64,000 nt of DNA. Origin: Microlunatus capsulatus. GTDB taxonomy: Bacteria; Actinomycetota; Actinomycetes; Propionibacteriales; Propionibacteriaceae. Where the stretch lies: the NCBI RefSeq assembly GCF_017876495.1, contig NZ_JAGIOB010000001.1, positions 3,844,001 to 3,908,000 of the forward strand, given 5' to 3'. The translations under genes and the position numbers were made by a program. The notes beneath the pieces were generated by a model. That model was not told where the DNA came from and did not search any database. It was given only the letters and a program-made list of their open reading frames with translations. How positions within the stretch are numbered: position 1 is the stretch's first letter; each line of letters starts with the position of its first letter. Shown here piece by piece: positions 1-64,000 of the stretch.

Positions 1-1
1 C

Positions 2-463
2 GCCCTGTCCAGCCTGACCGCGCTCGTGGCCCTGCCGGTCTGGACCCTGCTGGTCGGCGGGGTCGCCTACGGCTGGGGGCCCTACGTCGGCCCGACCGGG
101 GACCAGATCGGCTGGCCCCAGCTCCTCGGCCGGTTCGCGGTCGTCGTGGTCTACCTGGCCGTCCAGCTGAGCGTGGTCGGCGCGCTCGCCTTCGCCCTCG
201 GCGTGCTCACCGACGCCCCGCTGGCCGCCGTCGGCGGGGCGGTGCTGCTGATGATCCTCAGCGCCATCCTCGACACGATCACCGCGCTCGGCGACCTCCG
301 GCAGGGGCTGCCCGGGCACTACGCCTTCGCCTGGGCCGACGCGCTGTCGCCCACCGTCGACTGGTCGGGGATGGCGTCCGGCGCGCTCTGGTCCGTCGGC
401 TACGCCGTGGTCCTGGTCTCGCTGGGGGCCTGGCACTTCCGCCGCAAGGACGTCACCAGCTGA
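2..463 (+). CDS. ABC-2 type transporter permease, 3' part only
   Basis: The reading frame is open from the first bases of the window and has no start here, so the gene begins upstream. The visible 153 or so residues contain four hydrophobic stretches, including one ending just before the charged C-terminus HFRRKDVTS, a tail typical of ABC-2 family membrane subunits that alternate short loops and helices. An export permease would work with an ATP-binding subunit, expected just upstream and outside the window. No substrate can be proposed. Family assignment rests on the helix pattern and tail only. Confidence 0.6.
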   Translation, partial: ALSSLTALVALPVWTLLVGGVAYGWGPYVGPTGDQIGWPQLLGRFAVVVVYLAVQLSVVGALAFALGVLTDAPLAAVGGAVLLMILSAILDTITALGDLRQGLPGHYAFAWADALSPTVDWSGMASGALWSVGYAVVLVSLGAWHFRRKDVTS

Positions 464-486
464 GCCGAGGGGCCCCTTGACCGTCC

Positions 487-503
487 CGTTATCGGATCGT
501 TAT
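487..503. promoter_or_regulatory. Direct repeat of CGTTATC ahead of the protease gene
   Basis: CGTTATC occurs at 487-493 and again at 497-503, one helical turn apart, 30 bases upstream of the protease start. On the opposite strand this reads through TAACGATCCGAT, a 12-mer that recurs at 33770-33781 in front of another small operon. It is AT-rich against its surroundings, so it may be a promoter element or regulator site. No known factor is assigned. Confidence 0.35.
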
Positions 504-532
504 CTTCGCTGACCCGACCTCCGGAGACCCCC

Positions 533-1786
533 GTGACCCCCGCACCCCGTTCTCCTGCACCTCGTTCCCCCGCACCCCGTTCCCGCGCCGCCCGTCGCCG
601 GTCCCGCCTGGTCCTGGGCGTCGCCGCGACGACCCTCGCCCTGGCGGCCACCGCCGCCGGTCCCGCCGGCGCCGCGCCCACTCCCGCGCCCGCCCGTCCG
701 GCGGAGGCCGCCGCGGAGGCGCTGGCCCGCGACAGCGGGATCTCCCCGTCGGTCGCCCGCGACCGCGTCGCGGCCCAGGCCGCCCTCAGCCGCACCAGCG
801 CCGCCGTCGAGGCCGCCTTGTCGCCGTCGGTCTCGGCCGGCAGCTGGCTGGACGCGCGGACCGGCACGGTCGCGGTCGCGGTGACGACCGACGCGGCTGC
901 CGCGGAGGCCCGCGCCCTGGGGGCGGTGCCGCACCGGGTGGCCCACAGCGGCACCCAGCTGACCCGCGTCCGCGAGGACCTCGACGGCTGGGCGCGGAGC
1001 GAGGGTGCCGGCCGGGTGGTCAGCTGGGGCGTCGACGCCGCGACCGGCACCGTCCGCGTCCGCACCACGGCCGGCGCCGACGACGCCCGGACGAGCGCCT
1101 TCCTGCGGCACGCCCGGACCCACGGCAGCAAGGTCGCGGTGACCACGACGACGGCGCGGGTGCAGCCGATGGCCGACCTGCTCGGCGGCCAGCAGATCGA
1201 GTTCGGCGGCTACGTCTGCTCCGTCGGCTTCACCGCCCGCACCGCCCAGGGGTCGCCGGTGATGCTCACCGCCGGCCACTGCGGGGCCGACTACGCGACC
1301 TTCACCAGCGGCGGCACGCCGGTGGGCACGACGACGGCCTACAGCTTCCCCGGCGACGACTACGCCCGCGCGCCGATCGCCGCCGGCTGGACGCCCCGCG
1401 GCCGCGTCAGCACGTGGGACGGCGACTCGGTGGCGGTGACCGGCTCGGCGCCGGCCGCCGTCGGCGCGGCGGTCTGCAAGAGCGGCCGGACCACCGGGTG
1501 GACCTGCGGCACCGTGCAGGCGACCGGGCAGACGGTGAGCTACAGCAACGAGGACGGCAGCACCAGCGTCGTCTCCGGGCTGACCGAGACCAGCACCTGC
1601 ACCGAGGGCGGGGACTCGGGCGGGGCGAACCTGGCCGGTACGCAGGCGCAGGGGCTGACCAGCGGGGGCGCCGGCTACGGCGCCGACGCCGTCTGCGGGG
1701 AGAAGGTCGGCCAGCCGAACATCTCCTACATCCAGCCGGTCCGCGAGGCGCTGAACGCCTACGGCCTGACGCTCATCACGGGCTAA
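533..1786 (+). CDS. Secreted S1-family serine protease (streptogrisin-like, with propeptide)
   Basis: Encodes 417 residues starting at GTG behind CCGGAGACC. An arginine-rich N-terminus with three RSPAP-type repeats is followed by a hydrophobic signal segment (about 25-47, ending AGAAP). Next comes a propeptide-like region to about 215, then a chymotrypsin-fold domain. The catalytic triad is visible: H249 in TAGHC, D275 or D276 in GDDYA, and S362 in EGGDSGG. Cysteine pairs C229/C250, C315/C325 and C356/C388 match the alpha-lytic protease/streptogrisin pattern. It should be exported, self-processed and active outside the cell. Specificity cannot be read. The gene stands alone and converges on the next gene. 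Confidence 0.88.
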
Positions 1787-1794
1787 GCCGGGTC

Positions 1795-2544
1795 TCAGGT
1801 CCCGGCCGGCGTCGCGTCGGCCGGGTCGCCGGGCATGTCCGCCGCGAGGTGGGTGCCGAAGAAGGCCTCGATCCGGCGCCACGCGTCCTGCGCGGCCTCG
1901 GGCTCGGGGCCGACGTGGGCCAGCCGCAGCAGCGGCCGCAGGACCCGGGGACCGTTCGGGGCGTCGTTGAGGAAGCTGTGGCCCGCGCGGGGGTAGACCT
2001 GGACGTCGTGCGGCACGTCGTTCGCCTCGAGCGCGGCGGTGAGCCGGGGGACCTCGCCGACGAGCTGGCGGTCGCGGCCGCCGTAGCTGGCGACGACGGG
2101 GCAGGCGCCGCGCAGCACCTCCTCCACGTCGGCCGGGACCATCCCGTAGTTCACCGCGCTGGCGTCGAAGCCCTCGGCCGCGACCAGCAGGGCGAAGCCG
2201 CCGCCCATGCAGAAGCCGATGACGCCGACGCGGCCGTTGACGCGGCGGTCCTCCAGCAGCTGGGCCCGGGCGGCCTGCAGCAGCGCGAACGGGGGACCGG
2301 ACCGGGCGCCGAGCGAGCGGAACACCGACCGGACGCAGCGCAGCCGCGGGCCGTCGTCGAACAGGTCGGGGGCCAGCACCACGAAGCCGGCCGAGGCGAG
2401 CCGCTCGGCCTGGCGGCGCAGCACGTCGTCGAGGCCCCACGCCTCGTGCACCATGACCACCCCGGGCCAGGGTCCGGGGGCGGCGGGGCGGACGAGGACG
2501 GCCAGCCGGCCGTCCAGCCGGGTGTCGATCGCGACGGTCTGCAT
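1795..2544 (-). CDS. Dienelactone hydrolase family protein
   Basis: Encodes 249 residues of the alpha/beta-hydrolase fold. The nucleophile elbow GFCMGG carries C112, used in place of serine by dienelactone hydrolases. D158 (GGRDR) and H189 (AGHSF) complete the triad, and E34 (HEAWG) matches the conserved glutamate that modulates the cysteine. The protein is probably cytoplasmic and lacks a signal peptide. No chlorocatechol genes lie nearby, so a general esterase or lactonase role is more likely than aromatic degradation. Its 3' end converges on the protease gene with only 8 bases between. A second family member is encoded at 35823-36575. Confidence 0.85.
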
Positions 2545-2598
2545 GGGCGCACCCTAGGACCGGTCGCCACCGGCCGCGACGAGCCCCGCCGCGGCGGG

Positions 2599-2628
2599 TT
2601 CGCGTCCCGGCGCGGGCTCTGGCAGAAT
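2599..2628 (+). promoter_or_regulatory. Putative promoter of the rpsP operon
   Basis: TGGCAGAATG at 2620-2629 contains a possible -10 (CAGAAT, 2623-2628) with a weak -35 (TTCGCG, 2599-2604). An almost identical TGGCAGACTG precedes rplS at 10891-10900, suggesting that both ribosomal genes share promoter architecture. This would leave a leader of about 150 bases before rpsP. Based on similarity only. Confidence 0.35.
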
Positions 2629-2784
2629 GTTGGCCGCATCTGTGTCGTGGGCGCCCTCTCACCGTCCGCACGGCACGGGTTCACCCGAGGTCGTCGCCGA
2701 GTGATTTCCCCACCGCGTGACACGGTCTCACCCATCTCGTGGCCGGCGCAGCCGGCCACAGCTCACACAGGAGAAACCACACAC

Positions 2785-3276
2785 GTGGCTGTCAAGATTC
2801 GTCTGAAGCGCCTGGGCAAGATCCGGTCGCCGCACTACCGCATCGTCGTCGCCGACTCCCGGACCAAGCGGGACGGGCGCGCGATCGAGGAGATCGGCAA
2901 GTACCACCCCAAGAACGACCCGTCGGTCATCGAGGTCAACTCCGAGCGCGCGCAGTACTGGCTCTCCGTCGGCGCCCAGCCGACCGAGGCCGTGGTCGCG
3001 CTGCTCAAGCGGACCGGTGACTGGCAGAGCTACTCCGGCGACACCTCGCCCTCCGGCGTCGAGCCGCAGCGGGAGAAGCCGAACAAGACCGAGCTGTTCA
3101 ACGCCGCCCTCGCCGAGGCCGGCAGCGAGCCGCAGACCGCGGCCATCTCCGGCAAGCGCGGCCGTGGCACCGTCGAGGGCACCCCGGCCGAGGCCGCTGA
3201 CGCCGCCGACGCCGGCGTGGCCGCCGCCGCGACCCCCGCCACCGAGACCCCCGCCACCGAGAGCACCGGGGCCTGA
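2785..3276 (+). CDS. rpsP: 30S ribosomal protein S16
   Basis: Encodes 163 residues starting at GTG behind the ribosome binding site AGGAGA (2769-2774). The N-terminal 80 residues are classic S16: [11 protein letters not shown], the [10 protein letters not shown] segment, and GKYHP. S16 binds 16S rRNA early in 30S assembly. Beyond about residue 110 the protein carries an alanine- and threonine-rich tail (repeats of PATET type) that is longer than in most bacteria but common in actinobacteria. It opens the rpsP-khpA-rimM-trmD operon, with one base between its stop and the khpA start. Confidence 0.97.
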
Positions 3277-3277
3277 C

Positions 3278-3562
3278 GTGCTGGCCGATGCGCTCGAGCA
3301 CCTCGTCCGCGGCATCGTCACCAACCCCGACGACGTCGTGGTGAAGGACAAGGACCTGCGCCGCGGGCGGATGCTCGAGGTGCGGGTCAACCCCGAGGAC
3401 ATCGGCAAGGTGATCGGTCGCAACGGCCGCACGGCCACGGCGCTGCGCACGGTCGTGGCCGCCCTGGCGGGGCGCGACCAGGTCCGGGTCGACTTCGTCG
3501 ACGTGGACAAGGGTCCGCGCCGCACCGGCGGACCCGGAGGTGGCGGCGCCCGCCGTCGCTGA
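3278..3562 (+). CDS. khpA: KH-domain RNA-binding protein KhpA
   Basis: Encodes 94 residues with a GTG start directly after the rpsP stop. A single KH fold is visible, with the nucleic-acid-binding GxxG loop as GRNG (47-50) inside GKVIGRNGRTATALRT. The C-terminus is a basic, glycine-rich tail (GGPGGGGARRR) absent from firmicute KhpA and probably aids RNA contact. In other bacteria KhpA pairs with KhpB and affects cell length and translation. Its position between rpsP and rimM is conserved in Gram-positives and points to a ribosome-linked role. Confidence 0.92.
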   Translation: MLADALEHLVRGIVTNPDDVVVKDKDLRRGRMLEVRVNPEDIGKVIGRNGRTATALRTVVAALAGRDQVRVDFVDVDKGPRRTGGPGGGGARRR

Positions 3563-3653
3563 CCCCGGTCCCGAGGACCGCTCGACGCCCCGACCCCCTC
3601 CGCGGGGCCGGGGCGTCGGCGTCTCCGCGGGTCCCTGCTCCTGAGGAGAACCC

Positions 3654-4277
3654 ATGGCTGAGACCGTCGAGGTCGTCGTCGGCATCATCGGCCGCGCGCA
3701 CGGCATCCGCGGCGACGTGACCATCGACGTCCGCACCGACGAGCCGGAGCGCCGCTTCGCCGTCGGCGAGGTGCTGCGCGCCGAGGACGGCCGCCGCACC
3801 TTCACCGTCGCCAGCGCCCGCGACCACTCCGGCCGGCTACTCGTGCACTTCGACCAGCTGCCCGACCGCACGCTGGCCGAGGCCGCCCGCGGCACCGTCC
3901 TGGTCGCCGACGTCGACCCGGACGAGCAGCCCGAGGACGAGGACGAGTTCTACGACCGCCAGCTGATCGGGCTCGCCGTGCGCGCCGCCGACGGCTCCGC
4001 GGTCGGCACCGTCACCGACGTGCTGCACCTGCCCCTGCAGGACACCCTCGAGATCCGCACCGACGCCGGCGTCCGGCTGGTCCCCTTCGTCACCGATCTG
4101 GTGCCGCGGGTCGACCTGACCGCCGGCGAGGTGCACCTGGCCGACGTCCCCGGCCTGCTCGTCGACGCCGACGAGGACGGGACCGACGAGGACGGGGTCG
4201 GCGAGGACGGGGTCGGCGAGGACGGGGCCGGCGAGGACGGGGCCGGCGCGGACCGCGCGGGGGACGACGACGCCTGA
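3654..4277 (+). CDS. rimM: 16S rRNA processing protein RimM with repetitive acidic tail
   Basis: Encodes 207 residues starting at ATG behind GAGGAG. The N-terminal RimM domain begins [16 protein letters not shown], and the PRC-barrel domain (about 95-170) contains FYDRQLIGL and VPFVTDLVP. RimM helps mature the 30S head region together with S19. From about residue 172 the sequence becomes acidic and repetitive, five pentads of DEDGx/GEDGx type encoded by a 15-bp tandem repeat. This extends the protein by about 30 residues past the usual end. The stop overlaps the trmD start by one base (TGATG), implying translational coupling. Confidence 0.95.
4170..4244 (+). repeat. Five 15-bp tandem repeats inside the 3' end of rimM
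   Basis: Units start at 4170, 4185, 4200, 4215 and 4230. The consensus is GGCGAGGACGGGGYC and the last two copies are identical. Because 15 is a multiple of three, gain or loss of a unit would keep frame and only change the length of the acidic RimM tail. Confidence 0.9.
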
Positions 4278-5452
4278 TGCGTCTCGACATCGTCTCGATC
4301 TTCCCGGAGTACCTGGCCCCGCTGCAGCTGTCGCTGGTCGGCAAGGCCGTCCGCACCGGGATCGTCGAGCTGGGCGTGCACGACCTGCGGCAGTGGACCC
4401 ACGACCGGCACCGGACCGTCGACGACACCCCCTACGGCGGCGGCGCCGGGATGGTGATGCGGCCCGACCCGTGGGGCGAGGCGCTGGACGCGCTCGTCCC
4501 GCCGGGCGCACCCGGTGACCCGCTGCTGCTGGTGATGACGCCGTCGGGCCGCCGCTTCGACCAGGCGCTGGCGGCCGAGCTGGCCGCCGAGCAGCACCTG
4601 CTGGTGGCGTGCGGGCGCTACGAGGGCATCGACGCCCGCGTCGTCGAGCACGCGCGGACGCGGCTGCGGGTGCTGGAGGTGAGCATCGGCGACTACGTCC
4701 TCAACGGCGGCGAGGCCGCGGCCCTGGTCGTCACCGAGGCCGTCGTCCGGCTGCTGCCCGGCGTCGTCGGCAACCCCGCGTCGCTGACGGAGGAGTCCCA
4801 CGCGGCCGACCATGACGGCCTGCTGGAGTACCCCGTCTACACCAAGCCGCCGCAGTGGCGGGACCTCGACGTGCCGGAGGTGCTGTTCTCCGGCCACCAC
4901 GGCCGGATCGCGGCCTGGCGGCGCGAGCAGGCGGTCGAGCGCACCCGCGAGCGCCGCCCCGACCTGCTGCCGGCGCGGCACGAGCCGCTGGTCGTGACCC
5001 GCGCCGTGCCCGAGGACGCCGGCGAGCTGTGGACGCTGCAGCAGGCCGCCTACCTCGTCGAGGGCCGCCGGCACGCCACCTTCGACATCCCCCCGCTGGT
5101 CGAGTCGCTGGCGGAGGTCCGTACCTCCCTCGACGACGGTCTCGTCCTGGTGGCCCGACGCGCGGGGCGGCTGGTCGGCTCGGTGCGCGGAGAGGCCCGC
5201 GAGGGCGGTGACTGGTACGTCGGCCGGCTGATGGTGGCCCCCGACCTGCAGGGCGAGGGCCTGGGCAGCGCGCTGCTCGAGCGCGTCGAGGCGCTGGCGC
5301 CGGAGGGCACCCGCCGGGTCGTGCTGGTCACGGGCGTGCTCAGCGAGGCCAACGTGCGCTTCTACCGACGCCGCGGCTACCGGGTGCTGGGCCGCCGCTC
5401 GCACCCCGGCGTCGACGTGCTCGACCTGGCGAAGGTGCTGCCGGCCCGCTGA
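4277..5452 (+). CDS. trmD: tRNA (guanine37-N1)-methyltransferase TrmD fused to a GNAT acetyltransferase domain
   Basis: Encodes 391 residues; TrmD alone is usually about 230-270. Residues 1-235 are a full Trm[10 protein letters not shown] (53-60), the [10 protein letters not shown] stretch (113-122), the trefoil-knot motif [11 protein letters not shown] (136-146) and D180 in DHDGLLEYP, equivalent to the catalytic aspartate. Residues 237-391 are a GNAT domain with the acetyl-CoA loop [10 protein letters not shown] (325-334) and the helix-4 motif [12 protein letters not shown]. TrmD makes m1G37 to prevent +1 frameshifts. The partner domain may acetylate an amine or protein, but the substrate is unknown. 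No stop or frameshift separates the two parts. Confidence 0.93.
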
Positions 5453-5541
5453 TGGGCCGGGTCGGCCGACGACCGCGGCCACGGCCCGGACGGATGCGCC
5501 CGGCGACGTGGCGAAGAACACCAGTGCCGCCGTTGGTCTTA

Positions 5542-5572
5542 TTCGTCACTTCCCCGTGCGGGGTCCTAGGGT
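5542..5572 (+). promoter_or_regulatory. Putative sdhC promoter, leaderless
   Basis: TAGGGT at 5567-5572 is a good -10 lying seven bases before the GTG at 5580, and TTCGTC at 5542-5547 is a possible weak -35. The spacing predicts that the transcript starts at or beside the start codon. The same geometry recurs at several other genes in this window. Confidence 0.45.
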
Positions 5573-5579
5573 TGGGCGC

Positions 5580-6296
5580 GTGGCAACGACAACCCTGTCG
5601 CCGACGCAGCGCGCCGTCCGCACGACGGTCGCGCTCAAGGCGCTGATGGCGGTCAGCGGGCTGATCCTGATCGGCTACCTGCTGGCCCACATGTACGGCA
5701 ACCTCAAGGTCTTCGCGGGTCAGCAGGCGTTCGACGACTACGCGCACCACCTGCGCACGCTCGGCGAGCCGATCCTGCCCCACACCGGCCTGCTCTGGAT
5801 CATCCGCGTCGTGCTGCTGGCCGCGGTCTTCGGGCACGGCTACGCGGCCTTCAAGCTGTGGGCCCGCGCCCGCAAGGCCCGCGGCGGCGGGGGCGCCAAG
5901 CGCTACCAGTCGACCAAGGGCCGCACCGGCGTCCAGCGCACCTACGCCTCCTTCACCCTGCGGTGGGGCGGCATCGTCATCGCGCTGTTCGTGGTCTTCC
6001 ACCTGCTGCACTTCACCTGGAACACGATCCACCCGGGCGGGGCGAGCGACAGCCCCTACCAGCGCGTCGTGAACGGCTTCGGCGTGTGGTGGGTCGTGGT
6101 GGCCTACACCCTCGCCATGGTCGCGGTGGGCTTCCACCTGCGGCACGGCACCTGGAGCGCCTTCACCACGCTGGGCGCCAACACCTCCGCCGCCATGCGG
6201 CACCGGCTGAACGTCCTGGCCTACGTGGTCGCCGGTGTCGTCACCGTCGGCTTCCTCCTTCCTCCGTACAGCATTCTCCTGGGGCTGGTGAGCTGA
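5580..6296 (+). CDS. sdhC: Succinate dehydrogenase cytochrome b subunit
   Basis: Encodes 238 residues from the GTG at 5580, preferred over an upstream in-frame ATG at 5508 because a -10 box ends seven bases before it. Five membrane helices are visible (about 18-38, 70-92, 128-148, 168-188, 210-234). Histidines suited to bind two hemes are present: H37, H86, H141 or H144, and H186. This is the single-subunit, diheme type anchor used with menaquinone in Gram-positive bacteria. It anchors SdhAB and passes electrons to the quinone. sdhA follows after three bases. Confidence 0.93.
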   Translation: MATTTLSPTQRAVRTTVALKALMAVSGLILIGYLLAHMYGNLKVFAGQQAFDDYAHHLRTLGEPILPHTGLLWIIRVVLLAAVFGHGYAAFKLWARARKARGGGGAKRYQSTKGRTGVQRTYASFTLRWGGIVIALFVVFHLLHFTWNTIHPGGASDSPYQRVVNGFGVWWVVVAYTLAMVAVGFHLRHGTWSAFTTLGANTSAAMRHRLNVLAYVVAGVVTVGFLLPPYSILLGLVS

Positions 6297-6299
6297 TCG

Positions 6300-8366
6300 A
6301 TGAGCAACGACCGTACGAACGACGTCCCGACGACGGACCGCACGACGCCCGAGGAGCCCGGCCTGGCCGAGCGCCTCGTCGGCGCCGCCCGGCACGCGGT
6401 GGGCGACCTCCTGAACTCCGTCGACGCCGACGCGATCTACCTCGAGGGCGACGACATCGCCGACACCAAGGCGCCGCAGGTGCCGATCGACCAGCGCTGG
6501 GACGAGCGGCGGTTCAACGCCAAGCTCGTGAACCCGGCCAACCGGCGCAAGCTGAGCGTCATCATCGTGGGCACCGGCCTCGCGGGCGGCGCGGCGGCGG
6601 CGACGCTGGGCGAGGCCGGCTACAAGGTCACCAGCTTCTGCTACCAGGACTCGCCCCGGCGCGCGCACTCCATCGCGGCCCAGGGCGGCATCAACGCGGC
6701 GAAGAACTACCGCAACGACGGCGATTCGGTCTACCGGCTGTTCTACGACACGGTGAAGGGCGGTGACTTCCGCTCGCGGGAGTCGAACGTCTACCGGCTG
6801 GCCCAGACCAGCGTCCAGATCATCGACCAGTGCGTCGCCCAGGGCGTGCCCTTCGCGCGCGAGTACGGCGGCCTGCTCGACAACCGCTCCTTCGGCGGCG
6901 TGCAGGTGTCGCGGACGTTCTACGCCCGCGGCCAGACGGGCCAGCAGCTGCTGCTCGGCGCCTACCAGGCCCTCGAGCGCCAGATCGCGGCCGGCACCGT
7001 CGAGATGCACACCCGGCACGAGATGCTCGAGGTCGTCGTCGTCGACGGCAAGGCCCGCGGGGTCGTCGTCCGCGACATGGTGACGGGGGAGCTGGAGACC
7101 CACTTCGCCGACGCCGTCGTGCTGGCCACCGGTGGCTACAGCAACGTCTTCTTCCTCTCCACCAACGCCATGGGCTGCAACGTCACCGCGACCTGGCGGG
7201 CGCACCGCAAGGGCGCGCTGTTCGCCAACCCGTGCTTCACCCAGATCCACCCCACCTGCATCCCGGTGTCGGGGGACTACCAGTCCAAGCTGACGCTGAT
7301 GAGCGAGTCGCTCCGCAACGACGGCCGCATCTGGGTCCCGAAGAGCGGTGAGGACAAGCGCGACCCGCGCGAGATCCCCGAGGACGAGCGCGACTACTAC
7401 CTGGAGCGCATCTACCCGGCGTTCGGCAACCTGGTGCCCCGCGACATCGCCTCCCGCGCGGCGAAGAACGTCTGCGACGAGGGCCGCGGCGTCGGGCCCG
7501 GCGGGCTGGGCGTGTACCTGGACTTCGCGGACGCGATCTCCCGGCTGGGCCGCAAGAGCGTCGAGGCCAAGTACGGCAACCTCTTCGACATGTACGCCCA
7601 GATCACGGGCGAGAACCCGTACGAGACGCCGATGCGGATCTACCCGGCCGTGCACTACACGATGGGCGGCCTCTGGGTCGACTACGACCTGCAGTCCACG
7701 ATCCCGGGCCTGTTCGTCACCGGCGAGGCCAACTTCTCAGACCACGGCGCCAACCGGCTCGGCGCCAGCGCCCTGATGCAGGGCCTGGCCGACGGCTACT
7801 TCGTGCTGCCGAACACGGTCAACGACTACCTGGCGGCCGGTCCGTTCGCCAAGGTGGACGAGACCCACCCGGCCGCGGTCGAGGCGGTCGCGGAGGTGCG
7901 CGCCCGCGTCGAGAAGCTGCTGGCGGTCAAGGGCACCCGGACGGTGGACTCGTTCCACCGCGAGCTGGGCCACATCATGTGGGACTACTGCGGCATGGAG
8001 CGGTCCGAGGAGGGTCTGCGCAAGGCCATCACCCGGATCCGGGAGCTGCGGGCGGAGTTCTGGTCCGACGTGCTGGTCCTCGGCCAGGGCGACCAGGTCA
8101 ACCAGGCCCTCGAGCGGGCCGGCCGGGTGGCGGACTTCCTCGAGCTGGGCGAGCTCATGTGCATCGATGCGCTCGCGCGACGCGAATCCTGTGGTGGGCA
8201 CTTCCGTGCCGAGTCGCAGACCGAGGACGGCGAGGCGCTGCGGCACGACGACGAGTTCGCCTACGTCAGCGCCTGGGAGTTCGGCGGCGAGGGCGGCAAG
8301 CCCGTGCTGCACAAGGAGCCCCTGGTGTACGAGTACGTCGAGATGAAGCAACGGAGTTACAAGTGA
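6300..8366 (+). CDS. sdhA: Succinate dehydrogenase flavoprotein subunit
   Basis: Encodes 688 residues. The FAD-binding Rossmann motif [18 protein letters not shown] begins at residue 91. The flavin-linking segment [17 protein letters not shown] (about 121-137) contains the histidine expected to bind FAD covalently. The active-site region HPTCIP and the late [10 protein letters not shown] and [11 protein letters not shown] motifs are intact. It oxidises succinate to fumarate on the cytoplasmic face. About 45 extra N-terminal residues precede the usual start of this subtype; they begin [10 protein letters not shown] and look unstructured. The stop overlaps the sdhB GTG by four bases. Confidence 0.96.
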
Positions 8367-9181
8367 CCTTGACAGCGCAGGACAAGAACGAGGCCGGCGA
8401 GGCCCAGGCCGCCGGCACCGAGGGCACCCGCCTGATGACCATCACGGTCCGGGTCTGGCGCCAGCCGAACGCCCAGGCCGAGGGCCGGATGGTGGCCTAC
8501 GAGGTGCCCGGCGTCTCCGAGCACATGTCCTTCCTCGAGATGATGGACGTGCTCAACGAGCGGCTCACGCTCGAGGGCGACGACCCGATCGCCTTCGACC
8601 ACGACTGCCGCGAGGGTATCTGCGGCCAGTGCGGCGTCGTCATCGACGGCGTGGCCCACGGCCCGCAGCAGACGACGACCTGCCAGCTGCACATGCGCTC
8701 GTTCGCCGACGGCGACACGATCGACGTGGAGCCGTGGCGGGCCGACGCCTTCCCGGTGGTCAAGGACCTGATGGTCGACCGCGGCGCGTTCGACCGGATC
8801 ATCCAGGCGGGCGGCTACATCTCCGCCCCGACCGGGACGGCGCCCGACGCGCACGCCTCGCCCATCCCCAAGGCCAACTCCGACCACGCGTTCGAGGCCG
8901 CCGCCTGCATCGGCTGCGGCGCCTGCGTGGCGGCCTGCCCCAACGGCTCGGCGATGCTCTTCACCGCCGCCAAGGTGACCCACCTGGGCCTGCTGCCCCA
9001 GGGCCAGCCGGAGCGCCACTCGCGCGTCCTCGGCATGGTCGCCCAGCACGACGAGGAGGGCTTCGGCGGCTGCACGAACATCGGCGAGTGCACCGCGGTC
9101 TGCCCGAAGGAGATCCCCTTCGAGACGATCTCCCGGCTCAACCGGGACCTCTACGGGGCGCTCACGCACCCCAACAGCTGA
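8363..9181 (+). CDS. sdhB: Succinate dehydrogenase iron-sulfur subunit
   Basis: Encodes 272 residues from a GTG overlapping the sdhA stop (GTGA), with CGGAG eight bases upstream. All three clusters are visible: [2Fe-2S] at C82, C87, C90 and C107 (CREGICGQC ... CQLH), the [4Fe-4S] [12 protein letters not shown] (C182, C185, C188), and the [3Fe-4S] ligands C192, C237 and C243 with C247 completing the four-iron site. It carries electrons from FAD to the hemes of SdhC. An internal ATG at residue 25 is a possible alternative start. It ends the sdhCAB operon at a strong hairpin. Confidence 0.95.
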
Positions 9182-9193
9182 GCCCGACCGCAC

Positions 9194-9236
9194 GGCACAC
9201 CGGCCACCGACCCTCCCGGGTCGGTGGCCGGTGCCG
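9194..9236. terminator. Terminator hairpin between sdhB and the convergent gene
   Basis: CGGCCACCGACCC (9201-9213) pairs with GGGTCGGTGGCCG (9218-9230) across a four-base loop, and the outer GGCAC/GTGCC pairs extend it with a two-base bulge. It lies between convergent genes and could stop transcription from both sides. No long U tract is present, which is normal in GC-rich actinobacteria. Confidence 0.75.
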
Positions 9237-9244
9237 TTGCGGGG

Positions 9245-10132
9245 CTATCCCGCCAGCCGCTCGGCGGCGGCCCGCACCAGGCCGAACTGGGGGTGCTCCG
9301 GCAGGCCGTTGTCCGGGTCGCCCCCGGGCTGCAGGCTGACGTTGTCGTCCATCCCGCGCACCACCTCGACGGTGAGCATGAGGCGGTCGTCGACGCGGGT
9401 CACGCCCAGGCTCTCGAAGAAGCCCTCCTGGTCGCTCTCCCCGCCCTGCTGGGTGTAGACGGGCACCACGGCGAACGTCCCGGAGGTGCCGCGGGGGGTG
9501 GCCACGTCGACCCGCACGGGCTCCCCGGCGGCGTCGAGCAGGGTGTTCCCGTGGTCCTCCAGGGTGGCGGCGCAGTCGTCCACCCAGCCGTCGACGACCC
9601 GCTCGGCCGCCCGGGCCGCGTCGGCGTCGGCGAACTGCAGCGCGAGGGTCTGCACCGCGACCAGCTCCTGGCCCGGGTAGCGGAAGTCCCGGGCCTGCTG
9701 CCCGGTGGCACGGAGCGGGGCCAAGCCGTCGGGGACGCACGCGGAGATCTCGTCGGGGACCCGGCCGGTGCCCGCGGGGGCCACCTCTAGCGCCGGCCCG
9801 CCGCGGGTCGGCACGTCCTGGGCGCGCAGCAGCTGCGCCGTGCCGACGGTGCGCTCCCGGCTCGGGGTCGGCGTGGGTGCGGTGGGGACGGGCGAGGGGA
9901 CCGCGGAGGCCACCGGGGGCGGGGCCGTGCCGTCCTGCCCGGGCAGCTGGCTGAGCACGCCCCCGCCGGCCAGCACGACGACGACCGCGGCGACGACGGC
10001 GGTGGCGGCCTGGCGGCGGTGCCGGCGCCGGGTGCCCAGCCGGCGCACGTGGGACGGCTCGAGGGGGGCGGCGCCGCGCTCGGCGTCGGCGCCGAGCCCG
10101 CGCAGGAGCTCGTCCAGGTCGTGTCCGGTCAT
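9245..10132 (-). CDS. Membrane protein paired with an ECF sigma factor, possible anti-sigma factor
   Basis: Encodes 295 residues. A short cytoplasmic part (MTGHDLDELLRGLG) and a basic patch RRRHRR precede a single membrane helix (about 42-62). A proline-rich linker (PSPVPTAPTPTP) then leads to an outside domain of about 200 residues with two cysteines. The start overlaps the sigma gene stop by four bases (ATGA), so the two are translationally coupled. That arrangement is typical of membrane-bound regulators of ECF sigma factors. No zinc anti-sigma (ZAS) HxxxCxxC motif is present, so the regulatory role is inferred from context. Confidence 0.6.
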   Translation of the reverse strand: MTGHDLDELLRGLGADAERGAAPLEPSHVRRLGTRRRHRRQAATAVVAAVVVVLAGGGVLSQLPGQDGTAPPPVASAVPSPVPTAPTPTPSRERTVGTAQLLRAQDVPTRGGPALEVAPAGTGRVPDEISACVPDGLAPLRATGQQARDFRYPGQELVAVQTLALQFADADAARAAERVVDGWVDDCAATLEDHGNTLLDAAGEPVRVDVATPRGTSGTFAVVPVYTQQGGESDQEGFFESLGVTRVDDRLMLTVEVVRGMDDNVSLQPGGDPDNGLPEHPQFGLVRAAAERLAG

Positions 10133-10620
10133 CGCCGTCCCTCCTCGGGGTCATCGGCCAGCAGCAGGGCCAGGGCGGCGCGGCCGCGTGACAGCCGGGC
10201 CTTCACCGTCCCGACGGGGGCGCCGACCTCGGCGGCCACGGCGGCCACGGGGAGGTCGGCCAGGTGGTGCAGGACGATGGCGCGCCGCTGGTCGGCGGGG
10301 ATCGCCTGCAGGGCGCGGGCCAGGGCCACGTGGGTGACGTCGGGCTCCCGCGGCGGTCGGGCCGCGTGGGCGCGGTCGGGGGCCAGCAGGGCCTTCCGGG
10401 CCCGGCGCCAGCGGCTGACGGCCAGCCGGTAGGCGACCGTGCGCACCCAGGCCTCGGGGGCCTGGTCGACGTCGAGGGTGCGCCGGCGGTCCCAGCCGCG
10501 GACGAAGGCCTCCTGCACGCAGTCCTGGGCCTCGGCGTGGTTGCCGCACATCGCGTAGATCTGGCCGACCAGGCGGCCGAAGGAGGCCTCGTAGAAGGCG
10601 TCGAACGCGGCCTCGTCCAT
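10129..10620 (-). CDS. ECF sigma factor (SigE-like group)
   Basis: Encodes 163 residues from the ATG at 10620, which has GGAGGA six bases upstream. Region 2 spans about 6-75 (FDAFYEASFGRLVGQIYAM, then AQDCVQEAFVRGW, and AWVRTVAYRLAVSRWRR). Region 4 spans about 97-150 (QAIPADQRRAIVLHHLADLPVAAVAAEVGAP with TVKARLSRGRAAL). An in-frame ATG at 10713 with GAGAGGA upstream would add 31 proline-rich residues and cannot be excluded. The factor would direct RNA polymerase to its own regulon, probably in response to an envelope signal sensed by its partner. Confidence 0.88.
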   Translation of the reverse strand: MDEAAFDAFYEASFGRLVGQIYAMCGNHAEAQDCVQEAFVRGWDRRRTLDVDQAPEAWVRTVAYRLAVSRWRRARKALLAPDRAHAARPPREPDVTHVALARALQAIPADQRRAIVLHHLADLPVAAVAAEVGAPVGTVKARLSRGRAALALLLADDPEEGRR

Positions 10621-10870
10621 CCCCGTCCTCCCCGTCCCGGCCGGCTGCTCGGCCGGGCCGGCCCATCCTGGCGGTCCCGGGGGCCGGCCCGCCACCTCCG
10701 TCGTCGGTCGCATCGTGGTCCTCTCCCGGTGGGCCGGCCGCACCCGCGGTGCGGCGGGACGGGCGGGCCGTCCTGCTCCCTCTACGCGGGCGGCGGGCGA
10801 CCGGTTGCACGGGTCCTGCGGGCGACCCCGCAAGGACCGCGGGCGGTGGAGGACGGGTCGGCCTGACGAT

Positions 10871-10899
10871 TTCGGGGCCGGACGCCGGTGTGGCAGACT
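10871..10899 (+). promoter_or_regulatory. Putative rplS promoter in the divergent gap
   Basis: TTCGGG (10871-10876) and CAGACT (10894-10899) are 17 bases apart inside TGGCAGACTG, nearly the same string as upstream of rpsP. The roughly 390-base gap between the sigma gene and rplS holds this element, a 115-base leader for rplS, and no other convincing feature. Confidence 0.35.
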
Positions 10900-11013
10900 G
10901 GCTCGCTGTTGTCCGTCCGGATGCGCGGCTCCTGCCACAGGGGGATCGTCCGCCGCCGGGGACCTCCGAAACCCACCGACGTGGTGACCTGTGGCACCGG
11001 CGAGGAAACACCC

Positions 11014-11367
11014 ATGAGCAAGCTGATCGACGCGCTGGACCAGGCGTCCCTGCGCACCGACATCCCCTCCTTCCGCCCCGGCGACTCCGTCAAGGTGCAC
11101 GTGAAGGTCGTCGAGGGCAACCGCTCCCGGCTCCAGGTCTTCGCGGGCGTGGTCATCTCCATCGCCGGCGACGGCGTGCGCGAGGCCTTCACGGTCCGCA
11201 AGGTGAGCTTCGGCGTCGGCGTCGAGCGCACCTTCCCGCTGCACAGCCCGATCATCGACCACGTCGACGTCGACCGTCGCGGTGACGTCCGTCGGGCCAA
11301 GCTGTACTACCTGCGCGACCTGCGCGGCAAGGCCGCCAAGATCAAGGAGAAGCGCGACGCTCACTGA
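11014..11367 (+). CDS. rplS: 50S ribosomal protein L19
   Basis: Encodes 117 residues from an ATG behind GAGGA (11002-11006). Key L19 features are present: [16 protein letters not shown], the [11 protein letters not shown] strand, [19 protein letters not shown], and the C-terminal [23 protein letters not shown]19 sits at the 30S-50S interface. In most bacteria rplS follows trmD directly; here 5.5 kb with sdhCAB and a sigma-factor pair lies between them, so rplS has its own promoter. Confidence 0.97.
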
Positions 11368-11417
11368 GCCCCGGCTCCGTGACCGTCCCCGCCGCCCCGT
11401 GCTCCTGAGCCGGCGCG

Positions 11418-12215
11418 GTGGGTGACGCACCCGACCCGACCACGGACGTCCCGCGGCCGGCACCGCAGCCGCTGACGGCGGCCCAGCACGTCTGGGCCTT
11501 CCTCGGCGAGCTGACCGGTGTCGTCGTGGGCGCCGTGGTCGTGGCGTTCCTGCTCCGTGCCTTCGTGGGGCAGCTCTTCCTCATCCCCTCGGCGTCGATG
11601 GAGCAGACGCTCCGGGTCGACGACCGGGTGGTGGTGGAGAAGATCAGCCGCCTGCAGCGCGGCGAGGTCGTCGTCTTCGCCGACCCCGGCGGCTGGCTCA
11701 GCGGGCCCCCCGCCCCGGGACGCGGTCCCGTCGGCCGGGCGCTCGAGCTCGTCGGCGTGCTCCCCGACTCCAGCACCGAGCACCTGATCAAGCGGCTCGT
11801 CGGGCTGCCCGGCGACGAGGTGGTCTGCTGCGACGACCGCGGCCGGGTCAGCGTCAACGGGCACCCGCTCGACGAGACGTCCTACCTCGACGTGGTGCCG
11901 GGCGGCGGGCAGGTCCAGCCCTCGACGATCGCCTTCGCCGTCACCGTCCCCGCCGGACGGCTCTTCGTCCTCGGCGACAACCGCGAGCGCAGCCGCGACT
12001 CCCGCTGCCACCTGCACGACCGCCGCCCCGGCGAGCCCGAGGGTGCGGCCGCCTTCGTGCCCGAGGACCTGGTGGTCGGCCGCGCGATCGCCGTGACGTG
12101 GCCGGTGGGTCACGCGCGCTGGTTGCCGATCCCGGCTACGGTGGACGCTGTTCCCGCCGCGGCCGCGGCACCCGCGCAAGCCGCGATCGACGCCGGACCC
12201 GAGGCGAGCTGTTGA
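11418..12215 (+). CDS. lepB: Type I signal peptidase, first of a tandem pair
   Basis: Encodes 265 residues from a GTG. One membrane helix (about 31-48) is followed by the catalytic serine motif IPSASMEQTL (S60) and the general-base lysine K125 in HLIKRLVGLPGD. The late motif GDNRERSRDSR (box E) is intact. It removes signal peptides outside the membrane. An inserted CC pair (VVCCDD) follows box D, and the protein ends in a C-terminal cysteine (EASC). The next gene overlaps its stop and encodes a paralogue, so this looks like a local duplication that has been kept. Confidence 0.92.
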   Translation: MGDAPDPTTDVPRPAPQPLTAAQHVWAFLGELTGVVVGAVVVAFLLRAFVGQLFLIPSASMEQTLRVDDRVVVEKISRLQRGEVVVFADPGGWLSGPPAPGRGPVGRALELVGVLPDSSTEHLIKRLVGLPGDEVVCCDDRGRVSVNGHPLDETSYLDVVPGGGQVQPSTIAFAVTVPAGRLFVLGDNRERSRDSRCHLHDRRPGEPEGAAAFVPEDLVVGRAIAVTWPVGHARWLPIPATVDAVPAAAAAPAQAAIDAGPEASC

Positions 12216-13015
12216 CCACTGACCAAGACGCCCGCAGCGCTGCTGCGGCGGGCGGGACCCCCCGCCCGCGCCGCACCGCGGGCCAGCAGGCCGGCTCGTT
12301 CCTCAAGGAGCTGGTGTTCGTCGTCGTCGGCGCGCTCGTCGTCTCCTCGCTGCTCCGCGCCTTCGTCGGCCAGATGTTCATCATCCCGTCGCAGTCGATG
12401 GAGAGCACGCTGCTGATCGGCGACCGCGTCGTGGTGCAGAAGATCACCGACTTCCACCGCGGCGACGTCGTCGTCTTCGAGGACCCGGGCGGCTGGCTGG
12501 CCGACGAGCCGGTCGCCGAGCCCGGCCCGTTCGACAAGGTGCTGGAGTTCGTCGGGATCCCGACCGCCAGCACCCCGGGCCACCTCATCAAGCGGGTCAT
12601 CGGCATGCCGGGCGACCGGGTCGTCTGCTGCGACGACGAGGGCCGGCTGAGCGTGAACGGGCAGCCGCTCGACGAGACCTCCTACCTCTACGTCAACCCC
12701 GGTGGCGACCAGGTGGCCCCCTCCGACGTCCGCTTCGAGGTCGTCGTGCCCCGGGACCGGATCTTCGTCATGGGTGACCACCGCGACCTCAGCGCCGACT
12801 CGCGCTGCCACCTGAACGACGTCTGGCCGGATCTGCCGCGCGGCGGCATCGCGTTCGTGCCCGAGTCCCTGGTCGTCGGCCCGGCGTTCGCGATCGCGGC
12901 CCCGTTCGACCGCGCCCAGCGGCTGCGGACCCCGGCCACCTTCGCCGACGTGCCCGCGCCCTCGGCGCCCGCTCCCGACCGCGCGGTGATCGAGCCCGCC
13001 GGCGTCAGCTGCTGA
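12212..13015 (+). CDS. lepB: Type I signal peptidase, second of a tandem pair
   Basis: Encodes 267 residues from a TTG whose TTGA overlaps the stop of the first signal peptidase. GAGGCGAG lies a few bases upstream. A single membrane helix spans about 33-50, with S62 in IPSQSMESTL, K127 in HLIKRVIGMPGD and box E as GDHRDLSADSR. In box E the usual asparagine of GDNR is histidine (GDHR). It shares the VVCCDD pair and a C-terminal cysteine (GVSC) with its neighbour. The two may divide substrates or growth phases. The stop overlaps the rnhB ATG by one base. Confidence 0.9.
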   Translation: MTTDQDARSAAAAGGTPRPRRTAGQQAGSFLKELVFVVVGALVVSSLLRAFVGQMFIIPSQSMESTLLIGDRVVVQKITDFHRGDVVVFEDPGGWLADEPVAEPGPFDKVLEFVGIPTASTPGHLIKRVIGMPGDRVVCCDDEGRLSVNGQPLDETSYLYVNPGGDQVAPSDVRFEVVVPRDRIFVMGDHRDLSADSRCHLNDVWPDLPRGGIAFVPESLVVGPAFAIAAPFDRAQRLRTPATFADVPAPSAPAPDRAVIEPAGVSC

Positions 13016-13782
13016 TGGCCGTCCCGGGGGAGCAGGAGCCGGGCCCCGCGCCCGTCGAGGTGCCGGCGGTCGTGGTGCGCCGCGACAGCGGGCTCTACGG
13101 CTACGAGCGCGCCCTGGGCCGGGTGGGTCTGGGCCCGGTGGCCGGGGCCGACGAGGCCGGTCGCGGGGCGTGCGCCGGTCCGCTGGTGGCCGGCGCGGTC
13201 ATCCTGTCCGACGCCCGGCACCGCCAGATCAAGGGCCTGGCCGACTCCAAGCTGCTGACCGCTCGGACCCGCGAGCGGCTCTACGACGAGATCACGGACA
13301 AGGCGCTGGCCTGGTCGGTGGTCGCGGTGGAGCCGGGGGAGTGCGACCGGCTGGGCATGCACGTCGCCAACATCATGGCGCTGCGCCGGGCGCTGCTGCG
13401 CCTCGACGTCGCCCCCACCTACGTGCTGACCGACGGCTTCCCCGTCGACGGCCTCGGCGTGCCCGGGCTGGCGGTCTGGAAGGGCGACCGGGTGGCCGCC
13501 TGCGTGGCCGCCGCGTCGATCCTGGCCAAGGTGACCCGGGACCGGGTGATGACCGAGCTGGACGCCGTCCACCCCGAGTACGCCTTCGCGGTCCACAAGG
13601 GCTACTGCACCCCGCTGCACCAGGAGCGGCTCGACCTCCACGGCCCCTCGGCCACGCACCGGATGCGCTTCGACAACGTCGCGCGAACCACTAGAGTCGA
13701 CCCGATGACCGCGCCTGCTCGACCCCGCCCCGCCGCCGTCGCCGACGCCGGCCTCCTCGACGCCGAGCGAGCCGTCTCGTGA
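13015..13782 (+). CDS. rnhB: Ribonuclease HII
   Basis: Encodes 255 residues. The catalytic acidic residues are visible: D46 and E47 (GADEAGRG), D140 (VLTDGFP) and D176 (KVTRDR). The segments LADSKLLTARTRE and HPEYAFAVHKGY are typical of the family. The enzyme cuts RNA from RNA-DNA hybrids and starts removal of single ribonucleotides misinserted in DNA. An N-terminal extension of about 40 residues and an alanine-rich C-terminal tail flank the core. It is coupled to lepB before (TGATG) and to the DUF2469 gene after (GTGA). Confidence 0.95.
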   Translation: MAVPGEQEPGPAPVEVPAVVVRRDSGLYGYERALGRVGLGPVAGADEAGRGACAGPLVAGAVILSDARHRQIKGLADSKLLTARTRERLYDEITDKALAWSVVAVEPGECDRLGMHVANIMALRRALLRLDVAPTYVLTDGFPVDGLGVPGLAVWKGDRVAACVAAASILAKVTRDRVMTELDAVHPEYAFAVHKGYCTPLHQERLDLHGPSATHRMRFDNVARTTRVDPMTAPARPRPAAVADAGLLDAERAVS

Positions 13783-14093
13783 GCGCGGAGGACCTCGAGC
13801 AGTACGAGAGCGAGCTGGAGCTCCAGCTCTACCGCGAGTACAAGGACGTCGTCGGCATCTTCACCTACGCGGTGGAGACCGAGCGCCGCTTCTACCTCTG
13901 CAACGCCGTCGACCTCAAGGTCCGCACCGAGGGCGGCGACGTCTACTACGAGGTCTCGATGGGCGACGCCTGGGTCTGGGACATGTACCGCCCCGCCCGG
14001 TTCGTCAAGAGCGCCAAGGTGCTCACCTTCCGCGACGTCTCCATCGAGGAGATCACCCACAGCGACCTCCAGGTGCCGAAGAACGTCCCCTGA
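13779..14093 (+). CDS. DUF2469 family protein
   Basis: Encodes 104 residues, acidic, no signal peptide or helix long enough to span a membrane. The sequence (SAEDLEQYESELELQLYREY, VETERRFYLCN, DVYYEVSMGDAWVWDMYRP) matches the small family found next to rnhB throughout Actinobacteria. No biochemical role is established. Strict co-occurrence with RNase HII and its overlapped start suggest a function linked to that enzyme or to nucleic-acid housekeeping. It is the last gene before a cluster of hairpin repeats. Confidence 0.88.
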   Translation: MSAEDLEQYESELELQLYREYKDVVGIFTYAVETERRFYLCNAVDLKVRTEGGDVYYEVSMGDAWVWDMYRPARFVKSAKVLTFRDVSIEEITHSDLQVPKNVP

Positions 14094-14121
14094 GGCCCCC
14101 GCTCACCGAGCCGCGGACCCC

Positions 14122-14282
14122 GCTCCCTGAGCATGTCGAAGGGCTCCGGAACCCCCGCTCCCTGAGCCTGTCGAAGGGCTCCGGACCCCCGCTCCCTGAG
14201 CCTGTCGAAGGGCCCCGGAATCCTCGCTCCCCGAGCCCGTCGAAGGGCTGCGGACCCCCGCTCCCTGAGTCCGTCGAAGGGC
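14122..14282. repeat. Five tandem copies of a GAGCCTGTCGAAGGGC-type repeat
   Basis: Cores of 23 bases begin at 14122, 14157, 14191, 14226 and 14260, a period of 34-35. The core begins GCTCCCTGAGCCTGTC and ends GAAGGGC, with one to three substitutions in copies 1, 4 and 5. Copy 2 folds as GAGCC-N8-GGCTC and copy 4 as AGCCC-N6-GGGCT. The array fills the gap between convergent genes. A further copy identical to the consensus sits at 55726-55748, also between convergent genes, so a role as bidirectional terminators or structured 3' ends is possible. Confidence 0.9.
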
Positions 14283-14304
14283 CACCCGCCCCGCACCAGG
14301 ACCG

Positions 14305-15783
14305 TCAGGCCGCGTGCCGCGGCCCCGGCTCGTCGGCGGCGTGCCGGGGCTCCGCGTGCTGCGTGCGCCGGCGGACGAGGTCGGCCACCGCGAAGACCAG
14401 GGCCACCCCCACGAAGGCGATCGTGGTCCGCAGGCTGACCGAGAGCGCGCCGGCGTAGTCCCGGCCCTGGCTGGCGGCCACCCGCTCGAAGAACTGCGCC
14501 AGCACGACCGCGACGCCGATGGCCGAGCCCACCCGCTGCGCGGTCTGCAGCATCCCGCCGCCGGAGCCGGCCTGGGCCGGGTCCACCTCGGCCAGGGTCA
14601 GGGTCACGTTGGGGCTCACGACCAGGCCGCCGCCGAAGCCCGCGACGAGGAAGGCGGGCGCCAGCTTGAGCCCGACCGACGTCTCCAGGACGGGCACGAG
14701 CAGGTCGACCGCGAGCAGCCCGACGGCGACCAGCACCAGCCCGCCGACGACGAGCACCCGCCCGTAGCGCCCGACCAGCCGGCCGCCGAGGAACGCGGCC
14801 ACGGCCGAGCCGATGGCGAACGGGGTCTGGGTGGCCCCGGCCTGCAGGGCGCTGTAGCCCAGCCCGACCTGGAGGTAGAGCGTGATGACCAGGAAGATCG
14901 CGGTGAACCCGGCGAAGTAGAAGGTGCCCAGCACCAGCCCGAAGACGTAGGAGCGCACCTTGAGCAGCGAGAGCTCGACGAGGGTCTCCCGGCCGCGGGC
15001 GCGCCAGCGCCGCTCCCACAGCAGGAACAGCGCCAGCAGCACGGCGGCCGGGCCCAGCAGCCACCACGGGCGCTCGCTCAGCGGGGCGTCCTGCTGGCCC
15101 TCGACGAGGGGGAGCAGGACCAGCAGGATCGCGGCGGCGAAGAGCAGCACGCCGACGGGGTCGAGCGACTGCCGCGGTCCCGGCGGGGTGGCCGGGAGCA
15201 GCCGGCGGGCCATCAGCAGCAGCACGACGCCGACCGGCACGTTGACGTAGAACACCAGCCGCCAGCCGAAGTCGGGTCCGCCGACCCCCACGAGCAGGCC
15301 GCCGAGCAGGGGACCGACGGCGGTCGAGATGCCGATGGAGGCGCCGAACAGGCCGAAGGCCCGCCCGCGCTCCGGCCCGCGGAAGAGGTTCTGGATGAAG
15401 CCCGACACCTGGGGGGAGATCATCCCGCCCGCCAGGCCCTGCACCACGCGGGCGACGGAGAGGAACGTCGGGTCCGGCGCGGCGCCGGCGGCCGCGCTGG
15501 AGAGGGTGAACAGGGCGATGCCGGCCATGAAGACGTTCCGCCGGCTGCGGGCGTCGCCGAGCCGGCCGGCGGGCACGAGGGCCACCCCGAAGGCCAGCGC
15601 GTAGCCGGCGATGATCCACTGGACGTCGCTGTCGTCGGCCCGCAGGCCCTCGCGCAGCGTCGGCAGCGCGACGTTGACGATGCTGACGTCGAGCAGCGTC
15701 ATCGCCCCCGCCACCAGGCAGACGGCGAGGGCCCGCCAGCGCGCGGGGTCGGGGGGCGCCGGGGTGGCGTCGTCAGAGCTCAC
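14305..15783 (-). CDS. MFS drug-efflux transporter, DHA2 family
   Basis: Encodes 492 residues from a GTG at 15783. About 14 membrane helices are visible. Motif A appears as GRLGDARSRRNVF after helix 2, and motif C as GASIGISTAVGPLLGG in helix 5. Helix 1 carries LDVSIVNVALPTL, the motif D1 region of 14-helix DHA2 antiporters. Such proteins exchange protons for drugs or secreted metabolites. TAGATT lies eight bases before the start, so the transcript may be leaderless. No adjacent regulator is present, and the substrate is unknown. Confidence 0.9.
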   Translation of the reverse strand: MSSDDATPAPPDPARWRALAVCLVAGAMTLLDVSIVNVALPTLREGLRADDSDVQWIIAGYALAFGVALVPAGRLGDARSRRNVFMAGIALFTLSSAAAGAAPDPTFLSVARVVQGLAGGMISPQVSGFIQNLFRGPERGRAFGLFGASIGISTAVGPLLGGLLVGVGGPDFGWRLVFYVNVPVGVVLLLMARRLLPATPPGPRQSLDPVGVLLFAAAILLVLLPLVEGQQDAPLSERPWWLLGPAAVLLALFLLWERRWRARGRETLVELSLLKVRSYVFGLVLGTFYFAGFTAIFLVITLYLQVGLGYSALQAGATQTPFAIGSAVAAFLGGRLVGRYGRVLVVGGLVLVAVGLLAVDLLVPVLETSVGLKLAPAFLVAGFGGGLVVSPNVTLTLAEVDPAQAGSGGGMLQTAQRVGSAIGVAVVLAQFFERVAASQGRDYAGALSVSLRTTIAFVGVALVFAVADLVRRRTQHAEPRHAADEPGPRHAA

Positions 15784-15834
15784 GGACAGCCAATCTAGGG
15801 AACGGGGCGGAGGCCCCGGAGGGGGGTCGGACGG

Positions 15835-16263
15835 GTGACGCAGGACGGGCTCGAGCGGTTCGTGCGGGCGCAGGACGAGGGCGGCACCTACGCGACCGCC
15901 CTCACCGAGCTCCGCAGCGGCCGCAAGGTCAGCCACTGGATGTGGTTCGTGTTCCCCCAGCTGGCCGGTCTCGGACGCAGCAGCACGGCCCGGTTCTTCG
16001 CGCTCGGCTCGCTCGCCGAGGCCGAGGACTACCTCGCGCACCCGGTGCTGGGTCCCCGGCTGCGCGAGGCCGCGGGGGTGGTCGCCGCCCGGCCCGGGGT
16101 GCCGGCCGAGGACCTGCTCGGACCGGTCGACGCGCTGAAGCTGCGGTCGTCGATGACCCTCTTCGCCCGCGCGGCGCCCGACGAGCCGGTGTTCCGGGCC
16201 GTGCTGGACCGCTGCTACGGCGGTCGTCCCGACCCGGCCACCGAGCAGCTGCTCGACGGCTGA
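15835..16263 (+). CDS. DUF1810 family protein
   Basis: Encodes 142 residues from a GTG behind GGAGGGGGG. Conserved family features are visible: LERFVRAQDEGGTYATALTELRSGRKVSHWMWFVFPQ is close to the family start, followed by SLAEAEDYLAHPVLGPRL and LKLRSSMTLFA. It is small and probably cytoplasmic; no catalytic residues are known. It is divergent from the MFS gene with a 51-base gap. Confidence 0.85.
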   Translation: MTQDGLERFVRAQDEGGTYATALTELRSGRKVSHWMWFVFPQLAGLGRSSTARFFALGSLAEAEDYLAHPVLGPRLREAAGVVAARPGVPAEDLLGPVDALKLRSSMTLFARAAPDEPVFRAVLDRCYGGRPDPATEQLLDG

Positions 16264-16384
16264 CCTGCCCTCCGCGGGCCCTGCGGCCGTCGTCCCCAGG
16301 CCCGTCGCCGGCGCCGTCCACAGGCCCGGGCGGCCGGCGTCCGGCCGGACGGGTGGTCCTGATGCTCCCTGGTGGAGGTGGGCG

Positions 16385-16759
16385 ATGGCGCAGAGCGCGC
16401 GGCAGGCGTTGGGGGTCCGGGGCGAGGAGCTGGCGGTGGCGGAGCTGCGCCGGCAGGGGATGGAGGTCGTCGAGCGGAACTGGCGCTGCCGGCTCGGCGA
16501 GATCGACGTGGTGGCCACCGAGACGGTGGCGGGCCGGACGACGGTGGTGTTCTGCGAGGTGAAGTGCCGCTCCGGGCTGGGCTTCGGGGACCCGCTGGAG
16601 GCCATCACCTGGGCCAAGCTCCGGCGGCTGCGGACCCTGGCCGCGGAGTGGATGCGGGTGCACGAGGTGAGCGCCGCCGCCGTCCGGCTGGACGCGGTCG
16701 GGGTGCTGCTGGTCCGCGGCCGGGCGCCGACCGTCCGGCACGTGCGGGCCGTGGGCTGA
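16385..16759 (+). CDS. yraN: UPF0102/YraN family nuclease-like protein
   Basis: Encodes 124 residues from an ATG with GGAGGTGG upstream. The Holliday-junction-resolvase-like core is visible: GEIDVVA (E39, D41) and FCEVKCR (E58, K60), matching an ExD...ExK metal site. RxxGxxGEELAVAEL at the N-terminus is family-typical. The precise function is not settled. In actinobacteria it precedes comM and dprA, as here, although five unrelated genes intervene in this genome. A GTCCACAGG string at 16316-16324 lies upstream. Confidence 0.9.
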   Translation: MAQSARQALGVRGEELAVAELRRQGMEVVERNWRCRLGEIDVVATETVAGRTTVVFCEVKCRSGLGFGDPLEAITWAKLRRLRTLAAEWMRVHEVSAAAVRLDAVGVLLVRGRAPTVRHVRAVG

Positions 16760-16804
16760 GGGGGCCAGGGGCGTGAGACCGGCCGTGGTGGGTACGGGGC
16801 GGGT

Positions 16805-17275
16805 GTGCCGAGCCAGCTGAGCATCTTCCTGCGCGACCACGAGGCCGCGGCCCGGGCCGGGCTCGACCTGGTCCGACGGGCCGCACGCGGCCAGCGGCAG
16901 CGGCCCTGGGGCGACGAGCTGGCCGCGCTCGCCCGGGAGGCCGAGGAGGACCTGGCGTCGCTGCGCGGGCTGATGGGCCGCCTGCACGTCGCCCCCGACG
17001 CGCTGCTGGGCTCGGCGCTGCGGCTCGGCGAGCGGGCGGGCCGGCTGAAGCCCAACGGCCACCTGGTCCGCCGGGCCCCGCTCAGCGACCTCGTCGAGGT
17101 GCAGGGGATCCTCGGCGCCCTCACGCTGAAGGGTGCGGGGTGGCGCGCCCTGGCGGCGGCGCACGTCGCCGACGACGGCGAGCCCGGGCTGGCGGCGCTG
17201 GTCGAGCGCGCCGACGCCCAGGTGGCGCGGCTGCTCGTCGTGCACGAGGCGGTCGCGGCGCACAGCCTCGGCTGA
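16805..17275 (+). CDS. Conserved helical protein of unknown function
   Basis: Encodes 156 residues from a GTG; TACGGG ends six bases upstream, so the message may be leaderless. The sequence is almost entirely helix-forming, starting MPSQLSIFLRDHEAAARAGLDLVRRA and repeating amphipathic runs rich in leucine, alanine and arginine. No signal peptide, cysteine or clear catalytic motif is present. The pattern suggests a four-helix bundle of the ferritin-like kind, but iron-binding glutamates are not clearly placed, so no function is proposed. Confidence 0.6.
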   Translation: MPSQLSIFLRDHEAAARAGLDLVRRAARGQRQRPWGDELAALAREAEEDLASLRGLMGRLHVAPDALLGSALRLGERAGRLKPNGHLVRRAPLSDLVEVQGILGALTLKGAGWRALAAAHVADDGEPGLAALVERADAQVARLLVVHEAVAAHSLG

Positions 17276-17277
17276 GC

Positions 17278-19194
17278 TCAGGGGGCCAGGGTCACCACGA
17301 GCGGGCGGTGGTCCGAGAGCGGGGAAGCGGCCAGCACCCGGGCGTCGGTGAAGCCCAGGCCGCGACCCAGGACCCAGTCGATGCGGCGGCTCGGGCGCTC
17401 GCTCGGCTCGGTGAGGGCGGCCGGGTCCCCGACCGCGTCGACGGCGCTGACGTAGCCGGCTCCGGTCAGCAGCCGCACCTCCGGCGACCCCGGCACCGCG
17501 TTGAGGTCGCCGCCCACCACCTGCGGCAGCGCCACGGGCGCCCGGAGGAAGGTCTCGACCTCTGCCACCCGCGTCGGGCCGTTGGCCGCCCGGTGCTGCA
17601 GGTGGAGGGAGGTCACGGTGACCGGCCGCCCGCCGACGTCGGTGCGTGCCGTCAGCGCCGACCGGCGCTGCGGCCCCGCCCCGTACGGCAGCGCCTGCAC
17701 CGAGACGTCGGTCAGCGGCGCCCGGGCCAGCACGACGTTGCCGAAGCGGCCGTCGGCCGCCGGGCCGAAGGCCAGGTGCAGATCGAGCCGCCGCGCCAGC
17801 CAGGTGCCCATGTCGGCACCGCCGCCCTGCACCCAGCCGCGGGACACCTCCTGCAGCAGCACGACGTCGGGGTCCTGCGCCTCGATCACCCGGGCCACCG
17901 ACTCCAGGTCGACGGTGCCGTCGCCGCTGACGCCGTAGTGCAGGTTCCAGGAGACGACCCGTCCGGTCGGGGCGCTCGTCCCGGAGCCGGGGCCGGTCCC
18001 GCCGACTGCGGCGGTGGTCGTCCCCAGCGCGAGGACGAGGGCGACGGCGGCGAGCGGGCGACCCGCGCCGCCGCGGGTCGCCGGCTCACCGGCCGGAGCG
18101 GCCGGGGCGACCAGCCCGGCGAGCGCCAGGACGGTGGCCGTGACCACCAGCACCCACACGTTGGGGAACCCGAGCGGCAGGTCGTAGTCCAGCTGGAAGA
18201 GCAGCAGCGGGAGGATCGTGGCGAGCCCGGCCGCCCCCGCTGCCGTCGCCGTCCGGAGCGGTGGGGCGGTCGCGGTCGGGGCGCGGCGGCCCGGCCGTGC
18301 TGACCACGCCGCCGCGAGCAGGACGCCTGCTGCCAGCGCGGACGCCAGTGCGGCCCCGACGACCAGGACGCCCCCGACGGCCCCCGTGGGGGCGGCGAGC
18401 AGGGCGACGGCGGTGCCGCCCGGCAGCGCGACCCCGGCGGCGAGGCGCGACCACACCGCAGGCCGTGCCCGCGCCGTCAGACCGGCGGCGAGCAGCAGGC
18501 CGGTCCCGAGCAGCGGGCCGGCCACGGCCAGCGGCAGGCCCGACTGCGCCGTCAGGGCGGCGGGGTTCGCCAGCACCGCGGCGGCCAGGGCGAGGACCGG
18601 CCCGAGCAGCCCCAGCCGCGCGGTCGCCCGTCCGTCGACCTGCGGCTCGGACGTGGGTCGCGCGGCCAGCAGGAGGGCCAGGCCGCCCAGGCCGACGGCC
18701 ACCCCCCAGCCGAGCGGTCCGGCGCGCCAGGCGGCGTCCCAGGTGCCCAGCACCAGCTGCAGCCCGACGGAGCCGGCCACCCCGGCCAGCACGGCGGCGG
18801 CCGTCGTCCGGCCGCCGCCGGGAGCCGCGACCAGCGCGGCGGCCGCCAGCACCAGCACCGCCACGGCTACGGCGACGGCGACCAGCCCGACGACCAGCCG
18901 GACCTCGCCGTCGGCCGCCTGGAGCAGCAGCCGGAGCCCGGCCAGCAGGGCGGTCCCGGTCAGGACGGCGGTGCGGACAGGCCGGGCCGCCCGCCGCGCG
19001 GTCAGCAGCAGCAGCGCCGCCAGCGGGGCCGGGGCCGCGTAGCTGAGGACGGCGACGGCCGCCACCGCGGCCACCCCGTCCCGGCCGTAGACGCTGTCGA
19101 GCAGCGGTCCGCTGGCGCGGACCAGCTCCAGGGCCAGCACGGTCAGGACGACGACCAGCCCGGACCGGCGGCCCTCCTCCCCGCGCCCGCGCAC
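17278..19194 (-). CDS. Polytopic membrane protein with C-terminal endonuclease/exonuclease/phosphatase domain
   Basis: Encodes 638 residues from a GTG. The first 400 residues hold about ten membrane helices. From residue 411 follows an EEP domain: SWNLHYG (about 414-420), LLQEVSRG (E449), HLQHR (H531), GGDLNAVPG (D563, N565), RIDWVL (D606) and SDHRP (H629). The EEP family cleaves phosphodiesters in nucleic acids, lipids or inositol phosphates. Placed outside the membrane at the C-terminus, it could act on phospholipid or extracellular DNA. It converges tightly on the helical protein gene (two bases apart). Confidence 0.83.
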   Translation of the reverse strand: MRGRGEEGRRSGLVVVLTVLALELVRASGPLLDSVYGRDGVAAVAAVAVLSYAAPAPLAALLLLTARRAARPVRTAVLTGTALLAGLRLLLQAADGEVRLVVGLVAVAVAVAVLVLAAAALVAAPGGGRTTAAAVLAGVAGSVGLQLVLGTWDAAWRAGPLGWGVAVGLGGLALLLAARPTSEPQVDGRATARLGLLGPVLALAAAVLANPAALTAQSGLPLAVAGPLLGTGLLLAAGLTARARPAVWSRLAAGVALPGGTAVALLAAPTGAVGGVLVVGAALASALAAGVLLAAAWSARPGRRAPTATAPPLRTATAAGAAGLATILPLLLFQLDYDLPLGFPNVWVLVVTATVLALAGLVAPAAPAGEPATRGGAGRPLAAVALVLALGTTTAAVGGTGPGSGTSAPTGRVVSWNLHYGVSGDGTVDLESVARVIEAQDPDVVLLQEVSRGWVQGGGADMGTWLARRLDLHLAFGPAADGRFGNVVLARAPLTDVSVQALPYGAGPQRRSALTARTDVGGRPVTVTSLHLQHRAANGPTRVAEVETFLRAPVALPQVVGGDLNAVPGSPEVRLLTGAGYVSAVDAVGDPAALTEPSERPSRRIDWVLGRGLGFTDARVLAASPLSDHRPLVVTLAP

Positions 19195-19215
19195 CCCGTC
19201 GACGGTCCGCCGCTC

Positions 19216-21600
<2,385 letters not shown>

Positions 21601-21614
21601 GGTCTCTCCTCGCT

Positions 21615-21663
21615 GCGGTGCGGTGCGGTGCGGTGCGGTGCGGTGCGGTGCGGTGCGGTGCGG
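21615..21663. repeat. Pentanucleotide tandem repeat (GCGGT, about 9.8 copies)
   Basis: A perfect run of the 5-bp unit GCGGT extends for 49 bases, ending 14 bases upstream of the UvrA-like start codon (on the minus strand it reads ACCGC). It lies in the leader or promoter region. Slippage would change promoter-to-ribosome-site spacing by five bases per unit without touching the coding frame. Confidence 0.95.
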
Positions 21664-21752
21664 CCACGATCCGGGATGGGGCCCCGGCTCGCGGTGGTCG
21701 GGTCCATCCTGGCCCGGACCGGCGCGGCTGTCCGGCCGTGCGGGCCGTCGGG

Positions 21753-22205
21753 TCAGCGGAGCCACCGCCCCTCGCGCATCAGGTCCCGCCCGGCCAGCTC
21801 GTCCACCTCGCGCCAGGCCTGCACGCGGCGCGGCGTGACGCGGAACCAGCGGTAGCCGGGTCCCGACGTCCGCGGGTCGAAGCCGGTCCGGGCGGCGAAC
21901 CGGTCGCCCACCGCGGCGGGCAGGGCGTCGACCGGGAGGACCTCGACGTCGCCGTCCACCAGGGTGACGTCGCGGGTCCCGCCCAGCGCCAGCCGGGCGA
22001 CGGGCCGGGCGCTCAGGTTGGCGCCGGTCGGGCTGGCGGCCGCGGTGGAGAGGAGCAGCGCGCGGCCGTCCCAGTCGAAGGAGAGCGGCACCAGGTACGG
22101 CGCGCCGTCGGCCGAGGCGGTGGCCACCCAGAGGTCGACGTCGTGCGCGAGGTGGTGCTCGGTGTCGCGCCGGCGCTGCGCGCGCGAGCGGGGTCCGGTG
22201 CTCAC
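21753..22205 (-). CDS. Pyridoxamine 5'-phosphate oxidase-like FMN-binding protein
   Basis: Encodes 150 residues from a GTG at 22205; another in-frame GTG at 22256 would add 17 residues, and neither has a strong ribosome site. The split-barrel fold is suggested by DVDLWVATASADGAPYLVPLSFDWDGRALLLST and by the RPVARLALGGTRDVTLVDGDVEVL strands, with a C-terminal GYRWFRVTPRRVQAWRE. Such proteins bind FMN, F420 or heme and reduce or sense small molecules. It is divergent from comM. The exact cofactor cannot be told. Confidence 0.75.
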   Translation of the reverse strand: MSTGPRSRAQRRRDTEHHLAHDVDLWVATASADGAPYLVPLSFDWDGRALLLSTAAASPTGANLSARPVARLALGGTRDVTLVDGDVEVLPVDALPAAVGDRFAARTGFDPRTSGPGYRWFRVTPRRVQAWREVDELAGRDLMREGRWLR

Positions 22206-22473
22206 CGGGCGCGGTCGCGCGGCGCGTCGGGCTGAGGACGGACGGTCATGGCGCACCTCGACGGGTCGACGGCGGGAGGTGGTCCCACGGTAGGGCCCGC
22301 CACCGCACCCGTCACCGTCCACAGCCGGTGGGCCGGCCGTGTCCACAGGTCCGGACGCCGACGTCGCGCCGACCGGCGCCGTGCCGATGGTCCCCGTCGG
22401 AGGTGCACATGACGGAGCGGGTGCGGGGCGCGCGGTGGGCGCGGGAGCGGGTCGACCGGGCGGTGAGGGGCTG

Positions 22474-24018
22474 ATGCAGGCGTGCGCGTGGAGCGTGGCC
22501 CTGGTGGGGCTCGACGGGCGGATCGTGGAGGTCGAGGCCGACATCGGGGCGGGGCTGCCGCGGACGGTGCTGGTGGGTCTGGCGGACACGGCGCTGTCCG
22601 AGGCGCGCGACCGGTGCAAGGCGGCGGTGGGCAACACCGGGCACTCGTGGCCGGCGTCGCTGCTGACGATCAACCTCAGCCCGGCGACGCTGCCGAAGAC
22701 GGGCAGCCACTACGACCTGGCCATCGTCGCGGCGGTGCTCGCCGCGGCGGAGGTGATCCCGCGCGCCGAGCTGGCGGGGACGGTGCTGCTCGGGGAGCTG
22801 GGGCTGGACGGCCGGGTCCGGCCCGTCCGGGGCATCCTGCCGGCGGTGCTGGCCGCCGCCCAGGCGGGCTTCACCCGGGTGGTGGTGCCCGTCCGCCAGG
22901 CCGGTGAGGCGGCGCTGGTCGAGGGGCTCGACGTCCTCGGCGTCGGCTCGCTGGCCCAGCTCGTCGCCCTGCTGCGCGGTGACCCGGTCCCCGAGGCCGA
23001 GCCGGTCGAGGTGCTCGGCGAGGCGCCGTCGGACCACCGGACGCGGCCGCTGGACCTGGCCGACGTGGTCGGCCAGGTGGAGGCGAAGTGGGCGGTCGAG
23101 GTGGCCGCCGCCGGCCGTCACCACCTGATGTTCTCGGGGCCGCCGGGGGTGGGCAAGACGATGGTGGCCGAGCGGATCCCCGGGCTGCTGCCCGACCTCA
23201 CGCTCACCGAGGCGCTCGAGGTGTCCGCGGTGCACTCCCTGGCCGGGTTCAACCTCGCCGACGGGCTGATCACCCGGCCGCCCTACAGCGACCCCCACCA
23301 CTCGGCGTCGGTCGCCAGCATCGTGGGCGGCGGCACCCGGATGGCCAAGCCCGGGGCGATCTCCTGCGCGCACCGCGGCATCCTCTTCCTCGACGAGGCG
23401 CCGGAGTTCCCGACGCGGGTGATCGACGCCCTGCGCACGCCGTTGGAGTCGGGCACGGTCACGCTCGGCCGCAGCGAGGTGCAGGCGCGCTACCCGGCCC
23501 GCTTCCAGCTGGTGATGGCCTCCAACCCGTGCCCGTGCGGCCAGGCCGCGACGCCGGGGGCGCACTGCTCGTGCCCGCCGCAGGCGGTCCGCCGTTACGC
23601 CGAGCGGATCTCGGGTCCCATCAAGGACCGGATCGACATCAGCTGCGTGTTCCTGCCGCTGCGCAAGGCCTACCTGGCGGCGGCGCTGCAGCGCACGGAG
23701 TCCTCGGCGGTGGTCGGCGAGCGGGTGCGCGAGGCGCGGGACCGGCAGGAGCGGCGGCTGGCCGGGACGGGTTGGCGGACCAACGGCGAGGTGTCCGGGC
23801 CGTACCTGCGCCGGCAGCTGCCCCTGCCCGACGGGCTGCAGGTGGTCGAGAACGCCGTCAACCGCGGGCGGCTGAGCCCGCGCGGCGTGGACAAGGTGCT
23901 GCGGGTCGCGTGGACGCTGGCCGACCTGGCCGGCCGGGACGCGCCCGGCACCGACGAGGTGGCGGTCGCGCTCGCGATGCGCCGGGGCGAGCAGCTGGAC
24001 CGGACGGAGGCGGGCTGA
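22474..24018 (+). CDS. comM: ComM/YifB family AAA+ ATPase
   Basis: Encodes 514 residues from the ATG at 22474 behind GAGGGG. The N-terminal ComM domain starts MQACAWSVALVGLDG and contains a Lon-protease-like fold (about 1-165). The AAA+ module has Walker A GPPGVGKT (222-229), Walker B ILFLDEAPEF and an arginine-bearing C-terminal Mg-chelatase-like domain with a CxC pair (NPCPCG, CSCPP). In Vibrio, ComM is a hexameric helicase that drives branch migration during natural transformation. The stop overlaps the dprA start (TGATG). Two GTCCACAG strings at 22317 and 22341 precede it. Confidence 0.93.
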   Translation: MQACAWSVALVGLDGRIVEVEADIGAGLPRTVLVGLADTALSEARDRCKAAVGNTGHSWPASLLTINLSPATLPKTGSHYDLAIVAAVLAAAEVIPRAELAGTVLLGELGLDGRVRPVRGILPAVLAAAQAGFTRVVVPVRQAGEAALVEGLDVLGVGSLAQLVALLRGDPVPEAEPVEVLGEAPSDHRTRPLDLADVVGQVEAKWAVEVAAAGRHHLMFSGPPGVGKTMVAERIPGLLPDLTLTEALEVSAVHSLAGFNLADGLITRPPYSDPHHSASVASIVGGGTRMAKPGAISCAHRGILFLDEAPEFPTRVIDALRTPLESGTVTLGRSEVQARYPARFQLVMASNPCPCGQAATPGAHCSCPPQAVRRYAERISGPIKDRIDISCVFLPLRKAYLAAALQRTESSAVVGERVREARDRQERRLAGTGWRTNGEVSGPYLRRQLPLPDGLQVVENAVNRGRLSPRGVDKVLRVAWTLADLAGRDAPGTDEVAVALAMRRGEQLDRTEAG

Positions 24019-25151
24019 TGTGGTCGGAGAAGCGGGCGCGGACGGCGCTCTCCTGCGCGGTGGACGGCGGGGAGCCGGAGGCCGCGCGGCTGGTCGCCCG
24101 GGTCGGCGCCCAGGGCGCGTGGGCCAAGATCGCCGAGGGCGCGCTCGGCGAGCCGCTGGCCCGCCGGGCCGCCGCGACCGACGTGGAGGTGGTCGAGCGG
24201 CTGGCGGCCCGGGTGGGGGCCCGGTTCGTGGTCCCGGGGGAGGACGAGTGGGTGGCCGGGCTGGACGACCTCGCCCACGTGGAGCCCATCCAGCGCCGCG
24301 GCGGCCTGCCGTTCGGGCTCTGGCTGCGCGGTCCCGGCCACCTCGGCGCGCTCACCCAGCGCGCGGTCGCCGTCGTCGGCTCCCGCGCCGCCACCGCCTA
24401 CGGCGCGGGGGTGGCGACCGACCTCGGGGCCGAGCTGGCCGAGCACGGCGTGACGGTGGTGTCCGGACTGGCCTTCGGGATCGACGCCGCGGCCCACCGG
24501 GGCGCGCTGGCCGCCGGCGGCCCGACGGTCGCCGTGCTGGCCAACGGCGTCGACGTGGCCTACCCGCCGGGCAACACCCCGCTGTTCGAGGCCGTGGCCC
24601 GGGACCACCTCGTGGTCTCGGAGCTGCCGCCGGGTGCGCACCCGACGCGGGTCCGCTTCCTGGCCCGCAACCGGCTGATCGCCGCGCTCGCCCAGGGGAC
24701 GGTCGTCGTCGAGGCGGCGCTGCGGAGCGGGGCGCGGAACACGGCCGGCTGGGCGCTGGAGTGCGGACGGCCGCTGATGGCGGTGCCCGGACCGGTGCAC
24801 TCCCGGGCCTCCACCGCCCCGCACCTGATGATCCGCAACGGCCAGGCGACGCTGGTGACCTGCGCGGCCGAGGTGGTCGAGCTGGTCGGCGGACTGGGTC
24901 AGCACCCGGTCGCGGCCGGGGTCACCCCGCAGCGGGCCACCGACGCGCTCACCGAGCAGCAGCTCGCGGTGTTCGAGGCGACGCCGGCGCGGTCCCGGGT
25001 CTCCTCGGGCGAGATCGCGCTGGCGGCGGGGGTGCCGGTGCCCTCCTGCCTCGCCGCCCTGCACGCCCTCGAGGACCGCGGGCTGGTCGAGGGCAGCGAG
25101 CGCGGCTGGCGGGCGGTGCCGCACCGGGCGATGCTGCCGGCTCCCGCGTGA
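24018..25151 (+). CDS. dprA: DNA processing protein DprA
   Basis: Encodes 377 residues, coupled to comM. The Rossmann-type DprA core is visible: VAVVGSRAATAYG, VVSGLAFGIDAAAHRGAL, FLARNRLIAALA and GARNTAGWALECGRP. A C-terminal winged-helix domain (about 315-370) follows. DprA protects incoming single-stranded DNA and loads RecA. comM-dprA linkage is widely conserved in actinobacteria even where natural competence has not been shown. No competence pilus genes are present here. Confidence 0.95.
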   Translation: MWSEKRARTALSCAVDGGEPEAARLVARVGAQGAWAKIAEGALGEPLARRAAATDVEVVERLAARVGARFVVPGEDEWVAGLDDLAHVEPIQRRGGLPFGLWLRGPGHLGALTQRAVAVVGSRAATAYGAGVATDLGAELAEHGVTVVSGLAFGIDAAAHRGALAAGGPTVAVLANGVDVAYPPGNTPLFEAVARDHLVVSELPPGAHPTRVRFLARNRLIAALAQGTVVVEAALRSGARNTAGWALECGRPLMAVPGPVHSRASTAPHLMIRNGQATLVTCAAEVVELVGGLGQHPVAAGVTPQRATDALTEQQLAVFEATPARSRVSSGEIALAAGVPVPSCLAALHALEDRGLVEGSERGWRAVPHRAMLPAPA

Positions 25152-25158
25152 GCGGCGC

Positions 25159-25180
25159 ACCACCCCCTCACTTGGGTGGT
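25159..25180 (+). terminator. Weak hairpin after dprA
   Basis: ACCACCC (25159-25165) pairs with GGGTGGT (25174-25180) around an eight-base loop, eight bases after the dprA stop. The seven-pair stem is modest and no U tract follows. It may mark the end of the comM-dprA message. Confidence 0.4.
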
Positions 25181-25297
25181 CCCCACCCCCTTCGATGAGG
25201 CCTCCCCGGGGAGCGACCCCTCAGCAGAGTGGTCGGTGGCCCGTCGGGGCCGAGCGAGGGTCCACCCAGACCCCGCCACCAACCCAGGGGGAACAGC

Positions 25298-27346
25298 GTG
25301 AACAGATCAGCAGCAGGGCCGACGGCCACGCCGTCAGCGCGGAGAGGCAGCCGGACGGGGCGTGGTGTCGCGCTGACCGTGGCCGGCCTGATGAGCGTCG
25401 GCGGGCTGGCCGGCCTCGGCTCGGGACCGGCCTCGGCGGCCGTGCCCGCCTTCCCGGACAACGTGGTCGTCTTCCCCGACCGCGACTTCGTGACCATCGA
25501 GGGGTACCAGGACCACATCGGCGAGCAGGGCACCGTCACGGTGACGCGCAACGGCCAGGTGGTGGGCTCCGCCGTCGGCCGGGTGGCCGAGGGCGACGTA
25601 GCCTTCGAGATCAACCACCCCGGTGGGGTGTGCTGGGGCGCGGGGACCGGGTTCAACGTCACGCCGGACATCCGGAAGGGCGACAAGGTCTCGATCGCGT
25701 TCCCCGACGGCGCCAGCGGTGACACGACCACCAGCACCGGCTCCGCCACCAGCCACGCAGCCCGCGACGGCCAGACCGTCAAGGTCGAGGGCACCTACGG
25801 CCCGGACGTGGTCGCCGGGCAGGCGGAGGTCCGGATCGTCAACCCCGACCTCACCGCCGAGGTCGGCCGCCGCGACGTCCGGGCCGTCACCGGCGGCCTG
25901 ACCGTCGCCCCCAAGGGCGGGTACTCCTCGAACCTGGAGATGGCCGGTGGCCGGTTCACCGCCACCTTCGTCTTCGACACCCTCAAGGCGGCGCAGATCG
26001 CAGAGGCGACCCAGGTCGAGCGCTTCATGTCCTGGCAGGTCGAGGACGGCGACGCCAACCGCCAGGGCCTGACCATCTCCGAGTTCGGCGAGCTCGGCGG
26101 CCCCGGCATGGGGGGCTGCCCTGCTGGCCCGGCGGACGTGGCTCCGCCCCGGGGCCATTACTCGATCACCCGGTCCGTGGACAAGGCCAAGCTGGCCGTC
26201 CGGTGGACCCCGGCTGACTCCCCGGCGGGCACCCCTGCCGTCACCAGCTACAACGTGCAGGCCTTCAAGGCCGACGACACCTCCGTCGGGGCCCGGGTGG
26301 GCGCGAGCGCCACCGGCGCGACCCTCGCGGTCGACCCGGCGGTCGTGGACTACACCGTCGAGGTCCGCTCGATGGCGGGCACCACCATGGGCGTCCCCTT
26401 CGAGCCGGCTCCGACCACCGGCTCCGGCGAGCTCCCGGCCGACCAGACGGTGCCCAGGCTGACCATCAGCCCGGCCGCCTCGGGCAACACCGCCGAGACC
26501 GCGGTCGAGGCGTCGAGCGTCATGCTGGGGTCCGAGTCGGCCGCCGACGTGTACGTCACCACCGACGGCAGCGAGGCCGTCCTGGGCGACCTGCCCGGCG
26601 ACACGGCCCAGCTCTACAGGTCCCCGATCGCCATCACCGCGCTGACCGAGATCCACGCCGTGGCCATCGACCGGGCCGGCAACATCTCCGCGCAGGCCAT
26701 CGGCTTCTACAAGCCGGTCGGCGCCCAGGTGCTCAACGCGCCGACCGGGCTCGTCGCCACGCCGGGCATCGGTCAGGTCGCGTTGAAGTGGGTCGCCCCG
26801 TCGGGCAGCAGCACCGCGGTCACGGGCTACCAGGTCGAGGCCTCGACGGTCGCCGCCGACGGCACGACGACCCCGCTCCCCGTGCAGCCGACGGTCACCA
26901 CCGACACCAACCAGGTCGTCACCGGGCTCGCCTCGAGCACGAGGTACGCGTTCACCGTCAAGGCGCTGTACGGCGCCGCGGCCAGCTCTCCGTCGCCGGC
27001 AGCGACGGCGACGACCCCGCTGGCCTCCGCCAGGGTGGCCATCACGACCGGCCGGTGGAAGAACGCCGACACGCGGATCCAGGGCACGACCGACCAGCCC
27101 GCCCTGACCTCCAGCGTCGTGCGGTTCTACCGCAAGTCGGCCGACGGCACCTACAGCACGCAGTACGCCGGGCCCTCCGCTCTGGTCGCCGCGGTGGCCC
27201 CGGCGACCGGGTCCACCTTCGACGGACGGTTCCGCACCAGCGCGCTGACCGGGACCACGAACCCCGGTCAGGTGGTCGCCAAGCTGTTCGACGGCAGCGG
27301 CAACGAGCTGGGGGCCAGCGCCCCGTTCACCCTCACGAGCGGCTAG
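25298..27346 (+). CDS. Secreted multidomain protein with a fibronectin type III domain
   Basis: Encodes 682 residues from a GTG behind AGGGGG. A basic start and hydrophobic core with an ASA-AVPAF cleavage site (about residue 46) mark a Sec signal peptide. The N-terminal half is unrecognised beta-rich sequence. Around 395-450 a stretch ending YRSPIAITALTEIHAVAIDRAGNIS resembles the chitobiase C-terminal type domain. Residues about 465-555 form an FN3 domain (APTGLVATPGIGQVALKWVAPSG ... YAFTVKA). No catalytic motif, LPxTG anchor or membrane tail is seen, so it is probably free or loosely wall-bound. Substrate binding or adhesion is possible. Confidence 0.75.
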   Translation: MNRSAAGPTATPSARRGSRTGRGVALTVAGLMSVGGLAGLGSGPASAAVPAFPDNVVVFPDRDFVTIEGYQDHIGEQGTVTVTRNGQVVGSAVGRVAEGDVAFEINHPGGVCWGAGTGFNVTPDIRKGDKVSIAFPDGASGDTTTSTGSATSHAARDGQTVKVEGTYGPDVVAGQAEVRIVNPDLTAEVGRRDVRAVTGGLTVAPKGGYSSNLEMAGGRFTATFVFDTLKAAQIAEATQVERFMSWQVEDGDANRQGLTISEFGELGGPGMGGCPAGPADVAPPRGHYSITRSVDKAKLAVRWTPADSPAGTPAVTSYNVQAFKADDTSVGARVGASATGATLAVDPAVVDYTVEVRSMAGTTMGVPFEPAPTTGSGELPADQTVPRLTISPAASGNTAETAVEASSVMLGSESAADVYVTTDGSEAVLGDLPGDTAQLYRSPIAITALTEIHAVAIDRAGNISAQAIGFYKPVGAQVLNAPTGLVATPGIGQVALKWVAPSGSSTAVTGYQVEASTVAADGTTTPLPVQPTVTTDTNQVVTGLASSTRYAFTVKALYGAAASSPSPAATATTPLASARVAITTGRWKNADTRIQGTTDQPALTSSVVRFYRKSADGTYSTQYAGPSALVAAVAPATGSTFDGRFRTSALTGTTNPGQVVAKLFDGSGNELGASAPFTLTSG

Positions 27347-27372
27347 CCGCTGGGCAGCACCACCGCACGACC

Positions 27373-27404
27373 CGAGGGCGGGCTCCTCCCGGAGCCCGCC
27401 CTCG
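27373..27404. terminator. Strong terminator hairpin
   Basis: A perfect 14-pair stem, CGAGGGCGGGCTCC (27373-27386) with GGAGCCCGCCCTCG (27391-27404), closes a TCCC loop 26 bases after the FN3 protein gene. It faces the 3' end of the CDF gene and can serve both strands. Confidence 0.85.
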
Positions 27405-27474
27405 GCGTGCGTGCACCCGCTGGTCGGGCGCGACCGGGGGGCGCGGCGCAGACGCGAGCGGACGGCGACGAGCC

Positions 27475-28413
27475 TCAGGCGTGGGTGGCGTGCTCGTGCT
27501 CGACGTGGCTGACCGGCTCGAACTGGAAGGTCGAGTGCTCGATGCTCACGGGGAAGTGGTCGGCCACGCAGCGCTGCACCGCGTCCAGCATCGTCGGCAG
27601 GTGCCCGTCGTTGAAGCAGGAGTCGTCGACGACGACGTGGGCGCTCAGCACCGGCAGGCCGGTGGCGATCTGGGAGGCGTGCAGGTCGTGGACGTCGTGC
27701 ACGTGCGGGGTCTCCAGCAGGTGCCGGCGCACCTCGGCCAGGTCCAGCCCCCGCGGCGTCGACTCCAGCAGCACGGCGGCCGCCTCGCGCAGCAGCAGCA
27801 GGGCCCGCGGGAGGATCAGCAACCCCACCAGCAGGGACACCACCGCGTCGGCCCGCAGCCAGCTGGTGGTGGCGATGACGACGGCGGCGACGATGACCGC
27901 GACCGAGCCCAGCGCGTCGTTGACCACCTCGAGGAACGCGGCCCGGAGGTTGAGGTTCGACGTCCGGCTGCGGGTCAGCAGGGCGATGGCCAGCGCGTTG
28001 CCGACCAGCCCGACGACGCCGAAGGCCAGCATGGCGCCGGAGGCGACGGGGGGCGGGTCCAGCAGGCGGCGGACGCCCTCGACCAGCACGTACACCGCGA
28101 CGGCGCTGAGCACCAGGGCCTGGACGGCGGCCGAGAGCACCTCGGCCCGGACGAAGCCCCAGGTCCGCCGGGTGGAGGCGGCCCGGGTCATCAGGCCGGC
28201 GGCGACCAGGGCGAGGGTCAGCCCCATGACGTCGGTGAGCATGTGCCCGGCGTCGGCCAGCAGGGCCAGGCTGCCCGAGAGGGCGGCCCCGACGACCTGG
28301 GCGACGAAGTTGGCGGCGGTCAGGCCCAGCACCAGGGCGAGGACGCGGCGGTGGTCGCCGGGCCCGGTGGGGTGGTGGCTGTGGGAGGACCCGTGGCCGT
28401 GGCTGCCGCCCAT
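27475..28413 (-). CDS. Cation diffusion facilitator (CzcD-like metal exporter)
   Basis: Encodes 312 residues with a histidine-rich start (MGGSHGHGSSHSHH) and tail (HVEHEHATHA). Six helices are expected. The helix-2 metal site ADAGHMLTD (HxxxD) is canonical for zinc-type CDFs. The helix-5 site reads FLEVVNDALGS, so the usual HxxxD is ExxxD. The C-terminal cytoplasmic domain has several histidines (HVHDVHDLHASQ). The protein should export Zn or a related divalent ion in exchange for protons; the glutamate may alter metal choice. No metal sensor gene is adjacent. Confidence 0.88.
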   Translation of the reverse strand: MGGSHGHGSSHSHHPTGPGDHRRVLALVLGLTAANFVAQVVGAALSGSLALLADAGHMLTDVMGLTLALVAAGLMTRAASTRRTWGFVRAEVLSAAVQALVLSAVAVYVLVEGVRRLLDPPPVASGAMLAFGVVGLVGNALAIALLTRSRTSNLNLRAAFLEVVNDALGSVAVIVAAVVIATTSWLRADAVVSLLVGLLILPRALLLLREAAAVLLESTPRGLDLAEVRRHLLETPHVHDVHDLHASQIATGLPVLSAHVVVDDSCFNDGHLPTMLDAVQRCVADHFPVSIEHSTFQFEPVSHVEHEHATHA

Positions 28414-28527
28414 CCTGGTGCTCCTCCGCTGCTCGGGCCCGGTCCGGGCCGGTCCGTCTCCACGTGCCCGTCGGGCCGGGCGGCCAGCCTACTCAGCGCC
28501 GCCGGCGCCGACCGGCCGTCCGCGGGC

Positions 28528-30510
28528 TCACCGGGTGCCGCGCAGGAAGTCCGCCAGCAGGGGTCCGGCGGTGCGGGAGCCCGAGGCGCCGTCGGCGACG
28601 AAGACGGCGACGGCGAGGTCGCCCTGCGCCGCGATCATCCAGGCGTGGGTCTTGCGCGGCTCGTCGTCGCCGTACTCGGCCGTGCCGGTCTTGGCGAGGA
28701 CGGCCGGGCCGTCGAGGTCCCCGAGCACGCCGCCGGCGCTGCCCTGCGTCACCACCCGGCGCATCATGGCGCGGAGCTGGTCGGCCTCGTCCTCGGTCAG
28801 CGGGGCGGCGGTCGGCTCGGCCACGGTCCCGTCCAGCAGGTGGGGGACCACGGTCTTCCCGGCCTGGACGGAGGCGACGACGGCGGCCATGGCCAGCGGC
28901 GACGCCTGGTCCTTGGCCTGGCCGATCATCGCCGCGCCCCGGCCTGTCTCGCTGGACTCCTCGGGCACGGCGCCGAAGAAGGAGGGGAAGCCGACGTCGT
29001 AGTCGGTGCCAAGGCCCAGCGAGGCGGCGGCGTCGGCCAGGTCGCCCCGGCCGAGCTCGTCGCGCTCGCCGATGAAGGCGGTGTTGCAGGACTGCGCGAG
29101 CGCGGTCCGCAGGTCGATCCGGCCCAGGCTTCCGCCGGGGTAGTCGCTGTAGTTCTTGAAGCGGAACCCGTCCACCTCCAGCGTCGCCGGGCAGCGCACC
29201 GGCGAGGTCGGGGTCAGCCCGGCGCGCAGCAGCGCCAGCGAGGACGCGACCTTGAACGTCGAGCCGGGCGGGAACTGGCCGGTGGTGGCCAGGGCCTGGT
29301 CGCCCGCGCCGGGGCCGTTCGCGGCGGCGAGCACGGCCCCGGTCGAGGGACGGACCGCCACCAGGGCGCTGGCGGGCCCGGTGTCGGCCAGCACGTCCTC
29401 GGCCAGCTGCTGCAGGGTCTGGTTGAGCGTCAGCTCGAGCGGCTCACCGGCCGTGGGCGCGACGCGGAAGAGGTCGGCGGCCGGCGACGGGCTCGCCGAG
29501 GGGGACGGGTCCGCCGAGGGGCTGGGCGAGGGGCTGGCGCCGGTGGCGAGGGGGGCCCGGACGACCTGGACCCCGGGGACGCCGCGCAGCTGCTCGTCGT
29601 AGCGCTTCTGCAGGCCGGAGCGGCCCACCTGGTCCCCCGTGACCACGGCGCCCCCGGCGGCGTCGACGTCCTCCTTCGTCGCCTCCCCGACGGTGCCCAG
29701 CAGGCTGCGGGCGAAGGTGCGGGTGGGCGCCAGCATCTGCCGGTCCTCCAGGGCCAGGGCACCTGTGATCGCGCGCACGTCCCCGTCGTCGGGCCGGTCG
29801 TCGGCCTCCGCCCGCACGGTGAGAGCCTCGACGAAGGCCTGCGGGCCGGCGTCGGCCACCTCGTCGACGTAGTCGCCGGCGTCGATGTCGAGCAGCGCGG
29901 CGAGCTGGCGGGCCGAGCGCGTGGCGGCGGCGCCGCTGACCGCGGTCTTGTCCAGGCCGATCCGGATCACCGAGCGCTGCGTGACCAGCGGGTCGCCGTC
30001 CTCGCCGAGGACCTCCCCGCGCTCGGGGTAGAGCCGGCGCTGCGACAGCCGCTGGCTGCCGTTCAGCGACGGCTCCAGGAGGGTGGGGGCCCACCGCGTC
30101 TTCCAGGTGCCGGCCTCGCGGACCAGCTGGGCCGGGGCCTCGTAGGTCCACGGCGCGGGGACCCCGGGGAACGTCCAGCGGTAGGTGAGGGTGCTGCGCG
30201 CGGTGTCCCCGTCGGTGCTGACGGGGCCGGCCGTCACGACGGGGGCCAGCGGGCCCATGCCCGCGACCAGCGGGTCCAGCCGGGCCTCGGCCTCCGCGCC
30301 GGTCGCGCCCTCGAAGGCGACCGGGGTGAGGTCCTTCGCCGCCAGCCCGGCGGCCAGGGCGTCGGCCGCGGCCTGCGCGCCGGCGTCGTCGGGGTCGGGA
30401 CCGGGGGTGGAGGTGCAGCCGGCGAGCAGCAGCGCGGCCACCGCCAGCGACGTCCAGCGGGGGCGCCGCGCCGGCCGGGCGCGCGCGACGTCGGGGGAGA
30501 ACGGGCGCAT
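28528..30510 (-). CDS. Penicillin-binding transpeptidase, predicted lipoprotein
   Basis: Encodes 660 residues from the ATG at 30510 behind GAGG. The N-terminus is a lipoprotein signal with lipobox LLAGC (C32) rather than a plain membrane anchor. An NTF2-like MecA-type domain (about 40-150) is followed by the dimerisation region, a serine/proline-rich linker (PSPSPSADPSPSASPSP), and a class B transpeptidase domain. That domain carries the nucleophile S417 in GSTFK, S474-x-N476 in SCN and K607 in KTG. It would cross-link peptidoglycan at the outer membrane face and be a beta-lactam target. No FtsW/RodA partner is adjacent. Confidence 0.88.
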   Translation of the reverse strand: MRPFSPDVARARPARRPRWTSLAVAALLLAGCTSTPGPDPDDAGAQAAADALAAGLAAKDLTPVAFEGATGAEAEARLDPLVAGMGPLAPVVTAGPVSTDGDTARSTLTYRWTFPGVPAPWTYEAPAQLVREAGTWKTRWAPTLLEPSLNGSQRLSQRRLYPERGEVLGEDGDPLVTQRSVIRIGLDKTAVSGAAATRSARQLAALLDIDAGDYVDEVADAGPQAFVEALTVRAEADDRPDDGDVRAITGALALEDRQMLAPTRTFARSLLGTVGEATKEDVDAAGGAVVTGDQVGRSGLQKRYDEQLRGVPGVQVVRAPLATGASPSPSPSADPSPSASPSPAADLFRVAPTAGEPLELTLNQTLQQLAEDVLADTGPASALVAVRPSTGAVLAAANGPGAGDQALATTGQFPPGSTFKVASSLALLRAGLTPTSPVRCPATLEVDGFRFKNYSDYPGGSLGRIDLRTALAQSCNTAFIGERDELGRGDLADAAASLGLGTDYDVGFPSFFGAVPEESSETGRGAAMIGQAKDQASPLAMAAVVASVQAGKTVVPHLLDGTVAEPTAAPLTEDEADQLRAMMRRVVTQGSAGGVLGDLDGPAVLAKTGTAEYGDDEPRKTHAWMIAAQGDLAVAVFVADGASGSRTAGPLLADFLRGTR

Positions 30511-30586
30511 CGCCTCATCGTGCCACCGCCGTCCGGCGTCCCCGTGCTGCACGGGCCCGCCGGGGCGTCACTTGTAGGGTCCGGGC

Positions 30587-31231
30587 ATGGGCCTCTACGC
30601 CGCACAGCCGGCTCGCCGGGCCGGTCAGCTCCTCGGCGACGGCCTGGTCGCTGCCTGGGTGCTGGGCTGGGCGGTCGTCGGCGTGCTGGTGGACCGGACG
30701 GTCTCGCTGCTGGCCGGGCCGGCACGGGAGACCGCCCGCACGGCCGAGCGGATCGCCGGCAGCTTCTCCGACGCGGCCGGTCAGGCGGCCCAGGTGCCCG
30801 GCCTCGGGGACCAGCTCCGACGGCCCTTCGACTCGGCCTCCGGCTCGCTGGGGGAGCTGATCGCCTCGGCCGACCGGCAGGTCGCGGTGATCGAGCGGGT
30901 CGCCGCGCTGACCGGCTGGCTCGCCTTCGTCATCCCGGTGGCCGTCGTCCTCGCGCTCTGGCTGCCCCGCCGGATCCGCTTCCACCGGCGGGCGCGGGCG
31001 GCTCAGGCCTTCCTGGACTCCGGTGCCGACCTGGACCTCTTCGCCCTGCGGGCCCTCGCCGCCCAGCCGCTGCCGGTCCTCGCCGCGATCAGCCCGGACC
31101 CGGTCGCCGCCTGGCGGGGCGGCGACCGGGCCGTCATCACCCGGCTGGCCGAGGTCGAGCTGCGCCGCAGCGGCCTCGACCTGCCCGACGCGCTCCGGCT
31201 CCCGGCCGACGCCGACGGGCGCCGGGGGTGA
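30587..31231 (+). CDS. Membrane protein of unknown function
   Basis: Encodes 214 residues. Two membrane helices (about 20-44 and 104-126) flank an outside or coiled segment of about 60 residues (GPARETARTAERIAGSFSDAAGQAAQ). The C-terminal 85 residues are soluble and end basic. TAGGGT (30575-30580) lies six bases before the ATG, predicting a leaderless message. The gene is divergent from the PBP and precedes the esterase gene by 64 bases. The family has no recognised function. Confidence 0.65.
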   Translation: MGLYAAQPARRAGQLLGDGLVAAWVLGWAVVGVLVDRTVSLLAGPARETARTAERIAGSFSDAAGQAAQVPGLGDQLRRPFDSASGSLGELIASADRQVAVIERVAALTGWLAFVIPVAVVLALWLPRRIRFHRRARAAQAFLDSGADLDLFALRALAAQPLPVLAAISPDPVAAWRGGDRAVITRLAEVELRRSGLDLPDALRLPADADGRRG

Positions 31232-31295
31232 CCAGCCGGCGGGACGTCGGCGCCCGGACCGCGACCGCCGGGGCCCCGAGCGCCAGGATGGCCGC

Positions 31296-32045
31296 GTGAA
31301 CCGCCACCAGTTCGAGCTGCCGCTGGGCAGCGGCGTCGACCGCGGGATGACCGTGATCCGCTACGGCCACTACGGGAGGCCGGTCGTCGTCTTCCCCAGC
31401 GAGGCCGGCCGGGCCTGGGACTTCGAGGCCAACGGCATGGTCGACGCCGTCGGCGACCTCCTGCACGCGGGCCGCGTGACGCTCTACTGCGTCGACTCCG
31501 TGGATGCCGACACCTGGTCCGACCGCAGCCTGCCGACCGAGGAGCGGGCGGTCCGGCACGGGATCTACCACCGCTGGCTGACCGACGTCCTGGTCCCGAC
31601 GGTGCACGCCGACACCAGCCCGGGCGCCGAGCTGATCACCACCGGCTGCAGCCTCGGGGCCTACCACGCCCTGCAGTTCTCCCTCCAGCGCGCCGACCTC
31701 GCCCCGCTGGCCATCGGGCTCTCCGGCAACTACGACGTCACCACCTGGCGGGCGTGGGGCGAGCGCGGCGACGCCACCTACTTCGCCAACCCGACCGACT
31801 ACGTGCCGCACCTGCACGGCGACCACCTCGACTGGCTGCGCAGCCGGCTCTCGGTGCTCCTGGTCGTCGGCCAGGGAGCCTGGGAGACGCACCCGACCGG
31901 CGCCCTGCCCTCCACCCGGGCGATGGCCCAGCTCCTGCAGGACAAGGGCCTGCGCTGCGAGCTCGACCTGTGGGGCGAGGACGTCAGCCACGACTGGGTG
32001 TGGTGGCAGCGCCAGCTGGCGCACCACCTGCCACGCTTCTGCTGA
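31296..32045 (+). CDS. Alpha/beta-hydrolase, esterase-like (putative COG4947 type)
   Basis: Encodes 249 residues from a GTG with CAGGAT (31284-31289) six bases upstream, so probably leaderless. The nucleophile elbow is GCSLGAYHA (S119), and a late histidine lies in SHDWVWWQRQL (H232). The start (FELPLGSGVDRGMTVIRYGHYGRPVVVFPSEAG) and the NPTDYVPHL segment fit the esterase D/tributyrin-esterase superfamily. No signal peptide is present. Only 43 bases separate it from a downstream ATP-grasp ligase gene, suggesting that the two form one operon and act on the same amide, ester or peptide. The substrate is unknown. Confidence 0.78.
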   Translation: MNRHQFELPLGSGVDRGMTVIRYGHYGRPVVVFPSEAGRAWDFEANGMVDAVGDLLHAGRVTLYCVDSVDADTWSDRSLPTEERAVRHGIYHRWLTDVLVPTVHADTSPGAELITTGCSLGAYHALQFSLQRADLAPLAIGLSGNYDVTTWRAWGERGDATYFANPTDYVPHLHGDHLDWLRSRLSVLLVVGQGAWETHPTGALPSTRAMAQLLQDKGLRCELDLWGEDVSHDWVWWQRQLAHHLPRFC

Positions 32046-32088
32046 GACCGCTCGACCGGGGCCCGCGGGCCGTACGAAGGGGGACACG

Positions 32089-33342
32089 ATGACGTCACAG
32101 CACCACCTGGTGGGTCTGCTGCTCGGAGCGGAGGAGGACTGGCCGCAGGCGTTCGAGGCTCTCACCCGCGCCGTCGGGCCGTTCTCCTACCGGGGCGCCG
32201 AGCACGTGCTCGACACCGAGCGGATCCACATCGCCCCCTTCAACCTGCGCGACCCCGCCCGCCACGAGGTCGTCATCGACCGGCTGGCCTACTGGTACTA
32301 CCACCCGCGCGAGTGGCTCAAGAAGGTCGCCCTGATGGACGACGTCTACCTGCTCAACTCCCCCTTCACGTTCCAGTCCATGGAGAAGCACTCCGCCTAC
32401 TGCGCCCTGATCCGGCTGGGCATGAAGGTGCCCGAGACGGTCCTGGTGCCGCACAAGCACCCGGTCGACAACGTCCGCTGGGCCTACACCTCCCGGAACT
32501 ACAACGACCCCTTCGACCTGGCCGAGATCGCCGGCGAGATGGGCTACCCGCTGTTCATGAAGCCGTTCGACGGCGGCGGGTGGCGCGGGGTGTCCCGGAT
32601 CGGGGACGAGGCGGCGCTCCGCTCCGCCTACGACGAGTCGGGCGAGATGCTCATGCACCTGCAGAAGGCCGTCGAGCCGTTCGACGTCTTCGCCCGCGCG
32701 CTCACCATCGGGCCCGAGACGATGGTCATGCACTTCCGGCCGGACGAGCCGATGCACGACCGCTACGCCGTCGACCACGACTTCCTCGCCCCCGCTGTCG
32801 GGCAGGAGGCGATCACCATCGCGCAGACGGTGAACGCCTTCTTCCGCTGGGAGTTCAACTCCTGCGAGATGCTCGTCCAGGGCGACCAGGTGCTGCCCAT
32901 CGACTACGCGAACGCCTGCCCCGACGTGGCCGTCACCTCGCTGCACTACTACTTCCCCTGGGCGATGCGGGCGCTGGTCCGCTGGACCGCCTTCTGCGCC
33001 GCCAGCGGCCGTCGCTCCCGGCTGCACGTGGACCCGACGCCCTGGTTCGCCGTCGCCGACGACCCGGAGCTGGACTACCAGGCCAAGCTGGGCCGCTACC
33101 AGCAGCTGGCCGACGCCCACTTCGAGCGCGAGCAGTACGAGGCGTTCTGCGCCGAGGCGCTGCCCGACCTCGACGAGCGCGTCCTGGCCTGGGTCTCCTC
33201 GGCCGACTTCGACCGGGTGCTGGTCGAGACCGTGCGAGCCACCTACCCGCCGGCGGAGCACGAGCGCTTCCTGGCCCACTTCCGCGGCCTCGTCGGGCTC
33301 TGGGTCAGCGACGAGACCACGCTGCTGGGCGCCCGGGCCTGA
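32089..33342 (+). CDS. ATP-grasp ligase-like protein
   Basis: Encodes 417 residues from an ATG behind GGGGGA. After an unusual N-terminal domain (about 1-150), the ATP-grasp signature begins with GYPLFMKPFDGGGWRGVSRI, which resembles the glycine-rich ATP-binding loop. It continues to MLVQGDQVLPIDYANACPDVAV, where acidic and asparagine residues could bind Mg-ATP. The C-terminus from about 315 is helical. Such enzymes join a carboxylate to an amine or thiol through an acyl phosphate. Coupling with the preceding esterase is the main clue to function; the substrate is unknown. Confidence 0.75.
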   Translation: MTSQHHLVGLLLGAEEDWPQAFEALTRAVGPFSYRGAEHVLDTERIHIAPFNLRDPARHEVVIDRLAYWYYHPREWLKKVALMDDVYLLNSPFTFQSMEKHSAYCALIRLGMKVPETVLVPHKHPVDNVRWAYTSRNYNDPFDLAEIAGEMGYPLFMKPFDGGGWRGVSRIGDEAALRSAYDESGEMLMHLQKAVEPFDVFARALTIGPETMVMHFRPDEPMHDRYAVDHDFLAPAVGQEAITIAQTVNAFFRWEFNSCEMLVQGDQVLPIDYANACPDVAVTSLHYYFPWAMRALVRWTAFCAASGRRSRLHVDPTPWFAVADDPELDYQAKLGRYQQLADAHFEREQYEAFCAEALPDLDERVLAWVSSADFDRVLVETVRATYPPAEHERFLAHFRGLVGLWVSDETTLLGARA

Positions 33343-33352
33343 CCGGGCGCCC
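33327..33352. terminator. Terminator hairpin overlapping the ATP-grasp stop codon
   Basis: GGGCGCCCGG (33327-33336) pairs with CCGGGCGCCC (33343-33352), a perfect 10-pair stem with a six-base loop that includes the TGA. It separates the ATP-grasp gene from the convergent acetyltransferase gene. Confidence 0.65.
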
Positions 33353-33364
33353 GGCCGGCGCGGC

Positions 33365-33670
33365 TCACGCGTGCAGGTCGGCGACCTCGGGGTGCTCGGC
33401 GAAGTAGCGGACGGTGAACGAGCACAGCGGCTCGACCGCGAGCCCGGCCGCCCGGACGTCCTCGAGCGCCTGCCGCGTCGTCGCGCCCGCCAGCCCCCGG
33501 CCGCGGAACCGCGGGTCGGTCCCGGTGTGGGTGAAGACCAGCACGTCGCCGCGGCGCGTGAAGTCGATGACGGTGGCCGGCTCCCCGTCCACCAGCCCCT
33601 GGTAGCGCGACCGGTCGTCGTCCCGGGTCACCCGCACCGCGGGGCGGCCGTCCTGGTCGTCGTCGCTCAT
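33365..33670 (-). CDS. Small GNAT-fold N-acetyltransferase (YjdJ-like)
   Basis: Encodes 101 residues from an ATG. The compact GNAT domain shows the acetyl-CoA loop RFRGRGLAGATTRQAL and the late CSFTVRYFAEHPE typical of the short acetyltransferase family related to yeast Gtt/YjdJ. DFTRRGDVLVFTHTGTDP supplies the core strands. Such proteins act on unknown substrates. It is a single gene whose start lies upstream of a 240-base gap. Confidence 0.8.
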   Translation of the reverse strand: MSDDDQDGRPAVRVTRDDDRSRYQGLVDGEPATVIDFTRRGDVLVFTHTGTDPRFRGRGLAGATTRQALEDVRAAGLAVEPLCSFTVRYFAEHPEVADLHA

Positions 33671-33768
33671 CGGTCGCTCCTCCCGGCCGGGTCCCGGGCG
33701 GACCCCCCGGGCAGCGTACGACCGCCACCCGGGCCGACGCCGGACCGGTGGCCTCGCGGCGGCGGCGG

Positions 33769-33816
33769 GTAACGATCCGATCCGTTCGCCGGACGGCTCC
33801 GAAGATCCCTCGTTAC
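33769..33816. promoter_or_regulatory. Inverted GTAACGA/TCGTTAC pair with a shared 12-mer
   Basis: GTAACGA (33769-33775) is mirrored by TCGTTAC (33810-33816). The left arm includes TAACGATCCGAT, which also occurs inverted ahead of the protease gene at 486-503. It is AT-rich in a GC-rich gap between divergent genes, and about 100 bases before a small two-gene unit. Confidence 0.35.
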
Positions 33817-33913
33817 GGTTCGCGCGGCGCCTGGTCATGCGGGCCTGACGCCACAGGGGATCGGCGGCCCGGGCACCAGCCCCGGCCGGCCGGAGATATC
33901 GGGGGACATCTCA

Positions 33914-34081
33914 ATGCTGCTCAAGACGACGCTGCGCGCTGCCCGCAGCCGGCCCAGCTGGGTCCGGCGCCGGCTGTGCGACGTCACCGGACACCGAGCG
34001 ACGACGGCCCTGACGGGGCCGCACGCCGACGGCTACGCGCGCTGCGACCGCTGCGCCCGGGTCGTGGGGCCGGGCGCGTGA
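33914..34081 (+). CDS. Small zinc-ribbon-like protein
   Basis: Encodes 55 residues from an ATG. Four potential metal ligands are visible: C22 and H27 in LCDVTGHR, and C44 and C47 in YARCDRCARVV, arranged as a short treble-clef or zinc ribbon. The N-terminus is basic (LLKTTLRAARSRPSWVRRR). No enzyme motif is present. The stop overlaps the next GTG start by four bases (GTGA), so the pair is coupled. The protein is too short to place in a named family with confidence. Confidence 0.55.
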   Translation: MLLKTTLRAARSRPSWVRRRLCDVTGHRATTALTGPHADGYARCDRCARVVGPGA

Positions 34082-34272
34082 ACGACCTCGTCGCCTGGGG
34101 CGTCATCGCGGGGATGGGCGCCTACGGCTTCGCCGTGCTCGGGGTGGTCCGGCTGGCCGAGCGCCGCCGCACCCGGCGTGCCGCCGCGCCGCCCGCCGCC
34201 ACCGCTGCGGCCACCGCGCCGGGAGGGGTCGCGCCGGTCCGCGAGCCGACCGCCCAGCCCGCCGCGGGCTGA
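34078..34272 (+). CDS. Small single-pass membrane protein
   Basis: Encodes 64 residues from a GTG overlapping the zinc-ribbon gene stop. One membrane helix (about 4-25, VAWGVIAGMGAYGFAVLGVV) is followed by a basic stretch (RLAERRRTRR) and an alanine/proline-rich tail. It has the look of a small membrane adaptor. Coupling suggests that it works with the zinc-ribbon protein. Confidence 0.5.
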   Translation: MNDLVAWGVIAGMGAYGFAVLGVVRLAERRRTRRAAAPPAATAAATAPGGVAPVREPTAQPAAG

Positions 34273-34364
34273 CCGTCCCGGACCGCCGTCCGGCGGACCC
34301 GCCGTCCGCGGCACCGACGAGCCGCACAAGGCCCGACCCTGCTCCAGGCGGCGCCGGCCTGGGC

Positions 34365-34964
34365 TCACCCGTTCCCGGGTGCGGTCAGCAGCCGCTCCCG
34401 CACCGCCGGCCAGTCCGTCGCGACCAGGGCGTACTGGACGGTGTCGCGCCAGCTGCCGTCGGGCCGTCGTCGGTGGTGGCGCAGGACGCCCTCGCGGGTC
34501 GCGCCGAGCCGTTCGACCGCCGCCTGGGACCGGGTGTTGCGGATGTCGGTGTGCCACACCACCCGCTCGGCGCCGAGGGTGTCGAACGCGTGGCCGAGCA
34601 GCAGCCGCTTGGACTCGGTGTTCAGCCCCGTCCGCCAGTGCCGCCGGGCCAGCCAGGTGTGCCCGATGGCCAGGCTTCGCCGCTGCGGGTCGACCTCGTA
34701 GCAGGACGTCGTCCCGACGAGCTCCCCGCTGCTGGCCAGCCGCTGGGCGAAGGGCAGCTGCCCGGGCGTCGTCAGCAGGGTCGCCACCGCCGCCCGGGCC
34801 CCGGCGAGGTCGGGGGAGCGGTAGGACAGGTGCGCCGTGACCTCCGCCGCCTCCTCGGCGCTGCCGAGGGCGGCGAGGAAGGCGGCGGTGTCGGCCAGCC
34901 GCAGGGGCGTCAGCACCAACCGGTCCCCGCGCAGGGTCACCGGCGCCGTCCACCGCGCGCTCAC
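34365..34964 (-). CDS. GNAT acetyltransferase, RimJ/RimL-like
   Basis: Encodes 199 residues from a GTG overlapping the stop of the methyltransferase gene (GTGA). The segments LRGDRLVLTPLRLAD, the LAIGHTWLARRHWRTGLNTESKRLLLGHAF block and VWHTDIRNTRSQAAVERLGATREGVLR are typical of the RimJ/RimL group that acetylates protein N-termini or small amines. It forms a two-gene operon with the tam-like gene upstream. Confidence 0.83.
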   Translation of the reverse strand: MSARWTAPVTLRGDRLVLTPLRLADTAAFLAALGSAEEAAEVTAHLSYRSPDLAGARAAVATLLTTPGQLPFAQRLASSGELVGTTSCYEVDPQRRSLAIGHTWLARRHWRTGLNTESKRLLLGHAFDTLGAERVVWHTDIRNTRSQAAVERLGATREGVLRHHRRRPDGSWRDTVQYALVATDWPAVRERLLTAPGNG

Positions 34965-35737
34965 GCGGCCACCGTCTTCCGCGCCACCACGAAGACCCGG
35001 CGGAAGGGCAGCACCGTGCCCGCGGGTCCGGGCGGGTAGGCCGCCGCGAGCCGGGCCCGGTACTCGGCCTCGAACGCCGCCCGCCGGGGTGCGTCCAGCG
35101 CTTGCAGCACCGGGCGGGCTCCCGTGCCGGAGATCCAGCGGAACACCGGGTCGGGGCCGGTGAGGACGTGCAGGTAGGTCGTCTCCCAGGCGTCGACGGT
35201 GCAGCCCAGGGCGGTCAGGTCCGCGAGGTAGTCGCCCGGTCCCGCGGCGGAGGGACGGGCCACGTCGCGGGTCGCGTCGGCGTAGCGGGGGTTGGCCGCG
35301 AGCGCGTGCAGCAGCGCGTGGCTGGGTTCGTCGAAGTTCCCCGGCACCTGGAAGGCCAGCCAGCCACCCGGTCGGACCCCGGCGAGCAGCCGGGGCAGCA
35401 GGGCGCGGTGGTCCGGCACCCACTGCAGCGTCGCGTTGCTGACCAGCACGTCGACCGGTGCGTCGGGCACCCAGGTCCGCACGTCCCCGGACACGAACCG
35501 CAGCCGCGGACCGGCGTGCTCCTGCGCCCGGTCGACCATCGCCGGCGACGAGTCGACGCCCAGCACGTCGGCCCCGGGCCAGCGCTGGGCCAGCGTCGCC
35601 GTGAGCTGCCCGGGCCCGCAGCCGAGGTCGACCACGACGGCCGGGTCCTCGGCGCCGACGCGGGCCAGCAGGTCGGCGAAGGGCCGGCTCCGCTCGTCGG
35701 CGAACTGCAGGTAGGTGCGGGGGTCCCAGACGACCAT
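34961..35737 (-). CDS. tam: Trans-aconitate 2-methyltransferase
   Basis: Encodes 258 residues from an ATG behind GGAGGAG. The SAM-binding motif I is DLGCGPG (37-43), and the start MVVWDPRTYLQFADERSRPF is characteristic of Tam. Tam methylates trans-aconitate, a spontaneous isomer of cis-aconitate that inhibits aconitase, thereby detoxifying it. A perfect TTGACGTCAA-centred palindrome 18 bases upstream matches the kind of site bound by TamR, the MarR-family sensor of trans-aconitate in Streptomyces. No tamR gene is adjacent. It is coupled to the following acetyltransferase gene. Confidence 0.85.
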   Translation of the reverse strand: MVVWDPRTYLQFADERSRPFADLLARVGAEDPAVVVDLGCGPGQLTATLAQRWPGADVLGVDSSPAMVDRAQEHAGPRLRFVSGDVRTWVPDAPVDVLVSNATLQWVPDHRALLPRLLAGVRPGGWLAFQVPGNFDEPSHALLHALAANPRYADATRDVARPSAAGPGDYLADLTALGCTVDAWETTYLHVLTGPDPVFRWISGTGARPVLQALDAPRRAAFEAEYRARLAAAYPPGPAGTVLPFRRVFVVARKTVAA

Positions 35738-35754
35738 GACGTGCTCCTCCAGAT

Positions 35755-35770
35755 GTCTTGACGTCAAGAC
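35755..35770. promoter_or_regulatory. Perfect 16-bp palindrome, probable MarR/TamR-type operator
   Basis: GTCTTGACGTCAAGAC reads the same on both strands. It lies between the tam ribosome site and the divergent dienelactone hydrolase gene. MarR-family proteins bind sites with this TTGA-N2-TCAA core, and TamR regulates tam in Streptomyces. The regulator is presumably encoded elsewhere. Confidence 0.7.
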
Positions 35771-35822
35771 AACCACGGTCCGGGTCCCCGGGGAAGCCCG
35801 CCGGCGGGGCTACCGTGACGCC

Positions 35823-36575
35823 ATGACGGCCGCCACACCCCCCGCAGCAGAGCCCCGCGACGACGCGGTGCCGACCGCCGACGGGGCGGTGCCCGCCCTC
35901 GTGCTGCGCCCGCCCGGCGGCTCGGGACCGGGCCTGGTGCTGGTCCAGGAGATCTTCGGCGTCACCGGCTACATCCGCGACCGGGCGGCCGACCTCGCGG
36001 CGCTCGGCTACGTCGTCGTCGTGCCCGAGGTCTACTGGCGGCTGCCCGACCACGCGCTGCCCGAGACGGCCGACGACCTGCTGCCGCGCGCGATGGCCCT
36101 GGTCCAGCGGCTGGACTGGCCGACCGCGGTGCAGGACGTCGCCGCGACGGTGCGGCACGCGCGCGGGCTGGACGGCGTCGAGGGCGGCGTCGGGCTGGTC
36201 GGCTTCTGCTTCGGCGGCGGGCTCGCGTTCAACGTGGCCGCGGTCGAGCCGGTGGAGGCGCTGGTCAGCTACTACGGGTCCGCCCTGGGCGACCTGCTGG
36301 CGCTCGCCGAGCAGGTGCGGACGCCGAGCCTGCACCACTTCGGCACCGAGGACGCCTACGTGCCGCCCTCCACCCAGGACGCGATCCGCCGCGCGGTGAC
36401 CGCCGTGGGCGCGGAGTTCCTCAGCCACCCGGGGGCCGGCCACGCCTTCGACAACCCGGCCCCCGCCTTCCACCACGCGGAGGCCTCGCGGGCCGCCTGG
36501 GCGGCGACCGCGGAGTTCCTCGCCACGCACCTGCCGCCGCGCCCGGACGGGACTCTGCCGCGGTCCGCACGCTGA
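35823..36575 (+). CDS. Dienelactone hydrolase family protein
   Basis: Encodes 250 residues from an ATG with TACCGT (35811-35816) six bases upstream, so probably leaderless. The active-site cysteine sits in GFCFGGG and the conserved glutamate in VQEIFGV. Aspartate (GTEDAYVP) and histidine (GAGHAFDN) complete the triad. It is closer to classic dienelactone hydrolase than the gene at 1795-2544. It shares its upstream region with tam, so the palindrome between them could regulate both. Confidence 0.88.
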   Translation: MTAATPPAAEPRDDAVPTADGAVPALVLRPPGGSGPGLVLVQEIFGVTGYIRDRAADLAALGYVVVVPEVYWRLPDHALPETADDLLPRAMALVQRLDWPTAVQDVAATVRHARGLDGVEGGVGLVGFCFGGGLAFNVAAVEPVEALVSYYGSALGDLLALAEQVRTPSLHHFGTEDAYVPPSTQDAIRRAVTAVGAEFLSHPGAGHAFDNPAPAFHHAEASRAAWAATAEFLATHLPPRPDGTLPRSAR

Positions 36576-36628
36576 GGGGTGCTGGACAGTAGGCTCGCGC
36601 AGAGCCCGAGCGGGGGAGCGAGGTCGGC

Positions 36629-37573
36629 ATGAGCACGTCGGAGAGCACGAGCACGGGGGCCGGTCCGGCCGCACGGCCGACGCTGTCGGTCCTCATCCGG
36701 GTCCGCGGCGCGATGCCCAACCTGCGACCGGCCGAGCGCCGGGTCGCCGAGGCGGTGCTGGCTGACCCTGCGAAGGTGTCGGAGAGCTCGATCACCACCG
36801 TCGCCCGGCAGTGCCAGACCTCCGAGACGACGGTCCTGCGGTTCTGCCGCGCCCTCGGGCTGGCCGGCTACCCCGAGCTGCGGATCGCGCTGGCCCGCGC
36901 CGCCCAGTGGGAGGAGAGCGACCAGGCCGGCGGCAGCCCGGTCACGGGCGTCATCACCAAGACCGACACCCTCGCCGAGGTCGTCGCCAAGGTCACCCAC
37001 GCCGACGCCCGCTCGGTCGAGGACACGGGCGCGGCCCTGGACATCGGGGTCCTCGAGGCCGCCGTCACCGCCGTCGCGGCCGCCCGTCGCGTCGACGTCT
37101 ACGGCACCGGCGCCAGCGCCCTCGTGGGGCAGGACCTGCAGCTCAAGCTGCACCGGATCGGCCTGGTCTCCTTCCTCTGGTCCGAGCACCACCAGGCCCT
37201 CGCCTCGGCCGCCCTGCTCGGCGCCGGCGACGTGGCCATCGGCATCTCGCACACGGGGACGACCGCCGAGGTGGTCGACGCCCTCAAGGTCGCGCGCGAC
37301 CGCGGGGCCACGACCGTCGCCGTCACCAACTTCGCCGGCTCCCTCCTCGCCGAGCACGCCGAGCTGGTGCTCACCACCGCGGCGCGGGAGACGACCTTCC
37401 GCTCGGGGGCGATGTCCAGCCGGATCGCCCAGCTCGCCGTGGTCGACTGCCTGTTCAGCGGCGTCGCCCAGCGCTCCTACGACCAGGCGGTCGAGGCCCT
37501 CGAGAGCACCTACGTCGTCGTCCAGTCCCGGCGGGCCACCCGCCCGGGGACGGGTCCGCGCCCGCTCGGCTGA
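36629..37573 (+). CDS. MurR/RpiR family transcriptional regulator
   Basis: Encodes 314 residues from an ATG behind GGGGGAGCGAGG. The N-terminal RpiR helix-turn-helix (about 30-105) includes LRPAERRVAEAVLADPAKV and the recognition segment TSETTVLRFCRALGLAGYPELR. The C-terminal SIS domain (about 130-270) has VDVYGTGASALVGQDL and GISHTGTTAEVVDAL, which bind phosphosugars. It probably controls sugar-phosphate or amino-sugar use. No obvious target operon is next to it; an efflux gene follows after 93 bases. Confidence 0.9.
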   Translation: MSTSESTSTGAGPAARPTLSVLIRVRGAMPNLRPAERRVAEAVLADPAKVSESSITTVARQCQTSETTVLRFCRALGLAGYPELRIALARAAQWEESDQAGGSPVTGVITKTDTLAEVVAKVTHADARSVEDTGAALDIGVLEAAVTAVAAARRVDVYGTGASALVGQDLQLKLHRIGLVSFLWSEHHQALASAALLGAGDVAIGISHTGTTAEVVDALKVARDRGATTVAVTNFAGSLLAEHAELVLTTAARETTFRSGAMSSRIAQLAVVDCLFSGVAQRSYDQAVEALESTYVVVQSRRATRPGTGPRPLG

Positions 37574-37666
37574 GCGACCCGCGCCGCTCGGCCGGTCGCC
37601 CCGCGCCCCATCTCGGCGGACGGCCCGGCGGGCCCGCGGAGGCGACCCGGTGCCACAGTGGCGCTC

Positions 37667-38899
37667 GTGTCCCGCGACCCCGCCGCCCCGGCCCTCCGCT
37701 CGATCGTCGTGCTCGGGCTGCTGTCGACCTTCGGCCCGCTCTCCCTCGACCTCTACCTGCCCGCCCTGCCGGAGCTGGCCGACGACCTCGCCAGCACGCC
37801 GTCCGCCGCGCAGCTGACGATCACCGCCTGCCTGGTGGGGCTGGCCCTGGGCCAGCTCGTCGCGGGCCCGCTGTCGGACCGCTTCGGCCGCCGCCGGCCG
37901 CTGCTCGTGGGGCTGGTGGCCTACCTGCTCGCCTCGCTGGCCTGCGCCTTCGCGCCGTCGGTCACCGTGCTCGTCGTCCTCCGGCTGGTGCAGGGTCTGG
38001 CCGGCGCCGCCGGGCTGGTGGTCGCCCGCGCGGTGGCCCGCGACCTCTACGAGGGCCGGCGACTGGTGCTGTTCTTCTCACGGCTCACCCTGATCTCGGG
38101 CCTGGCGCCTGTCGTCGCGCCGGTGCTCGGCGGCCAGCTCAGCCGGGTGATGAGCTGGCGCGGGATCTTCGTCGTGCTGGCCGGGTTCGGCGCGCTGCTG
38201 CTGGTCGCGGGGCTGCTGCAGCGGGAGACGCTGCCGGCGGAGCGCCGCAGCACCGGCGGGCTGACCACCACGCTCCGCGGGTTCCGGGTGCTGCTGGGCG
38301 ACCGCTTCTTCGTCGGCGCGGCGCTCTCGGCCGGCCTGGCCGGGGCGTCGATGTTCGCCTACATCTCGGGGGCGACCTTCGTCCTGCAGCGCATCTACGG
38401 GATGTCGGCGCAGGGCTTCTCGCTGGTGTTCGGGCTGAACTCGGTCGGCATCATGGCGATGAGCCAGCTGGGGGCTCGGCTGAGCCGGCGCCGCCCGCCC
38501 GTCCAGGTGCTGGCCCTGGGGCTCGGTCTCAACCTGCTCGGCGCCGCCGCCCTCGCCACGACGGTGCTGCTCGGGCTCGGCCTGCCCTTCCTGGTGCCGT
38601 CGTTGTTCGTCATGGTCAGCGCGCTCGGCCTGGTGTTCCCGACCGCCACGGCGCTGGCGATGTCGGACTACCCCGAGCAGGCCGGGACCGCGTCCTCGCT
38701 GCTGGGGCTCGGCCAGTTCGTCTTCGGGGCGGTGGTCGCGCCGTTGGTCGGGATCGCCGGCGAGGAGACCGCGGTGCCGCTCGGCGTCGTCGCGGTCGTC
38801 GTCAGCGCGCTCGCGTCGCTGGCCTTCCTCACCCTGGTCCGGCCCGCGGTCCGGGCCCGGGCCGACGAGGTCCTGCCGGCGGCCCCGCCACCCGCCTGA
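37667..38899 (+). CDS. Bcr/CflA family MFS multidrug exporter
   Basis: Encodes 410 residues from the GTG at 37667; the GTG at 37658 would add three. Twelve helices are expected. The start LSLDLYLPALPELADDL is typical of Bcr/CflA. Motif A is GPLSDRFGRRRPL and motif C resembles ISGLAPVVAPVLGG. The family exports bicyclomycin, chloramphenicol and other compounds by proton antiport. It lies just three bases from the convergent DedA-type gene. Substrate is unknown. Confidence 0.9.
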   Translation: MSRDPAAPALRSIVVLGLLSTFGPLSLDLYLPALPELADDLASTPSAAQLTITACLVGLALGQLVAGPLSDRFGRRRPLLVGLVAYLLASLACAFAPSVTVLVVLRLVQGLAGAAGLVVARAVARDLYEGRRLVLFFSRLTLISGLAPVVAPVLGGQLSRVMSWRGIFVVLAGFGALLLVAGLLQRETLPAERRSTGGLTTTLRGFRVLLGDRFFVGAALSAGLAGASMFAYISGATFVLQRIYGMSAQGFSLVFGLNSVGIMAMSQLGARLSRRRPPVQVLALGLGLNLLGAAALATTVLLGLGLPFLVPSLFVMVSALGLVFPTATALAMSDYPEQAGTASSLLGLGQFVFGAVVAPLVGIAGEETAVPLGVVAVVVSALASLAFLTLVRPAVRARADEVLPAAPPPA

Positions 38900-38902
38900 G
38901 GC

Positions 38903-39685
38903 TCAGCCCTCGACGGCGGCCCGGCGCCGGCGCGCCTGCCGGACGCTGGTGACGACGACGCCCACCAGCAGCACGATCGAGAGGTACCAGGAGTACTGCG
39001 CGACGACCTCGACGACGTGCACCGCCGGGGCGCCGATGCTCCAGCCGAGCCAGATGAGCAGCCCGCGGGTGACGGCGGCGCTCAGCACGTCGATCAGCAG
39101 GAACTTCCGCAGGCTCATCCCCGCTGCCGCGACCGTGGCGTAGACGACCGCGCCGGGCAGCAGCGGGACGACGTAGCCCAGGGCGATGGCGGCCGGCCCG
39201 AACCGCCGCGCGAGCCGCTCCGCCCGGTCGGCGTTGCGGGCGGCGCGGGGCGAGCGGCCCGCGACCATCTCGATCAGGCCGCGGCCCCACAGCCGGCCGG
39301 CCCACCAGTAGATCCAGTCGAACTTGACGGCGCCGACCGTGCCCAGCAGCAGGCCCAGCGGCCAGAAGCCGACGCCGGTCGCGGCCAGCGCGCCGATGGT
39401 GACCGCCGAGACCCGGGAACCGCCCAGCGCGGCCAGCAGGTACGGGTTGGCGCCCAGCAGCACCGGGCGCAGCGGCAGCAGCACGAGGGCGTAGAGGCCG
39501 GTCAGGGAGAAGGCGACCCAGCAGCCCACGTCGGCCCGGCCCGGCCTGCCCTTCCAGGGCATCCGCGGGTCGTCCCACCACTCCCGGGGGGTCTCCTCGC
39601 CGTCGGCAGTGGCGTCGGCCTCCGCGGCGTCGGCCGCCCCGGGCTCGGGGGACGGCGGTGCGGTCTCGCGCTCGGGCTCGGGCAC
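38903..39685 (-). CDS. DedA/VTT family membrane protein
   Basis: Encodes 260 residues from a GTG; TACGGT (39692-39697, minus strand) lies six bases upstream, predicting a leaderless message. An acidic N-terminal tail of about 45 residues precedes several helices. The motif RRFGPAAIALGYVVPLLPGAVVYATVAAAGMSLRKFLLIDVL carries the arginine and proline residues of the reentrant VTT domain. DedA proteins act as proton-coupled lipid-carrier transporters or scramblases, including undecaprenyl phosphate flippases. The exact lipid is unknown. Confidence 0.78.
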   Translation of the reverse strand: MPEPERETAPPSPEPGAADAAEADATADGEETPREWWDDPRMPWKGRPGRADVGCWVAFSLTGLYALVLLPLRPVLLGANPYLLAALGGSRVSAVTIGALAATGVGFWPLGLLLGTVGAVKFDWIYWWAGRLWGRGLIEMVAGRSPRAARNADRAERLARRFGPAAIALGYVVPLLPGAVVYATVAAAGMSLRKFLLIDVLSAAVTRGLLIWLGWSIGAPAVHVVEVVAQYSWYLSIVLLVGVVVTSVRQARRRRAAVEG

Positions 39686-39731
39686 GCGCCCACCGTAGCG
39701 ACCGGCACCAGGGCGCGCTCCGCCCGCGGGC

Positions 39732-40181
39732 TCAGCCGCGCCGCTGGTAGGCCTCGCGCCAGGACGGGACGACGGGACGCCGGTCGAGCCGCATGCCGGC
39801 CTCGGCCGGGGTGCGGTCGGCCTTGACGTTGTTGCAGCGGGTGCAGGCGGCGACGGTGTTGAGCCAGGTGTTCTGCCCGCCGCGGGAGACCGGCAGCAGG
39901 TGGTCGACGGTGTCGGCCGCGGTGCCGCAGTAGGCGCAGCGGTGCAGGTCGCGGCGGAGCACCCCGCGCTTGGACCAGGCGGGGTTGCGGGCGTAGAGGA
40001 ACGTGGTGCGGACGTAGCGGAGGAGCCGCAGCACCACCGGCCACGGGTAGGGGCCGATCGAGTGCCCGTCGCGGGCCTCCTCGACGATGGCGACCTCGCG
40101 GACCAGCATCTTGATCGCGTGCTGGACGGAGACGGTGTGCAGCGCGGTGTTGTCGGTGTTGAGCACGATGACCCCGGACAA
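39732..40181 (-). CDS. HNH endonuclease-like protein
   Basis: Encodes 149 residues from a TTG with GAGGAGGT five bases upstream, which decides the start. Zinc ligands C82 and C85 (RCAYCG) and C113 and C116 (CTRC) frame the HNH core: H94 in VDHLLPVSRGG, N107 or N118 and the late NNVKADRTP. It is conserved in actinobacteria as a free-standing gene with no phage or toxin context. A role in repair or modified-DNA cleavage is possible; here it is divergent from the SOS mutasome. Confidence 0.88.
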   Translation of the reverse strand: MSGVIVLNTDNTALHTVSVQHAIKMLVREVAIVEEARDGHSIGPYPWPVVLRLLRYVRTTFLYARNPAWSKRGVLRRDLHRCAYCGTAADTVDHLLPVSRGGQNTWLNTVAACTRCNNVKADRTPAEAGMRLDRRPVVPSWREAYQRRG

Positions 40182-40360
40182 GCCGCACCTCCTCAGCTCC
40201 CCGCCACCCGGGAGCCGGCCCCTCGACCGGCCCGACCAGGGTGCACGAGGACGACGATGTCGTCACCAGGATTATGGCCGCCCGGTCAAGGCCCCGCCGG
40301 AGCCCCGTTACCCTGGCCCGGCGGGTCGGGCTCGACCTCCACCTCCGGGTGAGACCGCGG

Positions 40361-40389
40361 TTGACGTGTTCGAACACGTGTTCGATTAT
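40361..40389 (+). promoter_or_regulatory. Promoter of the mutasome operon
   Basis: TTGACG (40361-40366) and GATTAT (40384-40389) are 17 bases apart, and the -10 ends six bases before the GTG at 40396, so the message should be leaderless. The SOS box covers the spacer and reaches the first bases of the -10. Confidence 0.75.
40370..40385. promoter_or_regulatory. Perfect LexA (SOS) box
   Basis: TCGAACACGTGTTCGA is a perfect palindrome matching the Gram-positive SOS consensus TCGAAC-N4-GTTCGA. It overlaps the promoter of imuA'-imuB-dnaE2, so LexA should block transcription until DNA damage. Confidence 0.93.
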
Positions 40390-40395
40390 GGACGG

Positions 40396-41061
40396 GTGAC
40401 CGCACTCCCCGCCGCCGACCGCATCCAGGAGCTGCAGCAGCGCGTCCAGCGGATGCAGGGGGCCGGGGTCACCCGGACGCTGGACAGCCTGCCCGCGCTC
40501 GGCGAGGTGCTGCGGCTGCGCACCGGGGGCGCCTACGCCGTCGACAGCCCCAGCCTCGCCCTGGCCCTGATGGCCGGCCCGTCGCAGGCCGGGGAGTGGT
40601 GCGCCGTCGTCGGGGTGCCCGAGCTGGGGCTCGAGGCCGCCGCCGGCTTCGGGGTCGCGCTGGAGCGGACCATCGTCGTGCCCTCGCCCGGCGAGCACTG
40701 GCTGAGCGTGACCGCGGGCCTCGCCGACGTCGTCTCGGTGGTGCTGGTGCGGCCCGCGTCCCCGGTCAGCGAGCACCAGGCGGAGCGGCTGCGCGCCCGG
40801 CTCCGGCAGAAGGACGCCGCGCTGATCTGCTGGGGCTCCTGGCCGCGCTCGGACGCCACGGTCTCGGTGCTCACCTCCTCCTGGACGGGGCTGGGCCAGG
40901 GCCACGGCCACCTGCAGGGCCGCTCGGTGGAGGTGGGGGTCCGCCGGGGCGGGGCGCCCGTGCGGCGGACGTCGCTCTGGCTGCCCGGCGTCGACGCCCG
41001 GGTGAGCGCGGCCGGGCCGGCCGTCCAGCGGGCCCCGCTGACCGCGGTGCGGGCGGGCTGA
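40396..41061 (+). CDS. imuA': ImuA'-like RecA-fold accessory protein of the mutasome
   Basis: Encodes 221 residues from the leaderless GTG. It begins with a helix (RIQELQQRVQRMQG) and continues with a degraded RecA-like fold (EVLRLRTGGAYAVDSPSLALALMAGPSQAGEWCAVVG). It lacks a Walker A motif, as expected for ImuA'. The protein aids ImuB and DnaE2 in error-prone bypass. One base separates it from imuB. Assignment relies on fold hints plus its place at the head of the cassette. Confidence 0.78.
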   Translation: MTALPAADRIQELQQRVQRMQGAGVTRTLDSLPALGEVLRLRTGGAYAVDSPSLALALMAGPSQAGEWCAVVGVPELGLEAAAGFGVALERTIVVPSPGEHWLSVTAGLADVVSVVLVRPASPVSEHQAERLRARLRQKDAALICWGSWPRSDATVSVLTSSWTGLGQGHGHLQGRSVEVGVRRGGAPVRRTSLWLPGVDARVSAAGPAVQRAPLTAVRAG

Positions 41062-41062
41062 G

Positions 41063-42673
41063 ATGGCGGCGCTGGTGGAGCGGGGGCCGGTCGGGCGCGT
41101 GGCCGGGCCGGAGGCGGCCGGGCGGTCGTCGGGCGCGGGGGAGACGGGTCCGGGCGGGCGGCGGGTGATGGTCGTCTGGTGCCCCGACTGGCCGGTGGTG
41201 GCGGCGGCCCTGCAGCACGAGCTGTCGCTGGACGCCCCGCTCGCCGTCGTCGAGCGCGGGGAGGTGTTCGCCTGCTCCGCCGCGGCCCGGGCCGAGGGGG
41301 TCAAGCGCGGGATGCGACGCCGCGACGCCTCCGCCCGCTGCCCCGAGCTCGTCGTGGTGGACCGGGTCCCCGAGGTGGAGACCCGCAGCTTCGACGCGGT
41401 GCTGGCCGCGGTGGAGGAGGTCAGCGCCGGCGTCGCCCCGGTCAAGCCCGGCCTGTGCGCGCTGTCGGTGCCCAGTCGCTTCTACGGCGGCGAGGCGGCG
41501 GCCGCGGCGGCCGTGGCCGAGCACCTCGTCGCGCTGGGGGTCTGGGACTGCCGGACGGGGGTGGCCGACGGCATCTTCGCCGCCGAGCAGGCCGCGCGCC
41601 GGGCCGCCACCCAGGACTGCACCGTGGTGCCGGCCGGCGGCTCGGCCGCGTTCCTGGCCCCGCTGCCCGTCGGGGCGCTCGAGGACGCCGAGCTGGTCAG
41701 CCTGCTGCGCCGGCTGGGGCTGCGGACGCTCGGCGACTTCGCCGCCCTCCCGGCGCGCGACGTGCTGACCCGGTTCGGCTCGTCGGGCGCCCGGCTGCAC
41801 CGGCTGGCCCGCGGGGTGGACGACCGGGCGGCGGTCTCCCGGCAGGTGCCGCCCGAGCTGGAGCAGCGGGTGGCCTTCGAGCCGCCGCTGGAGACCATCG
41901 AGCCGATCACCTTCTCCAGCCGGCGGACCGCCGAGCGGACGGTGACCGAGCTGGCCCGGCACGGCCTGGTCTGCACCGAGGTGCGGGTCGTGGTCACCAC
42001 CGAGGGCGGCTGGAGCGGCTCGCGGGTCTGGCTGCACGCGCGCTGGTTCAGCACCGCCGACCTGGTGGACCGGCTCTACTGGCAGCTGCAGGGCGACCCG
42101 GCGCCCGACCCGGTCTGCGAGGTGCGGTTCGTCCCCGAGACGGTGGAGTCCAGCGCGGACCACGGGGACGGGCTGTGGGGCAGCGCCGCCGACGAGCGGG
42201 TGGAGCGCGGGGTCGCGCGGCTGCAGGGGATGCTCGGCCCGGAGGAGGTGCTGGCCCCCGCCGTCCAGGGCGGTCGGGGACCGCGGGAGCGGCAGTCGCT
42301 CACGCCGTGGGGGGAGCGCGCCACCTCCTCCCGGCCGGCGGGGCTGCCCTGGCCGGGCTCCATCCCGCCGCCCGCCCCGGCCCGGGTGTTCCCCGAACCC
42401 CAGCCCGCCCTGGTCACCGGGACCGACGGGCGCCCGGTCGCGGTGACCGAGCGGGGGCTCGTCACCGGGGACCCGGTGCTGTTCACCGTCGAGCGGATGT
42501 CCCCGCCCACCCGGGTGCAGGCGTGGGCCGGGCCGTGGCCGGTCGACGAGCTGTGGTGGGACCCGGCCCAGGCCCGGCGGGTGGCCCGGTTCCAGGTCGT
42601 CGGGGTGGACGGCAGCGCGTGGCTGCTGGTCGTCGAGGACGGCCGCTGGTGGTGCGAGGCCCGCTATGACTAG
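41063..42673 (+). CDS. imuB: ImuB, catalytically inactive Y-family polymerase homologue
   Basis: Encodes 536 residues from an ATG; the Y-family region starts near residue 35 (RRVMVVWCPDWPVVAAALQ). The usual catalytic acidic residues are replaced: WCPDW instead of a metal-binding DxD, and SAGVAPVKPGLCAL where active enzymes have SxDE. ImuB therefore acts as a scaffold linking DnaE2 to the beta clamp. The HhH region (RRLGLRTLGDFAALPARDVLTRFG) and little finger are present. The 34-residue leader is low-complexity, and the true start could be a GTG just before the fold. Confidence 0.9.
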   Translation: MAALVERGPVGRVAGPEAAGRSSGAGETGPGGRRVMVVWCPDWPVVAAALQHELSLDAPLAVVERGEVFACSAAARAEGVKRGMRRRDASARCPELVVVDRVPEVETRSFDAVLAAVEEVSAGVAPVKPGLCALSVPSRFYGGEAAAAAAVAEHLVALGVWDCRTGVADGIFAAEQAARRAATQDCTVVPAGGSAAFLAPLPVGALEDAELVSLLRRLGLRTLGDFAALPARDVLTRFGSSGARLHRLARGVDDRAAVSRQVPPELEQRVAFEPPLETIEPITFSSRRTAERTVTELARHGLVCTEVRVVVTTEGGWSGSRVWLHARWFSTADLVDRLYWQLQGDPAPDPVCEVRFVPETVESSADHGDGLWGSAADERVERGVARLQGMLGPEEVLAPAVQGGRGPRERQSLTPWGERATSSRPAGLPWPGSIPPPAPARVFPEPQPALVTGTDGRPVAVTERGLVTGDPVLFTVERMSPPTRVQAWAGPWPVDELWWDPAQARRVARFQVVGVDGSAWLLVVEDGRWWCEARYD

Positions 42674-42685
42674 CGGCGGTGCGCG

Positions 42686-45600
42686 GTGAGCTGGGACAAC
42701 CCGCCGCTGCCCTGGGCCGAGCTGGAGCGCCGGCTGTCGGACCGGGCGCCGTCCGCCCCGCGCCCGGACGGGCCCCCGGCCCCGGGCGGGCCGGGGGAGC
42801 GGCCCTTCGCCCGGGCCGTCTCGCCGGACAACCCCACCGACGACTCCGCGCCGGGCTACAAGCGCAAGCGCGCGGCCTACGAGCCGACGGGCGCCGATGT
42901 CCGGCGGCCGTCCGGACCGGTCGTGCCCTACGCCGAGCTGCACTGCCACAGCAACTTCAGCTTCCTCGACGGCACCGCCGACCCGGAGACCCTCGTCGAG
43001 GAGGCGGTCCGGCTGGGGCTGGACACCCTGGCGCTCACCGACCACGACGGCCTCTACGGGGCCGCCCGGTTCGCCGAGGCGGCGAGCGCCCACGACCTGC
43101 GCACCGTCTACGGCGCCGAGCTGTCGCTGGGCCTGACCACGCCGCAGAACGGCGTCGCCGACCCCGAGGGCGGGCACCTGCTGGTGCTCGCCGCCGGGGT
43201 CCCGGGCTACCACAGGCTGGCCGCGGCGATCACCGAGGCCCAGCTGCGCGGCGGGGAGAAGGGCCGGCCGCGCTACGACCTGGAGGAGCTCGGCGCCGCG
43301 GCCGGCGGGGAGTGGCTGGTGCTCACCGGCTGCCGCAAGGGTGCGGTGCGCTCGGCGCTGGCCCGGGGCGGCACCGAGGCGGCAGCCGTGGAGCTGGACC
43401 GGCTGACGGCCCTGTTCGGGCACAGCCAGGTGGTGGTGGAGCTGACCGACTCCGGCCTGCCCACCGACTCCGGGGTCAACGACGCGCTGGCCGCGCTGGC
43501 CGCCGACCACGGCCTGCGCACCGTGGCCACCGGCAACGTGCACGCCGCCACCCCGGCCGAGCACCGGCTGGGGGCGGCGATGGCCGCGGTCCGGGCCCGC
43601 CGCAGCCTGACCGAGATGGACGGCTGGCTGCCGCCGCCGGGGACGCACCTGCGCTCGGGGGAGGAGATGCAGCAGCGCTTCGCCCGCTACCCGGGCGCGG
43701 TGGCCACCAGCACGGCGCTGGCCGACGAGCTTGCCTTCGCGCTGCGGCTGGCCAAGCCGCGGCTGCCGAAGCAGCAGGTGCCGCCCGGGCACACCCCGAT
43801 CAGCTGGCTGCGGGAGCTGTCCCGGCGCGGGGCCGACGAGCGCTACGGGAGCAACCGGGCGGTCGCGGAGGAGCGGCTGCAGCGCGAGCTGGCGGTGATC
43901 GAGGAGAAGGACTTCCCCGGCTACTTCCTCATCGTCCACGACGCCGTGGCGTTCGCCCGCGAGCGCGGCATCCTCTGCCAGGGCCGCGGCTCGGCGGCCA
44001 ACTCGGTGGTCTGCTACGTCCTCGGCGTCACCGCCGTCGACCCCATCAAGTACCAGCTGCCGTTCGAGCGGTTCCTCTCCCTGACCCGCGACGAGGAGCC
44101 CGACATCGACGTCGACTTCGACTCCGACCGGCGCGAGGAGGTGATCCAGGAGGTCTACCGCCGCTACGGCCGGCGCAACGCGGCGCAGGTGGCGAACGTC
44201 ATCAGCTACCGCCCCAAGTCGGCCGTCCGCGACATGGCCAAGGCCCTCGGCTACTCCACCGGGCAGCAGGACGCGTGGTCCAAGCAGATCGACGCCTTCG
44301 GGTCGATGCCGCTCGACGACGACCACTCCATCCCCGCCCCCGTCATCGACCTGGCCGACCAGCTGCTGCGCGCACCCCGGCACCTCGGCATCCACTCCGG
44401 CGGGATGGTGCTCACCGACCGCCCGGTGGGGGAGGTCTGCCCGATCGAGCCGGGCCGGATGGAGGACCGCACCGTCCTGCAGTGGGACAAGGACAGCTGC
44501 GCCTGGATGGGCCTGGTGAAGTTCGACTTCCTCGGCCTCGGCATCCTCAGCGCCATCCAGCACAGCTTCGACGTCGTCGCCGAGCGGGTGGGGGAGCGCT
44601 GGACGCTCGACACCATGCCCAAGGAGGAGGCCGGCGTCTTCGACATGCTCTGCCGGGCCGACTCCATCGGCGTCTTCCAGGTCGAGAGCCGCGCCCAGAT
44701 CGGGACGCTGCCCCGGCTGCAGCCGCGCCGCTTCTACGACCTGGTGATCGAGATCGCGCTGATCCGCCCCGGACCCATCCAGGGCGGGGCGGTGCACCCC
44801 TACATCCGGCGGGCCACGGGCAAGGAGGAGGTCAGCTACCTGCACCCCAAGCTGGAGCCGGTGCTGCAGCGCACCCTCGGGGTCCCGCTGTTCCAGGAGC
44901 AGCTGATGCAGATCGCGATGGCCGTGGGGGAGTGCTCCGGGGACGACGCCGACCTGCTGCGCCGGGCGATGGGCTCCAAGCGCGGGGTGGAGAAGATCGA
45001 GCGGCTGCGCGAGAAGCTCTACGCCGGGATGGCCTCGAACGGCATCACCGGCGCCGTGGCCGACGAGATCTACGCCAAGATCCAGGCCTTCGCCAACTTC
45101 GGCTTCGCCGAGAGCCACGCCATCAGCTTCGCCCTGCTGGTCTACGCCTCGGCCTGGCTCAAGCTGCACCACCCGGGCGCCTTCCTCGCCGGCCTGCTGC
45201 GGGCCCAGCCGATGGGCTTCTACTCCCCGCAGTCGCTGGTGGGCGACGCCCGCCGTCACGGGGTGGAGGTCCGCCGGCCCGACGTGCTGCTCTCCGGCGT
45301 CGACGCCGACCTCGAGCCGGTCGGGCCCGGCCGGTCCGGGCCGACGGGGTCCGACCGCTGCCGGGACCGCGACCAGGACCCGGTGGGCCGGTTCGTCCGC
45401 GGCGCCCCCGACCGCAGCCACGAGCACCGCCGCGACGGCCACTTCGCCGTCCGGCTGGGACTGGTCGCGGTGCAGGGGCTGGGCCGCGACGTCGCCGAGC
45501 GGCTGGTCGCCGAGCGGGAGCGGGCCCCGTTCACCAGCCAGAACGACGTGGTCCGGAGGGCCGGGCTCAGCGTCGCCCAGACCGAGGCGCTGGCCACCGC

Positions 45601-46162
45601 CGGCGCGTTCGACGGCTTCGGCCTCTCCCGGCGGCAGGCGCTGTGGAACGCCGGCTACGCCGACGACCTGGGCACCCTGCCCGGCTCGGCGATCGACGCG
45701 GCCCCGCCCGCGCTGCCGGGGATGAGCCCGGTCGAGCTGACGCTGGCCGACCTCTGGTCCACCCAGATCTCACCCGACGACCACCCGGTGGGCCACCTCC
45801 GCCCGGTGCTGGACGAGCAGGGGATCGTGCCGATCAGCGGGCTGGGCCCGGGCGACGACGGCCGACGGCTGCGGGTCGCCGGTCTGGTCACCCACCGGCA
45901 GCGGCCGGGCACCGCCGGGGGCATCACCTTCCTCAACCTCGAGGACGAGACGGGGATGCTCAACATCGTCTGCGCCGAGCCGATGTGGCGGGCCTTCCGC
46001 CGGGTCGGCCGCAACGCCAACGCCATGGTCATCCGGGGCCGGGTCGAGCACAGCGAGGGCGTGACCAACCTCGTCGCCGACAAGCTGGAGCCGCTGGGCG
46101 CCGTCTTCCCCGCGGCGCACGGCACGCTGCCCAGCCGGCACCCGTCCCGGGACTTCCGGTGA
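42686..46162 (+). CDS. dnaE2: Error-prone DNA polymerase DnaE2 (ImuC)
   Basis: Encodes 1158 residues from a GTG. A disordered leader of about 80 residues precedes the PHP domain (ELHCHSNFSFLDG, H86 and H88; LALTDHDGLYG). The polymerase active site PDIDVDFDSDRR has D473, D475 and D477. The finger region (PYIRRATGKEEVSYLHP), helix-hairpin-helix and C-terminal OB domain (LRVAGLVTHRQRPGTAGGITFLNLEDETG) follow. It performs damage-induced translesion synthesis with ImuB. An arginine- and aspartate-rich insertion near residue 885-910 (DRCRDRDQDPVG) is not usual for the family. Confidence 0.96.
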   Translation: MSWDNPPLPWAELERRLSDRAPSAPRPDGPPAPGGPGERPFARAVSPDNPTDDSAPGYKRKRAAYEPTGADVRRPSGPVVPYAELHCHSNFSFLDGTADPETLVEEAVRLGLDTLALTDHDGLYGAARFAEAASAHDLRTVYGAELSLGLTTPQNGVADPEGGHLLVLAAGVPGYHRLAAAITEAQLRGGEKGRPRYDLEELGAAAGGEWLVLTGCRKGAVRSALARGGTEAAAVELDRLTALFGHSQVVVELTDSGLPTDSGVNDALAALAADHGLRTVATGNVHAATPAEHRLGAAMAAVRARRSLTEMDGWLPPPGTHLRSGEEMQQRFARYPGAVATSTALADELAFALRLAKPRLPKQQVPPGHTPISWLRELSRRGADERYGSNRAVAEERLQRELAVIEEKDFPGYFLIVHDAVAFARERGILCQGRGSAANSVVCYVLGVTAVDPIKYQLPFERFLSLTRDEEPDIDVDFDSDRREEVIQEVYRRYGRRNAAQVANVISYRPKSAVRDMAKALGYSTGQQDAWSKQIDAFGSMPLDDDHSIPAPVIDLADQLLRAPRHLGIHSGGMVLTDRPVGEVCPIEPGRMEDRTVLQWDKDSCAWMGLVKFDFLGLGILSAIQHSFDVVAERVGERWTLDTMPKEEAGVFDMLCRADSIGVFQVESRAQIGTLPRLQPRRFYDLVIEIALIRPGPIQGGAVHPYIRRATGKEEVSYLHPKLEPVLQRTLGVPLFQEQLMQIAMAVGECSGDDADLLRRAMGSKRGVEKIERLREKLYAGMASNGITGAVADEIYAKIQAFANFGFAESHAISFALLVYASAWLKLHHPGAFLAGLLRAQPMGFYSPQSLVGDARRHGVEVRRPDVLLSGVDADLEPVGPGRSGPTGSDRCRDRDQDPVGRFVRGAPDRSHEHRRDGHFAVRLGLVAVQGLGRDVAERLVAERERAPFTSQNDVVRRAGLSVAQTEALATAGAFDGFGLSRRQALWNAGYADDLGTLPGSAIDAAPPALPGMSPVELTLADLWSTQISPDDHPVGHLRPVLDEQGIVPISGLGPGDDGRRLRVAGLVTHRQRPGTAGGITFLNLEDETGMLNIVCAEPMWRAFRRVGRNANAMVIRGRVEHSEGVTNLVADKLEPLGAVFPAAHGTLPSRHPSRDFR

Positions 46163-46170
46163 GCGCCTGC

Positions 46171-46932
46171 TCAGCCCGCCCGGTCGAGGTACAGGCTCAC
46201 GGCCAGCGCCAGCCCGGCGACGGCGACGCCCACCCGCAGCGGCGTCTCGGGCAGCCGGCGGACCAGCGGCGGCCCCAGCGTCGAGCCGATCACCGCCCCG
46301 ACGACCAGCGGCGGCACGGCCCACCAGGCGACGGTGCCGGTCACGGCGAAGATGACCGCGGCCGTGGTGTTCGCCGCCCCCACCACGACGCTGCGCAGGG
46401 CCGCCAGCCTGGCCATCCGGTCCGGCAGCACGGCGCCGAACGTGGCCAGCAGCAGCACCCCCGCGGCGGCGCCGAAGTAGCCGCAGTAGACGGTCACCGC
46501 GCCGACGACGGCCAGCACCGCCGGGTGCCGCTCGTGCAGCCGGCCCGCGTGCCAGCGGCGCAGCCACGGCCGCAGCAGCAGCACCACCGAGCCGAAGGCG
46601 ACCAGCCAGGGCACCACCCGCTCGAACACCCCGGGGGGCAGCCGGAGCAGCAGCAGGGCGCCGGCCGCCCCGCCGACGACCCCGATGCCGCCGAAGGTGA
46701 GCATCCGTCGTCGCTGGCCCACCAGCTCGGGCCGGGCGGAGGCGACGCCGCCCAGCGTCACCCCGGTCAGCGCGACGGAGTTGGTGACGTTCGCCGTCAG
46801 CGGCGGCACGCCCAGGGCCAGCAGCACGGGGAAGGACACCAGCGAGGCGAGCCCGGCGGCGTAGCCGACCACCCCCGAGCCGATGCCGGCCAGCAGCAGC
46901 ACGCCCGCGCGGAGCACGTCGTCCGGGCTCAC
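46171..46932 (-). CDS. TauE/SafE family membrane permease
   Basis: Encodes 253 residues from a GTG with GAGGAGGG upstream. About eight helices are visible in two similar halves, each starting with a conserved pattern (AGIGSGVVGYAAG ... NVTNSVALTGVT and GYFGAAAGVLLLATFG ... NTTAAVIFAVTG). The family moves sulfite, sulfoacetate or other small anions. No sulfur genes are nearby. It converges on dnaE2 after eight bases and is divergent from the next gene. Confidence 0.88.
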   Translation of the reverse strand: MSPDDVLRAGVLLLAGIGSGVVGYAAGLASLVSFPVLLALGVPPLTANVTNSVALTGVTLGGVASARPELVGQRRRMLTFGGIGVVGGAAGALLLLRLPPGVFERVVPWLVAFGSVVLLLRPWLRRWHAGRLHERHPAVLAVVGAVTVYCGYFGAAAGVLLLATFGAVLPDRMARLAALRSVVVGAANTTAAVIFAVTGTVAWWAVPPLVVGAVIGSTLGPPLVRRLPETPLRVGVAVAGLALAVSLYLDRAG

Positions 46933-47045
46933 GTGCGCACGCCCTCCTCGGACCGTCGGCGCCGTCGGCGGGCGCCGGGGCGGTCGGCGTCCATCCTCGG
47001 CCACGCCGGCGGCGCCGAGCCGCGACGCGCGGCAGAGTGGGACGC

Positions 47046-47405
47046 GTGACCGACCTCCTGCTGCTCGTCCTCTACCTCTCCGCCGGCATCGCCGCGGCCT
47101 GGGAGGCCCGCCGCAAGGGCTACGACGACCGGCTCTTCCTGGTGCTCGGCGTCGTGCTGGGGCCGATCGCCCTGCTGGGGATGCTGCTGCTCCGCGCGCG
47201 ACCGCTGCAGGTGGGCACCGTGGTCCGGCCCGCCGCCCCGATCGCGCTCGACGACGGCCGCCGCATCCGCCCCACGCACGTGTCCGTGGTCCGTGAGGTC
47301 GCGGTGCTCGACGGGGTGCAGGTCTGCCGGATCACGGCCCCCGACGGCGGTCCCCACTGGGTCGCCCAGGAGGCCCTGACGCGCGTCCGCGGACGCGGGG
47401 TTTGA
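47046..47405 (+). CDS. Small membrane protein of unknown function
   Basis: Encodes 119 residues from the GTG at 47046; CAGAGT (47033-47038) ends seven bases upstream, so the message is probably leaderless. An earlier in-frame GTG at 47037 is less likely because it overlaps that -10. Two membrane helices (about 4-18 and 29-50) precede a soluble part with RRIRPTHVSVVREVAVLDGVQVCRI. No family function is recognised. Confidence 0.6.
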   Translation: MTDLLLLVLYLSAGIAAAWEARRKGYDDRLFLVLGVVLGPIALLGMLLLRARPLQVGTVVRPAAPIALDDGRRIRPTHVSVVREVAVLDGVQVCRITAPDGGPHWVAQEALTRVRGRGV

Positions 47406-47448
47406 CGCGGGTCGGGAGCGGGTAACCCACCATGCCGACCTCTCGACC

Positions 47449-47462
47449 TGGGAACGTTCCCA
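47449..47462. promoter_or_regulatory. LacI-type operator O1 (perfect palindrome)
   Basis: TGGGAACGTTCCCA, extended to a perfect 16-bp palindrome at 47448-47463, has the central CG of LacI-family sites. It lies about 200 bases before the sugar-binding protein gene. Near-identical sites occur at 53763 and 57774, and a LacI-family gene lies at 51698. Confidence 0.8.
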
Positions 47463-47547
47463 GAGCCCGCCGAGCACTTCTCCGGCCCTGACCAGAGGCC
47501 GTTTCAGGCTCAGCCGGACCTGTGCGGACGACACGGCCGGTCGCCGC

Positions 47548-47576
47548 TTGTCACTGCTGCGGCGCTGGACTACGTT
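47548..47576 (+). promoter_or_regulatory. Promoter of the sugar-binding protein gene
   Basis: TTGTCA (47548-47553) and TACGTT (47571-47576) are 17 bases apart, placing the start of transcription near 47583 and giving an 80-base leader. Operator O1 lies about 85 bases upstream of this -35. A weaker pair (TTGACG 47402, TAACCC 47423) just before O1 is an alternative. Confidence 0.6.
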
Positions 47577-47662
47577 CCCCCTGGAACCGATGCCACCCGA
47601 CCGGGGACCGCGGTTCCGCGTGGTCGCGACGGCGCGACCACGACCTGAGGAGAGGAACCGCG

Positions 47663-49042
47663 GTGAAGAAGAGCACGAGGACGCTGCTCGCTCTCGGTCT
47701 GGCCACGAGCCTGGGACTGATGAGCGCCTGCGGCGGGGGCGGTGACGCCGGCTCCGACGAGTCGGCCGACACGGGCCCCGCTTTCACGACCAACGCCACC
47801 GGGGACCTGAGCGCCTGGGGCTTCGAGAACGCCGACGAGGTCGGCACGTCGCGCCTGGACTACGCGAAGCAGAAGCTGAACGGCGTCAGCATCAAGATCG
47901 ACGCGACGGCCTTCGACGCGCAGAAGTTCACGACCCGTGCGGCCAGCGGCGAGGTTCCCGACGTCGTGCAGATGGACCGGCGCCTCGTCGGCACCTACGC
48001 GGCGCAGGGCCTGATCCGCCCGCTCGACACCTGCTTCTCGGCCCACGGGGTCGACCCGAAGAGCCAGTACTACCCCTCCGTCGTGGACGACGTCACCTAC
48101 GACCAGAAGCTGTGGGCGGTGCCGCAGTTCTACCAGCCGCCGGCCATCATCCTGAACCAGCGCGTGATGGAGAAGGCCGGCGTGACCGCGGCCGACATCG
48201 ACACCTCCAAGCCCGACGCACTGCTCGCGGCGGCCGGCAAGATGTACGTGGCCAGCGGGGGCAACCCCGAGACGCTGGGCTTCGACCCGGTGGCGACCGG
48301 CCAGTCCGAGCTGTGGATCCTCGGCCTCGGCGGCCAGCTGATCGACGCCGAGGGCGTCCCGACGTTGGACAACCCGGCCAACGCCAAGGCGCTCAGCTTC
48401 CTCAAGCAGCTGATGGACGCCCAGGGCGGCTACGCGAAGGTCAAGAGCTTCACCGACTCCTTCGACACCTTCGGCGAGAAGAACCAGTACGTCGCCGACC
48501 AGGTGGGGGCCCAGGTCAACGCCCAGTGGTACGTCAACGTGCTGACGCCCTACGTCAAGGACGTGCAGATCTCGGCCGTGCCGTTCAAGAACGCCGACGG
48601 GCAGCCCTTCACCGTCGCCGGCGGCACCTCCTTCGTCATCCCGACGGCGGCGAAGAACCCCGACGCCGCGTGCGCGTGGGCGGTCAACCTGACCTCCCAG
48701 GACGCGTGGATGGCGGCGGGCGCGGCGCGCGCGAAGACGATCGCCGGCACCCCGGGCGCCATCAACACCGGGCTCTTCACCGGCTCACCGGCGGCCGACC
48801 AGGCCATCCGCAGCGAGTACGTCAAGGAGAGCGACAACACCGGCTTCAACGAGACCATCGCCACGTACTACGACGTGGTGAGCACGGGGAAGTCCTACGG
48901 CGCCTCGCCGGCCGGCCAGCAGATCCAGACCGAGGTGCAGAACGCCATCACCTCGACGCTGCTCGGCACCAAGGAGCCGGACGCCGCCCTCGCCGACGCG
49001 CAGACGTCGGCGATGCGGGCCTACAACCAGGTCGCCGGCTGA
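47663..49042 (+). CDS. Sugar ABC transporter substrate-binding lipoprotein
   Basis: Encodes 459 residues from a GTG behind GAGGAGAGGAA. The signal ends in a lipobox LMSAC with the lipidated cysteine at 23. The mature protein has the two-lobed CUT1 solute-binding pattern (KQKLNGVSIKIDATAFDAQKFTTRAASGEVPDVVQMD; ending NQVAG). Two tryptophan-rich stretches may stack against a sugar. It should deliver substrate to the permeases encoded convergently at 49506-51442. Operator O1 upstream suggests control by the local LacI protein. Confidence 0.9.
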   Translation: MKKSTRTLLALGLATSLGLMSACGGGGDAGSDESADTGPAFTTNATGDLSAWGFENADEVGTSRLDYAKQKLNGVSIKIDATAFDAQKFTTRAASGEVPDVVQMDRRLVGTYAAQGLIRPLDTCFSAHGVDPKSQYYPSVVDDVTYDQKLWAVPQFYQPPAIILNQRVMEKAGVTAADIDTSKPDALLAAAGKMYVASGGNPETLGFDPVATGQSELWILGLGGQLIDAEGVPTLDNPANAKALSFLKQLMDAQGGYAKVKSFTDSFDTFGEKNQYVADQVGAQVNAQWYVNVLTPYVKDVQISAVPFKNADGQPFTVAGGTSFVIPTAAKNPDAACAWAVNLTSQDAWMAAGAARAKTIAGTPGAINTGLFTGSPAADQAIRSEYVKESDNTGFNETIATYYDVVSTGKSYGASPAGQQIQTEVQNAITSTLLGTKEPDAALADAQTSAMRAYNQVAG

Positions 49043-49065
49043 GCACCAGCCGCGACTGAAGGCCT

Positions 49066-49101
49066 CGAGCGGCCCCGGACCTGCTGGTCCGGGGCCGCTC
49101 G
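49066..49101 (+). terminator. Strong terminator after the binding-protein gene
   Basis: CGAGCGGCCCCGGACC (49066-49081) pairs perfectly with GGTCCGGGGCCGCTCG (49086-49101), a 16-pair stem with a TGCT loop, 23 bases after the stop. Confidence 0.9.
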
Positions 49102-49184
49102 CGCGTCCGGGACCGGCACCCCCGCCGGGACGCGGCGGGCCGTGCGGGTAGACAAGGGGGCAGACCGAGCACAGGAGGCTGGAC

Positions 49185-49388
49185 ATGAGCGAGACCCCGA
49201 TGGACGACCCGCGCGCGATGGACGAGGAGGAGCTGGCCGAGGTGGACCTGCCCCCGGGTCCGGCCGACCCCTCGCTGGGGTCGGAGACGACCACCGAGGA
49301 CAGCTACGCGCAGGGGAGCACCAACGACCCCGACGGCGCCCACCGCGACGAGCCCGCGGGCGAGGACTACGCCGGCAGCGGGTTCTGA
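49185..49388 (+). CDS. Small acidic, probably disordered protein
   Basis: Encodes 67 residues from an ATG behind AGGAGG. The composition is dominated by aspartate, glutamate, proline, glycine and serine, with no hydrophobic core (MDEEELAEVDLPPGPADPSLGS). Ending in EDYAGSGF, it resembles small conserved acidic proteins of actinobacteria with no known role. It has its own terminators on each side and sits between the two halves of the transporter. Confidence 0.6.
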   Translation: MSETPMDDPRAMDEEELAEVDLPPGPADPSLGSETTTEDSYAQGSTNDPDGAHRDEPAGEDYAGSGF

Positions 49389-49404
49389 CCCGCTGGACCC
49401 CCGC

Positions 49405-49451
49405 ACGACGACGACCCTCCCGCAGCCCGGCTGCGGGAGGGTCGTCGTCGT
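49405..49451. terminator. Very strong hairpin between convergent genes
   Basis: A perfect 21-pair stem (49405-49425 with 49431-49451) and five-base loop CCCGG. Its inner part is CCCTCCCGCAG/CTGCGGGAGGG and its outer part a run of ACG/CGT triplets. It serves both the acidic protein gene and the convergent permease operon. Confidence 0.92.
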
Positions 49452-49478
49452 GGTGGGGGGTGCCGGCCCTGCGTCGCC

Positions 49479-49528
49479 CTCAGCCCTTGCGCCCCTGCGT
49501 GGCTCTCAGCCCTTGCGCCCCTGCGTGG
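49479..49528. repeat. Tandem 24-bp duplication at the permease 3' end
   Basis: The 24 bases starting CTCAGCCCTTGCGCCC occur at 49479-49502 and again at 49505-49528, a period of 26. The second copy includes the stop codon and last codons of the permease gene (GRKG). The first copy is a fresh duplicate outside the gene. Confidence 0.9.
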
Positions 49529-50462
49529 CGACGCCCTCGATGAAGTAGCGCTGGCCGAAGGCGAACAGCACGAGCATCGGCAGCGTCACCAGCAGCGAGG
49601 CGACCATGACGTACTGGTAGTCGCCCTGGCCGCCGTTGGTCGGGCTGTACTTCGTCATCGCGTAGGCGATGCCCAGCGGGACGGTGAAGTCCTCGACGCT
49701 GCCGGCGTTGAGGTAGATCAGGGCCGCCTGCAGGTTGTTCCAGCTGGACTGGAACTCGAAGAGGAACACGATGATGAACGAGGGGATGGCCAGCGGCATG
49801 GCGATCCGGCGGAACAGCCCGAAGTAGCTGGCGCCGTCCACCCGGGCGGCCTCGAAGAGCTCGCGCGGCAGGCCGAGGAAGAACTGGCGCTGCAGGAAGA
49901 TGTAGAAGGCCGAGCCGAACAGGTTGGCGCCCCACAGCGGCACGTTGGTGCCGAGGAACCCGAGGTTCTTCCAGATGAGGTACTGGGGGATCAGAGTGAC
50001 CGCGCCCGGCAGCATCATCGTCGCCAGCACCAGGCCGAACAGGAAGTTCCGCAGCGGGAACTTGAAGTAGGCGAAGCCGAAGGCCACCGCCGAGCTGGAG
50101 ACGGCGACGAAGAGCGCGGCGAGGACCGCGATCAGTACGCTGTTGCCCATCCAGCTGAGCAGCGGCAGCTGGTCCCAGACCTCGACGTAGTTGCTGGTCA
50201 GCACCGTCTCGGGGAACAGCCGGTTGTCGAAGACCTGCCCGCGGGGCTTGAGGCTCGCCGCGAGCAGCCACACGAACGGGTAGAGGAACAGCAGCGAGAA
50301 GGCGATGAGCGCGACCCACAGCAGGACCTTCGCGACGACGCTCTTGGGCCTGTACCAGCGGTTGACCGGGCGCCGGGCGGTGGTGGCGGAGTCGGCGACG
50401 GCGAGGCCGACGGCCTGGGCCGGTGCGGGCACGGTGCCCGAGGTGGGCTGGGTCACCGACAT
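49506..50462 (-). CDS. Sugar ABC transporter permease (MalG type)
   Basis: Encodes 318 residues from an ATG overlapping the stop of the upstream permease gene (TGATG). Six helices follow a disordered N-terminus. The EAA loop that contacts the ATPase reads EAARVDGASYFGLFRRIAMPLAIP, as in CUT1 inner-membrane subunits. It pairs with the MalF-type partner. No ATPase gene is in the window, so a shared MsiK-like ATPase encoded elsewhere probably powers the system. Confidence 0.93.
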   Translation of the reverse strand: MSVTQPTSGTVPAPAQAVGLAVADSATTARRPVNRWYRPKSVVAKVLLWVALIAFSLLFLYPFVWLLAASLKPRGQVFDNRLFPETVLTSNYVEVWDQLPLLSWMGNSVLIAVLAALFVAVSSSAVAFGFAYFKFPLRNFLFGLVLATMMLPGAVTLIPQYLIWKNLGFLGTNVPLWGANLFGSAFYIFLQRQFFLGLPRELFEAARVDGASYFGLFRRIAMPLAIPSFIIVFLFEFQSSWNNLQAALIYLNAGSVEDFTVPLGIAYAMTKYSPTNGGQGDYQYVMVASLLVTLPMLVLFAFGQRYFIEGVATQGRKG

Positions 50463-51442
50463 CAGTCCCGGTCTCCCTCGTAGTAGACGAAGCGGTTGCC
50501 GAAGCGGATCTGCACGGCGGTGATGAGCATGATGATGACGAAGAGCAGCCAGGCCATGGCGGCGGCGAAGCCGAAGTCGAAGGTCCGGAAGGCCTGCTGG
50601 AAGAGGTAGATGCCGTAGAACAGCGACGACTCCGGGGAGGCGTTGTTCTGGTCGCGCCAGAACAGCAGGAAGGCCTGGTCGAACACCTGGAGCGCGGCGA
50701 TGGTGAGCACGATGACGTTGAAGAAGATCGCGCTCGAGATCATCGGCACGGTGATCGTGAAGAACGTCCGGACAGGACCGGCGCCGTCGAGGGAGGCCAC
50801 CTCGTACAGCTCGCGCGGCACGTTCTTCAGCGCGGCCAGGAAGATCACCATGGTCCCGCTGACGCCCCAGAGCGTCATCAGGACGATCGAGGGCTTGACC
50901 CACGAGGGGTCGATCAGCCACTGCGGGCCCTCGATGCCGATCAGCCCCAGGCCCTGGTTGATGGCGCCGGTGTTGCCGTTGAGGAGCAGGAAGAACACCG
51001 CGGCGGTGGCCACCGACGGCGTCATCTTCGGCAGGTAGTACAGGGTGCGGAAGATCCCGGCGCCGCGGCCCACCTTGTTCAGCAAGGCGGCCAGCAGCAG
51101 GGCGAAGACGATCTCCAGCGGCACGGCCATGACCGCGTAGAACAGCGTGTTCTTCAGCGAGAGCGCGACCTTCGGGTCGTCGATCAGCGCCTGGTAGTTC
51201 GCCAGGCCCGCGGGCCGCGTCGTGTTCTTCGCCAGGTTGTAGTAGCTGAAGGAGATGTAGAGGCTGTAGGCCATCGCGCCCAGGGTGAAGACCAGGAAGC
51301 CGATGATCCAGGGCGAGATGAACAGGTACCCGGCGATGGCCTCGCGCTTGTTGTACTTCCGGCTCTTGATGACGCTGGTGTCGCGGGGTGGTCGTCGGCC
51401 GCCGCGGTCGCCCGCCCGGGGCTCCCGGGTGAGGACGGCCAT
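50462..51442 (-). CDS. Sugar ABC transporter permease (MalF type)
   Basis: Encodes 326 residues from an ATG. A basic leader (SRKYNKREAIAGYLFISPWIIGF) opens into six helices. The EAA loop reads EVASLDGAGPVRTFFTITVPMISS, typical of CUT1 sugar importers. It is the first gene of the two-permease operon read from a promoter at 51551-51579, divergent from the LacI-family gene. The binding protein lies in the opposite orientation 1.4 kb downstream. Confidence 0.93.
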   Translation of the reverse strand: MAVLTREPRAGDRGGRRPPRDTSVIKSRKYNKREAIAGYLFISPWIIGFLVFTLGAMAYSLYISFSYYNLAKNTTRPAGLANYQALIDDPKVALSLKNTLFYAVMAVPLEIVFALLLAALLNKVGRGAGIFRTLYYLPKMTPSVATAAVFFLLLNGNTGAINQGLGLIGIEGPQWLIDPSWVKPSIVLMTLWGVSGTMVIFLAALKNVPRELYEVASLDGAGPVRTFFTITVPMISSAIFFNVIVLTIAALQVFDQAFLLFWRDQNNASPESSLFYGIYLFQQAFRTFDFGFAAAMAWLLFVIIMLITAVQIRFGNRFVYYEGDRD

Positions 51443-51550
51443 CAGGCCCCGCTCCGGCTGCGCACTGCGGCGTGCTCACGCCCCGTCGTCTCGACGCTCG
51501 ACACCCCGGTGACTCCTTCTGGGACGTGTGGCATCGTCACCACGACGGCG

Positions 51551-51579
51551 ACTCTAGGTGCTGCCCCAGGGGAGTGCAA
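51551..51579 (-). promoter_or_regulatory. Promoter of the permease operon
   Basis: On the minus strand TTGCAC (51579-51574) and TAGAGT (51556-51551) are 17 bases apart. A degenerate operator-like TGGGACGTGTGGCA (51520-51533) lies just downstream of the expected start site and matches 10 of 14 positions of TGGGAACGTTGCCA. Confidence 0.6.
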
Positions 51580-51697
51580 GGAAGTCGCAGGTGTCGTCAG
51601 CACGAGCCAGGCGTACCCACCCCGGTCGCCTCCGAAACCCCTGGTCCTGCTCCATCCGCACGCACCGGACGGCGTCGTCCGAGGGGAGAGCCACCTG

Positions 51698-52735
51698 ATG
51701 AGCACACCTCCCCGACCCGGCCCGGCCCGCCGGAGGGCGACGCTCAAGGACGTGGCCCGGGCGGCCGGCGTCTCCCAGTCGACCACCTCCCGCGCGCTCT
51801 CGGGCGAGGGCTACGTCGCCGCCGCCGTCCGCGAGCGGGTGCGCGACACCGCCGAGCGGCTGGGCTACGTGCCGCACGCGATGGCCCGCGGGCTGCGCAC
51901 CCAGGTGAGCCGGTCCGTCGGCGTCGTCGTCTCCGACCTGCGCAACACCTTCTACGCCGACCTGGCCGCGGGCGTCGCCGCCCGGGCCCGGGCGCACGGC
52001 TACACCGTCCTGCTGGTCGACGACCAGGGATCGGCCGACGACGAGCTGGCCGCGGCCCGCACCTTCGTCTCCACCCGGACGGCCGGCGTCGTCGTCACCC
52101 CGGTCTCGGCCGCCGTCACCGACTACCTGCTGGACCAGGGCATCCCCGTCGTCGAGGCCGACCGGCAGTTTTCGCCCGGTCGCTGCGACGCGGTGGTGGT
52201 GGACAACCACCACGTCGCCCGCCGGGTCACCGAGCACCTCCTCGACCTCGGCCACCGGCGGGTGGCCCTGCTGGTGGACGAGACCGACTGGACGACGGGG
52301 GCCGAGCGGGCCCGCGGGTACGCCGACGCGCTGGCGGGGGCCGGGCTGCCCGTCGACCCCGGCCTGCTGGTCCCGGTCGGCTGGGACGTCGACGGCGCCC
52401 GGCGGGCGGCGGTCGCCCTGCTCACCCGCCGCGAGCGGCCGACCGCCCTCTTCGCCGCGAACAACGTGCTGGCCGAGGGGGTGTGGCGCGCCGTCGGCGA
52501 CCTCGGGCTCGCCGTGCCCGAGGACGTCAGCCTCGTCTCCTTCGACGACGCCCGCTGGATGAGCATGGTCAGCCCCGGGATGACCGCGGTCGCCCAGGAC
52601 GTGGTGGCGCTGGGGGCGGCCGCGCTCGACCTGCTGCTGGCCCGCGTCGCCGTCCCCGACGCCGAGCCGCGCACCGTCGTGCTCGAGGCCGAGATCAGGC
52701 CGCGCGGCTCGACGGCCGCCCCGCGCCCCACCTGA
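51698..52735 (+). CDS. LacI-family transcriptional regulator
   Basis: Encodes 345 residues from an ATG behind GAGGGGAGAG. The helix-turn-helix TLKDVARAAGVSQSTTSRALSG (15-36) and hinge are followed by a periplasmic-binding-like domain (SVGVVVSDLRNTFYADLAAGV; HRRVALLVDE; TALFAANNVLAEGVWRAV). It is divergent from the permeases and is the best candidate to bind the three TGGGAACG operators in this region. The inducer is presumably the imported sugar or an early product. Confidence 0.92.
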   Translation: MSTPPRPGPARRRATLKDVARAAGVSQSTTSRALSGEGYVAAAVRERVRDTAERLGYVPHAMARGLRTQVSRSVGVVVSDLRNTFYADLAAGVAARARAHGYTVLLVDDQGSADDELAAARTFVSTRTAGVVVTPVSAAVTDYLLDQGIPVVEADRQFSPGRCDAVVVDNHHVARRVTEHLLDLGHRRVALLVDETDWTTGAERARGYADALAGAGLPVDPGLLVPVGWDVDGARRAAVALLTRRERPTALFAANNVLAEGVWRAVGDLGLAVPEDVSLVSFDDARWMSMVSPGMTAVAQDVVALGAAALDLLLARVAVPDAEPRTVVLEAEIRPRGSTAAPRPT

Positions 52736-52761
52736 GCCCGCGCGCCGGACGTCAGCGTCGG

Positions 52762-53559
52762 TCAGCGCGGCTCCGGGTCGAGCCGACCGGCCGGGGTGCG
52801 GACCGGCACCCGCGGTGCCCAGCGGGCCAGCCGCGCCCGACCGCGGTCGTCCAGCCCGTCGTCGGTGACCAGGCCGTCCACCGCGTCCCAGCCCGCGACG
52901 TGCACCGGGGCGCGGGCGCCCAGCTTGCCGGCGTCGGCCACCACCAGCACCTGCGCGGCGGCGGCCAGCAGGGTGCGTTTGGTCGCGGCCTCGGTGGCGT
53001 CGTGGCAGGAGAGCCCGTCGGCGCGCAGCGCCGAGGCGGACAGCACGGCGAGGTCGACGGCCAGGCCGGCCAGCTGGGCGCAGGTCTCGGGGCCGCCGAA
53101 GGAGCGGGTGGGAGCGTGGTACCCGCCGCCCAGGCCCACGAGGGTGAGGTCGTCGCGGTCGGCGCAGGCGGCCATCACGGGGACCGAGTGCGTCACCACG
53201 GTGAGCCCGCCCGGCAGCCGGCGGGCCACCTGCTCGACGGTCGTGCCCGCGTCCAGGGCGACCACGGCTCCCGGGCCGACGAGCTCGCCGGCCAGCAGCC
53301 CCGCGGCGAGGGCGCCGACCTGCTCCTTGGCCGCGGCGGCCGCGACCGCCCGCGTGACGAAGGGGGCGCCGTCGGGACGGCGGGCGCCGCCCACCACGCG
53401 CAGCACGAGGCCCTGCTCGGCCAGCTGGTCGAGGTCGCGGCGGACCGTCATGTCCGAGACGCCCAGCTCCGCGGCGACCGACCGCGACGCGACGTAGCCC
53501 TGCTGCTCCACCCGGCGGCGCAGCTCGTCGCGCCGGACCGCTGCCTCCCGGTACCGCAC
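52762..53559 (-). CDS. DeoR-family transcriptional regulator
   Basis: Encodes 265 residues from a GTG. The N-terminal DeoR helix-turn-helix (about 8-60) has RRDELRRRVEQQGYV and ELGVSDMTVRRDLDQLAEQG. The C-terminal sensor domain (about 80-235) includes ALDAGTTVEQVARRLP and KRTLLAAAAQVLVVADAGKLG, which bind phosphorylated sugars. It is divergent from the MBL-fold gene. A 9-bp inverted repeat in the gap is its likely operator. Together with the LacI protein, it gives the locus two sugar inputs. Confidence 0.92.
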   Translation of the reverse strand: MRYREAAVRRDELRRRVEQQGYVASRSVAAELGVSDMTVRRDLDQLAEQGLVLRVVGGARRPDGAPFVTRAVAAAAAKEQVGALAAGLLAGELVGPGAVVALDAGTTVEQVARRLPGGLTVVTHSVPVMAACADRDDLTLVGLGGGYHAPTRSFGGPETCAQLAGLAVDLAVLSASALRADGLSCHDATEAATKRTLLAAAAQVLVVADAGKLGARAPVHVAGWDAVDGLVTDDGLDDRGRARLARWAPRVPVRTPAGRLDPEPR

Positions 53560-53634
53560 GGCCCGCTCCTCTCCCGCCCGTGACCCGGGCCGCCGGGGTC
53601 CCGAACGGCCCCTCGGCGAGTGTCCTAGACTGGC

Positions 53635-53662
53635 GAGAAGTGTTCAACTCTGCACACTTCTC
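53635..53662. promoter_or_regulatory. Inverted repeat, probable DeoR operator
   Basis: GAGAAGTGT (53635-53643) is mirrored by ACACTTCTC (53654-53662) with ten bases between. A TAGACT -10-like element on the plus strand at 53626-53631 and a minus-strand TTGAAC-N17-GACACT pair overlap it, so binding could affect both the DeoR gene and the MBL gene. Confidence 0.65.
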
Positions 53663-53761
53663 CGCCGTGCCCGGCGGGCCGCCGCACCCCGCGGATTCTC
53701 GCCCGTCCGACCGGCTGACCCACCCGCCCGACCACCCCGACCGAGAGAGCCCGGCACCCCT

Positions 53762-55702
53762 GTGGGAACGATCCCAGAAACGGCCCGTGCGACCGCCCCC
53801 ACCGCCACGACAGCCCCCGCCGCGCGGACCGGGGGAGCGGCCGGTCCGGGCTGGAGCGAGGTCGCCCCGGACGTCGTCCGGGTCGAGGACACGTGCGCGG
53901 TCTACGTCGTCCGCGCCGAGCCGGGTGCGGGCGCCGTGGGGGAGCGGACGGGCGTCTGCGTGGACTTCGGCTCGGGCCGGGTGCTGGACCTGCTGCCCGC
54001 CCTCGGCCTGGACCGGATCACCGACGTCGTGATGACCCACCACCACCGCGACCAGGGCCAGGGCCTGCCCCGCGCGGTCGCGGCCGGCGTCCGGGTGCAC
54101 GTGCCCCCGGTCGAGGTCGAGCTCTTCACCGCCGTCGACCGGATGTGGGAGGGCCGCCAGCTCGACAACCGCTACCTGCTGCGCGACGACCACCTGTCCC
54201 TGCTGGAGCCCGTGGCGGTGACGGGGACGGTGCCGGAGTACCGGGAGGCTGACTACGGGGGCGTCCGGCTGCGGGCGCTGCCCACCCCGGGGCACACCGT
54301 CGGCTCGGTCAGCTACCTGCTGGACCGCGGCGGGCAGCGGACGGCCTTCACCGGTGACTTGCTGTACGGCCCGGGCCAGGTGTGGTCGCTGGCCTCGACC
54401 CAGTGGTCCTACACCGAGAACGAGGGCCCGGCCATGACGGTCCTCAGCGCCCTGCTGCTGGGGGACGAGGAGCCGGACCTGCTGCTGCCCTCGCACGGCC
54501 GGCCGATGCCGGAGGCCCGCGCCGCGCTGGCGCTGCTCGCCGAGCGGATGCAGACCTACGTCGACAGCCGGCGCCCCCGGCCCTGGGACCTCCGGCGCTG
54601 GCTGCGCGACCCCTTCACCCCGCTCACCGAGCACCTGCTGCTCAACCGCAGCAGCCTCGCGGCCAGCTACGTGCTGCTCTCGCGCACCGGCGAGGCCCTG
54701 CTGGTCGACTACGGCTACGACGTCACCACCGGTCTGCCGGGCGCCGCCGACCGGGCCGCCCGCCGGCCGTGGCTGGCGTCGCTGCGGGCGCTCCGGGAGC
54801 TGTACGGCGTCCGCCGGGTGTCGGTCGCGCTGCCCACCCACTACCACGACGACCACGTGGCCGGCATGCCGCTGCTGCGGGCGGTCGAGGGCACCGAGAT
54901 CTGGGCCCCCGAGCACGTGGCGCGGGTGCTGGCCGAGCCCGACGACCTCGACCTGCCCTGCCGCTGGTTCGACCCCGTCGTCGCCGACCGCAGGCTCCCG
55001 CTGGGGGAGTCGTTCCGCTGGAACGAGTACACGCTGACGGTGCACGACCTGCCGGGCCACACCCGCTACGCCGCCGCCTACGAGGTCGAGGTGGACGGCG
55101 TGCGCGCCCTCTTCACCGGCGACCAGCAGGACGGGCTGGGGGAGCCGGGCGTGCGGGCCGAGGTCCTCAACTACCAGTACCGCAACCGGTTCGGCCTCGA
55201 GGACTACCGGCGCAGCGCGGCGCTCTACCAGCGGGTGGCGCCGGGGCTCATGCTCACCGGGCACTGGAGCCCGCGCGACGTCGACCAGGCCTACCTCGAC
55301 GACCTCAGCCGCCGCGGCGAGGAGCTGGTCGCGGTGCACCGCGCCCTGCTGCCGCTGGACGAGCTCGACCTGGGCGCTGACTCGGTGCTGGCCCGGATCC
55401 GCCCCTACCGCTCGCGGGTGCGCCCGGGCGGCACCCTCGGCTTCACCCTCGAGGTCCGCAACCCGCTGCCCGAGGCGGCCGACGTGGACCTGGTCCCGGT
55501 GCTGCCCCGGGGCTGGACGAGCCCACCGGTCCCGACGTTGCGGCTGGGACCGGGGGAGAGCGCCGACGTCACCTGGACGGCCACCGCGAGCGGCCCGCCC
55601 GGCCACCACCGCCGGGTCGCCGTCGACCTCACCATCGGCGCGCTCCGGCTCGGCCAGCACGCCGAGGCCCTCGTCGACGTCCTCGACTCCGACGCGGCCT
55701 GA
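53762..55702 (+). CDS. Double metallo-beta-lactamase-fold hydrolase
   Basis: Encodes 646 residues; the GTG at 53762 is the only clear start but overlaps operator O2. A low-complexity leader precedes an MBL domain (about 33-275) with THHHRDQG (H93, H95, D97, Q98). This replaces the last histidine of HxHxDH by glutamine, while GHTVGS, TGDLLYG and PSHGRP are kept. A second MBL domain (about 315-545) has the complete THYHDDH (H360, H362, D364, H365), GHTRY, TGDQQ and TGHW. A C-terminal beta-sandwich follows from about 555. The substrate is unknown; its place in the sugar regulon suggests lactone or ester hydrolysis. Confidence 0.8.
   Translation: MGTIPETARATAPTATTAPAARTGGAAGPGWSEVAPDVVRVEDTCAVYVVRAEPGAGAVGERTGVCVDFGSGRVLDLLPALGLDRITDVVMTHHHRDQGQGLPRAVAAGVRVHVPPVEVELFTAVDRMWEGRQLDNRYLLRDDHLSLLEPVAVTGTVPEYREADYGGVRLRALPTPGHTVGSVSYLLDRGGQRTAFTGDLLYGPGQVWSLASTQWSYTENEGPAMTVLSALLLGDEEPDLLLPSHGRPMPEARAALALLAERMQTYVDSRRPRPWDLRRWLRDPFTPLTEHLLLNRSSLAASYVLLSRTGEALLVDYGYDVTTGLPGAADRAARRPWLASLRALRELYGVRRVSVALPTHYHDDHVAGMPLLRAVEGTEIWAPEHVARVLAEPDDLDLPCRWFDPVVADRRLPLGESFRWNEYTLTVHDLPGHTRYAAAYEVEVDGVRALFTGDQQDGLGEPGVRAEVLNYQYRNRFGLEDYRRSAALYQRVAPGLMLTGHWSPRDVDQAYLDDLSRRGEELVAVHRALLPLDELDLGADSVLARIRPYRSRVRPGGTLGFTLEVRNPLPEAADVDLVPVLPRGWTSPPVPTLRLGPGESADVTWTATASGPPGHHRRVAVDLTIGALRLGQHAEALVDVLDSDAA
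53763..53776. promoter_or_regulatory. LacI-type operator O2
   Basis: TGGGAACGATCCCA differs from O1 by one base. It coincides with the first codons of the MBL gene start at 53762, so a bound repressor would act as a roadblock just inside the gene or its leader. Confidence 0.75.
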
Positions 55703-55725
55703 GCCACCCGTCCCCTGACCTCACC

Positions 55726-55748
55726 GCTCCCTGAGCCTGTCGAAGGGC
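55726..55748. repeat. Single copy of the GAGCCTGTCGAAGGGC-type repeat
   Basis: The 23-base core is identical to copies 2 and 3 of the array at 14122-14282. Like that array it lies between convergent genes, here the MBL gene and the oxidoreductase gene. Confidence 0.9.
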
Positions 55749-55785
55749 CCCTCGACGAGCGCGGGGAGCGGGGAGCGGGCCGGGC

Positions 55786-56880
55786 TCAGCCCAGGCCCAC
55801 CCGGGCGGCGGCGGAGGGCCAGGACTCCAGCACCGCGCGCACGTCCGGGCGCCGCTCCTCGGCGACGGCCCGCCGGTGCGCCTGCTCGACGAGGTCGGCG
55901 ACCTGCACCCAGCGGCTCTGCTCGGCGGAGGCGGTGGCGGCGTCGACCATCGCGACGCTGAGCACGTTGCGGTGCACCTCCCCGGACGGCTCGCCGCCGT
56001 CGCGGAGCACGCGGACGAACTCGGCCAGCGAGCCGGCGATCTGCTCGGGCGCCTCCGAGCCGGTGCCCTCGACGGGGCTGCCGTCGGCCCGCTCGGCGAC
56101 GGGGGCGGTGTCCCCGTCCCAGACCGCCGAGCCCTCCGCCGTGGTCAGCCGCCAGGAGCCGTTCCAGGAGGTCTCCCGGCCGGGGCTGCACCACGAGCCG
56201 TCGAAGGTGAAGCGGGCGCCGTTCGCGAACCGGAAGACCGCGGTGGCGGCCGCGTCGCCGGCGTACCAGGACCAGGGCGGGTTGGACGAGGAGCAGAACG
56301 CCTCGACGGGCTCGCTGCCGACGAGGTCGCGGGCCAGGTCGAACTGGTGGATGGCCATGTCGACCAGCAGCGGGTACGGCATCGTGTCCCGGAAGCCCCC
56401 GAAGTGCGGGGCCTTCGCGAAGGTGCAGGAGGCGAGCCCGACCGGCCCCAGCGCGCCCAGCTGGGAGCGCAGCCGGTCGAGGTGGCGCCAGTACCGCCGC
56501 GACTGGGACACCATCAGCAGCTGCCCGGTCAGCTCGGAGACGGCCACCATCGACAGGCACTCGGCCAGCGACTCCGACAGCGGCTTCTCGCACAGCACCG
56601 GCAGCCCGGCCAGCAGCGCCTCGGTGTTGACGGGGTGGTGCGCCCGCGGGACGGTCACGTCGACGACGGCCTGCGCCCCCGTCGGGCCCGCCAGCCCCGC
56701 CAGCGTGCTGGCCACCGGGACGCCCGCGTGCCCGGTCGCGTCGGCGGCCTCCCGGGCGGTGCCGAGGTCGAGGTCGACCAGCCCGACCAGCTCGACGTCG
56801 GGGTTCGCGGCGATGGTGCCCAGCCAGGCCCGGCCCATCCCGCCGGCGCCCACCTGCAGCAGCCGCAGCGGCTCAGGCAT
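55786..56880 (-). CDS. Gfo/Idh/MocA family oxidoreductase (ThuB-like)
   Basis: Encodes 364 residues from an ATG that overlaps the upstream ThuA gene by eight bases. The NAD(P)-binding motif is GAGGMG (12-17), and the signature CEKPLSES (from C96) carries the active lysine K98. A catalytic histidine lies in DMAIHQFD. Enzymes of this family oxidise sugar hydroxyls, often at C3. Pairing with ThuA recalls ThuAB of rhizobia, in which ThuB makes 3-keto sugars. The substrate here is not known. Confidence 0.88.
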
Positions 56881-57670
56881 CGGCGTCCGCGATCGCGCCC
56901 TGGTAGCCGTGCCCGCGGTAGAACTCGCCGGACTCGTAGCGCAGCAGCGTCGGGACCGCGCGCTCGGCCCGGGCCGTCCGCGCCCAGGCGACGCCGTTGG
57001 CGATGACGCGGCGCACGTCGCGGTGGTGGTAGACGGGGTAGTCCTGGTCGCCGGGGGAGAAGAAGAAGATCTTGCCGTGGCCGCGCCGGAAGGTGCAGCC
57101 GGAGCGGAACACCTCGCCGCCGGTGAAGGAGGAGATGAACACCAGCTCGTCGGGCGCCGGGATGTCGAACGTCTCGCCGTACATCTCCTGCTGGTCGATG
57201 ACGATCGGGTTGGGCACCCCCTGGGCGATCGGGTGCGTCGGGTCGACGGTCCAGACCAGCTCGCGGTCCTGCTCGCTGCGCCAGCGCAGGGTGCACGTCG
57301 TGCCCATCAGCCGGCCGAAGATCTTCGACCAGTGGCCCGAGTGCAGCACCAGCAGCCCCATCCCGGCCAGCACGTGCTGATGGACGCGGTCGACGACGGC
57401 GTCGGCCACCTCGCCGTGCGCGGCGTGCCCCCACCAGACGAGGACGTCGGTGGCGGCCAGCACCTCCTCGGTCAGCCCGTGCTCGGGCTCGTCGAGGGTG
57501 GTGGTGGTGACCACGGCCGCGTCGCCGAGGTTCTCGGCGATGCCCGCGGCGATGGTGGCGTGCATGCCGTCGGGGTACAGGGCGGCGACGTGCGGCTCGA
57601 CCTGCTCGTGCCGGTTCTCCCCCCAGACCAGGACGCGCAGGGACGGGGCGGGTGCGGTGGGGGTGCTCAT
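56873..57670 (-). CDS. ThuA-like glutamine-amidotransferase-fold protein
   Basis: Encodes 265 residues from an ATG. The ThuA pattern is clear: [44 protein letters not shown], and a closing [23 protein letters not shown]. The family lacks the cysteine of true amidotransferases and works in sugar catabolism next to Gfo/Idh/MocA enzymes. It opens the two-gene operon and is divergent from the SIS-mannosidase operon, with operator O3 in the shared gap. Confidence 0.88.
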
Positions 57671-57741
57671 GGCGCCCCGAGTCTTCGGCCCGGCCCGGAC
57701 GGTGTCAAGGTCCCCGGCCCGCGCGTCGGCGACCCCGCTGG

Positions 57742-57770
57742 TTGACCGCCCCCGGGGCCCTGCCTAGGCT
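57742..57770 (+). promoter_or_regulatory. Promoter of the SIS-mannosidase operon
   Basis: TTGACC (57742-57747) and TAGGCT (57765-57770) are exactly 17 bases apart. Operator O3 starts four bases later, covering the expected start of transcription, a classic repressor position. The leader to the SIS gene would be about 235 bases. Confidence 0.8.
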
Positions 57771-57773
57771 GCC

Positions 57774-57787
57774 TGGGAACGTTGCCA
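57774..57787. promoter_or_regulatory. LacI-type operator O3
   Basis: TGGGAACGTTGCCA differs from O1 at a single position in the right half. It overlaps the transcription start predicted for the SIS-GH38 operon and may also govern the divergent thuA-like operon. Confidence 0.8.
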
Positions 57788-57820
57788 CAGCACCTGTGGC
57801 CCCCGGACGGAAGGCCTCGC

Positions 57821-58027
57821 GTGGCAGCCCCGCAGCACCCGGTGCCCGAGGTCGGCGTCGGCGTCGGCGGTCCCGGGCGCGGGACGGACGTGCGGGCCGT
57901 CCTCGCCGCCGTGCCGTGGGTGGAGCACCCCGGGCTGGGTAACGGCGTCGGGGTGCGCGCGCCGCCCCCGCGCGCCGACCGCCCCCGACCGCCAGCCGAC
58001 GGAGAGCCTGCATGCCCGAGCCGATGA
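57821..58027 (+). CDS. Possible short leader ORF
   Basis: A GTG behind GGAAGG opens 68 codons with no similarity to a known family. It is rich in glycine, valine, proline and arginine (VPEVGVGVGGPGRG) and overlaps the SIS gene start by 16 bases. High GC at third positions is as in real genes, but chance frames in this genome look alike. It could be a leader peptide, a decayed gene start or noise. Confidence 0.25.
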   Translation: MAAPQHPVPEVGVGVGGPGRGTDVRAVLAAVPWVEHPGLGNGVGVRAPPPRADRPRPPADGEPACPSR

Positions 58028-58650
58028 CCGACGACCTGACCGAGCACCTGCGCACCGCGGAGGCCACGGCGACCCTGCTGCCGGCGGCGCGGGCCGTGGC
58101 CGCGCTGCTGTGCGAGCGGTTCGCCGCGGGCCACGGCCTGTGGACCCTCGGGAACGGGGGCAGCGCCGCCGACGCCCAGCACCTCACCGGGGAGATGGTC
58201 GGCCGGTTCAAGCGGGAGCGCCGCCCGCTGCCCGCGGTCACGCTCAGCACTGACCCGACGGTGATGACCTGCATCGCCAACGACTACCGCTTCGACGACG
58301 TCTTCTCCCGCCAGCTGCTCGCCCTGGCCCGGCCGGGCGACGTCGTCGCCGCCTTCACCACCAGCGGGCGCTCGCCCGACGTCGTCGACGCGCTCCGGGT
58401 CGCCCGGGGGCGGGGGGCCACGACGGTCCTCTTCGGCGGCGGGGACGGCGGACCGGCCGCCGCCCACGCCGACCACGCCCTGCTGGTGCCCAGCACCACG
58501 ACGGCCCGCATCCAGGAGATGCACACCTTCCTGCTGCACGCCGTCTCGGAGGTGGTCGACCTCTGGGCCGTCGGCACCGAGCCCGCCGCCGAGGCGGCCG
58601 CCGCCCCGGCGGCCGACGACCACGTCGTCGGGACCGGGTCCCCCGCGTGA
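58012..58650 (+). CDS. SIS-domain phosphosugar isomerase (GmhA-like)
   Basis: Encodes 212 residues from an ATG behind GGAGA. A single SIS domain is visible: LWTLGNGGSAADAQHLTGEMVGRF binds phosphate, TTSGRSPDVVDALRVARGRG is the second phosphosugar loop, and RIQEMHTFLLHAVSEVVD has the glutamate and histidine pattern of GmhA, the sedoheptulose-7-phosphate isomerase. No heptose pathway genes are near, so another ketose/aldose phosphate is likely. It is coupled to the GH38 gene (GTGA overlap), consistent with a role after mannoside cleavage. Confidence 0.87.
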   Translation: MPEPMTDDLTEHLRTAEATATLLPAARAVAALLCERFAAGHGLWTLGNGGSAADAQHLTGEMVGRFKRERRPLPAVTLSTDPTVMTCIANDYRFDDVFSRQLLALARPGDVVAAFTTSGRSPDVVDALRVARGRGATTVLFGGGDGGPAAAHADHALLVPSTTTARIQEMHTFLLHAVSEVVDLWAVGTEPAAEAAAAPAADDHVVGTGSPA

Positions 58651-61226
58651 GCCCGGCACCCCTGTCCAACGCGCCCTCGGGACCGCAGCCGGGCGACCGC
58701 CCGGCCGGCCCGCGTCCGCTGGCCACCCCCGACCGGACGCTGTACATGATCGGCAACGCCCACCTCGACCCGGTCTGGCTCTGGCCCTGGCAGGAGGGCT
58801 ACGCCGAGGCCCGGGCGACGTTCGCGTCCGCCGTCGCGCGGATGGCCGAGCACCCCGACTTCGTCTTCACCTGCGACCAGGTGGTGCTGCTCAGCTGGGT
58901 GGAGGAGTCCGACCCGGAGCTGTTCGCCGCCATCCGCGCCCGCGAGGCCGAGGGGCGCTGGGTCAACGCGGGCGGCTGGTGGGTGGAGCCCGACGGGAAC
59001 CTCGGGATGGGGGAGTCCTTCGTCCGCCAGGGCCTGCTCGGGCAGCGCTACCTGCTCTCCCGGTTCGGCCGGCCGGCCACGGTGGGGATGAACGTCGACC
59101 CCTTCGGCCACCACGCGATGCTGCCCCAGATCCTGCGCGGCCAGGGCCTCGACTCCTACCTCTTCCTGCGGCCCGGCCCGCACGAGGGCGACCTGGAGCC
59201 GACGCTGTTCTGGTGGGAGTCGCCCGACGGCTCCCGCGTCCTCGCCTACCGGATCCCCTACGAGTACGGCAGCCCGCCCGGTCCCGTCGACGGCCAGGTC
59301 GAGAAGTCGCTGGCCTCGATGGACCGCGGCCTTGGCGACGGGATGGTCTTCTACGGCGTCGGCAACCACGGCGGCGGCCCGACGCGGGCCAACATCGACT
59401 CCATCCACCGCTTCGACCGGATGGGCTCCTTCGGCCGGCTGCGCATGGCCTCCCCGCGCGAGTACCTGGACGCCGCCCTGGCCACGCCGGGGCTGGCCGA
59501 GCGCCTCGTCGTCCGCCGCGACGACCTCCAGCACCACGCCCCCGGCTGCTACTCCGCCCACTCCGGGGTCAAGGCCTGGCAGCGCCGCGCCCAGCACGCC
59601 GTGCTGGCCGCGGAGCGGTGGGCCGCCGTCGTCGCGCTCCGGGACGGCCTGCCCTACCCGCGGGAGCAGCTGACCGGGGCGTGGCAGCAGATCCTCTTCA
59701 ACCAGTTCCACGACGTGCTGCCCGGCTCCGCCATCGAGACCGCCTACGACGACGCCCGCGACCAGCTGGGCGAGGCGACGGCGATCGCCAAGCGGCTGGT
59801 CGTCCGGGCCCACAACGTGCTGGCCCGGCAGGTCGACGTGCCGTTCGAGGAGGGCACCCAGCCGGTGCTCGTGCTCAACCCGCACCCCTGGGCCGTCAGC
59901 ACCGACGTGGTCATGACCTACGCCGCCCAGCGCTCCGGCGTCGGGGTCGTCGACGAGGCGGGCCGCCTGGTCGTCGCCCAGCCCACGCAGTCGACCTCGA
60001 CGACGGCCGACCTGACCCGGGGCGCCGTCGTCTTCCGCGCCGACGTCCCCGCGCTCGGCTACCGGCTGTACCGGCTGGTGCCGGCGTCGCCCGCTCCGGC
60101 GGCGGCGGGCTGGAGCGCGGGGCCGCCGCAGCCGCTGCGCGCCGACACCTCGGTGCTGGAGAACGACCACGTGCGCATCGAGCTCGACCCGGAGACCGGC
60201 TGGATCCGCTCCTACGCCGACCGGGCGAGCGGCGTGGACGTGATGGCCGGGGTCGACGGGTCCACCCACACCCAGGTCTGCGCCGACCCCACCGACACCT
60301 GGGGCCACCGCGTCGTCTCCTACGCCTGGCCGGGCGCCACGATGGAGCTGCGCCGGGTCGTCGTCCGCGAGACCGGCCCGCTGCGCACCCGGGTCCGGGT
60401 GGAGCGGGCCTGGGGAGCCTCGACCCTGGTCGAGGAGCTGGTGCTCGACCACGACAGCCCCGTCCTGCGGGTGGAGGTGACGCTGGACTGGCGCGAGCCC
60501 GCCCACCTGCTCAAGCTGCGGTTCCCGACGGTGCTGGCCGACCCGCGCGCCACCTACGAGATCCCCTTCGGGCAGCTGGAGCGGCCGGTCGACGGCGCCG
60601 AGGAGCCGGCCCAGGCCTGGGTGGACCTGACGGGCACGGTCGCCGGCCGGCCGGCCGGTCTCACGCTGGTGACCACGGACAAGCACGGCTACGACGTCTC
60701 GCCCGGCGCCGAGCCGAGCATCGGCCTCACCGCAGTCCGCAGCCCCGTCTACTCCTGGCACGACCCCCAGCTGCTCGACCCCGACGGCTTCTACAGCTAC
60801 CAGGACCAGGGGGTCCAGCGCTTCCGCTACGAGCTGGTGCCGCACGCGGGCGACCACCGCGCCGCCGCCCCGACCCGCCGCGCCGCCGTGCTGGCCACCG
60901 GCGTCCGGGCCATGGTCGAGTCCTCCCACCCGGGGCCGCTGCCGCCGGTGGCCTCCTTCGTCGACGACGGCGGGGGGGCCGTGCTGGTCACCGCGGTCAA
61001 GGGCTCGGAGGACCCGGTGGACCACCCCGGCGGGGCCGACCTCGTCGTCCGCGCCGTCGAGACGTCCGGGCGGCCCGCGCGGTCGCGGATCGTGCTCGGG
61101 CTGCTGGACCGGGTGCTGGAGGAGGACTTCGGGGCGCACCAGATCCGCACCTTCCGGGTGCCCGCCGACCCGGCCGCACCCGTGCAGGAGGTCGACCTCG
61201 TCGAGTGGCCGCTCGTGGACGGCTGA
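58647..61226 (+). CDS. GH38 alpha-mannosidase
   Basis: Encodes 859 residues from a GTG. Residues 32-45 hold the zinc-binding start NAHLDPVWLWPW (H39, D41), and D151 in MNVDPFGHHAMLP is the catalytic nucleophile. GVGNHGGGPT supplies more zinc/substrate residues. The central three-helix and C-terminal beta domains characteristic of GH38 follow (ENDHVRIELDPETGWIRSYADRASG). No signal peptide, so it acts on imported oligosaccharide in the cytoplasm. It removes alpha-linked mannose or a related sugar. Confidence 0.93.
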   Translation: MSPAPLSNAPSGPQPGDRPAGPRPLATPDRTLYMIGNAHLDPVWLWPWQEGYAEARATFASAVARMAEHPDFVFTCDQVVLLSWVEESDPELFAAIRAREAEGRWVNAGGWWVEPDGNLGMGESFVRQGLLGQRYLLSRFGRPATVGMNVDPFGHHAMLPQILRGQGLDSYLFLRPGPHEGDLEPTLFWWESPDGSRVLAYRIPYEYGSPPGPVDGQVEKSLASMDRGLGDGMVFYGVGNHGGGPTRANIDSIHRFDRMGSFGRLRMASPREYLDAALATPGLAERLVVRRDDLQHHAPGCYSAHSGVKAWQRRAQHAVLAAERWAAVVALRDGLPYPREQLTGAWQQILFNQFHDVLPGSAIETAYDDARDQLGEATAIAKRLVVRAHNVLARQVDVPFEEGTQPVLVLNPHPWAVSTDVVMTYAAQRSGVGVVDEAGRLVVAQPTQSTSTTADLTRGAVVFRADVPALGYRLYRLVPASPAPAAAGWSAGPPQPLRADTSVLENDHVRIELDPETGWIRSYADRASGVDVMAGVDGSTHTQVCADPTDTWGHRVVSYAWPGATMELRRVVVRETGPLRTRVRVERAWGASTLVEELVLDHDSPVLRVEVTLDWREPAHLLKLRFPTVLADPRATYEIPFGQLERPVDGAEEPAQAWVDLTGTVAGRPAGLTLVTTDKHGYDVSPGAEPSIGLTAVRSPVYSWHDPQLLDPDGFYSYQDQGVQRFRYELVPHAGDHRAAAPTRRAAVLATGVRAMVESSHPGPLPPVASFVDDGGGAVLVTAVKGSEDPVDHPGGADLVVRAVETSGRPARSRIVLGLLDRVLEEDFGAHQIRTFRVPADPAAPVQEVDLVEWPLVDG

Positions 61227-61313
61227 GCCCACCGGGCGTGGCGCTCGACGCGCCGGTGAGACGTGGGACACACTGCTCGGGCACGTGCCCCCACCCCTCG
61301 ACGAGGAGACCCC

Positions 61314-62714
61314 ATGGCCACCGAGCCCCCCGTCGGCGCCGCGACCGACGCCCCGAAGCGGCGCGACCGCACGCACTACCTCTACATCGCCGTCATCGCG
61401 GCCGTGGCGCTCGGCATCGTCGTCGGCTTCGTCGCCCCCGACTTCGCGGTGGAGCTCAAGCCGCTCGGCGACGGGTTCGTCGCCCTCATCCGGATGATGA
61501 TCGCCCCGGTGATCTTCTGCACCATCGTGCTGGGCATCGGCTCGCTGCGCAGCGCCGCCCAGGTGGGCAAGGTGGGCAGCCTCGCGCTGGTCTACTTCCT
61601 CACCATGTCGACGGTCGCGCTGGTCATCGGGCTGGTGGTGGGCAACATCATCCACCCCGGCGAGGGGCTGCGGCTGACCGAGGAGCTGGCCGGCAAGGGC
61701 GCCGGGCTGGCGCCGAAGGAGGCCGCGACGACGGCCGAGTTCATCCTCAACATCATCCCCGAGACCCTCTTCTCGGCCCTGACCACCGAGACCGTGCTGC
61801 AGACGCTGCTGGTCGCGCTCCTCGTCGGCTTCGCGATCCAGGCCATGGGGACCTCCGGCGAGCCGATCCTGGTGGGGATCGGGCACCTGCAGCGGCTCGT
61901 CTTCCGCGTGCTGTCCATGATCATGTGGGCGGCGCCGGTCGGGGCCTTCGGGGCGATCGCCGCCGTCGTGGGCGCGACGGGCCTCGACGCGCTCAAGGCG
62001 CTGGCCGTGATCATGATCGGCTTCTACACGACCTGCGCGATCTTCGTCTTCGGCGTCCTCGGCCTGCTGCTCAAGGCCTTCACCGGGATCAACATCTTCA
62101 AGCTGCTGCGCTACCTCGGCCGGGAGTTCCTGCTCATCGTCTCCACCTCGTCCTCGGAGTCGGCCCTGCCGCGGCTCATCGCGAAGATGGAGCACCTCGG
62201 CGTGGCCAGGCCCACCGTCGGCGTCGTGGTCCCCACCGGCTACTCGTTCAACCTGGACGGCACGGCCATCTACCTGACGATGTCGTCGCTGTTCATCGCC
62301 GCCGCGCTCGGCGACCCGCTGACGATCCCGGAGCAGATCTCCCTGCTGGTGTTCATGATGATCGCCTCCAAGGGCGCGGCGGGCGTCACCGGCGCCGGGC
62401 TGGCCACCCTGGCCGGCGGCCTGGCCTCGCACCGCCCCGACCTGGTGGACGGCGTCGGCCTGATCGTCGGCATCGACCGGTTCATGTCCGAGGCGCGGGC
62501 GGTGACCAACTTCGCGGGCAACGCCGTGGCCACCGTCCTCGTCGGCTCCTGGACGCGGTCGCTGGACCGCGAGCAGCTGGACGCGGTGCTGGCCGGCCAG
62601 CGGCCGTTCGACGAGACGACGATGACCGACGACCACGGCGACGAGCCGGCACCGGTCGACGCCCCCGCCTCGGAGGTGACCGCCGCCGCGGTCGCACCGA
62701 CCACCCAGCGCTGA
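61314..62714 (+). CDS. Dicarboxylate/amino acid:cation symporter (DAACS/DctA family)
   Basis: Encodes 466 residues from an ATG behind GAGGAG. About eight helices plus two reentrant loops are expected. Signature segments are intact: STSSSESALPRL (HP1 serine-rich loop), GYSFNLDGTAIYLTM, MIASKGAAGVTGAG (HP2) and EARAVTNFAGNAVATVLV. The family imports C4-dicarboxylates or acidic amino acids with sodium or protons. It follows the mannosidase by 87 bases and may be cotranscribed or independent. Confidence 0.92.
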   Translation: MATEPPVGAATDAPKRRDRTHYLYIAVIAAVALGIVVGFVAPDFAVELKPLGDGFVALIRMMIAPVIFCTIVLGIGSLRSAAQVGKVGSLALVYFLTMSTVALVIGLVVGNIIHPGEGLRLTEELAGKGAGLAPKEAATTAEFILNIIPETLFSALTTETVLQTLLVALLVGFAIQAMGTSGEPILVGIGHLQRLVFRVLSMIMWAAPVGAFGAIAAVVGATGLDALKALAVIMIGFYTTCAIFVFGVLGLLLKAFTGINIFKLLRYLGREFLLIVSTSSSESALPRLIAKMEHLGVARPTVGVVVPTGYSFNLDGTAIYLTMSSLFIAAALGDPLTIPEQISLLVFMMIASKGAAGVTGAGLATLAGGLASHRPDLVDGVGLIVGIDRFMSEARAVTNFAGNAVATVLVGSWTRSLDREQLDAVLAGQRPFDETTMTDDHGDEPAPVDAPASEVTAAAVAPTTQR

Positions 62715-62787
62715 GCCGGCGGCCACGGCGGTCCGCCCCCGGCAGAACGGGGTGCGCCGCCGTGGTGCCGTGGTCCAGGATCGGGAC

Positions 62788-63771
62788 ATGGAGCTGCTGG
62801 TGCTGGGCGGGACCCGCTTCGTCGGCCGGGCGGTGGTCGCCGAGGCGGTCGCCCGGGGGTGGGGCGTCACCGCCCTGCACCGGGGGGTGACGCCGGGCCT
62901 GCCCGCCGGCGTCCGGGCGCTGCACGCCGACCGGACCGACGAGGCGGCGCTGGCCGCCGCCCTGGCCGACGTGCGCGTCGACGCCGTGGTGGACACCTGG
63001 GCGGGGGCACCGGTCGTCGCGACCACCGCCGCCCGGCTGCTGCGCGGGCGGGCCCAGCGGTTCGGCTACGTCTCCACCAGCGGGGTCTACGTCTGGGGCG
63101 AGCACGTCGACGAGTCCTCCCCGCTGGTCCCGGCCGACCCGACGGCTGGGAGCACCGACTACGCCGCGGACAAGCGCGGGGCCGAGCTGGGCGTGCTGGA
63201 GAGCTTCCCGGACGCCCTGCTGGCCCGGGCCGGGCTCATCCTCGGCCCCTGGGAGGACGTCGGCCGGCTGCCCTGGTGGCTCACCCGGACCGCCGCCGGC
63301 GGCCGGGTGGTCGCTCCCGGGCGACCTGACCGGCCCCTGCAGCTCGTCGACGCCCGCGACCTCGCCACCTGGCTGCTGGACGGCCTGGCCTCGGGGCTGG
63401 CCGGGCCCGTCGACACCATCAGCCGCTCGGGGCACGCCACCACCGCCGACCTGCTGCAGGCCTGCGTCGAGGTCACCGGCGGCGGGGCCGAGCTGGTCTG
63501 GGTGGGGGAGGAGGCGCTGGCGGCCGCGGGTGCGGAGCCGTGGACCCAGCTGCCGTGCTGGGTCCCCGAGTCGGGGGAGTTCGCCGGTTTCCTCGAGGCG
63601 GACACGCGCCTCGCCGCGGCCACCGGGCTGGTCTGCCGGCCGGTGCGGGAGACGGTGGCCGACACCTGGGCCTGGCTCCGGGCGCACGGCCCGCTGGCCC
63701 AGCGCCCGGACCGGCCGGTGCACGGGCTGCCGCCGGCGCTCGAGCGGCAGCTGCTCGACGCCGCGGGCTGA
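62788..63771 (+). CDS. NAD-dependent epimerase/dehydratase family protein
   Basis: Encodes 327 residues from an ATG; CAGGAT (62776-62781) ends six bases upstream, predicting a leaderless message. The Rossmann motif is GGTRFVGRAV (about 8-17). The catalytic serine lies in YVSTSGVYVWG, and YAADKRGAE supplies the YxxxK pair. The protein is close to extended short-chain reductases such as the CDP/NDP-sugar epimerase-like group. A substrate cannot be read from the sequence. Confidence 0.83.
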   Translation: MELLVLGGTRFVGRAVVAEAVARGWGVTALHRGVTPGLPAGVRALHADRTDEAALAAALADVRVDAVVDTWAGAPVVATTAARLLRGRAQRFGYVSTSGVYVWGEHVDESSPLVPADPTAGSTDYAADKRGAELGVLESFPDALLARAGLILGPWEDVGRLPWWLTRTAAGGRVVAPGRPDRPLQLVDARDLATWLLDGLASGLAGPVDTISRSGHATTADLLQACVEVTGGGAELVWVGEEALAAAGAEPWTQLPCWVPESGEFAGFLEADTRLAAATGLVCRPVRETVADTWAWLRAHGPLAQRPDRPVHGLPPALERQLLDAAG

Positions 63772-63820
63772 CGCGCCGGCCCGAGGTGGACGACGCGACC
63801 GGTCCGACCCGGTCAGCGCC

Positions 63821-64000
63821 TCAGCGGAGCTCGCGCTCGACCGCGCTCCGGACGTCGTCCGGGATGGGGACGGGACGCCCGGTCGCCGGGTCGACGAAGA
63901 CGTGGGTGAAGGTGCCCTCCGCAGCGGGCTCGGGGTCCCCGGCCACGAAGAGGCCGAGCTCCCAGGTGATGCTCGTGGTCCCCACCCGGCCCGCCCGCAG
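63821..64000 (-). CDS. Acyl-CoA thioesterase (hotdog fold), 3' part only
   Basis: The last 59 codons run off the right edge of the window. The visible part (RVGTTSITWELGLFVAGD ... GTFTHVFVDPATGRPVPIPDDVRSAVERELR) matches the C-terminal strands of 4-hydroxybenzoyl-CoA thioesterase/YbgC proteins, where the late HVFVD and RPVPIP motifs are characteristic. The catalytic N-terminal region lies outside the window. Confidence 0.75.
   Translation of the reverse strand: MRAGRVGTTSITWELGLFVAGDPEPAAEGTFTHVFVDPATGRPVPIPDDVRSAVERELR

What the first reader, a model, noticed from the sequence alone, without database searches (positions are those of the whole stretch)
47449..62714. Uncharacterised sugar regulon with GH38, ThuA/ThuB-like pair, SIS isomerase and double MBL protein under shared operators
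One 15-kb region joins a CUT1 importer (no ATPase), LacI and DeoR regulators, a double metallo-beta-lactamase-fold protein, ThuA plus a Gfo/Idh/MocA enzyme, a SIS isomerase and GH38. Three LacI-type sites (TGGGAACGTTCCCA, TGGGAACGATCCCA, TGGGAACGTTGCCA) mark units on different strands. ThuAB-type enzymes and GH38 are individually known, but this gene combination with an MBL enzyme has no pathway that I can name.
Basis: partly seen in the sequence, partly recalled or inferred. Interest (0 to 1): 0.75.

Follow-up and report, generated by a model that had tools for sequence, protein, structure and literature searches.

The report
Mannoside regulon with a tandem metallohydrolase
A soil actinobacterium appears to switch on a sugar importer, an alpha-mannosidase, a sugar isomerase and a puzzling two-headed metal enzyme together through one repressor, and much of the same set recurs in other bacteria, so its unknown enzymes can be tested as one pathway.

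Summary
The region is real and mostly as described. The operator TGGNAACGNTNCCA occurs exactly three times in the 4.41-Mb genome, all here. Two weaker copies lie just after -10 boxes of the binding-protein and permease promoters. In 80 loci encoding relatives of the double metallo-beta-lactamase-fold (MBL) protein the motif occurs 53 times (reversed 0; shuffled mean 0.37), only in actinobacterial ones. The close relative G113 lacks the LacI-DeoR-MBL block and has no exact site. MBL, LacI, SIS, GH38 and an ABC importer form a conserved core, usually with a ROK kinase and an unannotated GH31/GH36-like protein not found in this locus. In the order, all 13 MBL genomes of 147 also carry this GH38, 12 within 8 kb.

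ThuA-Gfo is not part of the core: ThuA in 0 of 80 loci, and without GH38 in 8 of 9 other genus loci fetched. Best reading: a LacI-repressed system for alpha-mannosylated oligosaccharides, related to known GH38 importer loci, with an uncharacterised tandem-MBL enzyme. Substrate and MBL reaction are inferred.

The parts
47449..47462 (.). LacI-type operator, perfect palindrome TGGGAACGTTCCCA, 85 bp upstream of the SBP -35 box (auxiliary site)
   Evidence: no promoter match next to it; absent from the aligned G113 DNA
47548..47576 (+). sigma70-like promoter of SBP, TTGTCA-N17-TACGTT
   Evidence: same elements in G113; promoter match not tested against chance
47582..47595 (.). weak operator TGGAACCGATGCCA, 5 bp after the SBP -10 box
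   Evidence: one mismatch to the consensus; rests on position
47663..49042 (+). sugar-binding protein of a CUT1-type importer (SBP_bac_1)
   Evidence: 61-68% identical homologues in 4 of 80 MBL loci
49506..50462 (-). importer permease B
   Evidence: 74-83% in L019, L027, L053, L064
50462..51442 (-). importer permease A
   Evidence: 70-81% in L027, L048, L053, L064
51529..51542 (-). weak operator TGGTGACGATGCCA, 8 bp after the permease -10 box (TTGCAC-N17-TAGAGT, 51579-51551 on the minus strand)
   Evidence: rests on position
51698..52735 (+). LacI-family repressor, presumed to bind these operators
   Evidence: relatives in 54 of 80 loci; next gene after MBL in 39 of 78
52762..53559 (-). DeoR-family regulator
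   Evidence: relatives (26-55% identity) in 14 of 80 loci
53635..53662 (.). inverted repeat GAGAAGTGT-N10-ACACTTCTC, candidate DeoR site
   Evidence: inference from position
53763..53776 (.). operator TGGGAACGATCCCA overlapping the GTG start of the MBL gene
53762..55702 (+). tandem metallo-beta-lactamase-fold protein with a C-terminal beta-rich part
55786..56880 (-). Gfo/Idh/MocA oxidoreductase (guest pair, not in the conserved core)
56873..57670 (-). ThuA-domain protein (guest pair, not in the conserved core)
57742..57770 (+). sigma70-like promoter of SIS-GH38, TTGACC-N17-TAGGCT
   Evidence: not tested against chance
57774..57787 (.). operator TGGGAACGTTGCCA, 3 bp after the SIS-GH38 -10 box
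58012..58650 (+). SIS-domain aldose-ketose isomerase of GmhA type
   Evidence: in the 80 loci a SIS gene directly precedes GH38 in 39 cases, 23 of them overlapping by 4 bases
58647..61226 (+). GH38 alpha-mannosidase, closest solved relatives are Ams1-type
61263..62714 (+). sodium:dicarboxylate symporter; neighbour, no evidence that it belongs
   Evidence: 0 of 80 loci; 93% identical in G113

Best explanation
This is a LacI-repressed catabolic regulon for an alpha-mannosylated oligosaccharide. Without inducer the LacI protein sits on TGGNAACGNTNCCA sites that cover the start points of the SBP, permease and SIS-GH38 promoters and the start codon of the MBL gene. Inducer releases it. The importer (SBP plus two permeases, borrowing an ATPase encoded elsewhere) brings the sugar in. 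Cytoplasmic GH38 removes alpha-mannose. A kinase (a ROK beside these genes in most relatives; here presumably another ROK of the genome) makes the 6-phosphate, and the GmhA-type SIS enzyme turns aldose phosphate into ketose phosphate for glycolysis. The tandem-MBL protein hydrolyses a further bond of the substrate or a product, most likely a lactone or ester. ThuA and Gfo are a guest pair joined to SIS-GH38 in this lineage. Shown: gene content, operators, their conservation in Actinomycetota and their absence where the LacI is absent in the genus. Inferred: repressor-site pairing, substrate class, kinase, ATPase and the MBL reaction.
For: Exact operator only here in 4.41 Mb. 53 exact sites in 80 loci, reversed 0, 200 letter-shuffled patterns mean 0.37, max 6; neighbouring gene starts are MBL 16, SBP 12, ROK 7, PX 6, NAGidase-like 6 and unclustered genes 10 (a site between two genes can count twice). 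In the genus 3 of 20 genomes have a LacI at >=55% identity; of 7 loci with a GH38 at >=61% identity, exactly those 3 hold an exact site. G113, 86-94% identical for SBP, permeases, Gfo, ThuA, SIS, GH38 and the symporter, lacks LacI-DeoR-MBL and any exact site genome-wide. Sites begin 3, 5 and 8 bp after the -10 boxes of three TTGNNN-N17-TANNNT promoters. Co-occurrence. GH38 aligns with Ams1 over the HxD, D-FG and HD-LPGS motifs. SIS aligns with phosphoheptose isomerases over the AQH-E and ARIQE-H motifs. Both MBL domains keep H93, H95, D97, H178, D199, H245 and H360, H362, D364, H365, H433, D454, H501 in 46 of 46 aligned proteins; that these are the metal ligands is recalled knowledge of the fold. 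Published loci combine GH38 with ROK, hexosaminidase and sugar ABC importers (passages of PMC6160142 and PMC5215778).
Against: No binding or expression data. 26 of 53 LacI-bearing loci have no exact site and 5 of 27 loci without that LacI have one; none of the 15 loci I assigned to Bacilli or Chloroflexi has one. The two weak sites are not rarer than chance genome-wide, and one keeps a recognisable form in G113 where LacI is gone. Over the 20 genus genomes the exact motif (35 strand-hits) does not exceed its reversed control (40, of which 22 in G151 alone), and most hits lie outside these loci, so the motif is not specific to this regulon in every genome. The window lacks the ROK, PX and hexosaminidase genes typical of relatives; the genome's best ROK is only 42% identical. 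GH38 specificity is not proven by family. Nothing here identifies the MBL substrate. Ten of the 13 MBL genomes in the order share one genus label.
Confidence: 0.6

Rival explanations
1. One reading: all genes form one pathway in which Gfo oxidises a disaccharide to a 3-keto sugar, ThuA processes it, MBL opens a lactone, and GH38 and SIS complete the breakdown.
For: Adjacency in this genome and in G113; an exact operator lies between ThuA and SIS.
Against: ThuA in 0 of 80 MBL loci. In the 5 other genus genomes with the close GH38, ThuA is 0.7-2.3 Mb away (4) or on another contig (1), and ThuA-Gfo often has its own ABC/LacI (5 of 9 loci). No TANNNT box on the ThuA strand of the stretch examined, 57671-57830.
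Confidence: 0.12
2. The substrate is an oligosaccharide from xanthan or a similar mannose-bearing exopolysaccharide, taken up after outside cleavage.
For: GH38 occurs in xanthan loci of Paenibacillus and Microbacterium (passages of PMC12827396), and both genera are among the MBL loci.
Against: None of the 29 proteins scanned (representatives of recurring neighbours plus some flank genes) matched a xanthan lyase, GH88 or GH9 family; most neighbours were not scanned.
Confidence: 0.1
3. The SIS protein is a true phosphoheptose isomerase and the regulon handles a heptose-containing glycoside.
For: Closest solved relatives are phosphoheptose isomerases.
Against: All GmhA models match below their curated cut-offs, e.g. 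170 of 276 bits; no ADP-heptose gene turned up among the scanned representatives of recurring families.
Confidence: 0.08
4. Chance neighbours: separate small operons that merely lie together, with operator look-alikes.
For: Genes lie on both strands; ThuA-Gfo and the symporter are local neighbours only; the motif is not above its reversed control over the whole genus sample.
Against: Operator rarity in this genome and conservation in actinobacterial MBL loci and gene co-occurrence.
Confidence: 0.04

Closest known systems
Cutibacterium acnes proposed N-glycan loci 1 and 2 (PMC6160142, passages read)
   Same: GH38 about 30% identical to Ams1 and without signal peptide, sugar ABC binding protein and permeases, a regulator; locus 2 also has a ROK kinase
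   Different: Locus 1 legend lists an ATP-binding protein, absent here; those loci have GH5_18, GH20, GH18 or GH125, GH4, which are not in this window region; no MBL, SIS or GH31/36-like protein mentioned in the passages read
Streptococcus pneumoniae carbohydrate-processing locus and NgtS-P1-P2 importer (PMC5215778, passages read)
   Same: GH38 plus ROK, and an ABC importer for mannose/GlcNAc oligosaccharides encoded elsewhere in that genome
   Different: GH125, GH92, GH29, GH20, EndoD; no MBL or SIS in the passages read ('metallo' 0 occurrences)
Subclass B3 metallo-beta-lactamases, AHL lactonases and organophosphate hydrolases of the MBL fold
   Same: Fold and aligned metal-site motifs of single halves
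   Different: Two complete domains plus a C-terminal beta-rich part in one 646-residue protein; below the cut-offs of all 14 NCBIfam families listed
GmhA phosphoheptose isomerases
   Same: Aligned over nearly the whole length including active-site motifs
   Different: Below curated cut-offs; partner genes are GH38 and, in relatives, ROK
GH36/GH31 alpha-galactosidase and galactosaminidase fold (for the partner PX, absent here)
   Same: Predicted fold matches Flavonifractor galactosaminidase 9ayu, E 1.3e-19
   Different: Two members without Pfam match and one without NCBIfam match at E<=1e-3; 12% identity to 9ayu

Membership tests
LacI-type regulon | palindromic CG-centred operator rare in the genome and at target promoters | tested here: met
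   promoter geometry itself not tested against chance
LacI-type regulon | operator present only where the cognate LacI is present | tested here: inconclusive
   met in the genus at the GH38 loci (3 with, 4 without); across 80 loci 27 of 53 with LacI and 5 of 27 without have sites; genus-wide the motif also occurs elsewhere
LacI-type regulon | binding by the LacI protein and release by a sugar | not testable with these tools
   needs EMSA
Bacterial N-glycan/alpha-mannoside utilisation locus | GH38 with catalytic motifs | tested here: met
   roles of the residues recalled; cytoplasmic location not tested by a signal-peptide program
Bacterial N-glycan/alpha-mannoside utilisation locus | sugar ABC binding protein and permeases | tested here: met
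   no ATPase gene here
Bacterial N-glycan/alpha-mannoside utilisation locus | hexosaminidase and/or beta-mannosidase in the locus | tested here: not met
   none in 47.4-62.7 kb; in relatives NAGidase family in 25 of 80 and GH2 in 9 of 80 (names from one scanned representative each)
Bacterial N-glycan/alpha-mannoside utilisation locus | ROK sugar kinase in the locus | tested here: not met
   none here; 51 of 80 relatives; best ROK elsewhere in the genome 42%
ThuAB trehalose-type pathway | PF06283 ThuA beside a Gfo/Idh/MocA enzyme | tested here: met
   adjacent in 9 of 9 ThuA-bearing genus loci fetched
ThuAB trehalose-type pathway | oxidation to a 3-keto disaccharide | not testable with these tools
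   no assay
GmhA phosphoheptose isomerase | score above curated cut-off | tested here: not met
   PRK13936 170.1 of 276; TIGR00441 157.6 of 209.45
Class B beta-lactamase | score above curated cut-off | tested here: not met
   bla_class_B_core 57.8 of 100; B3 56.1 of 240

The most novel reading that the evidence does not exclude
The tandem-MBL protein with PX (GH31/36-like), a GmhA-type SIS and an Ams1-type GH38 is the core of an undescribed glycan-catabolic route, complete in many Actinomycetota and present in reduced or altered form in Chloroflexota and Bacillota, in which the tandem-MBL enzyme carries out a key bond cleavage of the glycan, or of a lactone or ester made from it, that no known glycosidase family performs.
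Probability: 0.25. Interest if true: 0.75.

Novelty: new variant of a known kind. Interest (0 to 1): 0.45.

Why it matters
GH38-centred importer loci are known, but the tandem-MBL protein (close relatives at 43-90% identity in Actinomycetota, Chloroflexota and Bacillota) has no assigned reaction that I found. In Actinomycetota it is tied to one repressor motif and the same enzymes, so growth, transcription and enzyme tests can be aimed at once. Its frequent partner PX matched no Pfam or NCBIfam model and has a confident GH31/36-like model, so a second unassigned glycosidase comes with it.

Tried and rejected
Rejected: ThuA-Gfo as core; the symporter as member (0 of 80); a ROK relic or a PX relic in 46-64 kb (apart from the SIS half of ROK-SIS fusions and the MBL half of a PX-MBL fusion, tblastn gave nothing below E 0.03); the LacD-type aldolase that accompanies the related DeoR elsewhere (no match in the own genome, but that search lacked a positive control).

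Led nowhere: paper searches on ThuA chemistry and 3-keto glycosides (listings only, nothing on this gene set seen), LacI regulons with alpha-mannosidase (one paper, not read), GH38 with ROK, phosphoheptose isomerase, LacI and MBL (0 papers), alpha-mannosidase with SIS, ROK and LacI (0 papers), MBL lactonase with alpha-mannosidase (0 papers). One search gave the Cutibacterium and pneumococcal papers and the xanthan paper, each read only as passages. That nothing is in print is limited to these ten searches of an open-licence library. A DeoR operator was looked for across loci; only a loose family resemblance was seen.

Limits: genes in the loci were called by my own codon-usage script, not by a standard caller. 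Some are cut by contig ends; 55 have at least 8 kb on both sides. Phylum groups were assigned by me from record titles. Names of recurring families come from one scanned representative each; GH1 (cluster 13) was named from its sequence by eye. One row (L008) aligned poorly, 30%, in the alignment used for the scan, where H178, H360, H365, H433 and D454 were therefore only nearly invariant. The MBL match in G084 has two stops and the GH38 match in G043 one.

Full report
Observation. The window lies in a single-contig genome of 4,409,943 bases; the closest named MBL relatives are from Microlunatus lacustris and uncultured Friedmanniella. It has three exact places in the whole genome, all in this region, and none when read backwards. 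At one mismatch there are ten places, five here, and the strand-hit total (17) does not exceed the reversed control (18).

Promoter anatomy. The TTGNNN-N17-TANNNT pairs found are TTGTCA/TACGTT before SBP, TTGCAC/TAGAGT before the permeases and TTGACC/TAGGCT before SIS-GH38. The sites at 47582, 51529 and 57774 begin 5, 8 and 3 bp after the -10 boxes, where a repressor would cover the start point. I did not test this geometry against chance. The site at 53763 overlaps the MBL start codon. In other loci 16 of 53 sites lie at the start of an MBL gene, and 7 of these end 0-9 bp before its called start. The protein of M. lacustris, P0003, begins MGTLP, which would fit the same overlap there; that is inference.

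Conservation of the site. In 80 loci found with an MBL profile (1.52 Mb) the motif occurs 53 times in 32 loci, reversed 0, with 200 letter-shuffled patterns giving mean 0.37 and maximum 6. None of the 15 loci that I assigned to Bacilli or Chloroflexi has a site. 27 of 53 loci with the LacI and 5 of 27 without it carry one, so the pairing is strong but not complete. In the genus, a LacI of at least 55% identity exists in 3 of 20 genomes. Of the seven genomes with a GH38 of at least 61% identity, exactly those three have an exact site at the GH38 locus. The most telling is G113: SBP, permeases, Gfo, ThuA, SIS, GH38 and symporter are 86-94% identical and in the same order, apart from one extra hydrolase gene between SBP and the permeases, and genes of matching length and N-terminus flank them; but LacI, DeoR and MBL are missing, the gap between permease and Gfo being about 4.1 kb shorter, and no exact site remains anywhere in its genome. 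Whether G113 lost or this genome gained the block is not settled. Against the pairing: the 47582 site keeps a recognisable form in G113, and over all 20 genus genomes the exact motif (35 strand-hits) does not exceed its reversed control (40, of which 22 in G151), most hits lying away from these loci.

Conserved gene set. tblastn of the window proteins against the 80 loci at E<=1e-8, at any identity, gave MBL 80, GH38 58, LacI 54, SIS 49, permease B 44, permease A 42, SBP 34, DeoR 14, ThuA 0, Gfo 0. At 1e-3 ThuA and the symporter are at 0 and Gfo reaches 9 at no more than 29% identity. Clustering of called genes adds partners absent from the window locus: an unannotated protein of mostly 550-650 residues, PX, in 70 of 80, a ROK kinase in 51, and less often GH127-like (26), NAGidase (25), FAD oxidoreductase (24), GH1 (16) and GH2 (9) (domains of representatives, GH1 by eye). 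In the 45 loci not assigned to Bacilli or Chloroflexi that have 8 kb on both sides: PX 42, GH38 38, LacI 37, SIS 35, ROK 33; in 6 such Bacilli loci GH38 5, ROK 3, SIS 2, PX 1; in 4 Chloroflexi loci GH38 3, PX 3, SIS 1, ROK 1. LacI is the next gene after MBL in 39 of 78. SIS directly precedes GH38 in 39 cases, 23 overlapping by 4 bases. Fusions link MBL with ROK (P0015, P0016), PX with MBL (L083) and ROK with SIS (L053, L054). Permeases of the window's own type (70-83% identical) sit in such loci in L019, L027, L048, L053 and L064. L064 (Pseudolysinimonas) holds relatives of the window's SBP, permeases, DeoR, MBL, SIS and GH38 but no such LacI, ThuA, Gfo or symporter.

A less biased count: of 147 genomes of the order, 13 have the MBL (E<=1e-30) and 18 this GH38 (E<=1e-100). 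All 13 MBL genomes have the GH38, 12 of them 0.9-7.9 kb away, and in G043 they lie on separate contigs. The naive probability is 6e-15, but 10 of the 13 share one genus label, so it overstates independence. Five GH38 genomes lack the MBL.

The guest pair. ThuA matches occur in 19 of 20 genus genomes, 13 of them of the >=72% type. In 9 of 9 other ThuA-bearing loci fetched it has Gfo beside it; in 5 of these an ABC importer and a distant LacI-type gene stand with it, and 8 of the 9 have no GH38 nearby. Of the 7 genomes with the close GH38, ThuA lies beside it only in this genome and G113; in four it is 0.7-2.3 Mb away and in one on another contig.

Enzymes. GH38 is closest to Ams1-type alpha-mannosidases among solved structures (E 3.2e-57, against 4.3e-9 for 2wyh), with the zinc and nucleophile motifs aligned (roles recalled). 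SIS is closest to phosphoheptose isomerases but below curated cut-offs. The MBL protein has two Lactamase_B stretches, and the expected metal-site positions of both domains are invariant in 46 proteins. Its model has mean pLDDT 89.3, and the best solved matches are subclass B3 enzymes covering under half of it (TM 0.28 by query length). PX, from L048, models at pLDDT 94.9; its best match is the Flavonifractor galactosaminidase (E 1.3e-19), and its profile touches GH31 alpha-galactosidases (E 1.6e-7). PX is not in this genome beyond one weak match (E 2.7e-6), and the best own ROK is 42% identical.

Reading. Importer, exo-alpha-mannosidase, isomerase and repressor make an intracellular alpha-mannoside pathway the simplest account. 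NAGidase and GH2 in some relatives, and a GH20 beside GH38 in one genus locus (L128; L130 has a protein of the same length and similar N-terminus that was not scanned), lean toward mannose/N-acetylglucosamine oligosaccharides, as proposed for the Cutibacterium and pneumococcal loci (passages read). Xanthan-type side chains remain possible (passages read). The MBL reaction is unknown; a lactone or ester hydrolase is a guess from its relatives.

Verdict. The regulon and core are well supported by sequence. ThuA-Gfo is a local addition. It is a new variant of a known kind of locus, with two unassigned enzyme families at its centre, one of which (PX) is missing here.

Noticed in passing
window 53635-53662: Inverted repeat GAGAAGTGT-N10-ACACTTCTC right after a TAGACT box between DeoR and MBL; DeoR-bearing loci L055, L058 and L064 have loosely similar TGTTC/GAACA-type repeats upstream of DeoR.
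   Followed up: partly
P0015, P0016, L083, L053, L054: Natural fusions MBL-ROK, PX-MBL and ROK-SIS.
   Followed up: partly
L019:16304-18742, also L024 and L064: A second, distant GH38-like family (PF01074 at 5e-8 for the L019 member) in loci with the core.
   Followed up: no
L128, L130 (genus genomes G153, G149): The close GH38 stands beside a 526-residue protein, GH20 in L128 by Pfam and similar-looking in L130, without MBL, SIS or LacI relatives nearby.
   Followed up: partly
L040, L045, L048, L051, L055, L058, L064: A DeoR-linked set next to the core: LacD-type aldolase in all 7, FGGY kinase in 6, Asp/Glu racemase in 5, oxo-tetronate kinase in 5, sucrose-phosphorylase-like GH13 in 4.
   Followed up: partly
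window 46171-46932 and 61263-62714: TauE/SafE exporter and dicarboxylate symporter flank the region; the symporter is 93% identical in G113 and a gene of matching length and N-terminus stands in the exporter's place.
   Followed up: partly
L122:8076-9815 (G113): An alpha/beta-hydrolase gene lies between SBP and the permeases in G113, where this genome has only a short gap.
   Followed up: no
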